From Paenibacillus silvisoli (GTDB taxonomy: Bacteria; Bacillota; Bacilli; Paenibacillales; Paenibacillaceae), in the NCBI RefSeq assembly GCF_030866765.1, contig NZ_CP133017.1, positions 1,703,001 to 1,767,000 of the forward strand: a stretch of 64,000 nt of DNA. Direction: 5' to 3'. Numbering within the stretch: position 1 is the stretch's first letter; each line of letters opens with the position of its first letter. The notes beneath the pieces were generated by a model. It ran no database searches. It had not been told where the DNA came from and saw nothing but the letters and a program-made list of their open reading frames with translations. The position numbers were made by a program, and so were the translations under genes. Below are positions 1 through 64,000 of the stretch, one piece after another.

Positions 1-50
1 TCAGAGAGCTTAATTGCCCCATTTTCCATATAATTCAGCCGTTTTACGGC

Positions 51-126
51 AAATAGCCTCTGTCACAACCGTTATAGCTGCAAAAGCAGTCTTTTCCGAA
101 AAATAGCCGCTCTGGCAACCGCTAGA
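51..126 (-). repeat. Two copies of a 26-bp intergenic repeat, 50 bp apart
   Basis: Two copies of a core that reads TAACGGTTG..A, then AGAGGCTATTT on the minus strand begin at 51 and 101. The same core occurs four times at 20771-20956, also with 50-bp spacing. The family is intergenic only, as far as I can see. I do not recognise it by name. Confidence 0.7.
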
Positions 127-167
127 ATTATTCCGGGCGAGCAGGGCCGACTGTTTTAACCTGACCG

Positions 168-854
168 CTAGCCCGTTTCGAACAGCCGAAGCAGCTTGGT
201 TCTGTTGTTCAATTCGGCTAATGCTTTCGGTGATACGCCTTCTTTGTTTGGTTGATCGGCGTCGGCTCCGAACTTCAGCAGCATCTGGACCTGATCGAGC
301 TTGAAGTTGCGTTTGACCGCTAGATGGAGGGCCGTGTTTCCTTCCGAGTCGGCATAGTCGACATTTGCGCCATTCTTAAGGAACCATTCCGCGATCTCGA
401 ATCGCTTCCAATTGAATGCGGAGAGAAAGGCTTCCTCCTCCATTGCCGCTCCGTGTTTCGTGAACTGAACAGCCGCTTTGACATCGTCGTACCACGCGAT
501 CGCGAACATGCAGTGATTCGGATTCGCGCCCTTCTTCAATAGGTAGGTATACAGCTTCTCGTTTCGGCCGCGCGTATACGCGTACCATAGCGGGGTAGCG
601 GGGAAGAAGCCGCAACGGTTATCGGGAATCCGATGAATGGCATTCATGTCCATGCCGCCGCTTAGGAGAAGCTTTAGTAGTTGAAGACTCGCTTCTTCTT
701 TCTGCGGATCGCCCGAAATATCCTGGCCGCATAGATAGTGAAGGCCGTTTTTGCCGTCTTCCTCCGACCATGCCAGCCACTTGGGTTCCTTATGAAGAAG
801 CTCTTTCATGACGGCAGCATCTAAACTTTTGATCGCGCGGATGAATTTATTCAT
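168..854 (-). CDS. Ankyrin-repeat protein
   Basis: A soluble protein of 228 residues. Ankyrin-type helix-turn-helix units are visible: around residues 35-75 (GLHYL, then LLKLLLSGGMDMNA), 88-120 (TPLWYA, then YLLKKGANPN) and 165-205 (GNTALHLAVKR, then MLLKFGADADQ). No signal peptide or membrane segment is seen. Such repeats bind other proteins, so the molecular role cannot be deduced. I chose the ATG at 854 because GGAG lies just upstream on the minus strand; the frame stays open to 944 without a better start. It stands alone, facing the left edge of the window. The ankyrin assignment is firm, the function unknown. Confidence 0.8.
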   Translation of the reverse strand: MNKFIRAIKSLDAAVMKELLHKEPKWLAWSEEDGKNGLHYLCGQDISGDPQKEEASLQLLKLLLSGGMDMNAIHRIPDNRCGFFPATPLWYAYTRGRNEKLYTYLLKKGANPNHCMFAIAWYDDVKAAVQFTKHGAAMEEEAFLSAFNWKRFEIAEWFLKNGANVDYADSEGNTALHLAVKRNFKLDQVQMLLKFGADADQPNKEGVSPKALAELNNRTKLLRLFETG

Positions 855-997
855 GCTCTCCATTCCCTTCATCGAAACGAATTCTGTAGCTATATTCCAG
901 AGCCGCGCCCCTAAATCCTTTTTGCAAAATAGGAAGATGGGCACGGAGGGAAAAGATCCCCGGACGTCGAATAGAAGAGTAACCTAGAAAAGAAAGG

Positions 998-1099
998 ATG
1001 ATGAAGCACTTGCGCAGCGTAATACAAGGGATAAGCAAGTTTTCAGCCGCCGAAGCCCTAGCCCGACCGGGAAGGACGCCAACCTCAAACGACAGCTAA
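998..1099 (+). CDS. Possible 33-residue peptide ORF before a terminator
   Basis: A short frame starting MMKHLRSVIQGISK ends four bases before the hairpin terminator at 1103. An AAAGG stretch abuts the first ATG, too close to be an ideal ribosome binding site; the TTG at 1010 would be better spaced. There is no similarity I recognise. The main argument for it is that a strong terminator has no other visible gene in front of it. It could equally be a non-coding transcript. Confidence 0.2.
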   Translation: MMKHLRSVIQGISKFSAAEALARPGRTPTSNDS

Positions 1100-1102
1100 C
1101 CA

Positions 1103-1129
1103 ACCGCCTATTCAATGGGCGGTTTTTTT
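1103..1129 (+). terminator. Rho-independent terminator
   Basis: The stem ACCGCC/GGCGGT is followed by a T run. It lies upstream of the methyltransferase gene, so that gene cannot start before it. Confidence 0.75.
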
Positions 1130-1147
1130 GTCGAAATTTTGCCTCCT

Positions 1148-1813
1148 ATGGCGAATGCCGTTGTACTAGCGCCGTTCCCTCGCACTAGCATCCTCATAAA
1201 CTATCAGCAGGGTCACTGGGTAGAGGAGGCGAGGCTATTGGCAAACGAGACGAACAATCGGGATTTGAACGGACTGCTTCTTCAGAAGCTGTCGCAAACG
1301 GAGAGCTTGCTCGACGTCGGGAGCGGTCCATGTTTGATGCTGGACAACCTGCCATTCCGTCACATTGTCGCGCTTGAGATTCATCGACCCTATCTAATCA
1401 ATCGCGCGACGAAGGCGGGCCATATTTTGCCGCTGAATGCCGATGCTCGCGAGATCGGCAAGCTGTTCGTGCCGAAGTCGTTCTCGGCGGTGTCTTTCTT
1501 TGATACGCTGGAGCATTTCGACAAGCAGGAAGGGTACGCGCTATTGCGGGAGGCGGAGCAGATCGCGCGGTCGCAGGTAATCATCTTTACGCCGAGGGGC
1601 TTTTTTCCCCAGCAGGATGTCGATCACTACGGGCTGAGCGGGGAGACGTATCAAACGCACCGGAGCGGCTGGGAGCCGGCCGACCTGGAGCAGTTGGGCT
1701 ATGAAGTGATTATCATGAAAGGGCTGCACGATGCGAATAATCCGGCATTCGTGCATTCGTATGGCGTCGATCATCCTCCAGTTGATGCATTACTCGCGAT
1801 AAAGTATGTGTGA
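1148..1813 (+). CDS. Class I SAM-dependent methyltransferase
   Basis: This 221-residue protein has a recognisable methyltransferase motif I (LLDVGSGPCLML) about 60 residues in. A motif with an acidic end (FFDTLEHF) follows at about residue 120, as in Methyltransf_11-type enzymes. It would transfer a methyl group from S-adenosylmethionine; the acceptor cannot be told from sequence. The start is uncertain. The upstream terminator rules out the first ATG at 1115. The ATG at 1148 has no clear ribosome binding site, whereas a TTG at 1238 is preceded by AGAGGAGG at good spacing and would give a 191-residue protein still containing motif I. It is followed by its own terminator. Confidence 0.75.
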   Translation: MANAVVLAPFPRTSILINYQQGHWVEEARLLANETNNRDLNGLLLQKLSQTESLLDVGSGPCLMLDNLPFRHIVALEIHRPYLINRATKAGHILPLNADAREIGKLFVPKSFSAVSFFDTLEHFDKQEGYALLREAEQIARSQVIIFTPRGFFPQQDVDHYGLSGETYQTHRSGWEPADLEQLGYEVIIMKGLHDANNPAFVHSYGVDHPPVDALLAIKYV

Positions 1814-1826
1814 TACGGAATAAATG

Positions 1827-1847
1827 GCGGTCAGACCGCTTTTTTTC
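1827..1847 (+). terminator. Rho-independent terminator
   Basis: The stem GCGGT/ACCGC with loop CAG is followed by seven Ts. It ends the methyltransferase transcript. Confidence 0.8.
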
Positions 1848-1924
1848 TGTGCTTTTACCGTAGCGATATGGATATATATAGTAATGTCCTTGGCGATATA
1901 ACTACACTTGGGAGGCGTTTGGCT

Positions 1925-2134
1925 ATGCTCGTACCCGTGGAATCCAAGCAAATTGCTTTTTGCTCGTATGATGAGGACGAATCGTCATTGTATCTGTACT
2001 ACCATACCGGGGATGTCGCGATCTTCTCCTCGATCGGGAAGCTCGATTACCAGTCCGTCCTTGATTCGCCCAACAGGTACGATACGCTCATGAACCTCAT
2101 GAAAAAGGGCCAAAACGCAGCGGTTAACTGGTAA
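1925..2134 (+). CDS. KTSC-domain small protein
   Basis: A 69-residue protein whose pattern (V.S..I.F.SYD...S.LYLYYHTGD, then Y..VLDSPNRYDTLMNLMK) fits the KTSC family. That family is small and of unknown biochemical role, sometimes fused to RNA- or tRNA-related enzymes. The ATG at 1925 was chosen over the upstream ATG at 1868 because GGGAGG lies nine bases before it. It is monocistronic, between two terminators. The family call is moderately sure; no function is claimed. Confidence 0.7.
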   Translation: MLVPVESKQIAFCSYDEDESSLYLYYHTGDVAIFSSIGKLDYQSVLDSPNRYDTLMNLMKKGQNAAVNW

Positions 2135-2250
2135 CATTTACATCATTTCTGTAAACAGTTTCAAGTTGTAGTTCTTAGGACTCTGCCATAGGGCTCGGGT
2201 ATGAACTTGCGAAAGGGCATTTATCCAGCAATTGCAGGCATTCGTTCGAA

Positions 2251-2278
2251 GGCATCTCCAGCGGGGGGTGTCTTTTTT
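2251..2278 (+). terminator. Probable terminator after the KTSC gene
   Basis: GGCATCTC can pair fully with GGGGTGTC, using G-U pairs, and TTTTTT follows. The rest of the 302-base gap 2135-2436 holds a GGGTCA/TGACCC dyad at about 2387-2412, just before the next gene. It also holds a weak TCGACA-N18-TATAAG promoter-like pair near 2328-2357. Confidence 0.6.
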
Positions 2279-2436
2279 GCATGCGCGGAAAGAGGTGCTA
2301 GTTCCATCCGCCCATCAGACGTTTCGACAAATGGGACGAGCGGTCGATATAAGGGGAATCGCGCGCAACCGTAAAATTGTACATAGGGTCAAGACGCCAA
2401 CGGCATGACCCACCATAAGAGGAGGATTATCATCCA

Positions 2437-3438
2437 ATGAAAAAGTTTGCTGCCTCGTTCCTTGTCTTCGTTCTGACGGCTTTGCTTGTCATGCCGGCCG
2501 TAATGGGCGCCGCATCCGCGCCAGCGCCGGTTGTCGGCGAAATCCAGTCGAGCGTCAGCTTCCGCAGCGCGCCGTCCACTTCTTCCACCGTCTACAAATA
2601 TTTGAAGGCGGGCGATAACGTCGTTATTTTGGAGAAGGTCAACGCAAGCTGGTACAAGGTACAGGATGTTCTCGGCACTGTTGCTTATGTCTCTTCGTCC
2701 GCTAAATATATCGAAATCATTTACAATGCGCAAGCGGTATCGAGCGTATCGTTCCGCAAGTCGCCTTCCACCGACGGCGCGCGCATCCGTTATCTGAGTA
2801 AAGGCGAGTCGGTGATGATCACCGGTCAGCCGAACAGCTACTGGTACGCAGTGACGGATTCCAAAGGCGTGAAGGGCTATGTCAGCTCCAGCGACCAGTA
2901 TATCAACGAAGGCGCAAGCTTCTCGCTGCCAAGCGGCGTTCAGCCTGGCACAGGCAACGGATCCGACGGCAACAACGGCGGCGGTGCCGTTCCGACTCCG
3001 CAAGTGATCGAGAACGTGATCGCGGCAGGCATGAAATATTGGGGCACGCCGTACGAGTTCGGTTCCGACCGCAACACGACGACGACGTTCGACTGCTCCG
3101 ACTTCACGCGCACCGCGTTCCGTGAAGGCGCAAGCGTGACGCTTCCGTACGATTCCCGTCAGCAAGGCGATTTCGTCAAAGCGCGCGGCGGCGTACAAAC
3201 CGACTGGCACAATCTGAAGCGCGGCGACTTGATGTTCTTCATGACGTACAAAGGCTCGAAAGCTTCCGCTTACGCGGGCGTGAACAAGCTGACCGAGAAA
3301 ATTACGCATGTGGGCATCTACCTGGGCAATGGCCAAATGCTCCATACATACTCCACGGAGTCCGGCGGCGTTCGCATCAGCGATATCGCGGGCGGCCAAT
3401 GGGAAAACCGCTTCCTGTTCGGCGGCAGCGTGCTTTAA
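2437..3438 (+). CDS. Secreted SH3-NlpC/P60 peptidoglycan hydrolase
   Basis: A 333-residue exported enzyme expected to cut peptidoglycan stem peptides (gamma-D-Glu to meso-diaminopimelate type bond). Order: signal peptide (1-25, MKKFAASFLVFVLTALL), two bacterial SH3 domains (about 38-92 and 102-157, each with SVSFR..PST and YVSSS), a Gly/Asn-rich linker (165-185), then an NlpC/P60 domain. The catalytic Cys is C220 in FDCSDF and the His is H291 in THVGIYLGNG. The GAGGAGG box precedes the ATG. The gene is monocistronic and ends in a terminator shared with the convergent sugar transporter operon. Exact cleavage specificity is inferred from the family only. Confidence 0.92.
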   Translation: MKKFAASFLVFVLTALLVMPAVMGAASAPAPVVGEIQSSVSFRSAPSTSSTVYKYLKAGDNVVILEKVNASWYKVQDVLGTVAYVSSSAKYIEIIYNAQAVSSVSFRKSPSTDGARIRYLSKGESVMITGQPNSYWYAVTDSKGVKGYVSSSDQYINEGASFSLPSGVQPGTGNGSDGNNGGGAVPTPQVIENVIAAGMKYWGTPYEFGSDRNTTTTFDCSDFTRTAFREGASVTLPYDSRQQGDFVKARGGVQTDWHNLKRGDLMFFMTYKGSKASAYAGVNKLTEKITHVGIYLGNGQMLHTYSTESGGVRISDIAGGQWENRFLFGGSVL

Positions 3439-3454
3439 TATTCCGTTTCGAGGC

Positions 3455-3486
3455 AAAAGCCTGGGGTCCAAGGACCCCAGGCTTTT
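3455..3486. terminator. Bidirectional terminator between convergent units
   Basis: AAAAGCCTGGGGTCC pairs with GGACCCCAGGCTTTT. It has A/T tracts on both sides, so it serves the hydrolase (plus) and the sugar transporter operon (minus). Confidence 0.9.
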
Positions 3487-3496
3487 ATTCATCCGC

Positions 3497-5053
3497 TTAC
3501 TTCATGCCTTTGGCCGTCAACCACTCGTCCAGCTGCTTCTGCTTCTCGGCCAGTACTTTTTCGGCACCGGCTTTGTTCATCGCATCTACCAGCTTCGGAA
3601 CGTATTCGTTCGGATCGACCGCGCCGGTGGTGACTGCGGCCTCATACTCTTTGTAAACGGCATCCATGTTCGCCTGTTCCGTCTTGACCGGCTCTACGTT
3701 GAATTGAAATCCCCAAATTTCCGGTACCATGGCCGAATTGTTCAGCTCGATCGTCTTCGGCCACGTATCGTTCGCTTGGCCCTCCAGCAGGTAGCCAATC
3801 GTTACGTTACCCATAGCCCATGCTACGTTCGGCGCATAGCCGCCGTCTGTTTTGACCTTGATGTGCGTGTCATCGAGCTTCTCGTAATGCTTGCCTTCAA
3901 CGCCGAATGCCAGTAGATTGAACAAGACCGGATCCGTATTCGCCAGATTGAGGAACATCATCGCTCTTTCCGGGTTTTTGGACGTGTTGCTGATCGCCGT
4001 CATCGTCGGCTGTACGCCGGAAAACCGCGGTTCGTACAGAGGAATGAAGACAACGTCTTTTCCGCCCATGTTTTGCTTCATCTCGACTTCGCCGCCTGGC
4101 TTGAGGGTCCATTCATAGAAGGCGACGATTTTGCCGGCTTTTTGATAATCGGCGAAATTGGCCGTCGCGACGTCCTTATTGACATAGCCTTTTTTGAACC
4201 AGTCATGGAGCAATTGGTGGTGAGCCAGAAACTCCGGCGATGCCAGCGTATTCTCAAGCTTGAAGTTAGGATCGCCTTTTTTGTATTCAATCCCGCCGAG
4301 CCCGTCATAGCCGTACATATACGGGACGAACGTATTCGTTCTGGAACCGAAAGCGATTTTGTCCGGTTCGCCGGCTTTGACCTTCTCCAGGAATGGCTCC
4401 AGATCCTTGTACGTCTTGATCGTGCTTATATCCAAGCCGTACTTGTCGACCATTTCCTTCTGAACGACGAAGCCGCCGCCTTGGGCGATGATTTGATAAT
4501 TGGGGATCGCATACAATTTGCCTTGCGAGTTTCTTGCGCCTTCGATCGCAGCCTTAGGCAAGCTATTGATGAAATCGGGAGCGTACTCCTTGACCAAATC
4601 CTCCAGATCCTTGAACGCGCCTTTGAGCGAGTTGTTCTCGTAGTTGAATGCCCAGTTCGACGTCCACATCAGGTCGAACTTTTCGCCTGCGGAGACGACC
4701 GTGTTCATCTTCTGATCATAGTCGCCAAACGGAATGGACATCAGTTTAACGGTCGCATTGATCTTCGGCTTAATGTATTCGTTCACCGCGGCTTCAACGG
4801 AAGCGATGTCCGGCTGCAATTCCGGTTGAGGAATATAATAGAGCAACTCTACCGGCGGCAGCTCTTCTTTGGCAGGCTCATTGGTAGACGTATCCGTTGC
4901 TGTAGTCTCTGTCTCTGTGTTCGTCGTCGCTGCGGGTTCATTCGTAGACGCTGCAGGCTCATTGTTCTTGTTATTATTGCCGCCGCAAGCGCTTGCAAGC
5001 AATAGGATGAGCATACTTGCCAATGCCAGCTTCAGAAAGGCTTTCTTCTTCAT
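3497..5053 (-). CDS. Sugar ABC transporter substrate-binding lipoprotein (LplA/DUF3502 type)
   Basis: A 518-residue lipoprotein that would bind an oligosaccharide outside the membrane for the two permeases encoded upstream. It has a lipoprotein signal peptide with lipobox LASAC, then a Thr/Asn/Glu-rich spacer (about 25-65), then a family 1 solute-binding fold. The C-terminal region (about 380-518) is of the DUF3502 type seen in LplA/YtcQ proteins. I chose the ATG at 5053 (MKKKAFLKLALAS) because GGGAGGG precedes it; the frame is open to 5128. It is the last gene of a minus-strand operon. No ATPase is encoded here, as is usual for this class, which shares an MsmX-like ATPase. The sugar is unknown. 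Confidence 0.9.
   Translation of the reverse strand: MKKKAFLKLALASMLILLLASACGGNNNKNNEPAASTNEPAATTNTETETTATDTSTNEPAKEELPPVELLYYIPQPELQPDIASVEAAVNEYIKPKINATVKLMSIPFGDYDQKMNTVVSAGEKFDLMWTSNWAFNYENNSLKGAFKDLEDLVKEYAPDFINSLPKAAIEGARNSQGKLYAIPNYQIIAQGGGFVVQKEMVDKYGLDISTIKTYKDLEPFLEKVKAGEPDKIAFGSRTNTFVPYMYGYDGLGGIEYKKGDPNFKLENTLASPEFLAHHQLLHDWFKKGYVNKDVATANFADYQKAGKIVAFYEWTLKPGGEVEMKQNMGGKDVVFIPLYEPRFSGVQPTMTAISNTSKNPERAMMFLNLANTDPVLFNLLAFGVEGKHYEKLDDTHIKVKTDGGYAPNVAWAMGNVTIGYLLEGQANDTWPKTIELNNSAMVPEIWGFQFNVEPVKTEQANMDAVYKEYEAAVTTGAVDPNEYVPKLVDAMNKAGAEKVLAEKQKQLDEWLTAKGMK
4985..4998 (-). promoter_or_regulatory. Candidate cre (CcpA) site inside the binding-protein gene
   Basis: On the minus strand TGCAAGCGCTTGCG matches the cre pattern TGNAANCGNTNNCA at all but the last base. 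It lies about 55-70 bases into the coding sequence, over the lipobox codons. It could be coincidental because Leu-Ala-Ser-Ala-Cys codons favour such a string. Confidence 0.35.
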
Positions 5054-5157
5054 ATTTAGCTTACCCTCCCAAGTCATTTTTTTCCGCTTCGAAACTTGAC
5101 CCGACGCTTGTTTGGTACCCCCTCTCATCTAGTCAACGATTGAAAACTATCCTAACG

Positions 5158-6051
5158 TCAGCCTTTTAAGGAGCCGACGGTTAAGCCTTTCACGAAGTAC
5201 TTCTGGAAGAACGGGAAGACAAACATCATCGGTCCGGCCGCCAATACGGTCATGGCCATTCTTGCCGACAGGTTAGGGAACTTGGACGTATCGATCGAAA
5301 GACCGCTCATGAACTGCGAGCTGGTGGTCAAGAAATTGATCGTATTCATCATTCTCGTCAGCAAGAGCTGAATGGGAACGAGCTTCTCGCTGTTAATGTA
5401 GAGCAGCGCCGGAAACCAGGAGTTCCAATAGTTGAACGAGATGAACAGGCCTAACGTAGCGAGCGCGGGCTTGGATAGCGGCAAAATCATTTGGAAATAA
5501 ATGCGCCACTCGCTGGCTCCATCCACCTTCGAGGACTCGATGAGCTCCTTCGGGATCTCGCCGATAAAGCCTTTCATAATCAAGATGTAGAAAGGAGAGA
5601 GCATCCCCGGAAGAATAAGCGCCCAGATCGTATCTTTAAGATGCAGGTACTGCGTCATCAAAATATAGGAAGGAACGAGCCCTCCGCTGAACAGCATGGT
5701 GAAGAAGATATAGAACGTCGTCGGCTTTACGTAACGGTAGTCTTTCCGGGACACGACATAAGCCGTCATGGATGTGAGCGCGAGACTGGCAAACGTACCG
5801 ATAACCGTCGTCAGAATGGTGACCCAATAGGCTTGAATCAAGATCATCGGCGATCTAAAAATATAATGATAGGCGTCTACGCTGAACGTTGGAGGAATCA
5901 AGTGATAGCCCTTCGTAAGAATCGCTTCTTCGCTCGTTAACGAGATGGCGATAACGAGCAGGAAGGGGACGACCATCGACAACGCGACGAGAATAAACAA
6001 GAGATTGATCCCGATTTCGACGTACGACAATTTTTTTCTTGTCCTATTCAT
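5158..6051 (-). CDS. Carbohydrate ABC permease, LplC/YtcP type
   Basis: A 297-residue inner-membrane permease subunit with six predicted transmembrane segments: a long hydrophobic first helix (about 13-35), then segments near 75, 110, 140, 190 and 265. The cytoplasmic loop motif that contacts the ATPase is present (ELIESSKVDGASEWRIYFQMILPLSKPALATL, about 165-195). It pairs with the LplB-like permease encoded seven bases upstream and the lipoprotein downstream to form a sugar importer. The C-terminal end (FVKGLTVGSLKG) is typical of this subfamily. Operon membership is clear from spacing. Confidence 0.92.
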   Translation of the reverse strand: MNRTRKKLSYVEIGINLLFILVALSMVVPFLLVIAISLTSEEAILTKGYHLIPPTFSVDAYHYIFRSPMILIQAYWVTILTTVIGTFASLALTSMTAYVVSRKDYRYVKPTTFYIFFTMLFSGGLVPSYILMTQYLHLKDTIWALILPGMLSPFYILIMKGFIGEIPKELIESSKVDGASEWRIYFQMILPLSKPALATLGLFISFNYWNSWFPALLYINSEKLVPIQLLLTRMMNTINFLTTSSQFMSGLSIDTSKFPNLSARMAMTVLAAGPMMFVFPFFQKYFVKGLTVGSLKG

Positions 6052-6058
6052 GGTCCAC

Positions 6059-7000
6059 CTACCACAACGAATTATCTGGATTTATTTTTTTGACCCACAG
6101 GTTGGCGGCTAGCACGAGAATCAGCCCGACTACGGATTGGAACAATCCGACTGCGGTAGCCATGCCAACGTCCCCGATTTTGGTCAGCGCACGGTAAACG
6201 TAAGTATCGATGATGTCCGTAGTCGGATAGGTCATGCCGGCCAAGGCGCCGTTCGGAACGAAGTAATGCAGGCCGAAGTCGCCTGAAATGAGCCCGCCGA
6301 TGGCTAGAATGAGCAAAATCATAATTAAGGGCATGATCATCGGAATCGTGACTTTGCGGGCAATTTGAAACCGGGTGGCGCCATCGATCTTGGCTGCCTC
6401 GTAATAATCCGGACTGATGGCAATGATGCCGGCATAATAGACGAGCGCGCTGAAGCCGATCCGTTTCCAAAGCGCGACGATGTTCAAGATGTAAGGCCAA
6501 GGCCCCGATTCCATGTACCAGTCATGGGATTCTAAGCCCACCGAAATGAGCAGCTTGTTCAATATGCCGTTATTGATATCGAGCAAAGTGAAAACGATAT
6601 AGTACACAACGACCCAGGATAAAAAGTGAGGAAGGAACAACGCGGTCTGGTAGACCTTCACCGATTTGCGCGATATTTCGTTTAACAGAACCGCGAAGAG
6701 GAGCGCGAACACCGTTGTGAAGAAGATGTAGCCGATTTCATATAAGACGGTATTGCGCGTAATCCGAAAGGCGTATTCCGATACGAAAAAAAACTCGAAG
6801 TTCTTAAAGCCGATCCATTCGCTTCCGAATATCCCTTTGTCGTAGTGGAAGTTTTTGAACGCCATAATAATGCCGATCATCGGTAAATAAGAGAAGATGA
6901 GAATATACACAACTCCGGGGATGCCAAGCGTAAACAGTTCATGGTTTTTCCTGAAATGGCGCCACTCGCTCGCGACCCGCTGCCACAATCCCTTACCCAA
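6059..7000 (-). CDS. Carbohydrate ABC permease, LplB/YtcO-like
   Basis: A 313-residue permease, first gene of the minus-strand transporter operon. Six transmembrane segments are visible, the first at about 22-42 (LFTLGIPGVVYILIFSYLP). The EAA-like loop reads YYEAAKIDGATRFQIARKVTIPMI (about 200-224). The start is a TTG, supported by AAAGGGG nine bases upstream. With the LplC-like partner it forms the channel of an oligosaccharide importer. No glycoside hydrolase gene lies beside it, so the substrate cannot be guessed from context. Confidence 0.92.
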   Translation of the reverse strand: MGKGLWQRVASEWRHFRKNHELFTLGIPGVVYILIFSYLPMIGIIMAFKNFHYDKGIFGSEWIGFKNFEFFFVSEYAFRITRNTVLYEIGYIFFTTVFALLFAVLLNEISRKSVKVYQTALFLPHFLSWVVVYYIVFTLLDINNGILNKLLISVGLESHDWYMESGPWPYILNIVALWKRIGFSALVYYAGIIAISPDYYEAAKIDGATRFQIARKVTIPMIMPLIMILLILAIGGLISGDFGLHYFVPNGALAGMTYPTTDIIDTYVYRALTKIGDVGMATAVGLFQSVVGLILVLAANLWVKKINPDNSLW

Positions 7001-7142
7001 ATCGTTTGCCCCTTTCTTTCGGTCGATGACCTCATTATGGCTGTTCGTCGACTCGCCTAGCTAGTGTACAATGTGGGAATGAGTGGCCTTTTTAGCTGTA
7101 CTTTTTGTGTTTTACTCCTGAAATCCGTAACTTTCATGGCGA

Positions 7143-7167
7143 AAGGCCAACCGGAGAGGTTGGCCTT
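7143..7167 (-). terminator. Hairpin after the AraC regulator gene
   Basis: AAGGCCAACC/GGTTGGCCTT with a five-base loop separates the regulator from the transporter operon. The T tract on the minus strand is short (TTTCG), so termination may be partial. Confidence 0.6.
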
Positions 7168-7180
7168 GTAGAAATTCGAG

Positions 7181-9511
7181 CTATCCTTGCAGAGATTTCT
7201 TCAACCGATACTCGCCTGGCGTACAACCGAGCTTCTTCTTGAACAGTCTGAAAAAGTAGCTTTGGTTTGCGAAACCGGTTTGAACCATAATTTCGTATAC
7301 ACTGTGATTTTTATGCTCCAGCAGCTCTCTGGCGATGCCGAGCCGGACCTCGTTAATATAATCGGCAACGGAGATAAGCTCGTTTTTGCGAAATAACCGG
7401 CCGACGTAATCCGCTGACAATTTCATCATGCCGGCAATCGACTGGAGGCTTAGATTAACGTCGTTGTAGTTTTGTTTGACGATCTCTTTAATGGTCTCCA
7501 CTAGGATGTCGTTGCGATCCACTAAGCCGCTTCGCTTCTGTTGAATGATTTCGTGAAGCGTCTGCCATAACTGCCTATGAATATCATCGAGCGAATCCAT
7601 TTCCAGGATGCTTAAGCTTACCGCTTTGATGTCGATCTCGATAGGCTGTACGCGATTTTGATTGATCTCCTTCAGCGTTTGCCTAATGATCAACGGAATT
7701 TGCGTAATCGCCGTCATAATTTGATCATAGTTGCAGGAGGCAATATGGCGGATAAGCTTCTCCAGCGTATCTTCAAGGAGCGCCGCGTCATCCGAATTAA
7801 TGCCTTCCACCAGTTTCTTCTCCAGCTCCGGAGGGATGGATTCATTCGTATTGCGCATGTTTTCCTCGACCGAATCCAGCGAGAGCAGCGCGTTTCGCCC
7901 GAAGACGGGTTTATACAGGATGATCTGCTGCGCTTGATGGGCCTGCTTCGAAATGTCGGTGAAATGAAAGGCGCTTTCGCTCAAGGCGGCGCTGATCGTG
8001 ATTTTGTAATAGCGATGGACCGTTTCTTGAACCATGACCACCTTTTCCTTCAGCAGCCCGATCGTTTCTCCGAGATCGTGCTCGGCGCTGACAATAAGCG
8101 CCAGATGATCGGACCTCAGCTCGGCTCCCGCGCAGCGATAGCGGCTTCCGATAAGCTCCTCCGCAATGTTCATGATCGCGAAATGAAACAGCTTCATCTG
8201 GCTTGGCTGCAGCAAATGGCTGATTGTTCGATGGTTGTCTATGGCAAAGAAGACGACAACGTACGAACCGTTCTCCTGAATGTTCACCCGGTTTGACCGA
8301 ATAATGCCGGCGAATTGCTCCTGACTGAGCGCCTTGCTGCTCGTAAGCAGCTGCCGAATATAATAAGAATCGATGATGTCCCGATTATCCTGCTGCAGCT
8401 TCCTCATGTCCTGCAAATTATCGACGACTTTGGAATAGACTTCGGACAAGTAGTCCAGCTCGTCTTTGGCCGACGGGGCTCCGAGGCCAAATTGGTTTTT
8501 TTGAATTTGGTTCATCAGTCTGTCAATCGGCTTGTAGAGCCTCCGAGAAACGAATATAGCCGCGATAATCGAAAGAAGCAGGAATACGACCGTCAAACCG
8601 ATCGTTGTTTTTCGAATTTGTTCGATGTTATGAATAACGGCATCATAGGGCTGCACGCTTACGAGATACCAATTGGGAATAATCAGCTTGGAGTACGAAA
8701 TGATTTGTTTCTGATCGTCTACCTGCTGGATCATGTACCCGTCTGTTTTGTTCTCCCGGAAGGAATCGGAGAAGAGATCTTGATATCCGTTCGAGGATGG
8801 ATTGTATCCGTTATTCGCGTATAAAACTTGGCCTTCCTTGTTCATCAGCAGAAGGGAGCTTTCCTTCTCCACGCCCAGTCCATTGATCAGCTTGAGATTG
8901 TTGAACAGCCATTCAGGCTTAATATTCAAGACCAATGCGCCTTCGACCGGATTGTACTTCCCTAACGATTCGTACATAACGAAAGAGAATACATCGATGC
9001 CGGTGCTCTTCTCTTTCAGCTTCATGGGAATAAACTTCATTTTCTGCACGGCGTCGCTGTCTCGGAGAAATTCCAGCATATGCTGCGATTGCTCGCTGCT
9101 GGCCGTCTTCAATCCCGCGTTCCCGCCTGCGTAAATCTGGTCGGTGTAGCCGTTATAGACGATAATAGAGTCGAGAAAAGACGTGGTATTCACGACGGTA
9201 TCCATTTTGTGGATTTTGTTGGTTAAGTCAAAGACGAACACTTCCTGGTTCGACATAAGGGGCCTGAGCTGAACGTCCCAAAATAACGCGGATACCATGT
9301 TTTTCGCGATTTCTTCCATTGCGTTAATGTTGAAGTTAATTTGGGCCAAAGTCGCTTCGTTGTATTGCTTTTGCATCTCGATGACGGAATTCTTGGAGGT
9401 GTAAAACAGCGTGGCGGAGGAACCGACAAGGAAGATCACGGTTAGCACCGTAATGGAAAGCAGAATCCGGAGCAAATATTTTTTCGATTGATAGATTTTA
9501 AAAAGCCGCAT
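7181..9511 (-). CDS. Membrane-bound sensor/AraC transcriptional regulator (YesN-like, one protein)
   Basis: A 776-residue one-component regulator. Transmembrane segment 1 (about 14-36) and segment 2 (about 302-325) flank an extracellular sensor of the Cache type. A HAMP-like stretch follows (SRRLYKPIDRLMNQIQ), then a central cytoplasmic region. A C-terminal AraC double helix-turn-helix lies at about 670-772 (SLQSIAGMMKLSADYVGRLFRK, then GFANQSYFFRLFKKKLGCTPGEYR). It is expected to sense an extracellular sugar and activate the adjacent transporter operon, as in related loci. The ATG at 9511 sits ten bases from GGAAAGG; an ATG nine bases upstream is possible but too close to that box. Confidence 0.9.
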   Translation of the reverse strand: MRLFKIYQSKKYLLRILLSITVLTVIFLVGSSATLFYTSKNSVIEMQKQYNEATLAQINFNINAMEEIAKNMVSALFWDVQLRPLMSNQEVFVFDLTNKIHKMDTVVNTTSFLDSIIVYNGYTDQIYAGGNAGLKTASSEQSQHMLEFLRDSDAVQKMKFIPMKLKEKSTGIDVFSFVMYESLGKYNPVEGALVLNIKPEWLFNNLKLINGLGVEKESSLLLMNKEGQVLYANNGYNPSSNGYQDLFSDSFRENKTDGYMIQQVDDQKQIISYSKLIIPNWYLVSVQPYDAVIHNIEQIRKTTIGLTVVFLLLSIIAAIFVSRRLYKPIDRLMNQIQKNQFGLGAPSAKDELDYLSEVYSKVVDNLQDMRKLQQDNRDIIDSYYIRQLLTSSKALSQEQFAGIIRSNRVNIQENGSYVVVFFAIDNHRTISHLLQPSQMKLFHFAIMNIAEELIGSRYRCAGAELRSDHLALIVSAEHDLGETIGLLKEKVVMVQETVHRYYKITISAALSESAFHFTDISKQAHQAQQIILYKPVFGRNALLSLDSVEENMRNTNESIPPELEKKLVEGINSDDAALLEDTLEKLIRHIASCNYDQIMTAITQIPLIIRQTLKEINQNRVQPIEIDIKAVSLSILEMDSLDDIHRQLWQTLHEIIQQKRSGLVDRNDILVETIKEIVKQNYNDVNLSLQSIAGMMKLSADYVGRLFRKNELISVADYINEVRLGIARELLEHKNHSVYEIMVQTGFANQSYFFRLFKKKLGCTPGEYRLKKSLQG

Positions 9512-9718
9512 GATGGTCATACCTTTCCGTCGTATGGGTTCGAGTACGTCAGGAAACTATGGCTGGCAACGAGCTTTCAACAAATATAATTTACCATATA
9601 TGTAGTAGATTATGATAGAAGAGGCTTGCAATATTCGTTTTGGCTCTATTATCGAATGATATACAGCTCTATTTTTACTATGGTAAAATATTACGCGACC
9701 GGGAAGGAGCTTCTGCTG

Positions 9719-9982
9719 ATGAGAATGCCCATAGCTAACATTCTATCTCTTTATAATGAGTTAACGGACGAAGAAAGAGCTTCAATCGTTACAAGCCTAT
9801 CGATTCATTTGGATAAGCCGCTGCAAATGACGGCATCGGAGCTGTCTGATTTGAGCCAGGATGAGTTGAACGTCGTTGATCAAGCGCTGCAAGCCTTCAT
9901 CAATACGAAAGCGGAGTTTCCCGATATTCTGGACGTGTATGACCGCATAAATGTACCGATAGATGAGGAGGCCAAATCATGA
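9719..9982 (+). CDS. Small hypothetical protein, translationally coupled to the cyclase
   Basis: An 87-residue acidic, probably helical protein (MRMPIANILSLYNELTDEERASIV...) with no motif I recognise. The ATG at 9719 follows AAGGAG at nine bases; the frame is open further upstream to 9626 but with no ribosome binding site. Its stop overlaps the ATG of the next gene (ATGA), so it is translated with the cyclase and probably works with it or is co-regulated. No function is proposed. Confidence 0.75.
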   Translation: MRMPIANILSLYNELTDEERASIVTSLSIHLDKPLQMTASELSDLSQDELNVVDQALQAFINTKAEFPDILDVYDRINVPIDEEAKS

Positions 9983-10740
9983 AACTGATAGACCTAAGCG
10001 TACCGCTAAGCCCTCGAATCCGCGAGCCGCTGCCGGCAAAGATCGATTATGCGAGCCATGAAGATGGCGCCCGTCAAGCGGCGGCCGTGCTGGGGCTGAA
10101 GCCGGACGATTTTCCGGAAAGCAAGGCGTGGGCGACCGAGACCGTTACGCTGAATACGCATGCGGGCACGCATGTCGACGCGCCTTGGCACTACTGGCCG
10201 ACTGCGGAGGGGAAGCAGGCGAGAACGATTGACGAGCTGCCGCTGGAGTGGTTTTATGCCGATGGGGTGCTGCTGGATTTCAGCATGAAGCCCCCGGGCT
10301 ATGAAATAACTACTGCGGATTTGAAAGCCGAATTGGAGCGGATCGGCTACAAGCTGAAGCCGTTCGATATCGTGCTCATCCGCGGCGACGCCGACAAGCG
10401 TCTCTACCACGAGCATTATGCCTTCCTGCATGCCGGCGTATCGGCCGATGCGACGCTGTGGCTGCTTGACCAGGGCATTAAGGTCGTCGGCACGGACGGC
10501 TGGGGCTGGGATATTCCGCTTAATCTGCAAGCAGCGGAGTACAAGTCGAATCCGCGAGAAGGCGTGCTGTGGGCCGCTCATTACGTTGGCAAGGACCGGG
10601 AATATTGCCAGATCGAGAAGCTGGCCAACCTGGACCAAATTCCAAAGCCGTTCGGCTTCAAGGTATGCTGCTTCCCCGTCAAAGTCGAAAAGGGAAGCGC
10701 AGGCTGGGCGCGTCCCGTCGCGATCGTAGAGGAGCGGTAA
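9979..10740 (+). CDS. Cyclase family protein (kynurenine formamidase-like, PF04199)
   Basis: A 253-residue metal-dependent hydrolase of the cyclase/kynurenine formamidase family. The metal-binding signature H.GTH.D.P.H is present at about residue 55 (THAGTHVDAPWHYW). The family hydrolyses N-formylkynurenine in some members, but many act on other amides or lactones. No tryptophan-degradation genes lie nearby, so I would not call it KynB. A later GTDGWGWDIPL region completes the fold. It is coupled to the preceding small gene by a four-base overlap. Confidence 0.85.
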   Translation: MKLIDLSVPLSPRIREPLPAKIDYASHEDGARQAAAVLGLKPDDFPESKAWATETVTLNTHAGTHVDAPWHYWPTAEGKQARTIDELPLEWFYADGVLLDFSMKPPGYEITTADLKAELERIGYKLKPFDIVLIRGDADKRLYHEHYAFLHAGVSADATLWLLDQGIKVVGTDGWGWDIPLNLQAAEYKSNPREGVLWAAHYVGKDREYCQIEKLANLDQIPKPFGFKVCCFPVKVEKGSAGWARPVAIVEER

Positions 10741-10762
10741 CCAAGTGAGGCAAGGTGAATCT

Positions 10763-11677
10763 ATGTACCTGACGAACGCGTTTTGCAGCGAGGTCAAACA
10801 TAAATATGGTGAAGCCGGCGAGGCATGGCTTGCCGCTTTGCCGGACACGATCGACAGCTGCAGCGAGCGATGGGCACTAAATAACCTGAAGCTGACGGAC
10901 AATTATTCCAATGCGATCTTGTTTGGGACGAGCGATACGTATGGAGATGTCGTTCTGAAAATATGCATGAAATCAACCCCGGAAATCAAAGCCGTCCGTT
11001 TACTGAGCTCGTCGGCATTATGCAAATGCTGTGCTGCCGACGAAACGATGTGGGCTATGCTTCTGGAGCGCGTAAGGCCAGGGAATGATTTAACGTCGGT
11101 CGCATCTGAAGGAGATCGAGTACGGATCGCGGCTCAGCTTATGCTGCGGTTGAGCGGTGCTTCAGTAGAGGCAGACGGATTTCCGACCTATTTCCAGTGG
11201 GTTGAAACAGCCATTCAAGGGCTGTGTCGAGCGGGAAACGTTCATGAGTCCATGTTTCACTTTGTAGGTCTTGCCGAAAAGTTCGTTCAAGACATTGAGA
11301 TGCTTGGACGTAGCCCTAAGCTTTTGCACGGTGATTTGCACCATGAGAACATCTTGCAAAGCAAGGACGGTCAATGGATAGCGATCGATCCGCAAGGCGT
11401 TGCCGGCGCTCCGTTTCTGGAGTGTGTCCGATTCATCGTCAATGAGGTCGGACAAGCTCAGGAGCATGAGAAAGCAGGCCGTATCGCGAGCCTGGCTCAT
11501 GCATTTAGCGATGTATTCCATGAAAGTCCGCGCATCATCGCATGCGGCGCGTTCCTGGACCAGCTATTAATTCTATGTGCCATGTACGAGAATAACGATG
11601 AGCCGGACGATATTTTGCAAACTCTCGTTCAGTGCCGCATGGTTCTCGAATTTATCGAATCTCACACAAAAGAATAG
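10763..11677 (+). CDS. APH(6)-like aminoglycoside/hydroxyurea kinase
   Basis: A 304-residue kinase of the streptomycin 6-kinase family (PF04655). The catalytic loop is LLHGDLHHENIL (about residue 190) and the metal-binding aspartate is in IAIDPQGVAG (about 210). A nucleotide-binding lobe precedes these (VVLKICMKSTPEIKAVRLL). Known relatives phosphorylate streptomycin or hydroxyurea. Chromosomal homologues in soil Firmicutes often have untested substrates, so resistance is not assured. I chose the ATG at 10763, preceded by AAGGTG, over a GTG at 10745. Confidence 0.85.
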   Translation: MYLTNAFCSEVKHKYGEAGEAWLAALPDTIDSCSERWALNNLKLTDNYSNAILFGTSDTYGDVVLKICMKSTPEIKAVRLLSSSALCKCCAADETMWAMLLERVRPGNDLTSVASEGDRVRIAAQLMLRLSGASVEADGFPTYFQWVETAIQGLCRAGNVHESMFHFVGLAEKFVQDIEMLGRSPKLLHGDLHHENILQSKDGQWIAIDPQGVAGAPFLECVRFIVNEVGQAQEHEKAGRIASLAHAFSDVFHESPRIIACGAFLDQLLILCAMYENNDEPDDILQTLVQCRMVLEFIESHTKE

Positions 11678-11692
11678 AAAAGAGGGATCCTC

Positions 11693-12103
11693 GTGGAAAC
11701 GAAACAAGTCGGACAGACCCAAACCAGCGGCTTCCAAGTGGGAGTCAGGCGGACATTCCCGTTAGCGGTTGAAGAAGCCTGGGCGTTGATTACGTCGTCC
11801 GTAGGAACAGCGATATGGCTAGGAGAAGGCGCTTCCGTTACGGTTGAGAAGGGGGAGTCGTTCCAAAGCGATGAGGGCATATCGGGGGAGTTCACGACCG
11901 TCAATCCGCTCGTCAATATTCGTTTAACGTGGAAGCGGGGGAACTGGGACAAGCCCTCCATTCTCCAAATCCGGACCATTTCCAATGGCGAACATGAAAC
12001 GACGATCAGCTTCCATCAAGAGAAGCTCGCGGACCCAAGTATCCGAGAAGAGATGAAGGCGCACTGGGAAGAGGTTTTGCAGCGTTTAATGGCGATGAAT
12101 TAA
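11693..12103 (+). CDS. SRPBCC/AHSA1-type protein
   Basis: A 136-residue START-like protein: RRTFPLAVEEAWALITSS at the start, the central GEFTTVNPLVNIRLTWKRG, and a C-terminal helix (REEMKAHWEEVLQRL) fit the AHSA1/SRPBCC fold. Such proteins bind hydrophobic ligands in a deep pocket. The ligand is unknown. The start is a GTG with AGAGGG upstream, 15 bases after the kinase stop, suggesting co-transcription with the kinase gene. Confidence 0.8.
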   Translation: METKQVGQTQTSGFQVGVRRTFPLAVEEAWALITSSVGTAIWLGEGASVTVEKGESFQSDEGISGEFTTVNPLVNIRLTWKRGNWDKPSILQIRTISNGEHETTISFHQEKLADPSIREEMKAHWEEVLQRLMAMN

Positions 12104-12212
12104 TGGCTTACCCTGGGGGCGCGCGATGACAGGCGCAGGTATAACTCTCGTTCCAAGGGGCCATACTAGTAGAGTCAATTGTTCTTCTAGAGGACGTTGA
12201 CGTGAAGATATG

Positions 12213-12252
12213 GGCGGCAGTCATTTGCAAAAATGGCTGCCGCCTTTTGTTT
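12213..12252 (+). terminator. Rho-independent terminator
   Basis: GGCGGCAGTCATT pairs imperfectly with AATGGCTGCCGCC and TTTTGTTTT follows. It ends the kinase/SRPBCC unit. The 336-base gap 12104-12439 holds this hairpin, the next hairpin and the sigma-gene promoter. Confidence 0.85.
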
Positions 12253-12309
12253 TGTAAGGGCTGTTCGAACGACCGTTTGCCGCATGACGGGCTGGATCCG
12301 TGAAACCGG

Positions 12310-12337
12310 AACCGGAGCTTAGGCTCCGGTTTTTTTG
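12310..12337 (+). terminator. Second terminator hairpin, just before the sigma promoter
   Basis: AACCGGAGC/GGCTCCGGTT is followed by TTTTTTG. Its T run directly abuts the -35 box of the next promoter, insulating the sigma gene. Confidence 0.8.
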
Positions 12338-12366
12338 TTGACAACGGAGTCGCATTTCATTATGTT
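12338..12366 (+). promoter_or_regulatory. Sigma-A-type promoter of the ECF sigma operon
   Basis: TTGACA (12338-12343), a 17-base spacer, and TATGTT (12361-12366). Transcription would begin near 12373. No ECF-type -35/-10 pair was found here, so autoregulation is not evident. Confidence 0.65.
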
Positions 12367-12439
12367 CAACGAACGAAAACCGTTTGGCGGTCTGCGAAGT
12401 CTAATGGATATAGAGGCCAAATGGGGGGAGAGGGAACGC

Positions 12440-12973
12440 TTGGATAACGACTTGCTGGCGCTCGCGGCGAAACGCGGGGATGACGCGGCTTTCTATCGTC
12501 TCATTACGCAGCACAAAGAGAAAATGTATCGAATCGCGTACACGTACTTGCGCAATGAGGCCGATGCGCTCGAAGCGGTTCAGGAAGCGACCTGCCGGGC
12601 CTATATGCAGATACGGAAATTGAAGGAGCCCGCGTATTTCGGCAGCTGGGTGATTCGGATCTTGATGAATTATTGCGCGGACGAGGTCAAGAAAAGAAGC
12701 CGCAGGAGCAGTGAACCGCTTGCTTCGGTCCAAGAGCAGCAAGCGGCGAGCGGCGAATCCGCGCTGCTGGAGCGGGTCGTGCTGGAGTCGGCGGTCGAAC
12801 AGCTGGACGGCAACTACCGGGCGGTCATCCAGCTGAAGTATTATCACGATCTGACGATAACCGAAATCGCAAGAACGCTCGAGAAACCGGAGGGCACGAT
12901 CAAAACATGGCTGCACAAAGCGCTCGGCGGGCTGCGGCAGCGACTGGGGAAGGACGGTGAACGTCATGAATGA
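12440..12973 (+). CDS. ECF RNA polymerase sigma factor
   Basis: A 177-residue ECF sigma factor. Region 2 is at about 8-75 (AFYRLITQHKEKMYRIAYTYL, then ALEAVQEATCRAYMQI) and region 4 at about 115-170 (YRAVIQLKYYHDLTITEIARTLEKPEGTIKTWLHKAL). It directs RNA polymerase to stress or envelope promoters and is expected to be held by the membrane protein encoded next. The TTG at 12440 was chosen because GGGGAGAGGG precedes it; an in-frame ATG at 12404 has no clear ribosome binding site. The gene overlaps the anti-sigma gene by eight bases. Confidence 0.88.
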   Translation: MDNDLLALAAKRGDDAAFYRLITQHKEKMYRIAYTYLRNEADALEAVQEATCRAYMQIRKLKEPAYFGSWVIRILMNYCADEVKKRSRRSSEPLASVQEQQAASGESALLERVVLESAVEQLDGNYRAVIQLKYYHDLTITEIARTLEKPEGTIKTWLHKALGGLRQRLGKDGERHE

Positions 12974-14315
12974 TGCGCGTGAGCAATTCGAAGGGCAGCA
13001 GTGGCAGGAGTTAGAGGCGATGAAGGAGCAAGTGGATCGCATCGAGGTCCCGGCGGCGATTGACGAAGCGATTCGAAGCGGCATGCGGCTCGGCCGAGCG
13101 CGCAGAAGACGGCGGACGATTTCGAGACTGGCTTCCTATACGGCGATGCTCATGCTGCTGGCGATGGTCGCTTCGATTCGGTTCTCTCCGGTAGTCGCGG
13201 CTTATGTTGGCGATATTCCGGGTCTACGGGCGTTTGTTGAGCTGATCAACCATGATAAGGGACTCGAGCTTGCGCTTGAAAATGATTACATGCAGCGGGT
13301 CGGATTGTCCGATGAGCATGACGGCATCAAGCTGACCGTGGACGGCATCATTGCCGATGAGACGAGGGTCATCGTATTCTACACCTTGGAAAATATGGAC
13401 GGAAAGAAGCGTGTCGTCAATCTTCAACGCGTCCAGCTAGGAAACAGCACGACGGCGTCGAGCTCGTACGGCACCTCGGCATTTGAAGAAGATTGGGAGA
13501 GCAAGCAAGGCACGATCGATTTTTATTTTGATGGCGAGGCTGATATCCCGGATATGCTGGATTTGGAGGTCATGCTCGGTAAGGATCATGAGGCTGCCGC
13601 TGCGGATGGCATACTATGGAAGGTTCGGATTCCGGTAGACAAAACCAAATTTGTGGGGCTGAAAGAAACATATGCGGTCAATAAGACCGTTACCGTAGAA
13701 GGCCAGCGGATCACCTTCGGAACGATGACCGTCTATCCTACCCGAATCGGGCTGGAGGTCGAGTATGATCGGGCAAACACGAAGAAGCTGTTTTACTTCG
13801 ACGATATCCGGATCGAGGACGAGAAGGGCGAAACGTTCGGCAGTATTCTCAACGGCATGTCCGCTTCGGTTATTAATGAGAACAAGCTTGTGCTTTACTT
13901 CCAGAGCAACTACTTCCGGAAGCCGAAGCAGCTCTATCTGCGGGCAAACAGTATTCGGGCATTGGACAAAAGCAAGCTGGAGGTCCAGATTGATTTAGAG
14001 CGCAAGAAGCTGCTCTCCCGCCCGGATGATCGAATTACGCTCACCGATGTCGGCACTAACGCTGAGGATGGGCAAGGGGTTCTTGACTTTCATTTGAAAA
14101 ATGACGATCCGCTCGATGAGGGTCGTTCGTATTCCCTGTTCGATAGCAGCTACAAGGATGCTTCCGGCCAAACCTTCGATTCGAACATGACAGGCTCGAG
14201 CCAAGAAGAGTATCAGTATTACATTCGTAAAGAGAAGTATCAAAGTCCGCTTACCCTCACGATTGCGGATTATCCAACCCGAATCCGCGGCGATATCGAC
14301 GTCAGGATCAAATAA
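12966..14315 (+). CDS. Anti-sigma factor, DUF4179 membrane protein
   Basis: A 449-residue single-pass membrane protein: a cytoplasmic N-terminus (1-40, rich in Arg just before the membrane), one transmembrane helix (about 46-64, LASYTAMLMLLAMVASIRF), then a DUF4179 domain and a second extracellular beta-rich domain of the DUF5643 kind. In Bacillus and Paenibacillus this arrangement directly after an ECF sigma gene marks its anti-sigma partner. The ATG at 12966 overlaps the sigma stop, so the two are made together. The signal sensed is unknown. Confidence 0.85.
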   Translation: MNDAREQFEGQQWQELEAMKEQVDRIEVPAAIDEAIRSGMRLGRARRRRRTISRLASYTAMLMLLAMVASIRFSPVVAAYVGDIPGLRAFVELINHDKGLELALENDYMQRVGLSDEHDGIKLTVDGIIADETRVIVFYTLENMDGKKRVVNLQRVQLGNSTTASSSYGTSAFEEDWESKQGTIDFYFDGEADIPDMLDLEVMLGKDHEAAAADGILWKVRIPVDKTKFVGLKETYAVNKTVTVEGQRITFGTMTVYPTRIGLEVEYDRANTKKLFYFDDIRIEDEKGETFGSILNGMSASVINENKLVLYFQSNYFRKPKQLYLRANSIRALDKSKLEVQIDLERKKLLSRPDDRITLTDVGTNAEDGQGVLDFHLKNDDPLDEGRSYSLFDSSYKDASGQTFDSNMTGSSQEEYQYYIRKEKYQSPLTLTIADYPTRIRGDIDVRIK

Positions 14316-14405
14316 TAACAGATTTTATGGAAAAATTAAACAACGACACAAACCATTTTATGGTAAGATTGTAGGACGATTTCATAGCGAATGGGGTGGA
14401 GCTTC

Positions 14406-15035
14406 ATGCATCAACCAAATGTGCTAGGCAAAGCAACTTGCTTTATTACGAGAGAAAGAGATTCGGGAACCGAGCTGCTCCTGTTCCGGCATCCGAAGGC
14501 GGGCATTCAGCTTCCTGCCGGTACGGTAGAGCTTGACGAGACGTATGAACAAGCGGCACTGCGCGAAGCTTTCGAAGAAACGGGGTTGAGCGAGTTTCAG
14601 GCTAGCCATTACATTGGCAAGCAGGATACGACGTTATCCGGCGAACATATCATTTATAGGCATGCGAAGGTTTACAGCAGACCGGACTTATCCAGCTCCA
14701 GCTGGGCGGAAATCAGGCGCGGCATTACCGTGCAAGAGGTACGCAGAGAAGGGAAGTTTATTCAAGCATCCTATGCCGAAGAAGACCAGTATCCCGATCC
14801 CAATTACATCTCGTATCAAATAACGGGATGGATGGAAGAGGAGAATCTGACGACGCGTATATCGCGCCATTTCTACCATCTGCGTTCGACTTGCGACGTA
14901 AACGAGTGGAAGCAAGAGGCGGATCATCATCTGCTTACGTTATTTTGGGCTCCGCTTCACAAGCTGCCCGAGATTGTGTACCCGCAGAACAAATGGGTTA
15001 CGTATGTGCGGGAGGAGTTGAAGTATGCGTTCTGA
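14406..15035 (+). CDS. Nudix hydrolase
   Basis: A 209-residue protein with a perfect Nudix box at about residues 38-60 (G-X5-E-X7-REAFEETGL). It hydrolyses a nucleoside diphosphate linked to some other group, with Mg2+ on the box glutamates. The substrate is not predictable; a long C-terminal part (about 95-209) follows the catalytic domain. The ATG at 14406 follows GGGGTGGAG. Its end overlaps the next gene by 11 bases. Confidence 0.88.
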   Translation: MHQPNVLGKATCFITRERDSGTELLLFRHPKAGIQLPAGTVELDETYEQAALREAFEETGLSEFQASHYIGKQDTTLSGEHIIYRHAKVYSRPDLSSSSWAEIRRGITVQEVRREGKFIQASYAEEDQYPDPNYISYQITGWMEEENLTTRISRHFYHLRSTCDVNEWKQEADHHLLTLFWAPLHKLPEIVYPQNKWVTYVREELKYAF

Positions 15036-15492
15036 GCCAATCAGACACGCCGTGAGAAATCCTGCGGGTATGGCATTCCTAACAGCCATCATAATTATGT
15101 GTCCGCTTAGCTTCATTAATACGGCAATCATTTTCCGTGACAATCATAATCTTACATGGTTAACGGTGACGATTATTCAGTTCATCATTGTAGCGGTCGG
15201 ATTGATGATTTCCATATATGGAGCTTTGCAGAAACCGGCAGAATTACTATTAAGCGAGGGTGAACTTACAGTTAACGGGGTCTTATTAGAAGCGAGAGAC
15301 ATTCAGGTCATCATGAAACGGGGCTATTTTAGACCCATTATTGGTATCAAGCCGCATGGAGCCAGAATCGTGCCGGTAAAGCTGTGCTTCAGGTTTATTC
15401 GCGACGAAGACAAAGGCATTGCAGACCTTGGCGGATGGGCCGCGAAAAACGAGCTTACGATGGTTCAAAAACGGTTTATAAGATGGATATAA
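15025..15492 (+). CDS. Small membrane protein, two transmembrane segments
   Basis: A 155-residue protein with membrane segments at about 16-36 and 46-66 followed by a soluble beta-rich tail (ELLLSEGELTVNGVLLEARDIQVIMKRG). The tail resembles a small pleckstrin-like or YcxB-type domain, though I cannot assign a family. It overlaps the Nudix gene and is probably co-transcribed with it. Function unknown. Confidence 0.7.
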   Translation: MRSEPIRHAVRNPAGMAFLTAIIIMCPLSFINTAIIFRDNHNLTWLTVTIIQFIIVAVGLMISIYGALQKPAELLLSEGELTVNGVLLEARDIQVIMKRGYFRPIIGIKPHGARIVPVKLCFRFIRDEDKGIADLGGWAAKNELTMVQKRFIRWI

Positions 15493-15517
15493 CTAGAGCT
15501 GAAAGTGAGGTATAGCC

Positions 15518-15946
15518 ATGACTGTCGAGCCAAGCATTTTAGCCGGAACGAAGGAAGAAAGCGAATATATTAGAAGAAGACTGATCGAATTCAATGCGAA
15601 GAAAGTGCCGGCGCATCTCGCTTCCCGATACGAAGAGATCAACCTCGCCGTCAAGGATGAGGAAGGCAGAGTCGTTGGCGGGATGCTGGCGGTTCTCTGC
15701 TGGAATTGGATCGAGGTCGATATTTTGTGGGTGCATGAATCGCTGCGGGGGATGGGTTTTGGATCGCGGCTTTTGCAGCGGATTGAGGTCATTGCGAAGG
15801 AAAAAGCGTGCACGTTCGTAAAGCTGAACACCTTCAGCTTCCAAGCCCCGGAATTTTACCGGAAGAACGGATATGCCGAGATCGCGGTCATTGACGGAGC
15901 GCCATTAGGGAGCCGGCATTATTTTTTCAAAAAAGAGATCGGTTGA
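15518..15946 (+). CDS. GNAT family N-acetyltransferase
   Basis: A 142-residue acetyltransferase. The acetyl-CoA loop is in LRGMGFGSRLLQRIEVIAKEK (about 73-93, the R.xx.G.G motif A). FYRKNGYAEIA at about 112 is the usual end of the fold. It transfers an acetyl group to an unknown amine. GTGAGG precedes the ATG. It is followed 15 bases later by a small membrane protein gene. Confidence 0.85.
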   Translation: MTVEPSILAGTKEESEYIRRRLIEFNAKKVPAHLASRYEEINLAVKDEEGRVVGGMLAVLCWNWIEVDILWVHESLRGMGFGSRLLQRIEVIAKEKACTFVKLNTFSFQAPEFYRKNGYAEIAVIDGAPLGSRHYFFKKEIG

Positions 15947-15961
15947 ACCGGAGGGCTGCAT

Positions 15962-16207
15962 ATGAGCAGGAAAGTGATCTATTTGATTGCCAGCATCGTT
16001 TGCATCGTCCTTCCCATTCTGACGGTTTTGTATGCAATCTGGGACTTTCATCAACCGAAGACGGGACCGGTGGGAGACGGCAAGTTTCATTTTAAGCTCG
16101 TGCAATGGCTTCCGACCATTACGACTTTTTTGATTGGACTTATAAATGTGCCCAGAGCGATTGTTTTATATAGGAAGCAAAAGGAAACGAACAGCAGCGG
16201 GCAATAA
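15962..16207 (+). CDS. Small two-helix membrane protein
   Basis: An 81-residue protein with hydrophobic helices at about 5-27 and 48-67 and a basic C-terminus (LYRKQKETNSSGQ). There is no recognised family. CGGAGGG precedes the ATG, and it is probably co-transcribed with the acetyltransferase. Confidence 0.65.
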   Translation: MSRKVIYLIASIVCIVLPILTVLYAIWDFHQPKTGPVGDGKFHFKLVQWLPTITTFLIGLINVPRAIVLYRKQKETNSSGQ

Positions 16208-16214
16208 CAATCGC

Positions 16215-16245
16215 TTGACTTGGAGTTCACTCCAGGGCGTACACT
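16215..16245 (+). promoter_or_regulatory. MerR-type promoter with 19-bp spacer
   Basis: TTGACT (16215-16220), exactly 19 bases, TACACT (16240-16245). A dyad GGAGT-TC-ACTCC (16222-16233) lies in the spacer. Over-long spacers with a central dyad are the hallmark of MerR-activated promoters. This sequence closely resembles the AdhR sites of Bacillus subtilis. It drives the aldo/keto reductase and, 20 bases after that gene, the MerR gene itself. Confidence 0.85.
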
Positions 16246-16288
16246 ACAGGTGCCGAAAAAGCGAACCAGTGGAAGCGAGGAGTTTAAT

Positions 16289-17269
16289 ATGGAATATGTG
16301 AAGCTTGGCAATACCGGCCTGGACGTATCCCGGCTTTGTCTTGGTTGTATGAGCTTTGGCGTGGCGGAGCGCTGGGTTCATCCTTGGGTGCTCGATGAGG
16401 AGCGCAGCCGTCCGATCATCAAGAAGGCGCTGGAGCTGGGAATCAATTTCTTCGATACCGCCAATGTGTACGCGGACGGAACAAGCGAAGAAATTGTTGG
16501 ACGCGCGCTCAAGGAATATGCCAATCGCGATGAAATCGTACTGGCGACGAAGGTGCATTTTCGCATGCATCAAGGTCCCAACGGAGCGGGCCTTTCCCGG
16601 AAGGCGATTATGAGCGAGATCGATAAAAGTCTGAAGCGATTGGGAACAGATTATGTAGACCTGTATCAAATCCATCGCTGGGACTATCAAACGCCGATCG
16701 AAGAAACAATGGAGGCTTTGCATGACGTCGTGAAAGCCGGAAAAGCCAGATATATCGGCGCTTCGGCCATGTATGCCTGGCAGTTCCAGAAAGCGTTGTA
16801 CGTTGCGGAAAAGAATAGTTGGACCCGGTTCGTCTCGATGCAGAACCATTTGAACCTTCTCTATCGCGAAGAGGAGAGGGAGATGCTGCCGCTGTGCAAA
16901 GAAGAGAAGATCGGCGTCATTCCGTACAGTCCGCTCGCATCGGGAAGATTGACGCGCGACTGGTCGGAAACGACGCATCGTTCCGAGACGGATCAGGTGC
17001 AACGGTCCAAATACGATGCAACGGCTGAAACGGACAGGCACATCGCGGAGCGCGTTGCCGCAATCGCGGAGCAACGCGGTGTCACGCGCGGACAAATCGC
17101 GCTCGCGTGGCTTCTGCAGAAGCAGCCGGTAACCGCTCCGATCATCGGCGCTACAAAAGCGTCTCATCTTGCCGATGCGGCTGCTGCTCTTTCCATTACG
17201 TTAACAGCTGATGAAATCGCATCTCTGGAGGAGCCTTATGTGCCTCATCGCGTCGTTGGCGCGCTTTGA
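16289..17269 (+). CDS. Aldo/keto reductase
   Basis: A 326-residue NADPH-dependent reductase of the aldo/keto reductase superfamily. Visible parts: the N-terminal strand LGNTGLDVSRLCLGCMSFG, the catalytic Asp/Tyr region (INFFDTANVYADGTSEEIVGRAL), the catalytic Lys (VLATKVHF), the His in YQIHRWD, and the C-terminal cofactor-binding stretch (TAPIIGATKASHLADAAAAL). With an AdhR-like regulator it probably detoxifies reactive aldehydes. The ATG at 16289 follows GAGGAG; the open frame before it overlaps the promoter and is not translated. Confidence 0.92.
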   Translation: MEYVKLGNTGLDVSRLCLGCMSFGVAERWVHPWVLDEERSRPIIKKALELGINFFDTANVYADGTSEEIVGRALKEYANRDEIVLATKVHFRMHQGPNGAGLSRKAIMSEIDKSLKRLGTDYVDLYQIHRWDYQTPIEETMEALHDVVKAGKARYIGASAMYAWQFQKALYVAEKNSWTRFVSMQNHLNLLYREEEREMLPLCKEEKIGVIPYSPLASGRLTRDWSETTHRSETDQVQRSKYDATAETDRHIAERVAAIAEQRGVTRGQIALAWLLQKQPVTAPIIGATKASHLADAAAALSITLTADEIASLEEPYVPHRVVGAL

Positions 17270-17286
17270 TCGGATGGTGAAGCGTC

Positions 17287-17664
17287 GTGATGATCGCTGA
17301 AGTAAGCGAAAAATACAATTTGTCGCAGGATACGCTCCGCTATTACGAACGCATCGGGTTGATTCCGCGCGTTAACCGCAACAAGAACGGGGTCAGGGAT
17401 TATACCGAGGAAGATTGCAACTGGGTGGACTTTATTAAATGCATGCGAGCTACCGGGCTGCCTGTCGAGATGCTGTTGGGCTATGTCAGGCTGTTCCAGC
17501 AAGGCGACGAAACCTTGAAGGCCAGAAAAGCCATCTTAATCGAACAACGGGATCAGCTTGCGGTTAAGGTAGATGAAATGATGCGTGTATTGAATCGCCT
17601 GAACGATAAAATAGCCAGATATGATGAGACGATCGGGAAGAGAGAGAAAGCATTAAAAGGTTAA
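17287..17664 (+). CDS. adhR: MerR family regulator, AdhR-like
   Basis: A 125-residue MerR protein: winged helix (1-70, QDTLRYYERIGLIPRV) and a C-terminal dimerisation coiled coil (about 80-122). A cysteine in FIKCMR is residue 52 if the GTG at 17287 is used. This matches the position of the single reactive Cys of B. subtilis AdhR, which senses formaldehyde and methylglyoxal. It should activate the promoter at 16215 and thus its own operon. The ATG at 17290 is an equally possible start. The AdhR name rests on the sequence pattern, the cysteine and the operator. Confidence 0.82.
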   Translation: MMIAEVSEKYNLSQDTLRYYERIGLIPRVNRNKNGVRDYTEEDCNWVDFIKCMRATGLPVEMLLGYVRLFQQGDETLKARKAILIEQRDQLAVKVDEMMRVLNRLNDKIARYDETIGKREKALKG

Positions 17665-17681
17665 CGCGTAAACGAATGAAG

Positions 17682-17715
17682 TCCCTCGTCCGTAGCCGGG
17701 CGGGGGATATTTTTC
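17682..17715 (+). terminator. Rho-independent terminator
   Basis: TCCCTCGTCCG pairs with CGGGCGGGGGA (two G-U pairs), followed by TATTTTTC. It ends the aldo/keto reductase-MerR operon, convergent with the next gene. Confidence 0.75.
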
Positions 17716-17741
17716 TTTGTAGGCGCAAAAAAGAAAAGCCG

Positions 17742-18857
17742 TCACTGCATAAGCTGCAGGACGGCGCGGGAGCATTCCATCGGGTTATATTGCTGATTGC
17801 GTTTATTGAGGAGGTCCATACGGTGCTGGCCGGAGGTGCTTGGTTCCTGGATGAGCCCGAGCCACTTGTCGATCGTTTCGGTGGAGACGAGCATTTCGCC
17901 AAAGCCGCTGGCGACGAAGTACTCGCAATTGACCTCTTCCTGGCCTGGGATCGGTTCGTAGAACAGCATCGGAATGCCTTTGCTCAAGCCTTCGGTGCAC
18001 GTCATGCCGCCCGGCTTCGTAATGAGCAGGTCCGAGACGTCCATCAGCTTGTTGATTTCCTTCGTGAAGCCGAGCACTTTAATGTTCGGATGCTGATAAC
18101 TCGGATCGGCAAGCATGCGCTCGCGCACCTTCTCGTTATTGCCGACGCAGTAAATTAACTGGATGCGGTCGCGCCAGCGGGTCATATAGGTGAGCAGATC
18201 GTCGCTATACATAATCCCCCAGCCCCCGCCCATAATAAGGACGGTTGGCAGCGGCTTCAAATCGAATTGCGCCTGCAGCTCCGATTTGTCGTACGTTTGC
18301 CAGAAGTTCGGGTGCACCGGAATGCCGGTCACCTCGATTCGGGCAGGCGAAATGCCGCGGTCGGTCAGCTTCTTCTTCACTTCAACGGTAGAGACCAAAT
18401 ACTTATTGACTTCCGAGCTGGTCCAGGTGCCGTGCGCATCATAGTCGGTAATCAGCGTATACAGCGGAACCTGCAAACCGAGCCGCTTCAGCCTGGAAAC
18501 GACCGCGTTCGGTAGCGGATGCGTGCATACGATCAAATCCGGCTTCAACTGGGAGATGACCTGCGAAGTGTGCGTATAAAACAGCCGATGCAAAGCAAGC
18601 TGCGTAAATCGGTTCAACGATTTCTTATATTGTTTGCGGTAGAGCTTCCCGAGCAGCTTCGGCTGCTTCGTCACCGTTTTGCGATAGGCGTTTACAATCA
18701 TCGGGCCAATGACCGGATTAAGAAAATTGCCCAGCTCGATGACGCGGGTTTGGATAGCAGGGTTAAGCGAACGAAGCCCAACTGCAAGCGCGTAAGCCGC
18801 CTGGGTATGTCCGGAGCCGAACCCTTCGGAAAGGAGCAATACTCGTTTTTTTCGCAT
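17742..18857 (-). CDS. MGDG synthase-family glycosyltransferase (UgtP-like)
   Basis: A 371-residue glycosyltransferase that would add glucose from UDP-glucose to diacylglycerol, giving the membrane glycolipid that anchors lipoteichoic acid. The N-terminal MGDG-synthase domain shows LLLSEGFGSGHTQAAYAL and IVCTHPLPNAVV. The C-terminal GT28-like domain shows LIMGGGWGIMYSDDLL and the nucleotide-sugar loop LLITKPGGMTCTEGLSKGIPML. It is monocistronic on the minus strand. The closest known function is UgtP/YpfP. Some relatives use galactose, so the sugar is not certain. Confidence 0.85.
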   Translation of the reverse strand: MRKKRVLLLSEGFGSGHTQAAYALAVGLRSLNPAIQTRVIELGNFLNPVIGPMIVNAYRKTVTKQPKLLGKLYRKQYKKSLNRFTQLALHRLFYTHTSQVISQLKPDLIVCTHPLPNAVVSRLKRLGLQVPLYTLITDYDAHGTWTSSEVNKYLVSTVEVKKKLTDRGISPARIEVTGIPVHPNFWQTYDKSELQAQFDLKPLPTVLIMGGGWGIMYSDDLLTYMTRWRDRIQLIYCVGNNEKVRERMLADPSYQHPNIKVLGFTKEINKLMDVSDLLITKPGGMTCTEGLSKGIPMLFYEPIPGQEEVNCEYFVASGFGEMLVSTETIDKWLGLIQEPSTSGQHRMDLLNKRNQQYNPMECSRAVLQLMQ

Positions 18858-19043
18858 CTTCTCACCTGCTTCGAAATAACCGGGTCTAAAATCCCTTCGA
18901 ACCCTCTTACCATATTACGCTGTTACCAACACCAGCACAAGATTGGAATTGAGACTTGCCTCCGGATACGACCTTAAATTATCCTTAAATTGGGTGATTC
19001 GCACCAGAAGCGGACACGAAACAGAATGGAGTGAATAGAATCG

Positions 19044-19433
19044 ATGCAGAACCAGAAGTTTATTCCGGAGCAAGGCGCTATCGTAAACTTTACCTATAAA
19101 ACGGGCGAGTATGCAGGGGAAGTCATGGAAAACGGCGGACCGCGCGCGCTGATTAAAGTGCTGGCGGTGCTGAAGCATCCGGAGCAGGGCGATTTGCACA
19201 ATCCTTATAATCCTGACGTCCCGTTCTTCCATGAGCGCAGGGCGCTTAGCTATACGGAGAAGGCTAATGTGCCTTTCGGCGATATCGGCGGACCGTTCCG
19301 CGGAGAGGTACCTGACTATAAGGAGTCGCTCAGACGCGCGGTTGCTGCCGAAATCGAAGGCATCGACCGGCTGAAGCGCTGGGCAGAGCGAGGCTTAGAG
19401 CAGCTGCGGCAGCTGGAGAAGGAGTATCAATAA
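19044..19433 (+). CDS. kapB: Kinase-associated protein B family (KapB)
   Basis: A 129-residue KapB-family protein. In Bacillus subtilis KapB is needed for KinB-dependent signalling into the sporulation phosphorelay. The conserved core reads TGEYAGEV...RALIKVLAVLKHPEQGDLHNP, then the FFHERRALSYTEKANVP region, and a charged helical tail. No lipobox or signal peptide is visible, so the family name lipoprotein does not apply to this copy. It lies 28 bases before pyrE and is probably co-transcribed with it. Confidence 0.88.
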   Translation: MQNQKFIPEQGAIVNFTYKTGEYAGEVMENGGPRALIKVLAVLKHPEQGDLHNPYNPDVPFFHERRALSYTEKANVPFGDIGGPFRGEVPDYKESLRRAVAAEIEGIDRLKRWAERGLEQLRQLEKEYQ

Positions 19434-19461
19434 TCGAACACATGCGGGAGGCGCAGGCAGG

Positions 19462-20037
19462 ATGACCAAAAAGGAACTGGCAAAAGAAATCTATCGCATC
19501 GCGCATTTGACCGGCAGCTTCACGCTTCGCTCGGGACAAGTATCGGAGACGTATTTTGACAAGTATTTATTCGAAGGCAATCCGCGCGTGCTTGGCGCGA
19601 TCGCAAGCGAGCTGTCCTCCCGCATTCCGATTGGGATCGACGTGCTGGCGGGCCTGGAGATGGGCGGCATACCTGTCGCAACGGCGCTGTCGCTCGAAAC
19701 GAACCTGGCGGCGGCATTCGTCCGCAAGCAAGCGAAAAGCTACGGCACCTGCAAGCTCGCCGAAGGCGCGGACATTCGCGGCAAAAAGGTCTGCGTCGTG
19801 GAGGACGTGGTGACGACAGGCGGTCAGATTTTGCTGAGCGTGAAGGATTTGCGCGAAGCGGGGGCGATTGTAGAGGATGTCGTCTGCGTCATCGAACGTC
19901 ATCCGGATGGACGCAAGAAGCTGGCTGAGAACGGGCTGAAGCTTCATGCGCTGTTCACGATGGACGAGCTGATTGCGGCAGGAGCCGATCAGGAAGCGCC
20001 GCTTGAGCCGCAGAATGGACAAGGCTGGGGTGATTAA
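19462..20037 (+). CDS. pyrE: Orotate phosphoribosyltransferase
   Basis: A 191-residue enzyme converting orotate and PRPP to orotidine 5'-phosphate in pyrimidine synthesis. The PRPP-binding motif VCVVEDVVTTGGQ is at about 112-124. The N-terminal helix and LRSGQVSETYFDKYLFEGNPR segment (about 22-42) contact orotate. GGAGG precedes the ATG. In many Bacillales pyrE ends the pyr operon; here it stands with kapB instead. The hairpin behind it also carries a TetR half-site pair. Confidence 0.93.
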   Translation: MTKKELAKEIYRIAHLTGSFTLRSGQVSETYFDKYLFEGNPRVLGAIASELSSRIPIGIDVLAGLEMGGIPVATALSLETNLAAAFVRKQAKSYGTCKLAEGADIRGKKVCVVEDVVTTGGQILLSVKDLREAGAIVEDVVCVIERHPDGRKKLAENGLKLHALFTMDELIAAGADQEAPLEPQNGQGWGD

Positions 20038-20072
20038 GAAGTTTGCGATTATTGATGAACTGTGAGTGACCG

Positions 20073-20104
20073 AATGACCGGATTGTAATTCCGGTCATTT
20101 TCTG
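20073..20104 (+). terminator. Terminator after pyrE, overlapping a TetR operator
   Basis: AATGACCGGA/TCCGGTCATT with a seven-base loop is followed by TTTCTG. The same bases contain the ATGACC-N13-GGTCAT dyad listed separately, so the hairpin may have two uses. Confidence 0.65.
20074..20098. promoter_or_regulatory. TetR operator, copy 1 (in front of tetR)
   Basis: ATGACC, 13 bases, GGTCAT. The identical half-sites and spacing occur at 21012-21036 in front of the YhgE gene. This suggests that the regulator between them controls both genes. Confidence 0.65.
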
Positions 20105-20146
20105 TTAGGATAGCTTTATTAGATGAAGGAAAGGCGGCGCGGCGCA

Positions 20147-20734
20147 ATGGAATCGAAGAAGCCGATCGATCGCAGGCTGCAAATCGTCGAGGCGGCGGGA
20201 CAATCGTTTGCCATGTTCGGTTACAAGGCGACGACGATGGAGCTCGTGTCCAAAATTGCCGGAGTAGGCAAAGGGACGATCTATACATTCTTCGCAACGA
20301 AGGAAGATCTCTTCGGCGAGATTATCCGGCAGTTGGCCAGCGAGCTGCGCAGCTTGGTGGATCGCACGATTGACCGCGAGCGGAATTTTTTCGGCAATTT
20401 GGCGGCCGTCCTGCACGAGCTGCTGCTGTTCCGCGAGAAGCATGAGCTGATCGTGAAGCTGTCGCAAGAGATCCGGGACATCGGTACGCCGATGGCCAAG
20501 GAGGGCATCGCGAAGCTGGAGCAGGCGATTCACGCGTTTATCCAGCATGAGGTCGAGCTTGCCGTGAAGAAGGGCGAGCTGCGCGACGGCGTTGACCCGG
20601 CGCTTACCGCTTTTGTCATGCTCAAGCTGTATCTCGCGATTGGCGTGGAGTGGAGCAGAAGCCATCCGATGTCGCGCGAAGATATCGCGGCGTATTTTAC
20701 GAGCTTGCTGAGCGGCGGGGTCGGGGCTCGTTGA
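20147..20734 (+). CDS. TetR family regulator (YhgD-like)
   Basis: A 195-residue TetR protein. The N-terminal helix-turn-helix is at about 10-56 (LQIVEAAGQSFAMFGYKATTMELVSKIAGVGKGTIYTFF). A helical ligand domain follows. Its position next to a YhgE/Pip gene mirrors yhgD-yhgE of Bacillus. It most likely represses itself and the YhgE gene through the two ATGACC-N13-GGTCAT sites. I chose the ATG at 20147 (MESKK), with AGGCGG upstream; an ATG at 20123 is the alternative. The inducer is unknown. Confidence 0.88.
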   Translation: MESKKPIDRRLQIVEAAGQSFAMFGYKATTMELVSKIAGVGKGTIYTFFATKEDLFGEIIRQLASELRSLVDRTIDRERNFFGNLAAVLHELLLFREKHELIVKLSQEIRDIGTPMAKEGIAKLEQAIHAFIQHEVELAVKKGELRDGVDPALTAFVMLKLYLAIGVEWSRSHPMSREDIAAYFTSLLSGGVGAR

Positions 20735-20770
20735 GGGATAACAAACTTTGGACAATGCCGGCTTTAGGCT

Positions 20771-20956
20771 TCTAACGGTTGCCACAGCGGTTATTTGCAT
20801 GAAATCAGCCGTTTTTAAAATCTAACGGTTGCCACAGAGGCTATTTGGCCCGAATTTGGCGGTTTCGCTGCCGAAATCGCCAAATAGCGTTACTGGCAAC
20901 CGTTACAATTCAAAAGTGCTGTTTGAGGATAAATAGCGTGCATGGCAACCGTTAGC
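20771..20956. repeat. Four copies of the 50-bp-period intergenic repeat (two direct, two inverted)
   Basis: Cores at 20771 and 20821 (plus orientation, TAACGGTTGCCACAG then CTATTT) and at 20881 and 20931 (minus orientation). Each pair is spaced exactly 50 bp. The spacer also shows a weakly conserved CAGC..TTTT pattern. The two pairs face each other, so the whole block is a large imperfect inverted repeat. The same family is at 51-126. The block fills most of the 336-base gap 20735-21070; the rest holds the TetR operator. Confidence 0.8.
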
Positions 20957-21011
20957 GTTTGGGCGGTCGGTAATCTGAGGCTAGGTAACTAGCATTTTTA
21001 TTTGTTGTGAA

Positions 21012-21036
21012 ATGACCAAAATACCAATTTGGTCAT
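21012..21036. promoter_or_regulatory. TetR operator, copy 2 (in front of the YhgE gene)
   Basis: ATGACC, 13 bases, GGTCAT; the perfect arms extend to AAATGACCAAA and TTTGGTCATTT. It lies 35 bases before the YhgE start codon. Confidence 0.7.
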
Positions 21037-21070
21037 TTATTCACTAAATAGTTCATGGAGGCGGTACGCG

Positions 21071-23089
21071 ATGAATGGGTTATCGTTATTTGGCAAGGAG
21101 ATGAGCCGGATTGCGCGCGATCGGAAGCTGCTCATTCCGATTATCGGGATCGCTTTTATTCCGGTTATGTACAGCGGCATGCTGATCGGTTCGTTTTGGG
21201 ATCCGTACGGGAAGCTGAACGAGCTGCCCGTGGCTGTCGTGAATGAAGACGCCGGCGCGCAATTTGAAGGCAAGCCGCTGGCCGTCGGCCGCGATTTGGT
21301 CGACGAGCTGAAGGCGAACAACGATTTTGACTGGGCTTTTGTCAGCCGGTCAGAGGCGGAGAAGGGGCTGAAGGATGGCAGCTATTATTATGCCATCGAA
21401 ATTCCGGCTTCATTCTCGCAGCAAGCGACTACGCTGCTGGATGAGAAGCCGCAGCCTGCGGCGATTCGCTACGTTTCCAACGACAGCGAGAACTATTTGG
21501 CTGCGAAGATCGGGCAGTCGGCCGTCACGAAGCTGCAAACCGAAATTTCGCAGCAGGTGACGAAGGCTTATGCCGAGGCGGTTTTCTCCAGCATCGGCGA
21601 AGCCTCGGATGGCATTGCGAAGGCGAGCGAAGGCGCCGGGAAGCTGAGCCAAGGCGCAACGGACGCGGAGCAAGGCGCGCAGCTGCTGCGCGACAATGTG
21701 GCAAAGCTGGCCGCGGGCTCGGAGCGGCTGGCCGGCGGGGTTGAGGCGCTCGGCACCGGCGCCGGTCAGCTGGCGGACGGCACGGCCGCCGTGCGCGACG
21801 GCTCGGCGGCGCTCGCGGCCGGGCTTGGCAAGCTTGAAGCCGCCGGCGCGAAGCTCGGCGGCGGGGCCGCGCAAGCGGCGGAGGCCGGCGCGCAGCTGGC
21901 CGACGGGCTTGCCGCGGCGGAGCGGGGCAGCGCGCAGCTAGCCGGCTCTGCCGCGCAGCTGTCGGCGGCGCTCGAGGCGTACGCCGCCGCGGCGGGGGCG
22001 GATGCAGCGCAGGATGAGGCGCTGCAGAAGCTGCTCGGCGCAGCCCGCGCGGTCGCTGCGGGCGCGGCCGAGCTCTCCGGCGGCAGCGCGCAGCTGGCCG
22101 CCGGCGGCGCGGAGCTGCAGCAGGGCCAGCGCCAGCTGCAGCAGGGCATGACGGCGTTGCACGCGCAGCTCAGCGCCGCGCAGCAAGGCGGCGCCAAGCT
22201 GGCCGCGGGCGCCGAAACCGCCGCGGCCGGCGCCGCGAAGCTCGCGGACGGCGCTGCCGCCGCAGGCCGCGGCGCGGCCGAGCTTGCCGGCGGCTCCGGC
22301 AAGCTGGCCAGCGGCTCCGCCGCATTGGCGAGCGGCACCGCGCAGCTCGCCGGCGGCACGGCCGAGCTGTCGGGCAAGCTCGGCGATGCCGCGAAGCAAA
22401 CCGGGGGCATCACCGGAACCGATGCCCTGTACGACATGTTCGCGAACCCGGTCCATGTCGAGGAAGAGAAGCTGACCGACGTGCCGAACTACGGCACCGG
22501 CTTCACGCCCTACTTCTTGTCGCTCGGTCTGTTCGTCGGCGCGCTGCTGTCCACGACGGTGATGCAAATGCGCGAAACCGGCACGAAGCCGAGCTCCGGC
22601 TGGAGCTGGTTCGTGAGCAAAGCGCTCCTGTTCGCAGGCGTCGGAATCGTGCAGGCGTTGATCGCGGACGCGATTCTGCTTTACGGCATCGGACTTGAGG
22701 TCAATCACTTAGGCGCATTTGTCGGCATGTCTGTATTGGCCAGCGTCACCTTTATGATGATGGTGCAGTTCCTCGTGACGGCGTTCGATCAGCCGGGACG
22801 CTTCATCGGCGTCATGATCATGATTTTGCAGCTGACCGGCAGCGCCGGCACGTACCCGTCGGAGCTGGTGCCTTCGTGGCTGCAGCAAATCAGCGGCTGG
22901 CTGCCGATGACCTACTCGATCGGCGCGTTCCGCGAAATCGTCACCGGCAACGAGCTGGAGACGGTGGGCAGCAAGGCGATGCATCTTGGAAGCTTTGCCG
23001 TCGTATTCGCGTTGCTGACGCTGGCGGTCTTCCTGATTCTGCACCGAAACGCGAGACGCGAATCGTCAGCTCCGCTTGAAGCAGCATAA
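21071..23089 (+). CDS. YhgE/Pip family membrane protein
   Basis: A 672-residue protein of the YhgE/Pip (phage infection protein) family, related to the ABC-2 and EsaA membrane proteins. One N-terminal helix (about 21-41) is followed by a large outside domain. A long Ala/Gly/Leu-rich repeated stretch (about 185-450) carries many LA.GA..LA.G units, predicted as coiled helix. Then come KLTDVPNYGTGFTPYFLSL and five or six C-terminal membrane helices (about 480-665). The ATG at 21071 follows GGAGG. Substrate or partner is unknown; the family is used as a phage receptor in some bacteria. The repeat region is the most G+C-rich DNA in the window. Confidence 0.88.
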   Translation: MNGLSLFGKEMSRIARDRKLLIPIIGIAFIPVMYSGMLIGSFWDPYGKLNELPVAVVNEDAGAQFEGKPLAVGRDLVDELKANNDFDWAFVSRSEAEKGLKDGSYYYAIEIPASFSQQATTLLDEKPQPAAIRYVSNDSENYLAAKIGQSAVTKLQTEISQQVTKAYAEAVFSSIGEASDGIAKASEGAGKLSQGATDAEQGAQLLRDNVAKLAAGSERLAGGVEALGTGAGQLADGTAAVRDGSAALAAGLGKLEAAGAKLGGGAAQAAEAGAQLADGLAAAERGSAQLAGSAAQLSAALEAYAAAAGADAAQDEALQKLLGAARAVAAGAAELSGGSAQLAAGGAELQQGQRQLQQGMTALHAQLSAAQQGGAKLAAGAETAAAGAAKLADGAAAAGRGAAELAGGSGKLASGSAALASGTAQLAGGTAELSGKLGDAAKQTGGITGTDALYDMFANPVHVEEEKLTDVPNYGTGFTPYFLSLGLFVGALLSTTVMQMRETGTKPSSGWSWFVSKALLFAGVGIVQALIADAILLYGIGLEVNHLGAFVGMSVLASVTFMMMVQFLVTAFDQPGRFIGVMIMILQLTGSAGTYPSELVPSWLQQISGWLPMTYSIGAFREIVTGNELETVGSKAMHLGSFAVVFALLTLAVFLILHRNARRESSAPLEAA

Positions 23090-23137
23090 GAAGTTTCAAT
23101 GCTTTTTACTCCCGCGCCTCAAAGCGCAGCAAAACAA

Positions 23138-23178
23138 AAAAGGCTGGACTAACGCACCACTGCGTAGTCCAGCCTTTT
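23138..23178. terminator. Bidirectional terminator
   Basis: AAAAGGCTGGACTA/TAGTCCAGCCTTTT lies between the convergent YhgE and SGNH hydrolase genes. Confidence 0.88.
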
Positions 23179-23191
23179 CCCTTACCATCCG

Positions 23192-24571
23192 TTAACTCAC
23201 AAACACCGTCGCAATCGGCTTCCGATAAACGACCTGATACCCGAGTCCCTTCGACAGCGCTGCAAGCGGCAGATACGTCACCGAGCTGCCCCCAACCTGC
23301 TGCAGGTAAGCCGGCGTCTCCAGCGGCACCGATTGGCCGTTTACATTCATCGTCGCAGCGCCGATCGTGAAAGCGACCGTCTTATCGCCGGACTTGATCG
23401 TCGCCGTCCGCGTCTTGCCGTCCCATGCGAGCGTCGCGTTCAGCGCCTTCGCCACGTCGCGCATCGGCAGGAAGGTTGTATTGTTTTTAAGCACCGGTTG
23501 ATTACCGTCTTTCAATGACTTGCCTTGCACGACGACGCGCAGCGGCGCACCATCAGCGAGCGCGTCCGGCTCGCGGTACTCGCCCCAAATCCCTTTGGCG
23601 AACGCTTTGCCCATCACCTCATAACCGGCTTGCTTCGGATGGATGTCTCCTTTGAGGATCGAAGTGTAGCTGAGTTCCTTGCCTCGGAACGGAATGGCGA
23701 CATCGACGGATCGCACGTCGTGACCTTCCTGAACGAATTTCGCCGCAATCGCTTCGGTCTGCTTCTTCAGTTTGTCGACTCCATCGACCAATACGGCATA
23801 TTGCTCTTCCGTAATCGCCTGATTCAACGCGGAAGGCTTCGGTGCGGGCAGATACTGATCCGAGAACACGATGATCGCCTTCGGGTTCATGCTTACGATT
23901 TTTCGCAGCGCCGACTCCAGTGCAGGGTAGTAGCCGTCCAACAGCGCATCCAACCGCTTCTTTAATTCGTCCGCCGACAAGTCGTCCTCGCGTATCGCGT
24001 CGAAAATAGGCGTAAAATCATTCCCGCCGATCGTCAGTACGATCAAATCCGCTTGCTTCAACTCTTCGCCCATCTGCGCGGTCTTCGCAACCGTTTCATT
24101 GGCAAGGGGATAGTCGGATAAGCCGGATTGCACTTGCTCCGCCGTCACGCTTGTACCGGCAGCAGCCGCATCGAGCAGCTTTAACAGCCCTGGCGACTTC
24201 AAGCCGAGCACGCCGAAATTATTCAATTCCGCACGGCCGTGATACAATGCCTGCTCATAGACGCGCTCTACATAGCCGTAAGGAACGGAATTGAGCGTCA
24301 ACCCGAGCTCGTACCCGGCCGTCAAAGAGTCGCCGACCGCAACGATGCGAAGCGGCTGGCCAACCTCGGTCTTCGGCGCCAAAGGCGTTGTAGCGGATAT
24401 GGCTTGAACCGGCGTATTATATGGAACGAATACGTTGATATCTGTTTTGGCTTTAGTCCCGACAACGGCAGACGCAGCAAAAGCGCCTCCACCCCCGAAC
24501 GTGCCCAGCAGCATGGCTGCAGCCGTGAGCGTTATCGTCATCCGCATCGGCTTCCTGAATTTACTATACAT
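23192..24571 (-). CDS. Secreted SGNH/GDSL hydrolase with copper-amine-oxidase-like stalk domain
   Basis: A 459-residue exported protein. A signal peptide (1-33) is followed by an SGNH esterase domain at about 73-335: block I VAVGDSLTAGY with the catalytic Ser, block III TIGGNDF, and the Asp/His pair in ILKGDIHPKQAGYEVM. A C-terminal domain (about 345-459) with FLPMRDVAKALNATLAWD and YLPLAALSKGLGYQV is the Paenibacillus-type copper amine oxidase N-terminal-like stalk module, used for wall or matrix attachment. It probably removes acyl groups from a surface glycan or lipid. The ATG at 24571 has AAGGATGTGGAG upstream; an ATG at 24592 is possible. Confidence 0.88.
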   Translation of the reverse strand: MYSKFRKPMRMTITLTAAAMLLGTFGGGGAFAASAVVGTKAKTDINVFVPYNTPVQAISATTPLAPKTEVGQPLRIVAVGDSLTAGYELGLTLNSVPYGYVERVYEQALYHGRAELNNFGVLGLKSPGLLKLLDAAAAGTSVTAEQVQSGLSDYPLANETVAKTAQMGEELKQADLIVLTIGGNDFTPIFDAIREDDLSADELKKRLDALLDGYYPALESALRKIVSMNPKAIIVFSDQYLPAPKPSALNQAITEEQYAVLVDGVDKLKKQTEAIAAKFVQEGHDVRSVDVAIPFRGKELSYTSILKGDIHPKQAGYEVMGKAFAKGIWGEYREPDALADGAPLRVVVQGKSLKDGNQPVLKNNTTFLPMRDVAKALNATLAWDGKTRTATIKSGDKTVAFTIGAATMNVNGQSVPLETPAYLQQVGGSSVTYLPLAALSKGLGYQVVYRKPIATVFVS

Positions 24572-24695
24572 GTTCTCCACATCCTTCTGCATAATTATGC
24601 GTCTTATTGAGTACGGGCCGGTATCGCCGAATATTCTTATGTATTGCTGCTGTGACGTGGTAAAGAATGGTTATCACAATTATAAAAATATTAAA

Positions 24696-24724
24696 TTGAT
24701 ATCGGTCAGCTCTGGTGTTAAAAT
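24696..24724 (+). promoter_or_regulatory. Probable gltB promoter
   Basis: TTGATA (24696-24701), 17 bases, TAAAAT (24719-24724), leaving a leader of about 160 bases. The 322-base gap 24572-24893 is A+T-rich. Besides this promoter I see no riboswitch or clear repeat in it. Confidence 0.55.
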
Positions 24725-24893
24725 AATATAATAACTTTTTGGAATTCCGGAATTTCATGCGAAACGCTTTCATTTTTCCCGCGTGTTCACCTTTATTTTA
24801 CGTGATACCGCACCGGAAATGAAGCCGAATTCCATGTATAAGAATCCATTCCATCGTTTATTCAAAAATTTCTCATAGAAAGGTTGCATCCAA

Positions 24894-27800
24894 GTGAAAG
24901 AGAACCGTTTAGGATTGCCGCCGAAGCAAGGTCTATACGATCCGCAATTTGAGAAAGACGCTTGCGGAATGGGCTTTGTGGCTAACATCAAGGGAATTAA
25001 ATCGCACACGATCATCCAACAGGCGCTGACGGTGCTCGAGAACATGGAGCATCGGGGCGGCCAAGGCAGCGAGCCTAACACCGGAGACGGAGCAGGGATT
25101 CTTTTGCAAATCCCGCATGGCTTTTTCTCCCGTGAAATGAGAGAGCTCGGTGTCGAACTGCCTGCAAACGGCGAATACGCCGTGGGCATGCTGTTCTTGT
25201 CGCAAGACGAGAGCGTCCGCAGCAAGCATGAGCGCGAGCTCGAAGCGATCATTCGTGAGGAAGGACAGACGCTGCTTGGCTGGCGTACCGTTCCTACGAA
25301 TGACGAGAAGCTCGGCCACTCGGCGAAATCGGTTAAGCCGTTCGTTCGCCAAGTGTTCATCGGCCGCAATTCGGAGCTGAAGGATGAGCTGTCGTTCGAA
25401 CGCAAAATCTACGTTATTCGCAAACGCGCGGAAATCGCAATTCGTTATGCTGGCGGAGAAGGCGCGGACACGTTCTACTTCTCCAGCTTCTCCAGCAAGA
25501 AGATCGTGTACAAAGGGATGCTTACGACCGAGCAGGTTCGCTCGTTCTACGTTGAACTGAACGACGAAGCGATGGAAACCGCCATTGCGCTCGTTCACTC
25601 CCGTTTCTCGACGAACACGTTCCCAAGCTGGGAGCGCGCGCATCCGTACCGTTATCTCATCCACAACGGCGAGATCAACACGCTTCGCGGCAACGTGAAC
25701 TGGATGCATGCCCGTCAAACGATGGTAGCGTCGGAATTGTTCGGCAGCGATTTGGACAAAATCAAGCCGATTATCAATCCGGACGGCTCCGACACGGCGA
25801 TGTTCGACAACACGCTCGAGTTTTTGTACCTTTCCGGCCGTTCCTTGCCGCACGCGGCGATGATGATGGTTCCGGAGCCTTGGTCCAACCATGAAGGCAT
25901 GAGCGACGAGAAAAAAGCTTTCTATGAGTACCACAGCTGCTTGATGGAGCCGTGGGACGGTCCTGCCGCAATGGCGTTTACCGACGGTACGCAAATCGGC
26001 GCGATCCTCGACCGGAACGGACTTCGTCCTGCCCGTTATTACGTCACGAAGGACGACGTGATCATTCTCGGCTCCGAAGCCGGAACGGTTCATGTCGATC
26101 CGGAAAATATTCTTTATAAAGACCGTCTTCGCCCGGGCCGCATGCTGCTTGTCGATACGCAAGCAGGCCGCATCGTTTCCGACGAAGAGGTTAAAGCTCA
26201 AATCGCGGCCGAGAACCCGTACCGCGAATGGCTCGACGAGCACCTCGTCGGACTTGATGAGCTTCCTGACGCGCCTGAGCTTCCGGAACCGGACCACGAA
26301 ACCGTCGAGAAGCGCCAGCAAGCGTTCGGCTATACATTCGAAGATTTGCGCAAGGTGCTTGAGCCGATGGCCGGCAGCGGCGTAGAGCCGATCGCCTCGA
26401 TGGGCTACGACGCTCCGCTTGCGGTGCTGTCCGAGCGTCCGCAGCGCCTGTTCAACTACTTTAAGCAAATGTTCGCGCAAGTCACGAATCCGCCGATCGA
26501 TGCGATTCGCGAAGAAATCATTACGGCTACGGGCACTACGCTTGGACCTGAGCGCAACCTGCTCAATCCGGAGCCGGAGAGCTGCCGCCATATTAAATTG
26601 GCATCGCCGATCCTGTCGAACGAAGAGTTCGCGAAGCTGCGCCACGTGCGCCGTCCGGGCTTTAAGTCGATCACGCTTCCGACGTTGTTTAGCGCATCGG
26701 AAGGCGAGGCAGGACTTCGTTTCGCGCTGAAGCAAATGTGCGAAGCGGCTGACCGCGTCATCGCGAAAGGCCACAACATTCTGATCTTGTCCGACCGCGG
26801 CGTAGACGCCGAGAATGCGGCTATTCCGTCGCTGCTCGCCGTATCCGCGCTGCATCACCATTTGATCCGCGAAGGTACGCGTACGAGAGTCAGCATTTTG
26901 CTGGAATCCGGCGAGCCGCGCGAAGTGCATCACTTCGCCTTGCTGCTCGGATATGGCGTTAGCGCCGTGAACCCGTACTTGGCGTTCGAAACGCTTGATG
27001 ACATGATCCGTCAAGGCATGCTCAGAGGCGTGAAGCACGACAAAGCGGTGAAAAACTTCATTAAAGCTGCGACGAAGGGCGTCGTGAAGATTCTGTCCAA
27101 AATGGGCATTTCGACGATCCAATCGTACCGCGGCGCGCAAATTTTCGAAGCTGTCGGCTTGAACGAAGCGCTCGTTGACGAGTACTTCACATGGACGACG
27201 ACTCGGATCGGCGGTATCGGCCTCGACGTGATCGCGGAAGAAACGCTGAAGCACCACAACCGCGCGTTCGCAGAGCAAGAAGGCCGCGTGAAGGAGCTTG
27301 ACTCCGGCGGCGAATACCAATGGCGTAAAGACGGCGAAGATCACTTGTTCAGCCCGCAGACGATTCATACGCTGCAAATGGCTTCCCGTAAAAACGACTA
27401 CAAGCTGTACAAGAAGTTCTCCGCGCTTGTTCAAGGCGAAGACAAGAAGCATCTGACGCTGCGTTCGCTGCTTGATTTCAATTACGACGCAGAGCCGGTA
27501 TCTTTGGATGAAGTCGAATCGGTGGAGTCCATCGTTAAACGCTTCAAGACGGGTGCGATGTCTTACGGCTCCATCAGTAAAGAAGCGCACGAAGCGCTCG
27601 CGATCGCGATGAACCGCATCGGCGGCAAATCGAATACGGGCGAGGGCGGCGAAGATCCGGCGCGTTATACGCTGGACGAGAACGGCGATTCCCGCCGCAG
27701 CGCGATCAAGCAGGTTGCTTCCGGCCGTTTCGGCGTAACGAGCAACTACCTGGTCAATGCCGACGAAATTCAAATCAAAATGGCGCAAGGCGCGAAGCCG

Positions 27801-29498
27801 GGCGAGGGCGGCCAGCTTCCGGGACGCAAGGTATATCCTTGGGTTGCCGAGGTTCGCGGTTCCACTCCGGGCGTAGGCTTGATTTCGCCGCCTCCGCATC
27901 ACGATATTTATTCCATTGAGGACTTGGCGGAGCTGATCCACGATCTGAAGAACGCCAACCCTCGCGCACGCATCAACGTGAAGCTCGTTTCCGAAGCTGG
28001 CGTTGGTACGATCGCAGCCGGCGTTGCCAAAGGCCGCGCGGACATCATCCTTGTCAGCGGCTACGACGGCGGAACAGGCGCATCGCCGCTCGCATCGATC
28101 CGCCACGCAGGCATGCCGTGGGAGCTTGGTCTTGCGGAAACGCACCAAACGCTCATGATCAACAACCTGCGCGACCGCGTCGTCGTGGAGACGGACGGAA
28201 AAATCATGAACGGCCGCGACCTTGCGATCGCAGCGCTTCTCGGCGCCGAAGAATACGGCTTCTCGACTGCGCCGCTCGTCGTCCTTGGCTGTATCATGAT
28301 GCGCGTTTGCCAGCTGGACACTTGCCCGGTCGGCGTTGCAACGCAAAACCCTGAGCTTCGCGAGAAGTTCATGGGCGATCCAAGCCATGTGGCAAACTTC
28401 ATGCTGTTCGTGGCGCAAGAGCTTCGCGAGATTATGGCAGAGCTCGGCTTCCGTACCGTTCAAGAGATGGTCGGCCGCGTAGACCGCCTGCAAACGAAGG
28501 ATCTGATCGAGCACTACAAGCTGAAAGGCATCGATCTGCGTCCGCTGCTGCATCAAATGGAGGTGCCGCAAGGCTCCGCCCGTTACTGCACGCAGGAGCA
28601 GGATCATAAATTGGAAGAGTCGCTCGATATGCAGCAATTGCTGCCGCTGGCACTGTCGGCGATCGAGACGGGCGAACAAGTCCGCGCGACGCTGCCGATC
28701 ACGAACATCAACCGCGTAGTCGGTACGATCGTGGGCAGCGAAGTGACTCGCCGTCACGGCGCGAAAGGCTTGCCGGAAGATACGATTTCGTTCCACTTTG
28801 TCGGCTCGGCCGGTCAAAGCTTCGGCGCATTCGTACCGAAGGGCATTACGCTTTCCTTGGAAGGCGACTCCAATGACTATGTCGGCAAAGGTCTTTCCGG
28901 CGGCAAAATCATTGTGGCTCCATCCAAGAAAGCAACGTTCAAAGCCGAAGAGAACGTCATTATCGGCAACACCGCTTTCTACGGCGCGACAAGCGGCGAA
29001 GCTTATATCCGCGGTATCGCGGGCGAGCGCTTCGCGGTTCGTAACTCCGGCGTGAACGTCGTTGTCGAAGGCGTCGGCGATCACGGCTGTGAGTATATGA
29101 CAGGCGGACGCGTCGTGATTCTCGGCGGCACAGGCCGTAACTTCGCAGCCGGTATGTCCGGCGGCGTCGCTTATGTCCTTGATGAAGCAGGCGACTTCTA
29201 CAAGCACTGCAACATCGAAATGGTTCTTCTGGAGCGTATCGAAGATGCTCGCGACTCCGAAGAGCTGCACGGCATGATCAAGCGCCACGTGATGAACACG
29301 GGCTCGGCGATCGGCGACCGGCTTCTTTCCGATTGGGAGACGTCCAAGCAGAAATTCGTGAAGATCATTCCGAAGGATTACAAACGGATGCTGGAGCAAA
29401 TCGAGAAGCAGGAGCAAGCTGGCCTGGCCGGCGACGAAGCCCTTCTCGCGGCATTCGAAGCGAATATGAAAGAACTAGCACGCGTTGGCGGGAACTAA
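24894..29498 (+). CDS. gltB: Glutamate synthase, large subunit
   Basis: A 1534-residue protein that transfers the amide of glutamine to 2-oxoglutarate, giving two glutamates. Order: a short propeptide and class II glutamine amidotransferase with the nucleophile Cys in DACGMGF (about residue 24), a central linker domain (about 470-770), the FMN-binding synthase domain (about 830-1200), and the C-terminal beta-helix with GXGXG repeats (about 1280-1480). The iron-sulfur cysteines are in [16 protein letters not shown] (about 1133-1148). The GTG start is preceded by AAAGG. No small subunit (gltD) gene follows; the gene ends in a strong terminator, so gltD must be elsewhere if present. Confidence 0.96.
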
Positions 29499-29510
29499 TC
29501 GTTAACCATG

Positions 29511-29556
29511 AAGAGACCGATAGCGGACAGATTGTCCGGCTATCGGTCTCTTTTTT
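29511..29556 (+). terminator. Terminator after gltB
   Basis: AAGAGACCGATAGC pairs with GCTATCGGTCTCTT, with a smaller GGACA/TGTCC hairpin inside and TTTTTT after. Confidence 0.9.
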
Positions 29557-29590
29557 AGTCCGTCCTAGAAGCAATTGAACCTTTCAAACT

Positions 29591-29604
29591 AGCAAGCGCT
29601 TACA
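29591..29604 (+). promoter_or_regulatory. Candidate cre (CcpA) site
   Basis: AGCAAGCGCTTACA matches TGNAANCGNTNNCA at all but the first base. It lies in the 280-base gap before the small gene at 29779. No -35/-10 pair could be fixed beside it; a TATAAT at 29719-29724 is the nearest -10-like element. Confidence 0.35.
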
Positions 29605-29778
29605 AAGTGTGAAGAAACTTCTCATTGTATAGGAAAAATTCCCAATAATCGACAAAATAACAAATTAATTGTGAGGATAGACCCACAGCCTTCGACATCC
29701 TTTTTGAATAGGTTTCGCTATAATGGATCTTAGACAAGGGTCATATACCAGAGAGAATATAATAAAGGAGCGGTTATT

Positions 29779-30003
29779 TTGGGTGGTTTGGTTAGAGAAG
29801 CAGCTCAAGAACCGGCAGAGAGGGTAAGATTGATAATACATAGAGGGAGTATGATCCTGGGTATGAAAAAAATTGAAGATCAAAGCAAAGAAGCACAGAC
29901 ACCGTCGCCGGCTGCAGTTGAGCTCGATGTCCGCACCATTTTGGAGCAGCTTGGAATTGATCTTTCGAAATGGCCCGCGGATCTGCCACCACTTCAAAAC
30001 TAA
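29779..30003 (+). CDS. Small hypothetical protein next to the EPS regulator
   Basis: A 74-residue protein from a TTG that follows AAGGAG at eight bases. A second start at 29851 or 29863 also has a GAGGGAG box and would give about 46-50 residues (MKKIEDQSKEAQ...). The C-terminal part, TILEQLGIDLSKWPADLPP, looks like a short amphipathic helix. There is no known family. It converges on the XRE regulator gene and shares its terminator. It could be a small modulator of that regulator, but nothing in the sequence proves this. Confidence 0.6.
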   Translation: MGGLVREAAQEPAERVRLIIHRGSMILGMKKIEDQSKEAQTPSPAAVELDVRTILEQLGIDLSKWPADLPPLQN

Positions 30004-30014
30004 TACGACAATTA

Positions 30015-30044
30015 AAAACCATAGTCGTTCGCGACTATGGTTTT
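30015..30044. terminator. Bidirectional terminator with UUCG loop
   Basis: AAAACCATAGTCG/CGACTATGGTTTT is closed by a TTCG tetraloop and serves both convergent genes. Confidence 0.92.
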
Positions 30045-30058
30045 ATTATTTGTAACCG

Positions 30059-30427
30059 CTACTTCATGTTGCGTTCCATTCTTACAAAAGCGATAAAGCG
30101 TTTCGCCTCTTCAGGAGAAAGGCTTAAGCCGTCAATTTTGAGATTATATTTTTCCAGCAAATCTTCATCGGATAGTTCAAGCTGTTCAACGAACTCGCGA
30201 ACAGGCTCTTCGAGCGTCACATGCGGCGCATTCGTGCGGCCAACCAGAAAGTCGACAGAAACCTTGAACAAATCGGCAAATTTAGATAACGTATCCGTAT
30301 CCGGTTCACGGCGGTTTTTCTCATAATGGGATAAGGCTGCGCGTGAGATTCCAAGTAACCCCGCTGTCTGTTCTTGTGTCCAACCCCGATCGTCCCTTAG
30401 TTTGGCAATACGGTCACCAATGTTCAT
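30059..30427 (-). CDS. XRE-family transcriptional regulator, divergent from the EPS operon
   Basis: A 122-residue regulator: a helix-turn-helix of the XRE type (about 5-60, LRDDRGWTQEQTAGLLGISRAALSHYE) and a C-terminal segment with LELSDEDLLEKYNLKIDGLSLSPEEAKRFIAFVR. The same tail is seen in ImmR-like and related small repressors. It is transcribed away from the EPS operon across a 258-base region that contains two perfect G[A/T]TAC-N5-GTA[A/T]C dyads and degenerate copies. It is the obvious candidate to bind them, but this is inference from position. Its own start has GGAGGAG upstream. Confidence 0.88.
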   Translation of the reverse strand: MNIGDRIAKLRDDRGWTQEQTAGLLGISRAALSHYEKNRREPDTDTLSKFADLFKVSVDFLVGRTNAPHVTLEEPVREFVEQLELSDEDLLEKYNLKIDGLSLSPEEAKRFIAFVRMERNMK

Positions 30428-30539
30428 ATTTCTCCTCCTATCAGGCTATAACTCCATATTAATACGAAATGCTTACAAATGCATGTTATGCTACGAAATG
30501 TCACACTGACGGCGCTTCGACAAAAAAATCGGTTGACTC

Positions 30540-30554
30540 GTTACGATCTGTATC
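30540..30554. promoter_or_regulatory. EPS-regulon dyad, site 1
   Basis: GTTAC-gatct-GTATC. It lies between a TTGACT (30533-30538) and a TAAAGT (30556-30561) spaced 17 bases apart, so a protein bound here would block that promoter. Upstream, TACGAAATG occurs twice (30463 and 30492, 29 bp apart) within degenerate copies of the dyad. Confidence 0.65.
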
Positions 30555-30574
30555 GTAAAGTTAGTCTTGTGGAA

Positions 30575-30589
30575 GATACATTATGTATC
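30575..30589. promoter_or_regulatory. EPS-regulon dyad, site 2
   Basis: GATAC-attat-GTATC, a near-perfect palindrome 35 bp after site 1. A TATAAT at 30592-30597 follows directly. Confidence 0.65.
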
Positions 30590-30685
30590 AATATAATATG
30601 ATCATTACCCTAAAATGCTCCAGATATACCAGCCGGCATTCACTTCGCGTCAAATTCAATTTACAACTAACTGGAGGTCATTCGC

Positions 30686-31435
30686 TTGGAACTCAAAGAT
30701 TTGATGAAGATCATTCGCAAGAGGCTGCTTCTTATTTCGGTAATTGTAATTGCAGCATGCGCGTTAACTGGGGTTAAGACGTTTCTGTACACAGATCCGG
30801 TTTATCAAGCGACTGCGAAACTGATTGTTAGTCAATCCTTTGAAGTTGACGGTACAAGAACCATTGATTGGAATGTTATTCAATCCAATATCAAGCTCAT
30901 TAGCTCCTATAAAGAAATTATGAATTCCTCGGCGATCTTGAATAAAGTGATTGTTCAGTATCCGGAATTGCATGCAACGCCTGGTGAAATTAGCTCCGCC
31001 TTGCAAGTCAGCTCCGCGAGCGATTCTCAGGTCATGAATATCGAAGTAAAGAGTACTTCCGTTGAACGAGCAGTTAATATTGTTAATGCTGTTGCTACGG
31101 TGTTCAAAAATGAAATCCCGTCCATCATGAAAGTCGACAACGTCACCATTTTGACTGAAGCGAATGCAGATGCATCTGCTGCTCCGATTAATAAAAGTCC
31201 TATTTTCTACATCATCTTGAGTTTCATTGTATCGCTTATGCTGGCAATCGGCTTGGTCTTCTTACTCGATTACTTCGATGACACCATCAAGAGCGAAGAC
31301 GATGTGTTGAAGTCGCTTGATCTTCCGATGCTGTCGCATATTACTAGAATCAATAAATCGGAGTTTAGTCCCCGTAAATCGCGTTCATCCAAGACGAAAG
31401 CAGGTGAAGGCACTTATGTCACAGCAGGACAATAA
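30686..31435 (+). CDS. Wzz/CapA-like chain-length and kinase-modulator protein
   Basis: A 249-residue membrane protein that sets EPS chain length and activates the tyrosine kinase encoded next, as CapA/EpsA does. Transmembrane segments lie at about 15-33 and 172-194, with a Wzz-type extracellular domain between (YQATAKLIVSQS...). The cytoplasmic tail (about 195-249) ends in basic residues. The start is a TTG with GGAGGT upstream. It is the first gene of the EPS operon and overlaps the kinase gene by 20 bases. Confidence 0.9.
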   Translation: MELKDLMKIIRKRLLLISVIVIAACALTGVKTFLYTDPVYQATAKLIVSQSFEVDGTRTIDWNVIQSNIKLISSYKEIMNSSAILNKVIVQYPELHATPGEISSALQVSSASDSQVMNIEVKSTSVERAVNIVNAVATVFKNEIPSIMKVDNVTILTEANADASAAPINKSPIFYIILSFIVSLMLAIGLVFLLDYFDDTIKSEDDVLKSLDLPMLSHITRINKSEFSPRKSRSSKTKAGEGTYVTAGQ

Positions 31436-32102
31436 GCAGCGGCGTCATCTCATTACCGCTATTAATCCAAAGTCAATCGTTTCAGAGGCGTATCGCACGC
31501 TGCGGACGAATATTCAATTCTCGGCGATTGATCGGCAAATGAAAGTGCTTATGGTCGCTTCCGCTACTGTAGGAGAAGGGAAGACAACTACGGTTACGAA
31601 TCTTGCGGTGACCTATGCGCAAGAAGGAAAGAAAGTACTTCTCATTGACGCCGATTTACGAAATCCTTCCTTGCATCTTGTATTCCAACTAACAAACCGA
31701 ATTGGTTTAACGAGCGCATTTCTCCATCAACAATCGCTAACGGATGTGATTGGAGAAACGAATATAGACAATCTCTTCGTTCTCACCTCCGGACCTGTTC
31801 CGCCTAATTCTTCTGAAATATTAGGCTCGCAGCGTATGCAATTCCTTTTGGAAGAATTGAAGAACATGTACGATGTCATTCTCTTCGATACGCCGCCTGT
31901 GCTTCCGGTAGCTGATAGTCTCATTGTATCTTCCTACTGCGACGGAGTAGTCCTTGTCGTGCATGCAGGCAAAACGAAAAAAGAGATTGTTAAGAAAGCG
32001 AAAGCCAGCCTGGATCATGTGAAAGCCCGCATACTCGGTGTCGTTCTCAATAATAATGAGCGATCAAAGAATGAGGGCCGATATTACAACTATTACGGGT
32101 GA
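31416..32102 (+). CDS. Bacterial tyrosine kinase, CpsD/CapB/EpsB type
   Basis: A 228-residue BY-kinase. Walker A is in SATVGEGKTTTVTNLA (about 44-59), Walker A' in VLLIDADLRNPS (about 74-85), and Walker B in VILFDTPPVLPVADS (about 155-169). A Tyr cluster at the extreme C-terminus (YYNYYG) is the site of autophosphorylation in this family. With the Wzz-like partner it controls polymer length and export. No PHP-type phosphatase gene (YwqE/CapC) is seen nearby. The ATG at 31416 lies inside the end of the previous gene. Confidence 0.93.
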   Translation: MSQQDNKQRRHLITAINPKSIVSEAYRTLRTNIQFSAIDRQMKVLMVASATVGEGKTTTVTNLAVTYAQEGKKVLLIDADLRNPSLHLVFQLTNRIGLTSAFLHQQSLTDVIGETNIDNLFVLTSGPVPPNSSEILGSQRMQFLLEELKNMYDVILFDTPPVLPVADSLIVSSYCDGVVLVVHAGKTKKEIVKKAKASLDHVKARILGVVLNNNERSKNEGRYYNYYG

Positions 32103-32109
32103 AAATAAT

Positions 32110-32300
32110 AGAGCGCAGCAGGTAAACAGACCTTAGGTGATGTCTACTGAACCTTTATCACATGTAGGCACTCGATCATGCTGTGGGCTGGCTTTGCCAG
32201 CCTTAGACGTTCATCGTCAAGGGTGTGATGTGAGGCGGGGTTAAATGCCCTTTCTATCGCAGCCATGAACAGCTAAAAAAACGAGCTATGTTTTTTTAGG
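32110..32300 (+). ncRNA. Candidate EAR/epsC processive-antitermination RNA
   Basis: The 272-base untranslated gap between the kinase gene and galU is where the EAR element lies in the Bacillus eps operon (between epsB and epsC). Structure seen: hairpin GGCTGGC-TTT-GCCAGCC (32186-32202), hairpin GACG/CGTC (32206-32218), and outer pairing of ATGCTG near 32178 with CAGCCAT near 32263. A strong A/T hairpin CTAAAAAAAC/GTTTTTTTAG (32273-32299) follows. The call rests on position and fold. I cannot run a covariance search (Rfam epsC motif). Confidence 0.65.
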
Positions 32301-32328
32301 CGAAAGAAAGTATAGCTGGTTTTTTTAA
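32273..32328 (+). terminator. Terminator-like structure after the EAR candidate
   Basis: CTAAAAAAAC/GTTTTTTTAG forms one hairpin. Its loop GAGCTAT can alternatively pair with ATAGCT at 32312, directly before GGTTTTTTT. Two exclusive folds beside a T run would suit a readthrough switch. Confidence 0.45.
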
Positions 32329-32374
32329 CTGCAAGCATTTTGCTTCAGTAATTAGTTAATAGGGGTGAGTGGTG

Positions 32375-33265
32375 ATGAGTAAGGTTCGCAAAGCAATCAT
32401 TCCAGCCGCAGGTTTGGGAACGCGTTTCTTACCGGCTACGAAAGCTATGCCTAAGGAAATGCTTCCGATAGTCGACAAACCTACGATTCAGTACATCGTA
32501 GAAGAGGCCATTGCATCAGGGATCGAAGATATCATTATTGTTACCGGCAAGGGAAAACGCGCGATCGAGGATCACTTCGACATTGCTTTCGAGCTGGAAT
32601 CCAGTCTGCTAGAGAAGGGGAAAATGGAGCTGCTCGGAGAAGTGCGCAAGTCATCCCATGTAGATATTCACTACATCAGGCAGAAGGAGCCTAAAGGACT
32701 TGGTCATGCGGTGTGGTGTGCTCGCAAGTTTATAGGGAACGAGCCGTTCGCTGTCCTCTTGGGGGATGATATCGTGACTGCTGATGTGCCGTGTACCAAA
32801 CAACTTATTACGCAGTACGAGCATGTTCAACGATCCGTCATCGGCGTTCAAGCGATATCGATCGAGCAGACGGAGCGCTACGGCATTGTTGATCCATTAG
32901 AGGCAAGCGGCAAGCTATATTCCGTAAGTCGGTTCGTAGAAAAGCCGAAATTAGGCACAGCGCCATCCAATTTGGCTATTATGGGCCGATATATTCTAAC
33001 GCCCGACATATTTGATTATCTAGAGCTTCAAGAAGCTGGAGCAGGTGGAGAAATTCAACTGACGGACGCCATTCAGAAGTTGAATGAGGCTCAAGGCGTC
33101 TATGCCTACGACTTTGACGGTAAACGATATGACGTTGGCGAGAAGCTCGGTTTTATTACGACAATGCTTGATTTTGCGCTGCTCAACAAAGAACTGCGCC
33201 TTCCTCTATTAACGGTGCTTGAAGAGATGCTTGAAAATGAACGGTTAAAGAAACATAACTTGTAA
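32375..33265 (+). CDS. galU: UTP-glucose-1-phosphate uridylyltransferase
   Basis: A 296-residue enzyme making UDP-glucose from UTP and glucose 1-phosphate. The nucleotide-binding motif [21 protein letters not shown] is at about 8-28, LGDDIV at about 127, and EIQLTDAI at about 228. UDP-glucose feeds the priming transferase, the UDP-glucose dehydrogenase and glycolipid synthesis. The ATG at 32375 follows AGGGGTG. Confidence 0.94.
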
Positions 33266-33281
33266 GAATAGGAGAGAAAGA

Positions 33282-33980
33282 ATGAGTGTATCCACACAGA
33301 GAAACGATGGGGATGTCGTACTCAACACAAAACTTTCTACTTCAATCCATTCCAAGGAAAGATCAAGAAGCCTTGCCCACTACTTAATCGTTAAACGAGC
33401 GATAGATATTGTTTGCGCAGCAGTAGGATTAATTTGCTTAACTCCTTTGTTTATTATAGTGGCGATATTGATCAAAATTGAGGACCCTCGCGGTCCTGTT
33501 TTTTTTCACCAGATTCGAATTGGCAAGAATGAAAAGCCGTTTCGTATGTATAAGTTTCGATCCATGGTTTCCAATGCGGAAGAGCTGCTCGAGGAGTTAT
33601 TAATGCAGAACGAAATTCAAGGGGCCATGTTTAAAATGAAAAAGGACCCGCGAATAACAAGGATTGGTAAGTTCATCAGGAAAACGAGTATAGATGAGCT
33701 GCCGCAACTATGGAACGTGATTAAGGGGGATATGTCCATTGTTGGACCTAGACCACCGCTTCCACGCGAAGTAGCGGAGTATACGAGTCATGACAAATTA
33801 AGACTTAAAGTCATGCCAGGCTGCACGGGCTTATGGCAGATCAGCGGTAGAAATGGATTAAGCTTCGGAGAAATGGTTGAGCTGGATTTGATCTATATTG
33901 AGCAGCGATGCATGGCTGTTGATTTTAAGATTATGTTGAAGACGGTAAAAGTATTGCTTGGAACGAAAGATGCCTTTTAA
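33282..33980 (+). CDS. Priming undecaprenyl-phosphate sugar transferase (WbaP/EpsL-like)
   Basis: A 232-residue enzyme that moves a sugar phosphate from a UDP-sugar to undecaprenyl phosphate, starting each repeat unit. It has one membrane helix (about 38-62, RAIDIVCAAVGLICLTPLFI) and the transferase domain with the motif SIDELPQLWNVIKGDMSIVGPRPPLP (about 133-158). The C-terminal end reads YIEQRCMAVDFKIMLKTV. It is the short form that lacks the extra N-terminal helices of full-length WbaP. The sugar is probably glucose or galactose phosphate. Confidence 0.92.
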   Translation: MSVSTQRNDGDVVLNTKLSTSIHSKERSRSLAHYLIVKRAIDIVCAAVGLICLTPLFIIVAILIKIEDPRGPVFFHQIRIGKNEKPFRMYKFRSMVSNAEELLEELLMQNEIQGAMFKMKKDPRITRIGKFIRKTSIDELPQLWNVIKGDMSIVGPRPPLPREVAEYTSHDKLRLKVMPGCTGLWQISGRNGLSFGEMVELDLIYIEQRCMAVDFKIMLKTVKVLLGTKDAF

Positions 33981-34009
33981 GGTGATTATCATTTCGCAGA
34001 GGTGCAAAA

Positions 34010-34951
34010 ATGGATAAAGATTCTTGCATTTATATTGCTGGCCACAAAGGTTTGGTTGGTTCAGCGATTCTAAGGGAACTAGAGAGAAGAGGCTACGAGA
34101 ATCTCGTTTACCGCTCTAGTGCGGAATTAGATTTAAGGAAATTTGACCAGGTTCAGGACTTCTTCGCAAATAATCAGATTGATTACGTCTTTCTGGCTGC
34201 CGCTAAAGTAGGAGGGATAGTTGCGAATAATGAGTTTCCAGGGGACTTCATCCGCGATAATTTACTCATTCAAACGAATGTCATCGACGTTGCTTATCGC
34301 AGCGGCGTGAAGAAGCTTATGTTTCTGGGATCCACATGCATCTATCCTAAACTGGCGCCTCAGCCTTTGAAAGAAGAATATCTGCTAACCGGCGAGCTGG
34401 AGCCAACGAATCAACCATACGCCATTGCGAAAATTGCTGGCATCAACATGTGTCAGTCCTACAATCGGCAATATGGAACGAAGTTTATTTCCGTTATGCC
34501 TACGAATATGTACGGTCCCAATGACAACTTCGATTTAAAGACTTCTCATGTTCTTCCCGCGCTGATTCGGAAGTTTCATGAGGCTAAAGAAACGGGTGCG
34601 CAATATGTTGAGGTATGGGGAACCGGGCAGCCGAGACGCGAGTTCTTACATTCGGACGACCTTGCGGAAGCTTGCATCTTCTTAATGGAAAATTACGAGG
34701 ATAGCGAGATTGTTAATATCGGCGTGGGAGAAGATATATCCATCCGGGATCTCGCTGAATTAATCAAGAGCATCGTAGGCTATCAAGGCGAAATTAGCTT
34801 CGATTCATCTAAACCGGATGGAACGCCAAGGAAGCTGGTTGATGTTTCAAAGATTAACGGGCTGGGCTGGAAATCCAAGGTCTCCTTGGAAGACGGGATT
34901 CGTTCAGCTTACACGGCTTTCCAGCAAGAATATCTAGTGAATCGTTACTAA
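34010..34951 (+). CDS. fcl: GDP-L-fucose synthase
   Basis: A 313-residue short-chain dehydrogenase that epimerises and reduces GDP-4-keto-6-deoxymannose to GDP-L-fucose using NADPH. The cofactor loop is [17 protein letters not shown] (about 7-23), the catalytic Ser lies in GSTCIYP (about 107) and the Tyr-Lys pair in YAIAKIAG (about 135). AGAGGTG precedes the ATG. Gmd, which makes its substrate, is encoded next, so the EPS should contain fucose. Confidence 0.93.
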
Positions 34952-35971
<1,020 letters not shown>

Positions 35972-36053
35972 GGGCGGCCTGAGTAAATCGCGGCCGTTTG
36001 TGCAATGGACATATCGGCCAGCTGGAAATCTTGTTCTAAGGAGATCTAGAGAT

Positions 36054-37148
36054 ATGGCTGTGAAAAAGTATCTTTTTGTAACGCATGCTCTTTCATTCGG
36101 AGGAGCTGAGAGAGTTGTATCCGTATTAGCAAGCGGAATGGCAGAACGGGGATATGAGGTTCATTTAATCCTCTACGAAAAGGTCAATGGTGAGTATCCC
36201 ATCTCCGATAAAGTGAACATCCACCTTCTGCCTAAAATTGCTGGAAAGCACGGAATCAAGTATTTTGCCAAGATGCTTGCAGCTATGAGGCGGAAGATCG
36301 CTGAAGTCGCCCCCGATGTCATCATTCCTTTTCTGCCCAATCAAGTGATTCACTTCTTTATCGCTTCCAGGTTGATGAATATTCCGTTCGTTGCAACAGT
36401 TCGAAACAATCCGTTTCTATATCCGGATTCGAAGCCGAAAAGAACGATTGGAAAGATCGTTGCCTTATTGTCATCCGGCATATTTCTTCAAACGGAAGAA
36501 CAAGCCGGTTTCTTTCCGAGATTCGCCAAACGCAAAACGTTCGTCATCCCGAATCCGGTAAGCAGCGACTTAATCGATCGCAACTATCGGAATCGCGATC
36601 ATATTCGTGAAATAGCCACATTCGGGAGGCTAAGCACCCAGAAGAACCAGCATCTGCTGATTGAGGCTTTTGCAATCGTGCATAAAACGAATCCATCTTT
36701 GAGATTGAGCCTTTATGGAGCAGGAGAAGAAGAGCAAAACTTGAAGGCACTCGTCGCTAAACTGGGCGTAAAGGATGCTGTAACGTTTAGAGGAAGCGTA
36801 TCTAATGTTGGTGAGGCGCTGTTGTCTACGGATTTGTTTGTTTTATCGTCCAACTATGAAGGGATGCCCAATGCATTAATGGAAGCTATGGCAGTCGGGC
36901 TGCCTTGTATTTCGACAGATTGTCCAACCGGCCCGAAGGATTTAATTGACCATATGAACGACGGTATATTGGTCAAAAGCAATAATGTCAGTGAGTTAGT
37001 TTCTGCGATTCATTACTGCGTCGCGAATCCCGTATTTTGCCATCAAGCAGGAAGCGCGGCAAAGAAAAAGATCAGGGATGCATATCAAGTGGATGTCATC
37101 ATCGATAAGTTTATTCATGAAATAAACGGGGTAAAAGGGTGTTCTTAA
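36054..37148 (+). CDS. Glycosyltransferase, GT4 family
   Basis: A 364-residue retaining glycosyltransferase with two Rossmann domains. The N-terminal domain has FVTHALSFGGAERVVSVLA (acceptor side). The C-terminal domain has IATFGRLSTQKNQHLLIEAF and the donor site LSSNYEGMPNALMEAMAVGLPCIST. It would add one sugar of the EPS repeat unit at the inner membrane face; linkage and sugar are unknown. The ATG at 36054 follows AAGGAG; the open frame before it is untranslated. Confidence 0.9.
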   Translation: MAVKKYLFVTHALSFGGAERVVSVLASGMAERGYEVHLILYEKVNGEYPISDKVNIHLLPKIAGKHGIKYFAKMLAAMRRKIAEVAPDVIIPFLPNQVIHFFIASRLMNIPFVATVRNNPFLYPDSKPKRTIGKIVALLSSGIFLQTEEQAGFFPRFAKRKTFVIPNPVSSDLIDRNYRNRDHIREIATFGRLSTQKNQHLLIEAFAIVHKTNPSLRLSLYGAGEEEQNLKALVAKLGVKDAVTFRGSVSNVGEALLSTDLFVLSSNYEGMPNALMEAMAVGLPCISTDCPTGPKDLIDHMNDGILVKSNNVSELVSAIHYCVANPVFCHQAGSAAKKKIRDAYQVDVIIDKFIHEINGVKGCS

Positions 37149-37149
37149 T

Positions 37150-38442
37150 ATGCAGCATAACGAGACGAGTATGAATTTGAAAGGAATTCTATTTACCGGC
37201 ATTGTTGTACTCATGTTGATTGGTATAACCTTTCCAGGACTTACGGGGTCATGGACTAGAAATGACGCATGGATGGCATATTCGTACGTCTTTCATTATT
37301 CAACGCTCACAACATTATGCTCATATATGGCGACCTGCTTGATTTATCTGCTGCTGATTGTTTGCATCTGGAGCAATCACCCAAAGGGGAAGGCGCTATT
37401 ATTTATCTATTTAAGCACGCTTGTTTTTGTTGTATGGGCTTTATTTACAATTTACGAAGCGAGCGTTCAATCCATGCTTCTTGACGATGTATCGATCAAT
37501 ATGATTCTGGTCCCGCTTTTCTTTTTACTTGGTTATGAGAAGAGTATTTTTGAAAGCGCCAGGAGAATGCTGCCTTACATCCTCATCATCATGTGCGGGT
37601 TGATTGTATGGAGCAGTATTTCTTTTATTTGGAAATATGGTGTATCTACGGAAACAATTAACTCCCCAAGCAAAGAAATGTTTGCTGTTGCAATAAGCGC
37701 ATATTGGTGTTATGCGCTGGGGACGCCTGACAGCAGTCGTTTCCATAGAACCTTTAAATATGTGCTTGGTATTTGTTTGTTAATTTGTGCGTTTCTGATT
37801 CGTTCCAGAAGCTGGGTTATTCAATGCCTATTACTTCTATATGCGATGTCCAGCTATGGCTCTGGAAAAAAGGCTAAAATTCGGAAGGTACTTGCGGTTT
37901 TCGCTGTCGTACTCGTGTTTGTCCTCATTGTTTATATGCTGCCTAATGTAACAGGGGCTCTATTTAACCGCGGGAATGAAGATACGAGATCCGGGCAGTA
38001 TGAAACGTTTTTCTCGCAAGTTGAGCCAGCCAGTTTACTATGGGGGCAAGGATTTAATGCCAGCTACAGCTATATAGGAAATGAAAACTATAGATACTTT
38101 GATAACCAATATATCTACATGATGTTTCATTATGGAGCGCTTCCCGTTCTTTGTTTGTTTGGCGTGATCAGCGGTTTATTTAGAAAAATAAATAAGGATC
38201 TTCTTTCCGCGGAAGATAGAGCCTATATTATCGGTTGCCGGATGATGAGCCTCTTCTACTTGGCGGCATTAGGCGGGTTGTCCGTATATTTCAAATTCGG
38301 ATGGAATCTAAGCACATTATTGGTATTTGTCTTTATTGGGCGAGGGCTTGAAATGATGAGCGAATCAAGGAAGCTCCAAAATCATCGTGATCTGCAGCTT
38401 GTCAAGCCGCCAGTGGCAATTCTTACTCATGTGAAGGGATGA
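37150..38442 (+). CDS. EPS polymerase candidate (Wzy/O-antigen polymerase-like)
   Basis: A 430-residue integral membrane protein with about ten hydrophobic segments and a long outside loop (about 265-330, NRGNEDTRSGQYETFF...WGQGFNASYSYIG). This loop resembles the Wzy_C-like region of O-antigen ligases and polymerases. It is the only many-helix protein besides Wzx in the cluster, so it is the best candidate for polymerising repeat units outside the membrane. It starts one base after the preceding stop. The coding sequence is clearly more A+T-rich than genes outside the cluster. Confidence 0.8.
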   Translation: MQHNETSMNLKGILFTGIVVLMLIGITFPGLTGSWTRNDAWMAYSYVFHYSTLTTLCSYMATCLIYLLLIVCIWSNHPKGKALLFIYLSTLVFVVWALFTIYEASVQSMLLDDVSINMILVPLFFLLGYEKSIFESARRMLPYILIIMCGLIVWSSISFIWKYGVSTETINSPSKEMFAVAISAYWCYALGTPDSSRFHRTFKYVLGICLLICAFLIRSRSWVIQCLLLLYAMSSYGSGKKAKIRKVLAVFAVVLVFVLIVYMLPNVTGALFNRGNEDTRSGQYETFFSQVEPASLLWGQGFNASYSYIGNENYRYFDNQYIYMMFHYGALPVLCLFGVISGLFRKINKDLLSAEDRAYIIGCRMMSLFYLAALGGLSVYFKFGWNLSTLLVFVFIGRGLEMMSESRKLQNHRDLQLVKPPVAILTHVKG

Positions 38443-38446
38443 TCAA

Positions 38447-39010
38447 ATGCGCTTTTCCGAATTAGTGTCCGTTATCAAGGAAGATTTTGCGAATTACAAA
38501 CGAGTTGAAAATCGGGGATTCATAGTCGGGCTGCTCTTCTCTCCAGGTTTTAAATACATCTTCTTCATGCGCTTATGTACGTACTTCCGTCATAAGAAAC
38601 CGGCAGTGTTATTCCTTCCCATTTTCCTTGTTCTCGTATTCATTTACAGGCACAACTCGTTCAAATACGGCATTGAGGTTCCGTTTAAGGCAAAGATAGG
38701 ACCAGGCTTCTACATCGGTCATTTCAGCTGCATCACTATGCACGGTGAAGCAGTTCTGGGGGATCGGGTCCGAATCAGTCAAGGCGTTACCATCGGCTAT
38801 ACGTCGAAAGGAGTGCCGACAATCGGCAACGACGTATATATTGGCGCTGGAGCCAAGATTATCGGTAATGTGCATGTAGGCAATAACGTTGAGATTGGCG
38901 CAAACAGCGTTGTGACGAAAGATATTCCTGATAACTCCGTTGTCGTTGGTGTCCCGGGCAGAGTGATACGGACGAAAGCTTTTGCCGTAAACTCTTTGAC
39001 TAACGCATAA
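38447..39010 (+). CDS. Hexapeptide-repeat acetyltransferase (CysE-like fold)
   Basis: A 187-residue left-handed beta-helix acyltransferase. The hexapeptide repeats run from about 85 to 170 (VRISQGVTIGYTSKGVPTIGNDVYIGAGAKIIGNVHVGNNVEIGANSVV) and hold HFSCITMHGEAVLGD with the likely catalytic His. It resembles serine acetyltransferases in fold. In this setting it most likely acetylates a sugar of the EPS. It lies five bases after the polymerase gene. Confidence 0.87.
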   Translation: MRFSELVSVIKEDFANYKRVENRGFIVGLLFSPGFKYIFFMRLCTYFRHKKPAVLFLPIFLVLVFIYRHNSFKYGIEVPFKAKIGPGFYIGHFSCITMHGEAVLGDRVRISQGVTIGYTSKGVPTIGNDVYIGAGAKIIGNVHVGNNVEIGANSVVTKDIPDNSVVVGVPGRVIRTKAFAVNSLTNA

Positions 39011-39041
39011 AATAACAGGCTCATTTATTGGAGGAACTTTA

Positions 39042-40205
39042 ATGAAGAAGAGAGTTTTTCTTCATGGACTTTGTAATTATCCTCGCGGTTCAGCTAAGGC
39101 TAATTATATGCAATATTTATCCATGGCGTTGAAAGAGGCGGGTTATGATGTCTACCTGCATTCCAACTTAAATGATGAATTTCAGCTCCAGGAGCAAGAA
39201 GGCGTGATGGTCTACAATGGTGTTAAGATCATTCCATTCAACATGTATAAGAATAAAATTACAAACTACATAGAGCGTCGATTTTTGAGAGGGCATAACG
39301 TCGTCAATATGCTGAAGCAGCACAATATTACAAGAGAAGATATTGTCGTGCTAATTTCTCCAGATGTACGCGTTCATCACGAGGTATTGAATTACAAAAA
39401 GAAAATTGGATTCAAGACCGTCAGCTGCCCTTTAGAGTGGTTCCCTAGCAGCCAATTCAAGTCGAGACGCGAATGGAAGGAGAACAGCGCTTATTTCGAT
39501 CGTTTTCTGCATCGGCATGACTTGCTCTTTCCCATCTCGACGTATATCGAAAACCATTTGATGAAGAAGAACTGCAATACGATGTGCTTGCCGATTATGG
39601 CCGATGTACGCGAGCATGCGGTGGGAACGAAGTCATTCGATAAAATCAAATTCATATTTCCGGGGAACGGGATGATGAAGGATGCCATTGAAGTTATTCT
39701 AAAGAGCTTTAGCCGGCTCGCTTCTGATGATAAGAGGCGGGTGGAATTACATCTATGCGGCGTTAAAGAGGAGCAAATCAAAGCCATATTGACCTCGCAA
39801 GAATATGAGAGTCTCAAAGATGTACTCGTCATCCATAAATGGATGAACTACAAAGAGCTAGTATCGCTATATCAGGCTATGCATTTCTTAATGCTGGCAA
39901 GAGAAGAGAACCAAATGACGCTGGCCAACTTCCCAAGTAAAGTTCCTGAAGTCATGTGCTACGGTGTAATACCGATTGTTTCCCGCGTGGGGGATTATAC
40001 CAAATACTATCTGGAGGACAACGTGAACAGCTTGATTTTTGACGGCTGCGATATCGATTTGTGCTTGAAAAAAATCAATCAAGCGTTGTCGATGACGCAA
40101 AGAGAGATTGCAGCTTTATCGGTCAGGTCAAGGGAATGTGCCGAAAAAAAATTCGATTATCGAAATTGGGTTGGTAAGATTCATCATGCTCTTGAAAGCT
40201 TATAA
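39042..40205 (+). CDS. Glycosyltransferase family 1/4-like
   Basis: A 387-residue glycosyltransferase. The N-terminus (VFLHGLCNYPRGSAKANYMQYLSMAL) is typical of the acceptor domain. The C-terminal domain includes KFIFPGNGMMKDAIEVILKSF and a donor region (SKVPEVMCYGVIPIVSRVGD) in place of the usual E-x7-E motif. It probably adds a sugar to the repeat unit; specificity is unknown. The gene is followed by a hairpin with a T run at 40218, inside the operon. Confidence 0.83.
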   Translation: MKKRVFLHGLCNYPRGSAKANYMQYLSMALKEAGYDVYLHSNLNDEFQLQEQEGVMVYNGVKIIPFNMYKNKITNYIERRFLRGHNVVNMLKQHNITREDIVVLISPDVRVHHEVLNYKKKIGFKTVSCPLEWFPSSQFKSRREWKENSAYFDRFLHRHDLLFPISTYIENHLMKKNCNTMCLPIMADVREHAVGTKSFDKIKFIFPGNGMMKDAIEVILKSFSRLASDDKRRVELHLCGVKEEQIKAILTSQEYESLKDVLVIHKWMNYKELVSLYQAMHFLMLAREENQMTLANFPSKVPEVMCYGVIPIVSRVGDYTKYYLEDNVNSLIFDGCDIDLCLKKINQALSMTQREIAALSVRSRECAEKKFDYRNWVGKIHHALESL

Positions 40206-40217
40206 CGATTATGAAAG

Positions 40218-40250
40218 AACTCGTCTTCATGGAAGGACGGGTTTTTTATT
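40218..40250 (+). terminator. Internal terminator-like hairpin in the EPS operon
   Basis: AACTCGTC/GACGGGTT (one G-U pair), ten-base loop, then TTTTATTTT. It lies between two EPS genes, so RNA polymerase must read through it to express the distal half. This fits an upstream antitermination element. Confidence 0.7.
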
Positions 40251-40266
40251 TTGGAGGTCAAATGAT

Positions 40267-41181
40267 ATGACGATTAAAGAATTCGTGAAAAGCAGTCCAA
40301 TCCTTTATAACGCGTTTAAAACAGCTCGTAACGCAAGGAATTCAATTTCCAATCTAGTGCCTGACGAGCCCTACATCAAAATGCAGTACAGATTACAAAT
40401 GGGCAAATCAATCGATCTGAACAATCCAGAGACATTTAACGAAAAAATTCAATGGATGAAGCTTTATGATCGAAATCCTCTAATGACGAAGTGCGCGGAT
40501 AAATATGCGGTTCGAAGCTATGTGGAAGAAAAGATCGGTAAAGGCATTTTGAATACCCTTTACGGCGTATACGAAAAAGTAGAGGATATCGATCTATCTG
40601 CGCTGCCGAACTCCTTCGTCATTAAGGTTAATCACGGCAGCGGACAGAATATATTATGCCGGGATAAGAGCCAAATGGATTTCAATCAAGCCTTCTCTCG
40701 AATCAAGGATTATATGAATACCAATCATTACTACTATGGCAGAGAGTGGGCCTACAAAAATATAAAACCATTAATCATCATTGAAGAGTACCTCGATGAT
40801 CATGGCCGTCCGCCAGCCGATTACAAAATATTATGTTTTCATGGTAAACCGGAAATAATCCAAATCGACCTGGATCGTTTTGGAGACCACCGCAGGAATT
40901 ACTACAACGTCGATTGGACGCAGATGGATTTACGGTTTATAAAAGATAATTCTTCAGAAGCAGTGCCTAAACCGCAGCATTTAGATGAAATGCTAAGATA
41001 TGCAGCAGCGCTGGCTGAAGGGTTCTTCTTTGTAAGAATCGATTTCTATAACTTTGATGGCAAACTTTATTTCGGAGAAATGACTTTTTATCCGAATAAC
41101 GGCATCGGCACCTTTTACCCTGTGGAGAATAATAAAATGATGGGCAGCAAACTTAAATTACCTGCTCCCAGCGTTACTTAA
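40267..41181 (+). CDS. TupA-like ATP-grasp ligase
   Basis: A 304-residue protein of the teichuronopeptide TupA-like ATP-grasp family (PF14305). Recognisable stretches are NNPETFNEKIQWMKLYDRNPLMTKCADKY (about 45-75), FVIKVNHGSGQN (about 118), IIIEEYLDD (about 173) and ADYKILCFHGKP (about 187). The family is thought to join an amino acid or peptide to a carboxyl group of a polysaccharide; TupA itself is tied to polyglutamate-polyglucuronate polymers. UDP-glucuronate enzymes are encoded in the same operon. The ATG at 40267 follows GGAGG. Confidence 0.87.
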   Translation: MTIKEFVKSSPILYNAFKTARNARNSISNLVPDEPYIKMQYRLQMGKSIDLNNPETFNEKIQWMKLYDRNPLMTKCADKYAVRSYVEEKIGKGILNTLYGVYEKVEDIDLSALPNSFVIKVNHGSGQNILCRDKSQMDFNQAFSRIKDYMNTNHYYYGREWAYKNIKPLIIIEEYLDDHGRPPADYKILCFHGKPEIIQIDLDRFGDHRRNYYNVDWTQMDLRFIKDNSSEAVPKPQHLDEMLRYAAALAEGFFFVRIDFYNFDGKLYFGEMTFYPNNGIGTFYPVENNKMMGSKLKLPAPSVT

Positions 41182-41211
41182 CATAGCCCGAATCATGAAG
41201 GAAGTGTGAGA

Positions 41212-41832
41212 ATGATAATTCAAAGAGTGATCAATCGCCTTTGGATCCCCCTTGTTACAAGATTCTACTCTCAATTGAATCTTATGAAGTGTAAGCTATA
41301 CCAAGTAGAAGTTGGGAAGCATTTCGTTACAAGGGGTAATCTATACATTAAAAATGACGGGAAAATCAAAATCGGCAGCCATGTTACGATGAATTCTGCC
41401 GGGTGGGCCAATCCGATAGGTCTAGGAGATCGCATGTATCTTCAAATTATGCGCGGCGGGACATTGTCTATCGGGGATAACACAGGTATTTCCAATACGG
41501 CGATCACAAGCGAAAATTCCATACAAATAGGAAAAAATGTTTTAATCGGTGCTGGATGTAAGATATTTGATACGGATTTCCACCCTTTGGAGGCAAAATA
41601 TCGATACGGTTCATCCAAGAATAATAACAAAACAAGAAATCGATCGGTTGTCATTGAAGATGGCGCTTTTATAGGCGGAGGCAGCTTTATACTAAAGGGA
41701 AGTCATATAGGTAGAAACAGTATTATAGGTGCCGGGTCGGTAGTGGCAGGCGAAATCCCTCCAAATGAGATATGGGCAGGGAATCCGGCTAAATTCATAC
41801 GAAAAAACGAAGAAGCCATATCATATGTTTAA
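41212..41832 (+). CDS. Acyltransferase, left-handed beta-helix (WcaF/maltose acetyltransferase-like)
   Basis: A 206-residue hexapeptide-repeat protein (IQIGKNVLIGAGCKIFDTDFHPLEAKYR, then VVIEDGAFIGGGSFILKGSHIGRNSIIGAGSVVAGEIPPNEIWAGNPAKFIRK). FDTDFH carries the likely catalytic His. It probably acetylates a sugar of the repeat unit, a second acyltransferase in the cluster. The ATG at 41212 is preferred to a GTG six bases earlier. It overlaps the flippase gene by eight bases. Confidence 0.87.
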   Translation: MIIQRVINRLWIPLVTRFYSQLNLMKCKLYQVEVGKHFVTRGNLYIKNDGKIKIGSHVTMNSAGWANPIGLGDRMYLQIMRGGTLSIGDNTGISNTAITSENSIQIGKNVLIGAGCKIFDTDFHPLEAKYRYGSSKNNNKTRNRSVVIEDGAFIGGGSFILKGSHIGRNSIIGAGSVVAGEIPPNEIWAGNPAKFIRKNEEAISYV

Positions 41833-43345
41833 AAATAAAAATTATAGGATGTTGTCTGAGGGTAGCGTGGAAGACAATAGTCGTACGAATAAGGTTTTTT
41901 CCGGGGTATTTTGGGCATTTAGCGAGCGGCTTATTTCGCAAGGCGTTTCATTTGTTCTGTCAATCGTACTAGCGCGGCTGCTTATGCCTAGTGAATATGG
42001 ATTAATCGCTCTAGTTCTTGTGTTTACCAATTTGGCCAATGTTTTTGTTGCGAATGGATTGGGCGATACATTAATTCAAAAAAAAGATGCGGATGAAACC
42101 GACTTTTCTTCTCTCTTTTATTTCAGCTTGATTCTTTCCATAGGTTTATATATGACGATGTTTTTATTAGCGCCATACATAGCCGTATTTTATAATCATC
42201 CCGATTTAGTATCGGTACTGCGAGTGATTGCGCTTATCCTGCCGCTCTCGTCTATTATTACGATTCAGCAAGCCTATGTTTCGAAGAAAATGCTGTTTAA
42301 GAAGATGTTCTTTGCAACCATCGGAGGAACAGTAGCTTCCGGTTCGATCGGTATTGTGATGGCCTATTATGGGTTTGGCATATGGGCGCTGGTGGCTCAA
42401 TATTTAATTAACGCGGTCGTTAATACCATTGTGCTCTTCTTTATTGCGCATTGGAGACCGAGATTATTATTCTCGACGAGCTCGGTAAAGCAGCTCGTCG
42501 GCTTTGGATGGAAGCTTGTCGCCGCTAATTTTATTAATACTTTCTATAGTGAGCTGCGAAGCTTAATGATTGGCAAACTGTATACGACAACTGCGCTCGC
42601 TTATTACAACCGGGGCAATCAGTTTCCTACTCTTCTGATTATGAGTATCGATTCAGCGGTTGGCAGAGTGTTATTTCCGGCTATGGCGGAAGTCAATAAC
42701 GATATCGGCCACTTGAAATATGTGACCAGGCGATCCATGAAAACGACCGCATATCTCATTTTCCCGCTAATGATTGGTTTAATGTGCATTGCACCTTCTC
42801 TGATTATAGTATTACTAACCCCGAAGTGGATATCCGCTGTGCCCTTCTTGCAGATCTGCTGCTTGTTCTGGTTATTTCAACCTATTCAAACGGCGAATTG
42901 GCAAGCCATTAAGGCGTTGGGAAGAAGCGACATGCTGGTAAAGCTGGAAATCATGAAGAAAGTGATAGGAGTATCCTTACTATTGCTTAGCATGAATATT
43001 AGCGTGTATGCAATCGCACTATCGAATGCCGTGTTTGCGGGTATATCCATGCTCATCAACATGATGCCGAATAAGAAATTGATGAATTACTCGATGGGCG
43101 AGCAATTCCGTGATTTAGCACCTTCCTTATTTTTGTCGCTAGTTATGGGAGGGGCGATCTACACCATATCATGGACGTCGCTGCCTGCCATCTCTATTCT
43201 TTCGTTGCAAATTTTGTGCGGCGCCGTCATTTATGCAGGGGCATCGCACGTATTTAAGCTTGATAGTTACGTTTATTTATCGAGTATGCTAACGACCAGG
43301 CTGCGGAGAAGAAGAGCGATAGTAGCCTCGACCGTTTCCGATTAA
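41825..43345 (+). CDS. Repeat-unit flippase, Wzx/TuaB-like (MOP superfamily)
   Basis: A 506-residue membrane protein with about 12-14 transmembrane helices and the polysaccharide-transporter N-terminus SGVFWAFSERLISQGVSFVLSIVLARLLMPSEYGLIAL. It flips lipid-linked repeat units across the membrane. The overall pattern is nearest to TuaB/WzxC-type flippases. The ATG at 41825 lies inside the end of the acyltransferase gene; the longer open frame from 41765 is a shadow of that gene. Confidence 0.91.
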   Translation: MFKNKNYRMLSEGSVEDNSRTNKVFSGVFWAFSERLISQGVSFVLSIVLARLLMPSEYGLIALVLVFTNLANVFVANGLGDTLIQKKDADETDFSSLFYFSLILSIGLYMTMFLLAPYIAVFYNHPDLVSVLRVIALILPLSSIITIQQAYVSKKMLFKKMFFATIGGTVASGSIGIVMAYYGFGIWALVAQYLINAVVNTIVLFFIAHWRPRLLFSTSSVKQLVGFGWKLVAANFINTFYSELRSLMIGKLYTTTALAYYNRGNQFPTLLIMSIDSAVGRVLFPAMAEVNNDIGHLKYVTRRSMKTTAYLIFPLMIGLMCIAPSLIIVLLTPKWISAVPFLQICCLFWLFQPIQTANWQAIKALGRSDMLVKLEIMKKVIGVSLLLLSMNISVYAIALSNAVFAGISMLINMMPNKKLMNYSMGEQFRDLAPSLFLSLVMGGAIYTISWTSLPAISILSLQILCGAVIYAGASHVFKLDSYVYLSSMLTTRLRRRRAIVASTVSD

Positions 43346-43366
43346 AGCTTGCCAAGGGGGTTCAAC

Positions 43367-44737
43367 ATGTTTAGGATCGCAGTAGCAGGAACTGGATATG
43401 TCGGCTTGGTTGCCGGAGTTTGCTTTGCGGAGAAAGGACATCTTGTGACTTGCGTCGATATGGATGAGAATAAAGTGGCTTTAATGAAAGCGGGGGTCTC
43501 TCCCGTCTATGAAGCGGGTTTAGAAGAGCTGATGCGGAAAAATTATGCTGAAGGAAGAATCTCGTTTACGACGGATTATAAAGAGGCATACCGAAATTCG
43601 GACGCAATCTTCATTGGCGTGGGGACTCCCGAGCAGCCTGACGGCTCCGCTAATCTGACCTATATCGCGACAGTTGCTAAGCAGATCGCCGAATCCGTCG
43701 AATCGGACTGCTTGGTTGTCGTGAAATCAACCGTTCCGGTTGGCACGAATGATAAAGTGGAACAGTTTATCCAGGATTTCCTGATTCATGATGTTCGCGT
43801 AGAAGTGGCATCCAATCCGGAGTTCTTGTCACAGGGCTCCGCTGTTCAGGACACGCTGCACGCAGACAGAATTATTATAGGAGTCGAGAGCAAATGGGCT
43901 GAAGAGACGCTGATGCGGATCTATCAGCCTTTTCATTTGCCTATCGTTTCCGTAAATAGAAGATCTGCTGAAATGATTAAGTACGCCGCCAACAATTTCC
44001 TTGCGCTTAAGATATCGTATATGAATGATATCGCTAATTTATGCGAACTGGCAGGCGCGGACATTCAGGATGTTGCAAGGGGCATGAGCTATGATGAGCG
44101 GATTGGAAGCAAGTTCTTGAACGCCGGTATTGGTTATGGCGGTTCCTGCTTTCCCAAGGATACGAAAGCGCTGGAATATATCGCAAGGCAAAAGGGCTAC
44201 GAGTTAAAGACGGTGAAGGCGGCTATTGATGTAAACAAAGAGCAGAAGACACTCTTATACAAGAAAGCGAGCCGAAGACTGATTACGTTTAGCGGTCTTA
44301 AGGTAGCCGTTCTAGGCTTAACGTTTAAGCCCGGAACCGATGATTTGAGGGAGGCTGCATCGCTGGCGAACATTCCTTTGCTGCTGGGACAAGGTGCGAA
44401 TCTATATGCATATGATCCAGTGGGGATGGATAATTTTGCGAAGGCGTACCCGGAAGGCAAGAATGACAAAGGCAGCATCACCTATGTTGCTCAAATCGAG
44501 CAAGCTCTAGAAGGCGCGCACGTTTGCTTTCTATTCACGGAATGGGGAGAAATAAAGGCTCTGCCACCGGAAACCTACAAAAGATTGATGAGAACCCCTC
44601 TTGTCTTTGATGGCAGAAATATGTACGCTGTCTCGCAGATGCAAGAGGCCGGCGTAGAGTATCATTCCGTTGGAAGAAAGCCAACGAGAAAAGAAGGGAT
44701 AAAGGAGTCGAAGAACATTGACTTACAATACTCTTGA
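43367..44737 (+). CDS. ugd: UDP-glucose 6-dehydrogenase
   Basis: A 456-residue enzyme oxidising UDP-glucose to UDP-glucuronate with two NAD+. The NAD motif is VAGTGYVGLVAG (about 5-16), KSTVPVGTN is at about 122, SNPEFLSQGSAV at about 152, and the catalytic Cys is in GYGGSCFPKDT (about 255). All key residues are present, unlike the paralogue at 53146. AAGGGGG precedes the ATG. UDP-glucuronate feeds the epimerase encoded next and perhaps the polymer itself. Confidence 0.95.
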   Translation: MFRIAVAGTGYVGLVAGVCFAEKGHLVTCVDMDENKVALMKAGVSPVYEAGLEELMRKNYAEGRISFTTDYKEAYRNSDAIFIGVGTPEQPDGSANLTYIATVAKQIAESVESDCLVVVKSTVPVGTNDKVEQFIQDFLIHDVRVEVASNPEFLSQGSAVQDTLHADRIIIGVESKWAEETLMRIYQPFHLPIVSVNRRSAEMIKYAANNFLALKISYMNDIANLCELAGADIQDVARGMSYDERIGSKFLNAGIGYGGSCFPKDTKALEYIARQKGYELKTVKAAIDVNKEQKTLLYKKASRRLITFSGLKVAVLGLTFKPGTDDLREAASLANIPLLLGQGANLYAYDPVGMDNFAKAYPEGKNDKGSITYVAQIEQALEGAHVCFLFTEWGEIKALPPETYKRLMRTPLVFDGRNMYAVSQMQEAGVEYHSVGRKPTRKEGIKESKNIDLQYS

Positions 44738-45749
44738 TCAGAGTAAAACATACCTAATTACCGGAGCAGCCGGGTTTATTGGCTATTATTTATCTAAAAA
44801 ACTGTTGGAGCAGGGATGTCGCGTCATTGGAATAGACAATCTCAATGATTACTACGAAATCAACCTGAAATATTCCCGATTGGATCTACTAAAGCCATAT
44901 AAGAAATTTACCTTCATTAAAGGCGATATCTCCGATAAAGCCATGGTCTTGAACGCGTTTAGCGAATATAAGCCTCATATTGCGGTCAATTTGGCCGCGC
45001 AAGCCGGAGTAAGGTACTCGATAGAGAATCCGGATGCTTACATCCAGAGCAATATAATAGGCTTTTTCAATATGTTGGAGGCATGCAGACAGCATCCGGT
45101 CGATCATCTTCTGTATGCATCGTCCAGCTCTGTCTACGGTGCAAATTCAAAGGTACCATTTGAGGAATCCGATCGAGTCGATCATCCAATATCGCTCTAC
45201 GCTGCCACAAAAAAATCAAATGAATTAATGGCTCATACATACAGCCATCTGTATAAGATTCCCGCAACGGGATTGCGTTTCTTTACGGTATATGGCCCAT
45301 TGGGACGCCCTGATATGGCTTATTTTGGTTTTACTAGGGACTACTTCGCCGGTAAGCCTATCAAGATTTTCAACTCCGGCGATTTTGAGAATGACTTATA
45401 CCGTGATTTCACCTATATAGATGATATTGTGGAAGGGATTGAGCGCCTGCTCGGCAACCCTCCAACGTTGCAGGAGAATGCTCCTCATCTGGTGTTTAAT
45501 ATCGGGAATAACAGCCCCGAGAAATTAATGACGTTCATTGAAACGTTGGAGAAATGCCTTAGCCTTTCATTAGATCGGGAAGTTTTTTTCGAGAAGGTCT
45601 ATGAACCGATGAAACCGGGTGATGTGCCTGCGACGTACGCATCAACGGAATTATTGGAAAGAGCCGTTGCGTTTAAGCCCAAGACCTCGATCGAAGAGGG
45701 GCTGCAGAAGTTTACGGATTGGTATTGTGAATATTATCGGTTGAATTAA
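44718..45749 (+). CDS. UDP-glucuronate 4-epimerase-like
   Basis: A 343-residue extended short-chain dehydrogenase: GAAGFIGYYLSKKLL (about 17-31), LAAQAGVRYSIENPDAY (about 93-109), the catalytic SSSSVYG (about 134) and YAATKKSNE (about 155). The AAQAGVRYS pattern is characteristic of UDP-glucuronate 4-epimerases, giving UDP-galacturonate. The TTG start overlaps the dehydrogenase end by 20 bases, with AAGGAG upstream. A uronic acid in the EPS is the likely outcome. Confidence 0.9.
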   Translation: MTYNTLDQSKTYLITGAAGFIGYYLSKKLLEQGCRVIGIDNLNDYYEINLKYSRLDLLKPYKKFTFIKGDISDKAMVLNAFSEYKPHIAVNLAAQAGVRYSIENPDAYIQSNIIGFFNMLEACRQHPVDHLLYASSSSVYGANSKVPFEESDRVDHPISLYAATKKSNELMAHTYSHLYKIPATGLRFFTVYGPLGRPDMAYFGFTRDYFAGKPIKIFNSGDFENDLYRDFTYIDDIVEGIERLLGNPPTLQENAPHLVFNIGNNSPEKLMTFIETLEKCLSLSLDREVFFEKVYEPMKPGDVPATYASTELLERAVAFKPKTSIEEGLQKFTDWYCEYYRLN

Positions 45750-45756
45750 TCCATGT

Positions 45757-45791
45757 AAGGGGGCGGCTTCCAAAAGCTGCCCCCTTATTTT
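45757..45791 (+). terminator. Second internal terminator-like hairpin
   Basis: AAGGGGGCGGCTT/AAGCTGCCCCCTT (13 pairs, one G-U), loop CCAA, then ATTTTG. The T tract is short, so it may only attenuate. It lies between the epimerase and manC genes. Confidence 0.65.
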
Positions 45792-45830
45792 GCAATGAAA
45801 GCCGCTTAGTAGAGAAACGGAGGAGTAGAG

Positions 45831-47204
45831 ATGAAACTCGTTTTATTATCCGGCGGATCAGGTACGAGGCTTTGGCCATTATCCAACGATGCAAGATCGA
45901 AGCAGTTTCTGAAGGTGCTGGAAAACGATAAGCAGCAATTGATTTCCATGGTGCAAAAAGTATGGAAGCAGCTTGAGAACAGCGATCTGGACAAGGACAG
46001 CTATATCGCAACCAGTCAAAGTCAGGTGGAAATGATGCAAAGTCAAATCGGAACGGAAGTTCCGTTAATTATCGAACCTGAACGCAGAGATACGTTTCCT
46101 GCCATTGCGTTAGCCGCCGTCTATCTCTATTCGGTGAAGGGCGTCAGTCTGAGTGAGACGATTACGATCCTGCCAGTGGACCCGCTGGTTGAGAACGATT
46201 TCTTTGAAGCCGTAAAGGGACTGGATCGGGTATTACATGCATCTGAAGCCGACTTGGCCTTGATGGGGGTAAAGCCGACTTATCCCTCTGCCAAGTACGG
46301 ATACATTATTCCGGCAGCAGTAGATAGCGAATGTGAAGGCGGATATATGAAAGTCGAAGAATTTCGCGAGAAGCCGTCGGAAACGCAGGCAGCGGCGCTG
46401 CTCAAACAGCAGGCGCTATGGAACTGCGGCGTATTTGCGTTTAAACTCGGCTACTTGATTTCGCTTCTCGAGCAACTGAACTTGCCGATTCACTATGATG
46501 AGCTGAATAAACAATATCATTTGCTTCCTAAGATTAGCTTCGATTATCAAGTCGTAGAGAATGCCAAAAGGATCGTCGTACTTCCCTATGAGGGCTGCTG
46601 GAAAGATCTCGGTACATGGAATACGTTGACCGAAGAAATGAAGAATAAGCAGATTGGGAAAGGCATCATAAGCGAAGACTGCCACAATACGCACTTGATT
46701 AATGAGATCGATATTCCCATTTCCATTGTAGGATTATCGGATATCGTTGTTGCGGCAAGTCCAGACGGGATTCTAGTCTCCAGTAAAAGCGCAAGCACTC
46801 GAATCAAGGATTATATCAACTATAATCAAGGACCGAAATACGAAGAAAGAAGATGGGGCTGGGTAAGAATACTGGACGATCAGATATATGAGGATAATCG
46901 CTGCGTATGTACAAAACGCGTTGGAATCCGGACCGGCGAAAATCTCAGCTACCGCATGCATACATACCGGGAAGAAGTATGGACAATCGTGAAAGGTGAA
47001 GGAGAGTTCATTCAAAACGGCAATTATATGAAGGTGAAAGCCGGTAATATTCTTCATATTCCAACAAAAACTCTCCATACGTTAAAGGCGGCTTCCGACA
47101 TTGAAATGATTGTCGTTCAAAGCGGTTTGAGTTATGAGGAAAATCAACTTGTCGAGTTATATCGTACATGGAAAGAAATAACGGAAGGCTGCTTGAAAGT
47201 GTGA
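45831..47204 (+). CDS. manC: Mannose-1-phosphate guanylyltransferase / mannose-6-phosphate isomerase
   Basis: A 457-residue bifunctional protein. The GDP-mannose pyrophosphorylase domain (1-~335) has LLSGGSGTRLWPLSND, IIEPERRDTFPAIALA and EKPSETQAAALL. A C-terminal cupin (about 345-457, KRVGIRTGENLSYRMHTYREEVWTIVKGEGEF) is the mannose-6-phosphate isomerase-like domain. It supplies GDP-mannose for Gmd and Fcl and perhaps directly for the EPS. No phosphomannomutase gene lies in the window. GGAGG precedes the ATG. Confidence 0.94.
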   Translation: MKLVLLSGGSGTRLWPLSNDARSKQFLKVLENDKQQLISMVQKVWKQLENSDLDKDSYIATSQSQVEMMQSQIGTEVPLIIEPERRDTFPAIALAAVYLYSVKGVSLSETITILPVDPLVENDFFEAVKGLDRVLHASEADLALMGVKPTYPSAKYGYIIPAAVDSECEGGYMKVEEFREKPSETQAAALLKQQALWNCGVFAFKLGYLISLLEQLNLPIHYDELNKQYHLLPKISFDYQVVENAKRIVVLPYEGCWKDLGTWNTLTEEMKNKQIGKGIISEDCHNTHLINEIDIPISIVGLSDIVVAASPDGILVSSKSASTRIKDYINYNQGPKYEERRWGWVRILDDQIYEDNRCVCTKRVGIRTGENLSYRMHTYREEVWTIVKGEGEFIQNGNYMKVKAGNILHIPTKTLHTLKAASDIEMIVVQSGLSYEENQLVELYRTWKEITEGCLKV

Positions 47205-47238
47205 AGCAACGAAAAATAGGCGATTGGAGTATTCGAAC

Positions 47239-48201
47239 ATGAAGCGTCCAACGAAGCGATTTCTGGTGTGGACAGTTGCAAGAACCGCAGTCATTCTCAT
47301 GTTGCTGGCGTGCGGAGTGATTTGGTTTCTCTATCATTCCGTCTCGCAGACGGCTGCCGAAATGTATGAAGAGGTTGCGTCGACGAGCCCGGTCTATATG
47401 AGTAAGGATATAGAAGTAAAGGTGGCCAAGGAGCAGGTTCAAATGAATAGTCTTGCCCCATTTACAGTTCTCGTTCTAGGCGTAGACCAACGGGAGCATG
47501 ATCGGGGGCGTTCCGATACGATGATCGTACTGTCCGTTAATCCAGCCAAACAGTCCATACTGATGTTCAACATTCCTCGTGATACGCGAACCGATATTAT
47601 TGGACACGGGACGGTTGACAAAATTAATCATGCCTATGCGTTTGGCGGTGTGGAGATGTCGATTCGGACAGTTGAGCACTTCCTGGATTACCCCATTAAT
47701 TATTACGTCAAAGTAAATATGGAAAGCTTTGCGCAGTTGATCGATTTGATAGGCGGTGTCGAGGTGAACAATCCATTTGCTTTCGATTATGAGGGTCACA
47801 AGTTCGAACAAGGCCGCTTGGTACTTAACGGCACTGATGCGCTGAAGTTTGCGCGTATGCGCTACGATGATCCCCGGGGTGATTTAGGCCGCAACTCAAG
47901 ACAGCATGACATTTTGAAGGAAATCATGAAAAAGTCGACGAGCATTTCGAACGTGACTCGTCTGCATTCGCTGTTAGGCGAGCTCGGAGACTGCGTGAAG
48001 ACGAATCTTACTTTTGACGACATGAAGCAGCTCGCGACGGATTACCGGCCTCAACTTCATAAGATCGATACAATCGAGATACAAGGAAAAGGCAAAATGA
48101 TTGACCGAATTTGGTATTACATCGTTGATAATAGCGAACGAATCCGCATTCACAATCTGCTCAAAGAGCATGTCCAGAAGGTACCCGCAAATGCGCGATA
48201 G
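47239..48201 (+). CDS. LytR-CpsA-Psr (LCP) family ligase
   Basis: A 320-residue membrane-anchored enzyme with one helix at about 10-30 and an outside LCP domain: VLVLGVDQREHDRGRSDTMIVLSVNP (about 77-102), FNIPRDTRTDI, KINHAYAFGG, and FARMRYDDPRGDLGRNSRQHDIL. LCP proteins move lipid-linked glycans onto peptidoglycan, so part of this polymer may be wall-attached. The conserved Arg and Asp residues are present. The ATG at 47239 is preferred to a TTG 15 bases upstream. Confidence 0.92.
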   Translation: MKRPTKRFLVWTVARTAVILMLLACGVIWFLYHSVSQTAAEMYEEVASTSPVYMSKDIEVKVAKEQVQMNSLAPFTVLVLGVDQREHDRGRSDTMIVLSVNPAKQSILMFNIPRDTRTDIIGHGTVDKINHAYAFGGVEMSIRTVEHFLDYPINYYVKVNMESFAQLIDLIGGVEVNNPFAFDYEGHKFEQGRLVLNGTDALKFARMRYDDPRGDLGRNSRQHDILKEIMKKSTSISNVTRLHSLLGELGDCVKTNLTFDDMKQLATDYRPQLHKIDTIEIQGKGKMIDRIWYYIVDNSERIRIHNLLKEHVQKVPANAR

Positions 48202-48709
48202 CATTAGAAAACCTATGATTATAGTCACTGTCATAGCCTGGATTTCGATCATCTTTATGCTATCGTCCCAATCGTATCAGGAACAGAGCATTCAACCGAC
48301 ATTGCATCGATTATTGCCGGAGCATATAGCGAAAGCAATGCTGCCCGATGTAGCCTTCAGTTATCATGGCATCTACTATTCCTCAAAGAACAATCCGTAC
48401 CAATTCATTGAATTTCTGTTCCGAAAAGGAGCCCATTTGTTCATGTATGCCATTCTTGCCGTGGCAGGAGCGCTAGCGATAAAAGTGAAGGACAAACTCG
48501 CCAGAAGATGGCCGCTGCCTCTTATCCTTGTCGTCATGATCGCTGCGCTTGATGAATTGAACCAGCGAATCACCGAAGGCCGAACCTCGAATGCGCAGGA
48601 TGTTCTTGTGGATTTAACGGGCGGGTGCATCGGCTTGCTCGTTTATTTGGCGGTCTCCTATGTCTATCGAAGGCATAAAGCATCGCGCTCCGTTCATCAA
48701 ATGAAGTAG
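48191..48709 (+). CDS. VanZ family membrane protein
   Basis: A 172-residue protein with four hydrophobic helices and the VanZ pattern (KPMIIVTVIAWISIIFMLSSQS, RKGAHLFMYAILA, DELNQRITEGRTSNAQDVLVDLTGG). VanZ proteins are linked to low-level teicoplanin resistance, but their activity is unknown; they recur in EPS clusters. The ATG at 48191 overlaps the LCP stop, with AGAAGG upstream. A small CGTAAC/GTTACG hairpin follows at 48714. Confidence 0.85.
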   Translation: MRDSIRKPMIIVTVIAWISIIFMLSSQSYQEQSIQPTLHRLLPEHIAKAMLPDVAFSYHGIYYSSKNNPYQFIEFLFRKGAHLFMYAILAVAGALAIKVKDKLARRWPLPLILVVMIAALDELNQRITEGRTSNAQDVLVDLTGGCIGLLVYLAVSYVYRRHKASRSVHQMK

Positions 48710-48766
48710 CCTGCGTAACCTTGTTACGATTGAGAGAATTCTGGTTTTTTTATATGGAGGGACACT

Positions 48767-50617
48767 GTGAATAAGCGAAGTTTAATACTGCTCCTCTGCC
48801 TGGCCGTACTGCTGGCGTTTATATGGAGCGTAGGGGGACCGGGCAATTACGAGCGGGTAAGTGGGGCTGTCGGAACTATTACGATCCAATTGCCTGAATC
48901 TCAGGAAGCTTTCAATAATCCGATCATGGGCTTTAGGCCTTCCCGCAACGTAAACGATACTTCTTTCCAGAGACGGGAATATGCGGATATTTATAAACAT
49001 TATATCAAGTACACCGACCTGGAGGTACACGCAACGGACAGCGTTCAGAAGATCAAGGACTGGAGCAATAAGGCTTGGGCGGGCATCGAGAAGAAAAATA
49101 TAAAGGTCGTTCCGCGCGTCGTCATCGATCAACCAGGCGCTGGGGAGTTTTGGCCAAGCGGGGTTCCGAATGGCGATTGGTTGTCCGACGCCTTGAAAGA
49201 ACGGCTTGTTGCATTTATAGGAAAGCTTGGACAAGCCTGGGATAATGATCCGCGGGTTGCTTTTGTAGAGCTTGGGTTGTATGGGAAATGGGGAGAGCAT
49301 CATATTCATCCCGATGAATTCGACGATCGGACGCAACGCATTCCGCTCAGTTTTCAAACGGCGTTAGGCGACGCGTATACTTCAGCGTTTAAGAATAAGA
49401 AAGTGCTCGTGCGCTATCCGGAGACATTCACCGATTACGATTTCGGTTATTACTGGGATTCCTTCGCGCTGCCGAATGATGCATTCAGCGGGAATGGAGT
49501 AATTTCACGAAATACGTGGAGCACGCAGATCAACAGCGGTGAAGTCGCCTATAATTGGGGCAATCAATCCAATCTGGGCGGCAGTCCGAATGGAACGCTC
49601 AGCAACGCCTCGAACACAAACTATGTCATTGACTGGATTATGAACACCCACACCTCGAGCTTAGGTTGGATTTCCGACTATACAGCAAGAAATGCTGCCG
49701 TTCAAGCCGGGGCGACGGCCATACAGAAGGTGCTTGGTTATCGCTTCGTGCTGAATCAGGCAACGTTTACGGGCTATGTGTCTCCCGGCGGGACGATGAA
49801 AGTAGCGTTCCAAGTGACGAACAAAGGTTCGTCGCCTTTTTATTATAACTGGCCGGTTGAGGCGAGTTTGCTGAAGAGCGATGGAACGGTTGCTTGGCAG
49901 GGCTTGTTCCAAAATGACATTCGAAAATGGCTTCCTGGGACGGATTGGAACAAGACGACTCGCGCATACAATCAAGATCCGGCTGTCAACTTCGTTTGCG
50001 GCATGTTTACGATTCCTAAGTCGGTACCGAACGGAACCTATACGCTGGCGCTGTCCATTCTGGATCCGGCCGGCTATAAGCCAAGCCTCCGGTTCGCTAA
50101 TACCAACTATTATACCGGGGGCAGGACACCGATCGGTAAAGTAGGCATCGGCCAGAATCCCGCAGATCAAGATCTCGGCTCGTTCGCAAGCTTGAAATCG
50201 GATTCGACGCTCAGTTATAGCCTGCAAAGCAGCACGTACAACGGCTCTGTCGGAAGTAGAATCAGTTCCGTAATCGTAGATGACACAGCGCTTAGTTTCG
50301 AAGCAAATCCAATCATCTTGAACGGAAATGTCATGGTTCCTTTCCGTCCGATTTTTGAGTCCTTGGCTATGAATGTGAATTGGGATAACTCGACGAAATC
50401 GGTAAATGCGTACAAAGATGACTTAACCATTAAGATGACAGACGGCAGCCTTAAAGCTCTTGTGAATAACAACGAGTTTAAATTGAACCAATCCCCATTT
50501 GTTACAGAAAGCAAAAGCATGTTTTATGTGAATCTGAGATTTATTGGTGAAGCTACCGGAGCTACGGTGATCTGGGATAACCTAAATAAGGTAGCGACGA
50601 TTACTACCAAGAAATAA
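48767..50617 (+). CDS. Secreted DUF4832 protein with copper-amine-oxidase-like stalk domain
   Basis: A 616-residue exported protein. A signal or anchor helix (1-22) is followed by a TIM-barrel-like domain (about 40-330, NNPIMGFRPSRN, VVPRVVIDQPG, FVELGLYGKWGEHH, VLVRYPETF). A DUF4832 beta domain follows (about 330-480), then a C-terminal copper amine oxidase N-terminal-like stalk (about 500-616, MVPFRPIFESLAMNVNWD, FYVNLRFIGEATGATVIWDN). The barrel resembles glycoside hydrolases, so it may trim or release the EPS; acid residues at strand ends fit but are not proven. GTG start, GGAGGG upstream. It is the last gene of the EPS operon. Confidence 0.87.
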   Translation: MNKRSLILLLCLAVLLAFIWSVGGPGNYERVSGAVGTITIQLPESQEAFNNPIMGFRPSRNVNDTSFQRREYADIYKHYIKYTDLEVHATDSVQKIKDWSNKAWAGIEKKNIKVVPRVVIDQPGAGEFWPSGVPNGDWLSDALKERLVAFIGKLGQAWDNDPRVAFVELGLYGKWGEHHIHPDEFDDRTQRIPLSFQTALGDAYTSAFKNKKVLVRYPETFTDYDFGYYWDSFALPNDAFSGNGVISRNTWSTQINSGEVAYNWGNQSNLGGSPNGTLSNASNTNYVIDWIMNTHTSSLGWISDYTARNAAVQAGATAIQKVLGYRFVLNQATFTGYVSPGGTMKVAFQVTNKGSSPFYYNWPVEASLLKSDGTVAWQGLFQNDIRKWLPGTDWNKTTRAYNQDPAVNFVCGMFTIPKSVPNGTYTLALSILDPAGYKPSLRFANTNYYTGGRTPIGKVGIGQNPADQDLGSFASLKSDSTLSYSLQSSTYNGSVGSRISSVIVDDTALSFEANPIILNGNVMVPFRPIFESLAMNVNWDNSTKSVNAYKDDLTIKMTDGSLKALVNNNEFKLNQSPFVTESKSMFYVNLRFIGEATGATVIWDNLNKVATITTKK

Positions 50618-50644
50618 TACAATGGGTGGCTGAAACCAATCTCA

Positions 50645-50665
50645 TATGATACAATATGTATCATA
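50645..50665. promoter_or_regulatory. EPS-regulon dyad, site 3
   Basis: A nine-base perfect inverted repeat around ATA containing GATAC-aatat-GTATC (50648-50662). Its right arm forms a TATCAT -10-like box in the same place as at 53092. The -35 position is poor, so promoter activity is less sure. It lies 25 bases before the glycosyltransferase start. Confidence 0.65.
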
Positions 50666-50689
50666 GACGGAATGGGGAGGGGAATCAGT

Positions 50690-51910
50690 TTGAAAATTTT
50701 GCAAGTCAACAAGTTTCTGCACTGGTTCGGCGGCAGCGAGACGTATTGCTTCAAGCTATCCGACCACTTGATGAAGCAGGGGCATGAGGTGCAGTTTTTC
50801 GGCATGGATCATGCCCGCAACGTAAAGGGCAATTCGCTTGGGCTTAGCGTTTCCAACGTAGAGTTCAAGAAAATGTCGTTAAAAAAAATCAACTATCCGT
50901 TTCGCATTATCTATTCTTTTGAAGCCAAGAACAAAATCCGACAAGTCATTGAGGCGTTCAAGCCGGATATCATTCACTTAAACAATATCAATTTCCAGCT
51001 CACGCCTTCGATCTTGTACGAAATCAAGAAGCACAACATCCCCGTCGTCATGACGCTGCACGACTTTCAGCTCGTTTGTCCGAACCACATGCTGTACCTC
51101 GAGCATGAGGCGCGCATTTGCGAAGATTGCAAAGGCCGCAAATATTTCAGCTGCGTGACGAACAACTGTTTGCACGACTCCAAAATAAAAAGCATGCTGG
51201 CCGCGTTTGAAGGCTTCTTGCACCACAAGCTCAAGTCTTATGACGATGCGATCGACATGTTCATTGCGCCGAGCCGGTTCCTAAAACAAAAGTTTGTCGA
51301 ATTCGGTGAATCGGCCAGCCGCATTAAAGTCATTTCAAACTTTATTGATCAGCCGGCGCCGACAGAAGCTGCGGTAAAGGGCGATTACATCCTCTATTTC
51401 GGTCGGCTCTCCGTGCAAAAAGGAATTCGGACGCTCCTTGAAGCGATGAAGCGGTTGCCGCATCTGAAGCTGGTCGTGGCGGGCGAAGGGGACCTGGAGA
51501 AGGAAATCGCCGAAGTGCCAAACGTTGAGTATGTCGGCTTTCGTACGGGGGAAGAGCTAAACGATTTAATCAAGCGCGCGCTGTTCACGATTTATCCATC
51601 GGAATGGTACGAGAATTGCCCGATGTCCGTGCTGGAATCGCAAATGTACGGCACGCCGGTTATCGGCGCAAATATTGGCGGCATTCCGGAATTGGTCGAA
51701 CATCGAATCGACGGCTTGCTGTTCACGCCTGGCGACGTTCACCAGTTGGCCGACAGCATTCGTTATCTGTATGAAAACCGGGACGTGCTGGAGGAATATT
51801 CCCGGCGCTGCGTCGTGAAAGTTCAGAAGTTCTCCATTGATCGCTACTACGCCGAGTTAATGACCGTGTATGAGAGTTTGTTGCATAAAGCGAAGGAGGA
51901 GGGCGCGTGA
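50690..51910 (+). CDS. Glycosyltransferase, GT4 family
   Basis: A 406-residue glycosyltransferase: KILQVNKFLHWFGGSETYCFKLSDHL (acceptor domain), VVMTLHDFQLVCPNHMLY, then a Cys-rich stretch (ICEDCKGRKYFSCVTNNCLHD, about 135-155), common in EPS transferases of this group. The donor site is ILYFGRLSVQKGIRTLLEAM and LESQMYGTPVIGANIGGIPELV. The start is a TTG preceded by GGGGAGGGG; the ATG 18 bases upstream lies in that box. It is coupled to the next transferase by a four-base overlap. Confidence 0.9.
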   Translation: MKILQVNKFLHWFGGSETYCFKLSDHLMKQGHEVQFFGMDHARNVKGNSLGLSVSNVEFKKMSLKKINYPFRIIYSFEAKNKIRQVIEAFKPDIIHLNNINFQLTPSILYEIKKHNIPVVMTLHDFQLVCPNHMLYLEHEARICEDCKGRKYFSCVTNNCLHDSKIKSMLAAFEGFLHHKLKSYDDAIDMFIAPSRFLKQKFVEFGESASRIKVISNFIDQPAPTEAAVKGDYILYFGRLSVQKGIRTLLEAMKRLPHLKLVVAGEGDLEKEIAEVPNVEYVGFRTGEELNDLIKRALFTIYPSEWYENCPMSVLESQMYGTPVIGANIGGIPELVEHRIDGLLFTPGDVHQLADSIRYLYENRDVLEEYSRRCVVKVQKFSIDRYYAELMTVYESLLHKAKEEGA

Positions 51911-53052
51911 AAGTTGCAATGATCGGACAGAAAGGCATTCCGTCCCGCGCCGGGGGAATCGAAGTGCACGTCGAGGAGCTTGCGAAGCGGCTGGCCGGCC
52001 AAGGATGCGATTTGATCGTGTATTGCCGGGAAGGCTACAGCGACGCTCCGATCGGCGAACCGATTCAAGGCTTGCGAGTGAAAAAGACGAGTTCGATCAA
52101 TTCCAAGTATCTGGACGCCATCTCGCATACGCTCTCATCGACCATTCATGCGTTGTTCGCCAAATGCGATATTTTTCATTATCACGCATTAGGACCATCG
52201 ACCTTGTCGTTCATTCCGCGGCTGTTCGGCAAAAAAGTCGTATGCACCGTTCACGGACTGGATTGGCAGCGAGCCAAATGGGGCAAGCTGGCATCCGCCT
52301 ACTTGAAATTCGGCGAATACGCCACTGCGCAGTTCTCGCATGAGACCATTACCGTATCCGATGCCTTGGTCGACTATTACAAAAACAAATACACGCGCAA
52401 AATCGAATACATTCCTAACGGCGTAGGGAAGCCGACGAACCTTTCGCCGGACCTAATCCGGCAGAAATACGGACTGGACAAAGACAGCTACGTGCTTTTC
52501 CTGGCTCGCCTTGTCCCCGAGAAGGGGGCGCATTATTTAATTGAAGCGTTCAAGTCGCTGCCTCCGGGCAAGAGGCTGGTAATTGCCGGGGGATCGAGTC
52601 ATAGCGATGAGTATGTCGAAGGCCTCAGACGGATGGCCGCAGACCGCGACGATATTGTATTCACCGGATTCGTTACGGGCAACGAGCTGAACGAGCTGTA
52701 CAGCAATTGTTACTTGTATGTGCTGCCTTCCGATATTGAAGGTCTCCCCATCAGCTTGCTGGAAGCGATGAGTTACGAGAACTATTGCCTGACCAGCGAC
52801 ATTGCGGAGAACGCCGACATTGTCGGTAACCTCGGTACCACCTTCGCTGCGTCCGATCCGACAGATTTGGCAAACAAGCTGCGATATCTGCTGGATAACC
52901 CGGATGTTGTACAATCCAACAGAGTCAAGACCCGGGAATATGTCATGCAAAAATACAACTGGGACGACATTTGCCAATCCACGCTCAACGTGTACAAGAG
53001 ATTGGAAAAACGGATGATGGATTATGAATCGTTGCCAGCACTGAAAAAGTAA
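51907..53052 (+). CDS. Glycosyltransferase, GT4 family (DUF1972-like N-terminus)
   Basis: A 381-residue glycosyltransferase. The N-terminus VAMIGQKGIPSRAGGIEVHVEELAKRLAGQG matches rhamnosyl- or other GT4 transferases of the type often named EpsF/WbcL-like. The C-terminal donor site is VLFLARLVPEKGAHYLIEAF and LPSDIEGLPISLLEAMSYENYCLTSD. The GTG start overlaps the preceding stop (GTGA). The gene and its partner have their own dyad-marked promoter region, apart from the main EPS operon. Confidence 0.9.
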   Translation: MKVAMIGQKGIPSRAGGIEVHVEELAKRLAGQGCDLIVYCREGYSDAPIGEPIQGLRVKKTSSINSKYLDAISHTLSSTIHALFAKCDIFHYHALGPSTLSFIPRLFGKKVVCTVHGLDWQRAKWGKLASAYLKFGEYATAQFSHETITVSDALVDYYKNKYTRKIEYIPNGVGKPTNLSPDLIRQKYGLDKDSYVLFLARLVPEKGAHYLIEAFKSLPPGKRLVIAGGSSHSDEYVEGLRRMAADRDDIVFTGFVTGNELNELYSNCYLYVLPSDIEGLPISLLEAMSYENYCLTSDIAENADIVGNLGTTFAASDPTDLANKLRYLLDNPDVVQSNRVKTREYVMQKYNWDDICQSTLNVYKRLEKRMMDYESLPALKK

Positions 53053-53069
53053 ATGAACCGTTCTTTTTT

Positions 53070-53097
53070 TTGATCAACTAGATACAAAACGTATCAT
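53070..53097 (+). promoter_or_regulatory. Promoter with EPS-regulon dyad, site 4
   Basis: TTGATC (53070-53075), 16 bases, TATCAT (53092-53097). The dyad GATAC-aaaac-GTATC (53081-53095) starts 11 bases after the -35 start and covers the front of the -10. The layout equals that at 55620. Confidence 0.7.
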
Positions 53098-53145
53098 AAG
53101 TGGAACGTTTTTTGGCGAGCGCTGGATGAGAGGATGGATAGCGAG

Positions 53146-54480
53146 GTGAGAATCGCCGTAATTGGAACAGGCTTCGCAGGTCTTGTAGCTGGCGTAAGCT
53201 TCGCGGAGCTCGATCATGAAGTGATTTACGCGGATACGGATCTCGAGAAGATTAAGAGGCTGGCGCGAGGCGAAATTCAGATCTACGAGCCGGGTTTGCG
53301 AGAATTGATTCTGCGGAATGCAGAGGCCGGCAGACTGTCTTTTACATCGAATATCACGGAAGCTACGAGGCTGTCCGAGGTTGTCATTTTAGCGCCAGAT
53401 TCGTCGCCGCTTTCGAAAGGCGAACCTAATTTTGCCGAATTAGCGGCGGCGGCGAGAGAAGTCGCCTATTCGATGAATAATCGCAAAACGATCATCACAA
53501 AATGCTCCGTGCCTCCCGGAACGAACGAAAGGCTGAAGCGGCTGATGGCCGAGCTCACGGACCAGAGCTTTGCTATCGTGTCTGTGCCGGCCTTTCTAAG
53601 AGAAGGCACGGCAATCAAAGATGCTTTCAATCCGGACCGGATCGTAATCGGATCCGATGATTCGACCGCTGCGCAAACCGCTGCCGAGCTGCATCGGCCC
53701 TTATCGGACAAGATGGTCATAACCGACTTGCGTACCGCCGAGATCATGAATTACGTAGCAAATGCTTTCCTTGCGACGAAAAAGGCCTTCATGCAGGAAA
53801 TGGCAAGCCTTTGCGCAAAAGTTGGCGCCGACGCGGAGAAAGTCGCATTAGGAGTGGGCTATGATCACCGGATCGGGCATTCGTTCCTTGCCGAGGGCAT
53901 CGGCGACAACGGCTTTGGTTTCCTGAAGGATGCGGAGACTCTCATTCAGCTTGCTTGCAGTGTTGAGCACGAAGTCAAGCTCCTTGAGTCGGTCGTAGCT
54001 ATAAACCGGGTTCAGCGGTTTGCTATCATTCATAAGCTTGAAGAGCTGCTCGGGGACTTGAGAGGGTTAAACATCGCCGTTTGGGGAGCAGCAATCAGGC
54101 CGAATACAAATGAAGTACGCGATTCACAGGCTATCCCGATCATTCGGGAGTTAGTGAAGAAAGGAGCAACGGTCAAGATCAGCGATCCGTTAGCCCTGCC
54201 TAATCTTCGCAAATTAGTGGATGCCGATTCGATCATTTGGTGCGTGGACGGACTGGAAGCGGCATGCGATGCGGACGCGATCTGTTTGTTGACCGAGTGG
54301 GAGGAATACGGCCGGTATCAGATGAAGCACTTGCGTCGAGTCATGAAGCAGCCGGTGCTCGTTGACGCCCGGAGCATGTTTAGAGAAGAGCAGCTATTGG
54401 ACAGCGGATTTATATACAGCTCGATCGGCAGTCATTCCATGAATACCTCCTTATCGCCGGTTAAACGACCTATTGCATAG
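53146..54480 (+). CDS. UDP-glucose dehydrogenase-like protein lacking the catalytic cysteine
   Basis: A 444-residue paralogue of the dehydrogenase at 43367. The N-terminal Rossmann fold (IAVIGTGFAGLVAGVSFAE), EIMNYVANAFLATKKAFMQEMASL and the C-terminal domain are kept. The active-site motif GYGGSCFPKDT is replaced by GDNGFGFLKDA, with Cys changed to Gly. The usual STVPVGT reads CSVPPGT and SNPEFL reads SVPAFL. Oxidation of UDP-glucose to the acid should not be possible by the known mechanism. It may bind a nucleotide sugar as a sensor or partner. The start is ambiguous: the GTG at 53146 follows GAGAGGATGG; an ATG at 53134 lies inside that box. Confidence 0.85.
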   Translation: MRIAVIGTGFAGLVAGVSFAELDHEVIYADTDLEKIKRLARGEIQIYEPGLRELILRNAEAGRLSFTSNITEATRLSEVVILAPDSSPLSKGEPNFAELAAAAREVAYSMNNRKTIITKCSVPPGTNERLKRLMAELTDQSFAIVSVPAFLREGTAIKDAFNPDRIVIGSDDSTAAQTAAELHRPLSDKMVITDLRTAEIMNYVANAFLATKKAFMQEMASLCAKVGADAEKVALGVGYDHRIGHSFLAEGIGDNGFGFLKDAETLIQLACSVEHEVKLLESVVAINRVQRFAIIHKLEELLGDLRGLNIAVWGAAIRPNTNEVRDSQAIPIIRELVKKGATVKISDPLALPNLRKLVDADSIIWCVDGLEAACDADAICLLTEWEEYGRYQMKHLRRVMKQPVLVDARSMFREEQLLDSGFIYSSIGSHSMNTSLSPVKRPIA

Positions 54481-54536
54481 ATGAGAGTTTCCGATCATAA
54501 AGTGAAGAAACCCTTATTGGACAAGGAGGACACATC

Positions 54537-55040
54537 ATGGTAAGCCGCATCAGAAGGTCGAGACAGCTGCTGGTAGTCCAACTCATTGTCGCGATATTAA
54601 TCATATCGGTAGTCTGGTTAACTTGGCATAACGTCAAAAATCTGCTTCCTGCTGGTGATGACGAGCATGCGCTTGCAGCCGTTAAGTTGTTTTACGCCTA
54701 TGAACAAGCAGGTGACTACGGCAGCTCGTGGGAGTTGTTTCACTCCGATATGCAGAAGCGCTTCAGCAAGGCCGATTACATCCAGAAGCGGGCCCAAGTC
54801 ATGCTAAAGGATTTCGGAGTTTCGGTCTTTGATGTGGAGGTTGGCCGTCCTACGGAAGTCTCGAATTGGCGAATGAGCTCTGATTCGGAGCCGATCGGTG
54901 AGGTTTACGAGGTTGTCGTCAAGCAAATGTTCCAGAGCGAGTACGGCAATTTCGAGCTTGTTCAGCCCTGCTACATGGTGAACGACGCTGGCGAGTGGAA
55001 GCTATTATGGTCGTTTCAAAAGACGAATGAACTAGAATAG
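54537..55040 (+). CDS. Membrane-anchored hypothetical protein
   Basis: A 167-residue protein with one N-terminal helix (about 10-30, LLVVQLIVAILIISVVWLTW) and an outside domain (about 45-165). The domain begins AAVKLFYAYEQAGDYGSSWELFHSDMQKRFSKADYIQKRA and ends EWKLLWSF, a pattern of NTF2-like or DUF4878-type folds. AAGGAGG precedes the ATG. It lies 56 bases after the dehydrogenase-like gene, probably in the same transcript. Function unknown. Confidence 0.75.
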   Translation: MVSRIRRSRQLLVVQLIVAILIISVVWLTWHNVKNLLPAGDDEHALAAVKLFYAYEQAGDYGSSWELFHSDMQKRFSKADYIQKRAQVMLKDFGVSVFDVEVGRPTEVSNWRMSSDSEPIGEVYEVVVKQMFQSEYGNFELVQPCYMVNDAGEWKLLWSFQKTNELE

Positions 55041-55114
55041 CGAATTCGCACAATATAGGACAATACAAATTATAACTGCAAATGACCGATGCTCCGCTGG
55101 AGGTGAGCTAGCAG

Positions 55115-55612
55115 ATGAGCAACATCGTCTATTTGAAGCCGAAGCGGACGGGCCCGATCGTGCTGTACCGGGCGACGGACGGGACGCTAATGGCCGAGAA
55201 GGAAGGGCAGGCGTTTGAGCGAGTGAAGCTGGTCCGCGCGTTCCCGAATTCATTTCCGGACCGGTTCATCTCCGTCCGAACCGAGTTCGGCGAAGAAATT
55301 TATCTCCTTCACGATCTCACGGTTCTCGATGAAAGCAGCCAGTATACGGCGAAGGAAGAGCTGCGCAGATACTACATGGTGCCGACTATTCAGCGGATCA
55401 CGTCCATTCGCAAGCTGACGTCGGAATGGAGCTGGCAGGTCGATACCGACTTTGGCCGGGTGACGATCATGATGGATAATTTGCACGAAAATATCCACGA
55501 AATCGGTGCCGGCAGGTGGATTATTACGGATACCGAAGGCCGACGCTACATGCTGTCGAACGTGGAACGGATGGATGCGGAAAGCCGGCGCTGGTGGAAG
55601 AAAGTGAATTAA
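55115..55612 (+). CDS. DUF1854-like protein
   Basis: A 165-residue soluble protein whose second half (ITSIRKLTSEWSWQVDTDFGRVTIMM, GAGRWIITDTEGRRYMLSNVERMDAESRRWWKK) fits DUF1854. That domain is of unknown role and in other bacteria is found beside ABC exporters. GGAGGTGAG precedes the ATG. A degenerate dyad (AATAC-aaatt-ATAAC) lies at 55062-55076. Confidence 0.75.
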   Translation: MSNIVYLKPKRTGPIVLYRATDGTLMAEKEGQAFERVKLVRAFPNSFPDRFISVRTEFGEEIYLLHDLTVLDESSQYTAKEELRRYYMVPTIQRITSIRKLTSEWSWQVDTDFGRVTIMMDNLHENIHEIGAGRWIITDTEGRRYMLSNVERMDAESRRWWKKVN

Positions 55613-55619
55613 TTTTTTT

Positions 55620-55647
55620 TTGACTACCTTGTTACAGATTGTAACAT
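55620..55647 (+). promoter_or_regulatory. Promoter with EPS-regulon dyad, site 5
   Basis: TTGACT (55620-55625), 16 bases, TAACAT (55642-55647). The dyad GTTAC-agatt-GTAAC (55631-55645) starts 11 bases after the -35 start, exactly as at 53070. It drives the PilZ gene. Confidence 0.72.
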
Positions 55648-55671
55648 TACCCAGAAACGAGGCGCAGCGAC

Positions 55672-56133
55672 ATGAGCGGTGAGTGGAAGGAGCGAGGGCA
55701 TATCCGCATACGGCTTCGGGACGGCGTAGGAGCGGAGATGTCCATTTGTCAAGTTCAAGGCGAGCCGGGGGAACCGGAGGAAATGTCCAAATCATCGCCG
55801 ATTCTGCTGCAAAATATGAGTCCGGGAGGCTTGCAATTTCTCAGCCATCTCCGGCTGCCGGTCAGCGACGGATACATGCTGCAATTCTCCATTACGCTTG
55901 GAGAGTGGCAGTTCGGTCTTCTGGGGCATGTCGTTTGGAGACGGAAAGAGGATAATCATTACATCTATGGCTGCGAGCTGCTTCCGGACGACAGCATTCG
56001 CAAGAGCATCGTATGCGCGCTGCTTGCCAAGCTTCAAACGATGAGCCCGAAGCAGCAGCGGATTCATGAGCTGTACCGGCGCATGACGTACAGGAAAGAA
56101 ACAAGCTATGCACGCCTCGACGTCCGAGGGTGA
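55672..56133 (+). CDS. PilZ-domain protein (c-di-GMP receptor candidate)
   Basis: A 153-residue protein. RGHIRIRL near the N-terminus resembles the arginine motif. It is followed by SPILLQNMSPGGLQFLS (about 40-56, the N-x-S-x-x-G motif) and a beta-barrel ending LGHVVWRRKEDNHYIYGCEL (about 82-101). PilZ domains bind cyclic di-GMP and commonly control EPS production and motility. Its own promoter carries the dyad found at the EPS genes. It is monocistronic and followed by a strong terminator. Confidence 0.83.
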   Translation: MSGEWKERGHIRIRLRDGVGAEMSICQVQGEPGEPEEMSKSSPILLQNMSPGGLQFLSHLRLPVSDGYMLQFSITLGEWQFGLLGHVVWRRKEDNHYIYGCELLPDDSIRKSIVCALLAKLQTMSPKQQRIHELYRRMTYRKETSYARLDVRG

Positions 56134-56148
56134 GTAAGATAACGGGGA

Positions 56149-56197
56149 ACCGGGTAATGAGGGATATGTGCCTCATTACCCGGTCTTATTTTTTTTG
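56149..56197 (+). terminator. Terminator after the PilZ gene
   Basis: ACCGGGTAATGAGG/CCTCATTACCCGGT with an eight-base loop, then CTTATTTTTTTT. Confidence 0.92.
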
Positions 56198-56263
56198 TCC
56201 ACAATTGTAAACGCATACACGACAAAATGCGTACTCGTTCGCATTTTTCCGGCTTATTCTGTA

Positions 56264-56313
56264 TTGACAGCTAGCGAGATTTGTCATATTCTAAACTTGA
56301 TACGAAACGTAAC
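56264..56313 (+). promoter_or_regulatory. Promoter with EPS-regulon dyad, site 6
   Basis: TTGACA (56264-56269), 17 bases, TATTCT (56287-56292). The dyad GATAC-gaaac-GTAAC (56299-56313) covers the expected transcription start. A leader of about 85 bases precedes the small Cys-rich gene. Confidence 0.72.
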
Positions 56314-56386
56314 ATAATTTGCGCCAGTGCTACATATAGTATATCGAATCGGGTCATAGTTTGGTTAAACGAAGGAGCGGTTTATC

Positions 56387-56644
56387 GTGATGGATAAGGA
56401 ACGGTTTTACTGTGTATGCTGCGGCAGTACGATGGAGAGCTTGGAAGCGGAAGTGGTGTTTCTGACGGGATTTTACAAGGTGATTCATCCGCTCGGCTGC
56501 TGCAAGGTTTGTTATAAGCAATCGCAAGCGGAGCTGCCGCAGCAGGATGACGTCAATTCGGAAGTCTGTACTGGACTGGATTTGGCGGATGATCTTAATT
56601 TTACGATGCCTTACAACCCGGAACAGCAGTACATTTTCAGCTAG
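56387..56644 (+). CDS. Small Cys-rich, zinc-ribbon-like protein
   Basis: An 85-residue protein with CVCCG near residue 9 and CCKVCYK near residue 38, spaced like a treble-clef or zinc ribbon of the C-x-x-C...C-x-x-C kind. An acidic C-terminal half follows (DDVNSEVCTGLDLADDLNF). No family is recognised. The GTG at 56387 follows AAGGAG at nine bases; the adjacent ATG is possible. Its promoter shares the operator of the EPS genes, so it may be a regulator or partner protein within that set. Confidence 0.75.
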   Translation: MMDKERFYCVCCGSTMESLEAEVVFLTGFYKVIHPLGCCKVCYKQSQAELPQQDDVNSEVCTGLDLADDLNFTMPYNPEQQYIFS

Positions 56645-56745
56645 CTTTGCCGATCTGCGGCGTAAACTTCCAATCCCTTCCTCTCTTCGGTATACTGGTG
56701 AAGATGCGAAGCTTGAATGAACGCCATTCGGCTTCCGTTAGCAGT

Positions 56746-56785
56746 GAGAGTTTGACTCCGTCAAACTCCCTATTACAGGGGGGAT
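56746..56785 (+). ncRNA. Twin 5' leader element, copy A (before the ABC ATPase gene)
   Basis: A 40-nt element 36/40 identical to 59212-59251 on the other strand. A first hairpin pairs GAGTTTGA with TCAAACTC. Then CCCT can pair with the AGGG of the ribosome binding site, hiding it. The element ends five bases before the ATG region of the ATPase gene. It matches no riboswitch class I know. Confidence 0.6.
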
Positions 56786-56789
56786 ACAT

Positions 56790-57719
56790 ATGATCGATCG
56801 TTCCGATCAGCAGCCGATCGTTCGGCTGCAGCAAGTAACGAAAGTCATAGGAAGGCGCACGATTATCGACGATCTTACGTTGGATTTGCCACGTGCGGAA
56901 GTGTTTGGCTTCCTAGGGCCGAACGGATCGGGGAAGACGACGACGATTCGGATGATGGTCGGTTTAATGAAGCTGACCAAAGGCGATGTCATCATCGAAG
57001 GGCACAGCATTCGTAACGACTACGAAAATGCGATCAAACATGTCGGGGCCATAGTCGAGAACCCGGAAATGTACAAATATTTGACCGGCTTTCAAAATTT
57101 GCTTCATTATTCCCGGATGGTGACTGGCATTACGAAGCAGCGCATCGACGAGGTGGTCGAGCTCGTCGGGTTGAAGAGCCGGATTCACGACAAAGTCAGA
57201 ACGTATTCGCTCGGCATGCGCCAGCGTCTTGGCGTGGCGCAAGCGATTATGCATAAACCGACGCTGCTTATTCTGGACGAGCCTACGAACGGGCTTGACC
57301 CGGCGGGCATCCGCGAGCTGCGCGACTATTTGCGAAAGCTGGCGAAGGAGGAAGGCATCACCGTTTTCGTCTCGAGCCATTTGCTGAGCGAAATGGAGCT
57401 GATGTGCGACCGCGTCGCCATTATTCAGGCGGGCAAGCTCATCGACGTGCGCGGCATCCGGCCAGGAGCGCCGCTTGCGGATGAAGCAAGCCAGGTGCTC
57501 TTCGAGGTCGACCGTCCGGACGAAGCGGTACGGCTGCTGGCCGAACACGGCGCTTCCCGCGAAAACGATGCGGCTCTTGTACGGGCTGACAGGGAGACGG
57601 TCGCGCGGTTGAACGCATCGCTTGTCGAAGCGGGCATCAAAGTGTACGGCATCCGCGTCCTGAACAAATCCTTGGAAGATCAGTTCCTGGAAATGACGGG
57701 AGGTGAGCAGGTTGTTTGA
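56790..57719 (+). CDS. ABC transporter ATP-binding protein
   Basis: A 309-residue ATPase. Walker A is in FLGPNGSGKTTTIRMM (about 43-58), the signature in YSLGMRQRLGVAQA (about 138-151) and Walker B in LLILDEPTNGLDPAG (about 159-173). The H-loop is VFVSSHLLSEM. A C-terminal extension (about 230-309) is typical of ABC-2 exporters such as the bacitracin-type and BcrA group. It works with the permease encoded next. The cargo is unknown. The leader element at 56746 may control its translation. Confidence 0.93.
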   Translation: MIDRSDQQPIVRLQQVTKVIGRRTIIDDLTLDLPRAEVFGFLGPNGSGKTTTIRMMVGLMKLTKGDVIIEGHSIRNDYENAIKHVGAIVENPEMYKYLTGFQNLLHYSRMVTGITKQRIDEVVELVGLKSRIHDKVRTYSLGMRQRLGVAQAIMHKPTLLILDEPTNGLDPAGIRELRDYLRKLAKEEGITVFVSSHLLSEMELMCDRVAIIQAGKLIDVRGIRPGAPLADEASQVLFEVDRPDEAVRLLAEHGASRENDAALVRADRETVARLNASLVEAGIKVYGIRVLNKSLEDQFLEMTGGEQVV

Positions 57720-58503
57720 TTTCCTGCAGCTCGTACGCAACGAGAATATGAAGATTTACCGCCGGATCGGCACTTGGATTATGCTCGGCATTATTTTGCT
57801 GATCGTCATCGTCGTCAGCCTGCTGACCAAATGGTTCTCCGAGCACGACACGATGTGGACGGTCATGAACGGCATCGAGCAGTTCTCGTATTACCTGATT
57901 ACGATCTTCACGGTCGTCGTTTCGGCGGAGTCCGTGGCCGGCGAGTTTTCATCGGGCACGATCAAGCTGCTGCTCATCCGCCCATGGAGCCGCTCGAAAA
58001 TATTGCTCTCCAAATACATATCGCTGCTGATGTTTGCGCTGACGCTGACGCTTGTCATGTTCGTGTCGTCTTACGTGCTGAACCTGATCCTGTTCGGCTA
58101 TAACGGCAGCGCGACGGCTAGCGAAGCGTTCAAGGTGCTGAACAGCGCCCATCCGCTGCTGTATATGATTCAAGTCTACTTGCTGGATTACATCGGGCTC
58201 ATTATGATCGTTACGTTCGCTTTCATGCTCTCGACGATTTTCCGGAGCGGGGGACTGGCGATCGGGCTGTCGATGTTCATTTACTTCTTCGGGCTGATCG
58301 CAAGCGGGCTGCTTGCCGCGCTTAACTATAAATGGGTCGAGTATTTGCTCTTCCTGCATCTCGATCTGAAGCAGTATCTGCAAAGCTCGGTGATTACGCA
58401 TGGCATGACGCTAGGCTTCTCCTTGGCGGTGCTGGCCGGTTACTATATCGTGTTCGTTGCGGTGACGTGGCTGATCTTTAATAAACGGGATGTAGCGACA
58501 TAG
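57712..58503 (+). CDS. ABC-2 type transporter permease
   Basis: A 263-residue membrane protein with six helices (about 18-38, 58-80, 103-127, 150-172, 180-205, 235-257) and the pattern VAGEFSSGTIKLLLIRPWSRSKILLSKY of ABC-2 permeases (YhaP/NatB/BcrB-like). The TTG at 57712 is preferred because GGGAGG lies eight bases upstream, within the end of the ATPase gene; an in-frame GTG at 57703 sits inside that box. It ends in a terminator. Confidence 0.9.
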   Translation: MFDFLQLVRNENMKIYRRIGTWIMLGIILLIVIVVSLLTKWFSEHDTMWTVMNGIEQFSYYLITIFTVVVSAESVAGEFSSGTIKLLLIRPWSRSKILLSKYISLLMFALTLTLVMFVSSYVLNLILFGYNGSATASEAFKVLNSAHPLLYMIQVYLLDYIGLIMIVTFAFMLSTIFRSGGLAIGLSMFIYFFGLIASGLLAALNYKWVEYLLFLHLDLKQYLQSSVITHGMTLGFSLAVLAGYYIVFVAVTWLIFNKRDVAT

Positions 58504-58519
58504 AGGAATATGCAGAAAT

Positions 58520-58556
58520 GGCGTGCAAATTGGCTATCAATTTGTACGCCTTTTTT
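58520..58556 (+). terminator. Terminator of the ABC exporter operon
   Basis: GGCGTGCAAATTG/CAATTTGTACGCC (one G-U pair), loop GCTAT, then TTTTTT. Confidence 0.9.
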
Positions 58557-58587
58557 ATGAGGAAGCGGGGGGAGTATAACAAGTTTA

Positions 58588-58613
58588 AAAAGGCACCTGT
58601 AAAGGTGCCTTTT
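58588..58613. terminator. Second hairpin, bidirectional
   Basis: AAAAGGCACCT/AGGTGCCTTTT lies between the convergent exporter and bactofilin genes. It can serve the bactofilin transcript on the minus strand. Confidence 0.8.
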
Positions 58614-58715
58614 GAATGTTGTACTCATCGTATTAAACACTTTTTGGAACATAAGTTGCACTTTATACAACATCTTCACTTACTCCGAGGTGGAGGGGGG
58701 CTATGTGTTAAGCAT

Positions 58716-59204
58716 TCAACCTGCCTGGCGCGCCTTCTCCTTGGCCGCCGCGGCCACGCCCGTTGAAGCCGCCGGCGCATCCTTCGCCTGCAGCGGCAGC
58801 TGCGACTGCCCGGCCGCCGGTTCGGCGCTATCCTGCAGCTGGCGCGTCCGCGGCTCGGCGGCGCGCTCCATCCGGCAGCTGCCGTTGTAGATGGCCCCGT
58901 CCTGGATGAGCATCGCATGCGCCAGCACGTTGCCGTGCAGCTGGCCGGAGGCGGTAATGGTCATTTTGCCCTTGACCACGATATCACCGTAAACCCGACC
59001 CGAAATCGTCAGGTCGCGCGCGATAATGCCGCACCTCGCCACGCCATATTCCCCGATAATGACGTCGCCCTTGCAGTCGATGTCGCCCCGGAATTCGCCC
59101 TCGATCCGGATGCCGTTCTCGCTGACCAGCTTCCCCTCTACATGCGTGCCTAGCCCGATTACCGTTTCGGCTGAAACGGTTCGTTTGGACTCCTTGAACA
59201 TCGC
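58716..59204 (-). CDS. Bactofilin (polymer-forming cytoskeletal protein)
   Basis: A 162-residue bactofilin (PF04519). A short N-terminal tail (MFKESKRTVSAET) is followed by a right-handed beta-helix core at about 15-110 with repeats such as GLGTHVEGKLVSENGIRIEGEFRGDIDCKGDVIIGEYGVARCGIIARDLTISGRVYGDI. An Ala/Gln-rich tail follows. It self-assembles into filaments without a cofactor and acts as a scaffold for wall or polymer enzymes. The ATG at 59204 gives the usual family start; an ATG at 59213 abuts the AGAAGGG box. The twin leader element lies just upstream. Confidence 0.9.
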   Translation of the reverse strand, partial: AMFKESKRTVSAETVIGLGTHVEGKLVSENGIRIEGEFRGDIDCKGDVIIGEYGVARCGIIARDLTISGRVYGDIVVKGKMTITASGQLHGNVLAHAMLIQDGAIYNGSCRMERAAEPRTRQLQDSAEPAAGQSQLPLQAKDAPAASTGVAAAAKEKARQAG

Positions 59205-59211
59205 TCCGATC

Positions 59212-59251
59212 ATCCCTTCTGTAATAGGGAGTTTGACGTAGCCAAACTCTC
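59212..59251 (-). ncRNA. Twin 5' leader element, copy B (before the bactofilin gene)
   Basis: The same 40-nt element as 56746-56785, on the minus strand and in the same place relative to the gene. The stem GAGTTTG/CAAACTC and the CCCT/AGGG pairing are both kept. The two-base GG-to-AA change falls in unpaired bases before the G run. Confidence 0.6.
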
Positions 59252-59407
59252 TCCGTTTTACGCGGAAAGGTCATATCCTATTTTATTCTTAGAAGCTTTA
59301 AAACATGCCAAATCGCCATGTATACCTGCTAGGAGGGGGGTGAAAGCTAGTTCTAGACTTTCGAAAGGCGCGAGGCGCGTCTGCCGGAGGATTTGGGGAG
59401 GATGCAC

Positions 59408-60844
59408 ATGGTTTGGGTACTTATCGCGCTGTTCGTTTTTATTTTTCAAATCGCTACGATTCTCGCGCTGGAATTCCGTCATCCGGCCAAAACGGTCGCC
59501 TGGCTGCTGATCATGTTCGGGCTGCCTGTCATCGGGTTTGTCATGTATTATTTTCTCGCGAAGGACTACCGGAGACGGCGTCATTATCGGCAAAATGGCA
59601 ATTTAAGCGCGGATGCCGACATGCTGAACGCATTGCAACGCTGCAAGCACGCGAGCCGCTCGGAGGACGTGAATGGCCGCCGCTCGTTCGTTGGTCAGGA
59701 ACGGTTCTTTCGCATGCTTCAGCGGCAGGCGGAGTCGCCGATCACGTGTCAGAATGAAACGGAAGTGCTGACAAACGGCGAGGCAACCTATGATTCGATT
59801 TTCCGGGCGATCGGCGAGGCGCGTCATCATGTGCATGTGGAGTTTTACACGATACGGGACGACGGCGCGGGGCGGCGGCTAAAGGAAGCGCTGCTGCAGA
59901 AAGCAAGGGAAGGCGTGAAGGTCAGAGTCATCGTGGACGGGATCGGCAGCGTGGAGCTGAGCAAGTCCTACGTGCAGGAGCTGAAGCAGGCCGGCGTGGA
60001 CGTGCAATGCTTCCTGCAGCCGAGGATCGCGTTCTTCGAGAAACGGATGAATTTCCGGAATCATCGCAAAATCGTCGTCGTCGACGGGCTGATCGGCTTC
60101 GTGGGCGGAATCAACATCGGCGACGAGTATCTCGGCGGAAACCCGAAGCTCGGTTTTTGGCGGGATACGCATTTGCGGCTGGAGGGAGATGCGGTTTATT
60201 ATCTTCAGCAGGTCTTCATGCAGGATTGGTGGTACACGGCTAAAGAAAAGCTTAACGGAGCGGCTTATTGGCCGGAGCATCGGTGCACGGGGGGCGAGCG
60301 GGTTCAAATCGTGCACAGCGGTCCCGGCGGCGGCAAAGAGGACGCCATTCTCGAGGTTGTTTATGCGGCAGTGGCGGCCGCGCAAACGCGCATCTATATA
60401 GAAACGCCGTATTTTATCCCCGATACGGGCTTGGCGGCGGCGCTTCGGACGGCGGCGCTGAGCGGCGTGGACGTGCGGATTATCATTCCGTTTGTGCCGG
60501 ATACAAAGCTGGTGCTTGGCGCGACGTTATCGTACGCCGAGGATATGCTGGCCGCGGGCGTCCGCGTTTTCCGGTATCGCAAAGGCTTTATGCATGCCAA
60601 AACCATGATCGTCGATCGGCTCATGGCGTCGGTCGGGTCGGCGAATATGGATATGCGCAGCTTCCACAGCAATTTCGAAATCAATGCGCTGCTGTTCGAC
60701 GAGAAAGGGATCGAGCGGTTAGAGGCGGATTTTATGAAGGATATGGAGGACAGCAGCGAGGTCATGCTGGCTCAGTTCCGGAAGCGTCCGCTTCGGCAAA
60801 AGGCCGGGGAGGCTGTCGCGCGCATGCTCTCGCCGCTGTTGTAG
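59408..60844 (+). CDS. cls: Cardiolipin synthase
   Basis: A 478-residue phospholipase-D-type enzyme joining two phosphatidylglycerols to cardiolipin and glycerol. Two N-terminal membrane helices (about 2-22 and 32-52) are followed by HKD motif 1 in NHRKIVVVDGLIGFVGGINIGDEY (about 218-241) and HKD motif 2 in MHAKTMIVDRLMASVGSANMD (about 396-416). The ATG at 59408 follows GGGGAGG. It is convergent with the FAD oxidoreductase gene, nine bases apart. Confidence 0.95.
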   Translation: MVWVLIALFVFIFQIATILALEFRHPAKTVAWLLIMFGLPVIGFVMYYFLAKDYRRRRHYRQNGNLSADADMLNALQRCKHASRSEDVNGRRSFVGQERFFRMLQRQAESPITCQNETEVLTNGEATYDSIFRAIGEARHHVHVEFYTIRDDGAGRRLKEALLQKAREGVKVRVIVDGIGSVELSKSYVQELKQAGVDVQCFLQPRIAFFEKRMNFRNHRKIVVVDGLIGFVGGINIGDEYLGGNPKLGFWRDTHLRLEGDAVYYLQQVFMQDWWYTAKEKLNGAAYWPEHRCTGGERVQIVHSGPGGGKEDAILEVVYAAVAAAQTRIYIETPYFIPDTGLAAALRTAALSGVDVRIIIPFVPDTKLVLGATLSYAEDMLAAGVRVFRYRKGFMHAKTMIVDRLMASVGSANMDMRSFHSNFEINALLFDEKGIERLEADFMKDMEDSSEVMLAQFRKRPLRQKAGEAVARMLSPLL

Positions 60845-60852
60845 GTAGAGCG

Positions 60853-62091
60853 TTAAATCGGCTGCAGGGACGGACGGTCCAGCGCAACGATCCGGGAGAG
60901 CGGATGCTCGCGCTGCGCGATGAGCGCCAGGAGTATGTCCGCTCCCATCATGCTGTAGACCGTGCCGTTACCGCCGTAGACAAGGCAGTAATAAACGCCC
61001 GGCCAGCTGGGATCAGCCCCGATGAAGGGCAAATTGTCCCGCGAAGCGCCGAAGGTCGCGTTCCATTCGTATTCGACCGGGGCATCGAAGGAAGGATACA
61101 ACGAACGTACGATGCGGTGCAGCTGCTCGCTATACTTCTGCGCGGCTTCTTCTTTTAAGAGCCGGTTTGATTCCTCGTCGCCGCCACCGGCAATGACTCT
61201 GCCATCCTCGGTGATGCGCATATAGAAATACGGCCGGGCCGTTTCCCAGAAAAAATAATCGGCATACGCCTTTAGCTTCGGCTCATGCAGCTGCGGCTCC
61301 GTCACAATGGCATAGGTACGGTTCATCGTGGACCGGATCAGTTGGCTGCGCAGCTCCTCGCGTTCATAGCCGATGGCGTAGATTACGTGCTTGGCGCGTA
61401 TGGACGGGCCCGCTGATGTGTGCAGCACATGGGTGCCATCGCCATCGGTTTCGTGGCTCGAAATGTCCGTCTGTTCATGGACGACAAGCTGATGACGGCT
61501 TGCGGCTGCATCGACGATCGCATGGACGAACCGGAACGGATTAAGCGCGGCGTCGCCATGCGTGACGATCGCGCCGCCCGGCTTGCGGAGCGGAAAATGA
61601 TCGGCGATGGCTGGGGCATCCCAATACTCGACATCGAAGCCATGGCGTTTCAGCGTCTCGTATTCGCGGCGCAGCTTCGGCGCTTCCTGCTCCGTGCTCG
61701 CATAGTAGAGGCTCTTTTTAGGCTGGAAGCCGACCTCGGTCCCGAGCTCATCCGTGATTTGCCCGATTTGCCGGATCGCGTCCCTGCAGCCTTTATAGAA
61801 GCTGACCGCATCCCGTTCCCCGATTTGGTCGATCAAGTCGCACAGCATAATATCGTTGCAAAACTGCAGCAGCCCCGTATTCGCCATCGTACTGGCCGCA
61901 GCGATTTCGCCCCGGTCAAGCAGGACGGTGCGCAGGCCCGTTTTGGCCAGCATGTAGGCGCAGATCGACCCGGAAATTCCGCTTCCGATGATGGCGACAT
62001 CCGCCTCCATAGCTTGTCCCAGCGGAGGGTAAGTGTTCGTGTGCTTGAGCGTGGAAGGCCAGTACAGATGGCCTTTGTGTACTATTTTCAT
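60853..62091 (-). CDS. FAD-dependent oxidoreductase (glycine/D-amino-acid oxidase family)
   Basis: A 412-residue flavoenzyme of the DAO family. The dinucleotide fold is ADVAIIGSGISGSICAYMLAKTGLRTVLLDRGEIAAASTMANTGLLQ (about 30-76). The middle substrate domain is followed by the C-terminal FAD contact FGASRDNLPFIGADPSWPGVYYCLVYGGNGT. Relatives oxidise glycine, sarcosine or other secondary amines. The N-terminal 28 residues (HKGHLYWPSTLKHTNTYP) are usual in the Firmicute subgroup. The ATG at 62091 follows GGTGGAGG; the open frame before it is spurious. Confidence 0.88.
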   Translation of the reverse strand: MKIVHKGHLYWPSTLKHTNTYPPLGQAMEADVAIIGSGISGSICAYMLAKTGLRTVLLDRGEIAAASTMANTGLLQFCNDIMLCDLIDQIGERDAVSFYKGCRDAIRQIGQITDELGTEVGFQPKKSLYYASTEQEAPKLRREYETLKRHGFDVEYWDAPAIADHFPLRKPGGAIVTHGDAALNPFRFVHAIVDAAASRHQLVVHEQTDISSHETDGDGTHVLHTSAGPSIRAKHVIYAIGYEREELRSQLIRSTMNRTYAIVTEPQLHEPKLKAYADYFFWETARPYFYMRITEDGRVIAGGGDEESNRLLKEEAAQKYSEQLHRIVRSLYPSFDAPVEYEWNATFGASRDNLPFIGADPSWPGVYYCLVYGGNGTVYSMMGADILLALIAQREHPLSRIVALDRPSLQPI

Positions 62092-62135
62092 CAATATCCA
62101 ACCTCCACCTGCTACTATGCCCAAATCCGCGCAAT

Positions 62136-62171
62136 AAAAAAAGAGGCCCGGCGCGCCGCGCGCCGACCTCT
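62136..62171 (-). terminator. Terminator after the 59-residue gene
   Basis: On the minus strand AGAGGTCGGCGCG pairs (with a bulge) with CGCGCCGGGCCTCT, then TTTTTTT. It separates the small gene from the oxidoreductase gene downstream. Confidence 0.8.
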
Positions 62172-62192
62172 CTTTCGTTTGTAAATGAAACC

Positions 62193-62372
62193 CTAATCCT
62201 GTACCGGATCGGGAATAAGTCCTTCTTCGAGCAGCTGGGTGTTCGTCTTCATATGCTTCATATCGTGGCCGAGTCGTTTCATGTCTTGGTAGTCCTGCAC
62301 CATCGTGCCGTTTTCGGCATATACGAGCGGTTTGCTCTTGCTTCCCGCTTGCCCGCAGATTGCGTTTTCCAT
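62193..62372 (-). CDS. Small 59-residue protein
   Basis: A frame starting MENAICGQAGSKSK and ending LLEEGLIPDPVQD, with AAAGGAG nine bases before the ATG and a strong terminator behind. The middle (QDYQDMKRLGHDMKHMKT) is a charged, probably helical stretch rich in Met and His. Ideal ribosome binding site, good spacing and its own terminator make it a convincing gene. I recognise no family; related short proteins may be common in Paenibacillus, but I cannot check. Confidence 0.75.
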   Translation of the reverse strand: MENAICGQAGSKSKPLVYAENGTMVQDYQDMKRLGHDMKHMKTNTQLLEEGLIPDPVQD

Positions 62373-62579
62373 GATCGATCGCTCCTTTGGTATACTGGAA
62401 TAAGCGCAGCTTCATGTATACTTGACCTCTTATACCCCGCTGCAGAAAAGGTTGAATCGTGAAACCGAAGCGATTGCTTAAGAATAGGCTGATAGGGAAT
62501 GAGGGAATGTAGGGAGAACGGCGGTTGCGGCATGGAAGGACATTCGTTTGAAAATGACAACAGGGAGCAGGATCGGGAT

Positions 62580-63734
62580 ATGCCAGGAGTAAGCACGAGA
62601 ACGCAAAATCATACAGCAGCCGCTGAGGTGCTTGGGGTTCCCCTTGTCCGTACGACGCGAGGCCAATGGGTGGAAAATGTGCACAGCGGCCATGCCGCGG
62701 TCGTCAGCAGCGACGGCGAGCTACTCGCGCATGTGGGGGATGCGTCGATTTGGACGTACATGCGATCGACCGCGAAGCCGATCCAGGCGCTGCCTTCGGT
62801 GCTGGGCGGCGTTATAGACGCATACGGGCTTGATGACGCGGCGATCGCGCTTATGTGCGCGTCCCATCAAGGGACTGCGGCGCATGTCGCCGTGCTGGAA
62901 GAGATGCTGGCGCGGACCGGCGTGCTGGAGGAGCAGCTGGTCTTTGGCGAGTCGCTGCCGGCCAGCCAGGAGGCGCGCGACGAGCTGGTGCGGAGCGGCG
63001 GCAAGCCGCGGAAGCTGTATCATGTGTGCGCGGGCAAGCATATCGGCATGCTGGCGCTTTGCAAGCTACGCGGCTGGCCGATGGAGACGTACGCGCAGCC
63101 GGAGCATCCGCTTCAGCAGGAGCTGCTGCGCACCGTTGCGGCGATTGCGGGTCTCGCTCCGGAGGAGATCGGCAGCGCCATCGACGGCTGCGGGCTGCCG
63201 GTGTTCGCGATGCCGATGTGGCGGCTCGCGTTGGTTTACGCGCGCTTTGCCGCTTGGGGCGGTGAAGCGGCGGAGGCGCATGAGCAGGCGGGCGCCGGTG
63301 GCATTGCTGCGCGCGGAGCCGTTGAGGCTGCGGCTGAGGCGGCGGCGGAAATTGCGCCGGTGGCGAACGGCGAAGCTGTCGCCTTGGCGGCGAAGCGCAT
63401 CGCCTCGGCGATGATCAGCCATCCGGCCTTGGTGGAGGGGCCGGATCGGCTGGCGAGCATCATGCTTGGCGACGGGAACGTCGTCGCCAAGAGCGGCGCG
63501 CAGGGCGTCTTCGTCTTCGCGCTGCGCAAGGAACGGCTGGCCGTCGTCGTCAAGCTCGCCGATGGCGGCGAGACGCCTTGGCCGGAGGCGGTTTGCTCGA
63601 TCCTCGAGCAGCTGCAGCTCGGCGAGGAGCTCGTCGCGCGCATTCGCGGCAGCATCTCGCCCGAGATCCGCAACGACGCGGGCCAGCTCGTCGGGCACCG
63701 CGAGTCTTGCCTGACGCTGCATAGGGACGCGTAA
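62580..63734 (+). CDS. L-asparaginase II family protein (PF06089)
   Basis: A 384-residue protein of the thermolabile asparaginase (Rhizobium etli AnsA-like) family. Key stretches are LVRTTRGQWVENVHSGHAAVV, YMRSTAKPIQALP (about 63), CASHQGT (about 93), HVCAGKHIGMLALC (about 148) and IDGCGLPVFAMP. It would hydrolyse asparagine to aspartate. An Ala/Glu-rich insertion (about 230-265) is G+C-rich and low in complexity. The start is uncertain: the ATG at 62580 has AGGA seven bases upstream; ATGs at 62532 and the frame to 62499 are alternatives. Confidence 0.87.
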   Translation: MPGVSTRTQNHTAAAEVLGVPLVRTTRGQWVENVHSGHAAVVSSDGELLAHVGDASIWTYMRSTAKPIQALPSVLGGVIDAYGLDDAAIALMCASHQGTAAHVAVLEEMLARTGVLEEQLVFGESLPASQEARDELVRSGGKPRKLYHVCAGKHIGMLALCKLRGWPMETYAQPEHPLQQELLRTVAAIAGLAPEEIGSAIDGCGLPVFAMPMWRLALVYARFAAWGGEAAEAHEQAGAGGIAARGAVEAAAEAAAEIAPVANGEAVALAAKRIASAMISHPALVEGPDRLASIMLGDGNVVAKSGAQGVFVFALRKERLAVVVKLADGGETPWPEAVCSILEQLQLGEELVARIRGSISPEIRNDAGQLVGHRESCLTLHRDA

Positions 63735-63860
63735 GAGTTGCTCCCAGAGCAACACATCGGCGGGAATTCGGCGAAATAGGCTAAAGAGTTGCTCCTAGAG
63801 CAACACATCGGCGAAATCAGCCGAAGAGTTGCTCCCAAAGCAACACAACAGCCGGAATCG
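63734..63860. repeat. Three GTTGCTC...GAGCAAC hairpin repeats
   Basis: Units starting AGAGTTGCTC lie at 63734, 63785 and 63825. Each forms a 6-7-bp stem with a short loop (CCA, CTA, CCCAA) and continues ACACATCGGC or ACACAACAGC. They lie behind the asparaginase stop in non-coding DNA. Confidence 0.8.
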
Positions 63861-63863
63861 GCT

Positions 63864-63992
63864 ATTTTGAACGATTTTTCATACAAACTCACCGGATTCA
63901 AAGGTGTTTATGCACATTTTGTATGATGTTTCATACAAAAACGGCGTATCTTGCTTGGTTACCGCTCATTTTGAACGATATTTCATACAAAC
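63864..63992. repeat. ATTTTGAACGAT..TTTCATACAAAC repeats
   Basis: Two near-identical 25-bp copies lie at 63864 and 63968. Between them is a TTGTATGA/TCATACAA hairpin around 63919-63938. With the repeats before them they fill the gene-free right edge of the window. Confidence 0.75.
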
Positions 63993-64000
63993 ACACTGAA

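Follow-up and report, generated by a model that had tools for sequence, protein, structure and literature searches.

The operator consensus of Xre, the PBSX repressor, is given in PMC4243335 as GATACATTTTGTATC (GATAC-N5-GTATC), and phig1e cng and cpg are described, in PMC10848424, as repressors with known operators. In phages phig1e, R3.3, and A500, full boxes of this form lie in the repressor gaps, with pairs 34 bp apart, and the recognition helices are SRARYSHLE, SRAAYSHFE, and SRGAYSHIE, respectively. Among 63 viral XRE repressor genes, most of them closely related to one another, 52 combine the helix with an upstream box and 11 have neither. However, the repressor of phage Emery has the helix SRARYSHYE without a GATAC box, its gap holding GATAG-N5-CTATC dyads, and the helix is therefore insufficient to fix the operator. 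A rule equating the SHYE helix with the GATAC box was discarded as inexact, since Emery breaks it and boxes also accompany the SHLE, SHFE, and SHIE helices of phig1e, R3.3, and A500. Overall, the link between recognition helix and operator is strong though imperfect.

A further described system is the SinR/SinI/SlrR biofilm switch of Bacillus subtilis, in which an EPS locus is associated with a small XRE repressor, a paralog of that repressor is governed through a shared operator, and a small protein encoded nearby acts as antagonist. The SinR operator presumably differs from the GATAC box, which bears a resemblance to the actinobacterial BldD box.

The window analysed here, 64,000 nucleotides of Paenibacillus silvisoli DNA, holds six exact matches to GWTACNNNNNGTAWC and no others, far above the shuffled expectation (mean 0.14, maximum 2). 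All six dyads located by an earlier note on this DNA are present, and the operator is, as proposed there, common to the EPS operon, a glycosyltransferase pair, the PilZ gene, and others (Table 1). The statement in that note that the motif matches no known Bacillus regulator site is not supported, because a PBSX Xre consensus is published (PMC4243335). Sequence comparison suggests, as the best reading, that a domesticated phage-type repressor governs the EPS, PilZ, and matrix genes. Specifically, with a probability of about 0.73, the six dyads serve as operators for the chromosomal XRE repressor XRE-A, whose DNA-reading head is like those of the PBSX, phig1e, and A500 repressors, and probably for its paralog XRE-B as well; through these dyads the EPS, PilZ, and matrix genes would be repressed.

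Table 1. Features of the locus, in window coordinates
Feature	Position	Strand	Basis
Conserved small protein encoded convergently to XRE-A, with ELDVRxILEQLGIDxxKW near its C-terminus; candidate antagonist or partner	29779..30003	+	HMM, pN/pS
XRE-A, 122 aa, PBSX-Xre-type repressor candidate, recognition helix ISRAALSHYEKN	30059..30427	-	Pfam HTH_3 (E=1.4e-16); helix; site adjacency; relatives
EPS promoter TTGACT-N17-TAAAGT	30533..30561	+	Sequence; same layout in named relatives
Operator O1 GTTACGATCTGTATC	30540..30554	.	Motif search and relatives
Operator O2 GATACATTATGTATC	30575..30589	.	35 bp downstream of O1, near expected start point
EPS gene block: Wzz-like, BY-kinase, GalU, glycosyltransferases, UGDH, LCP-like, VanZ-like, others	30686..50617	+	ORFs
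Operator 5' of glycosyltransferase pair (50690-53052)	50648..50662	.	Motif search
Operator overlapping putative TTGATC promoter, 5' of UGDH paralog	53081..53095	.	Motif search, sequence
UDP-glucose dehydrogenase paralog without catalytic Cys motif	53134..54480	+	Pfam, motif check
Operator 5' of PilZ; TTGACT 5 nt upstream	55631..55645	.	Equivalent box position in genome G056
PilZ protein, RxxxR and NxSxxG motifs	55672..56133	+	Pfam PilZ, 24.7 bits (cut-off 22.5)
Operator at expected start point, 5' of Cys-rich small protein	56299..56313	.	Equivalent box position in G056
Small Cys-rich protein, likely target	56387..56644	+	ORF

XRE-A shares with the PBSX-Xre class the HTH_3 domain, a helix of the type SR(A/G)xxSHxE (SRAALSHYE, similar to that of PBSX Xre), and adjoining GATAC-N5-GTATC boxes, paired about 34–37 bp apart. 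Two of the 11 XRE homologs found in this genome carry the helix, and a box is present in the fetched flanks of those two only. Against the RstR phage repressor model (NCBIfam NF041951), XRE-A and XRE-B score 68.5 and 70.9 bits, under the curated cut-off of 80. The helix and the adjacency to the sites support the suggestion that the divergent XRE protein is a candidate regulator.

The same arrangement recurs in relatives. Of the 80 named Paenibacillaceae loci, 69 have a full box in the 400 bp upstream of XRE-A, and the remaining 11 comprise seven with a one-mismatch box and four whose best match has 3–4 mismatches. As background, 320 windows of equal length taken from other parts of these loci included 26 with a box at up to one mismatch, EPS-side boxes being counted. 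Box pairs upstream of XRE-A are spaced by 35 bp in 34 of 51 cases, and the reversed control motif did not occur in those gaps (0). Often, one of the boxes occupies the stretch separating -35 from -10. At 49 of the 120 sites in the XRE-A gaps, a TTGAC/T hexamer ends 1 nt 5' of the box, whereas 96 of 4000 random 15-mers from the same gaps satisfied a looser 0–3 nt hexamer rule.

In the EPS promoter, TTGACT (30533–30538) is followed by the box (30540–30554) and by TAAAGT at 30556, such that O1 lies in the spacer. The location of the 30540 box inside this promoter was absent from the earlier description. The EPS block was named by Pfam for Wzz and by inspecting translations for the remaining genes. 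At 53070 and 55620, the dyad starts 11 bases after the start of the -35 hexamer and overlaps the -10, and at 56264 it sits on the expected start point, as previously described; these placements support the repressor-like reading. A -35-like hexamer 0–3 nt from the box was seen at only 3 of the 19 sites in this genome.

Those 19 matches to GWTACNNNNNGTAWC in the whole genome compare with 11 for the reversed control pattern. When the spacer ends were limited to R...Y, a refinement introduced after the sites were known, 13 matches remained vs one for the control. By simple gene calls, 11 of these 13 strict sites are intergenic, a further one (3618569) is ambiguous, being overlapped by a doubtful small ORF, and the site at 441598 is intragenic; in another genome (G038) a strict site lies within a gltB-like ORF. 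On the two refuting conditions set out in the earlier note, most strict sites are intergenic, and sites are kept in relatives together with XRE-A, XRE-B, and PilZ. No weight was given to binomial figures that took 15% of the DNA as non-coding and scored the ambiguous site as intergenic, nor to a span test on a region picked for its sites.

Across 147 genomes, the sites co-occur with XRE-A. The 92 genomes with an XRE-A ortholog have a mean of 11.67 sites (control 3.13), and the 55 without one have 4.18 (control 2.33; rank test p=2e-14, uncorrected for relatedness). In this split, eight low-score XRE-A hits (G053, G076, G095, G098, G111, G122, G130, G145) were treated as non-orthologs. None of the six fetched (all but G098 and G145) has a full adjoining box, G076 having a near box; five low-similarity Paenibacillaceae XRE genes, G076 among them, carry the helix without a full adjoining box. 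The correspondence has exceptions: several XRE-A-bearing genomes have few sites, XRE-A bearers of genus g5 are barely enriched (8.6 vs control 5.4), and G111 has 14 sites despite a low-similarity XRE-A homolog only.

Behind the downstream operators, the PilZ protein is present in 22 of 22 genus genomes, and its motif pattern matches 17 of the 22 loci, two of which (L146 and L147) look like other frames. The connection to c-di-GMP that the earlier note had drawn is based on the PilZ genes and on one looser site 5' of a GGDEF gene outside the window. For the Cys-rich protein, similar ORFs were seen by eye at the equivalent position in G056, G077, and G097, and no Pfam or NCBIfam family matched at E<=1e-3. 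The idea that this protein is the regulator was dropped, as no domain was found in those databases; it looks like a target.

The small protein convergent with XRE-A, whose start codon may be 29779 or 29851, is a candidate for relieving repression. An HMM match adjoins XRE-A in 71 of the 80 named loci, from which the model was itself seeded, and pN/pS was 0.26–0.65 in 15 pairs. No Pfam match was found. In a comparison with the C-terminal domain of XRE-A, aimed at mimicry of the SinI kind, hhalign paired its ELDIrkILeQLGI segment with VREFVDQLEL, at a non-significant P of 0.14.

From these features, we infer that XRE-A binds the boxes and represses rather than activates. An XRE-A dimer would occupy GATAC-N5-GTATC boxes within or just downstream of the promoters and block RNA polymerase. 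The genes for EPS, PilZ, the glycosyltransferases, and matrix proteins would thereby stay silent until XRE-A leaves the DNA, perhaps through the small protein encoded alongside. The XRE-B promoter contains this box too, and its gene would be under repression by XRE-A, autorepression, or a combination of the two.

XRE-B, a paralog of XRE-A, has the similar helix ITRSAYSHYE, and all 30 of the 30 loci fetched have a full box roughly 45–200 bp upstream, with a TTGAC/T hexamer ending 2 nt 5' of it in 27. Since its helix and operator are of the same kind, repression at the EPS sites could be mainly the work of XRE-B, with XRE-A limited to its own intergenic gap or acting as a modulator. In one of the 147 genomes (G046), which accords with this, XRE-B is present, XRE-A gave no hit at E<=1e-20, and 12 sites nevertheless occur, three of them within an EPS-like block. 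Conversely, in a presence tally that retains the eight low-similarity hits, 29 of the 147 genomes have XRE-A without XRE-B and still average 10.8 sites (control 2.8). It is also XRE-A that neighbours EPS genes: 67 of the 80 named loci have one of EPS type on its operator side, no more than 3 kb away. We regard a leading role for XRE-B as unlikely.

It is improbable that the boxes are activator sites through which XRE-A or XRE-B turns the EPS genes on. The EPS and XRE-B boxes sit in the -35/-10 spacer or on the start point, positions typical of repressors, and the nearest relatives of known role are phage repressors. In favour of activation, some sites are found 60–260 bp 5' of the start of the matched gene, where no promoter is obvious, and most PilZ-locus sites lack an adjoining -35-like hexamer (present 0–3 nt from the box in 7 of 43). 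Operators of this class are typical of temperate phages, which would also fit a resident prophage whose targets or remnants the sites are, with no host regulon, an explanation we give very little credence. No XRE-A relative was found in viral contigs by a search sensitive to close relatives only, and in several relatives inspected XRE-A sits between gltB-like and EPS-side genes. A tree places XRE-A and XRE-B together on one side of a branch and the phage repressors on the other, with 88/95 support from only 70 columns.

Repression by XRE-A thus remains the preferred reading, and it suggests that a borrowed phage switch now governs surface-matrix production in Paenibacillus and relatives. If so, one small protein and a 15-bp code would predict much of the EPS/PilZ/matrix regulon in Paenibacillus and Cohnella, and less clearly in Thermobacillus, and the system would clearly exemplify the co-option of a phage repressor and its operator for a host surface trait. 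Loss of one repressor gene might also increase EPS output; some EPS producers are of industrial interest. A regulator of this type for Paenibacillus EPS clusters was not found in the paper listings searched.

Compared with XRE-A, PBSX Xre has a similar helix (SRARYSHYE) and the same operator consensus, and in the viral contigs encoding it the repressor gene is preceded by three boxes, of which two are spaced by 35 bp. Xre, however, rules a defective prophage of B. subtilis, phage or prophage carriage being a feature of its class, whereas XRE-A has the EPS-type neighbours described above. For Xre, the box and the -35-like hexamer share 1 nt, whereas for XRE-A the hexamer ends 1 nt before the box, and the HMM detected no small partner near the repressors at the 63 viral loci. 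For Cpg/Cng of Lactobacillus phage phig1e and gp33 of Listeria phage A500, the repressor gene is divergent, as for XRE-A, and each gap has three full GATAC boxes, with a pair 34 bp apart and one box beside TTGAC; the helix is SHLE or SHIE instead of SHYE, and phage genes occupy both flanks, where the host system has EPS genes.

SinR itself was dropped as the regulator, since the Pfam matches of XRE-A at E<=1e-3 do not include the SinI/SinR dimerisation domain (PF08671), and the same genome has, at 932 kb, its own SinR/SinI-like pair, in which PF08671 is present. The likeness to SinR/SinI/SlrR lies in the arrangement, with XRE-A at the EPS locus, the XRE-B paralog under the same operator, and a possible small antagonist alongside. 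Tentatively, and with more doubt than confidence, Paenibacillaceae may have derived a bistable switch for biofilm formation from one that governs phage lysogeny, in which XRE-A would be the repressor, XRE-B the same-operator paralog, and the small protein the antagonist, a SinR/SlrR/SinI-type device arrived at independently from phage parts.

The earlier note had described six copies of a shared 15-bp dyad of the GATAC-N5-GTATC type (the box), and all six were recovered: the window has six matches to the pattern GWTACNNNNNGTAWC, lying precisely at 30540, 30575, 50648, 53081, 55631 and 56299, compared with a mean of 0.14 and a maximum of 2 in dinucleotide shuffles of the window. Across the single 6.73 Mb contig of the Paenibacillus silvisoli genome, of which the window spans 1703001-1767000, this looser pattern, which accepts any spacer, has 19 matches versus 11 for the reversed control, and the strict pattern GWTACRNNNYGTAWC, whose R...Y spacer restriction was introduced after the sites had been seen, has 13 versus 1. 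The strict sites lie mostly outside genes: 11 of the 13 are intergenic, one is ambiguous and one is intragenic, according to simple gene calls. The other six looser sites comprise three intragenic ones (two in L024, one in L025), one 5' of a Spo0E-like gene, one 5' of a GGDEF gene and one partner of the box pair 5' of a Calx-beta protein. The Spo0E-like and GGDEF boxes (L016:2213-2227 and L020:2214-2228; the GGDEF protein has a 7TM domain), both without R...Y spacer ends, could bring sporulation timing and c-di-GMP under the control of the same regulator.

Features of the EPS locus and boxes elsewhere in the P. silvisoli genome (positions below 64,000 are those of the window)
Feature	Position	Strand	Context
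Small partner ORF	ends 30003	convergent with XRE-A	between a gltB-like gene and XRE-A
XRE-A (candidate repressor)	30059-30427	minus	divergent to the EPS promoter
EPS promoter, TTGACT-N17-TAAAGT	30533-30561		box O1 inside the spacer
Box O2	35 bp downstream of O1		close to the expected start point
Wzz-like gene, then EPS block	downstream of the EPS promoter		most names by inspection
Box 5' of DUF5658 membrane protein	207527		outside the window
Box 5' of XRE-B (paralog of XRE-A)	3955298		outside the window
Box 5' of Hcp-family protein	4711444		outside the window; signal-peptide-like start
Box pair 5' of Calx-beta protein	5789753 and 5789782		one strict, one looser; signal-peptide-like start

The other window boxes precede a glycosyltransferase pair, a UDP-glucose dehydrogenase paralog, a PilZ gene and a small Cys-rich protein. 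The dehydrogenase paralog (53134-54480) carries GDNGFGFLKD in place of the GGSCFPKD of active paralogs, and the copies in G056, G137 and G046 retain the Cys, which suggests that its loss is local. A DUF1854 protein (55115-55612) adjoins PilZ, and a similar ORF lies beside PilZ in G056; the protein scores 91.5 bits against the NCBIfam cyanophycin-associated protein model, below the cut-off of 150. The Calx-beta boxes (L026:3254-3297, positions 5789753-5789796 of the contig) lie 29 bp apart and adjoin a TTGACT, and the protein is a possible matrix protein of the regulon.

Conservation of the sites in related species was evident upstream of XRE-A. A named collection of 185 XRE-A relatives partly overlaps our set of 147 Paenibacillaceae genomes; its best 80 come from Paenibacillus, Cohnella, Thermobacillus, one Paenibacillaceae bacterium and one record titled Bacillus sp. 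Among these 80 loci, 69 carry one or more full boxes in the 400 bp upstream of XRE-A, and 51 carry two; the reversed control motif is found 0 times in these gaps. The 51 pairs are spaced by 35 bp in 34 cases, 37 in six, 34 in five, 36 in three, and 31, 39 and 100 in one each. Of the 11 loci that lack a full box, seven have a one-mismatch box, and in the other four the best candidate has 3-4 mismatches; in other parts of the named loci, a box with no more than one mismatch occurs in 26 of 320 equal-length windows, genuine boxes counted in. In 67 of the 80, the first 3 kb on the operator side contain an EPS-type gene (PilZ, LCP, Wzz, BY-kinase, GalU, CpsB or UGDH, recognised by its similarity to one of eight query proteins). 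The PilZ gene is present in 22/22 genus genomes, 19 of which have a full box within its fetched flanks; G001, G020 and G077 have none there, and the G077 PilZ sits about 2 kb downstream of tandem boxes. In another genus, G141 carries 12 strict boxes (13 looser) over about 46 kb of EPS-like genes. G077 also has a third small XRE gene, which encodes an SHYE helix, has two boxes upstream and adjoins EPS-like genes (L153:3575-3661 and 3812-4027). An EPS block of G056 that has boxes on either side contains a peptide-like ORF, a PqqD-like protein and a transporter-like gene (L150:3077-7743), possibly a RiPP cluster.

XRE-A is matched at E<=1e-20 in 100 of the 147 genomes, eight of these matches being of low similarity and treated as non-orthologs, and XRE-B in 72; in all 30 XRE-B loci fetched from these 72, a full box precedes the matched start by roughly 45-200 bp. 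The 92 genomes with an XRE-A ortholog have a mean of 11.67 strict sites versus 3.13 for the control, and the 55 without one have 4.18 versus 2.33 (rank test on site counts, p=2e-14, 147 genomes, kinship uncorrected). Under the unfiltered definition, sites and control average 11.3 and 3.2 with both proteins (n=71), 10.8 and 2.8 with XRE-A only (n=29), 12 and 2 with XRE-B only (n=1) and 3.8 and 2.3 with neither (n=46). Within genus g17 the values are 9.8 and 3.2 with the ortholog (n=6) versus 4.4 and 2.4 without (n=7); within g5 the difference is weak, 8.6 and 5.4 (n=10) versus 4.0 and 2.2 (n=5). Two genomes run counter to a simple XRE-A picture: G046, with 12 sites and XRE-B alone, and G111, with 14 sites and a distant homolog only.

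Of 120 box sites in the gaps upstream of XRE-A, 49 follow a TTGAC/T hexamer at a distance of 1 nt and 52 at 0-3 nt, compared with 96 of 4000 random 15-mers in the same gaps for the 0-3 nt rule. At XRE-B promoters, the hexamer ends 2 nt before the box at 27/30. Only 3 of the 19 P. silvisoli sites and 7 of 43 at PilZ loci have it 0-3 nt before the box, indicating that many sites are not placed this way.

The earlier note's statement that the dyad matches no known Bacillus regulator site is not supported, because the PBSX Xre consensus, published as GATACATTTTGTATC in PMC4243335, is the same dyad. In three of seven phage regions, those of phig1e, R3.3 and A500, full boxes occur in the repressor gap, with pairs 34 bp apart; the gaps of Emery, A403 and EG-TP1 hold no full box, and the sole match in Hayley has one mismatch and is distant from the repressor. 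A viral scan with PBSX Xre yielded 63 loci, mostly close relatives and therefore not 63 independent tests, with a box within 450 bp upstream in 52 and the control motif in 0. All 52 have the recognition helix (S/T)R(A/S)xx(S/A)HYE, and none of the 11 without a box does.

The corresponding stretch is ISRAALSHYE in XRE-A and ITRSAYSHYE in XRE-B; R28, S32, H33, Y34 and E35 are invariant in an alignment of 50 proteins, and the helix is present in all of the best 80 of 185 named relatives. In P. silvisoli, 2 of the 11 XRE homologs found have it, and those two alone are accompanied by a box in the flanking sequence that was fetched. The link between helix and operator is strong but imperfect. Five low-similarity XRE genes in other genomes have the helix and no adjoining full box. 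Residues outside the helix also matter, since phig1e (SRARYSHLE), R3.3 (SRAAYSHFE) and A500 (SRGAYSHIE) have boxes despite non-SHYE stretches, and Emery has SRARYSHYE and GATAG-N5-CTATC dyads in its gap. The dyads in this Brevibacillus phage (L271) are possibly a sister code, differing by one base per half-site.

In an unrooted, poorly resolved tree of 77 HTH domains (70 columns, bootstrap not settled), a branch parts XRE-A and XRE-B from the phage repressors (88/95). XRE-B is a single group (98/84) nested among the XRE-A-like proteins, which form no group of their own. XRE-A was absent from viral contigs in a search reaching close relatives only. Long-ago domestication of a phage repressor would fit this undated, unrooted tree.

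For the small partner, a model built on the C-terminal motif (ELDIrkILeQLGIdpekW) matches beside XRE-A in 71 of the best 80 of 185 loci, a count that is partly circular because the model was seeded from the same loci, by pattern matching in 42 of the 80. Of its matches, 69 are convergent with XRE-A and six on the same strand; L048, L063, L044 and L157 have two beside XRE-A. The pN/pS of 0.26-0.65 (15 pairs of six sequences) indicates a real protein. It also adjoins two low-similarity XRE genes (G095, G111), and the model matches 0 of the 63 viral repressor loci. The motif is similar to VREFVDQLEL, a stretch of the C-terminal domain of XRE-A, but at P=0.14 the match between the profiles falls short of significance, and a SinI-like role is therefore a lead only.

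The boxes are conserved, often at promoters, and identical to a known repressor operator class. We infer that XRE-A, and XRE-B, would bind them as dimers and repress the genes that bear them, and that some signal or the small partner may relieve the repression.

A literature search that covered few subscription papers and included PMC4243335, PMC6237814 and PMC10848424 found no comparable EPS regulon. At 36/130 sites in PBSX-like prophages, hexamer and box share one base, a slightly different register from that in the XRE-A gaps. The operator and the repressor head are established phage elements. What appears to be new is that they serve an EPS regulon across the family, together with the paralog pair and the small partner.
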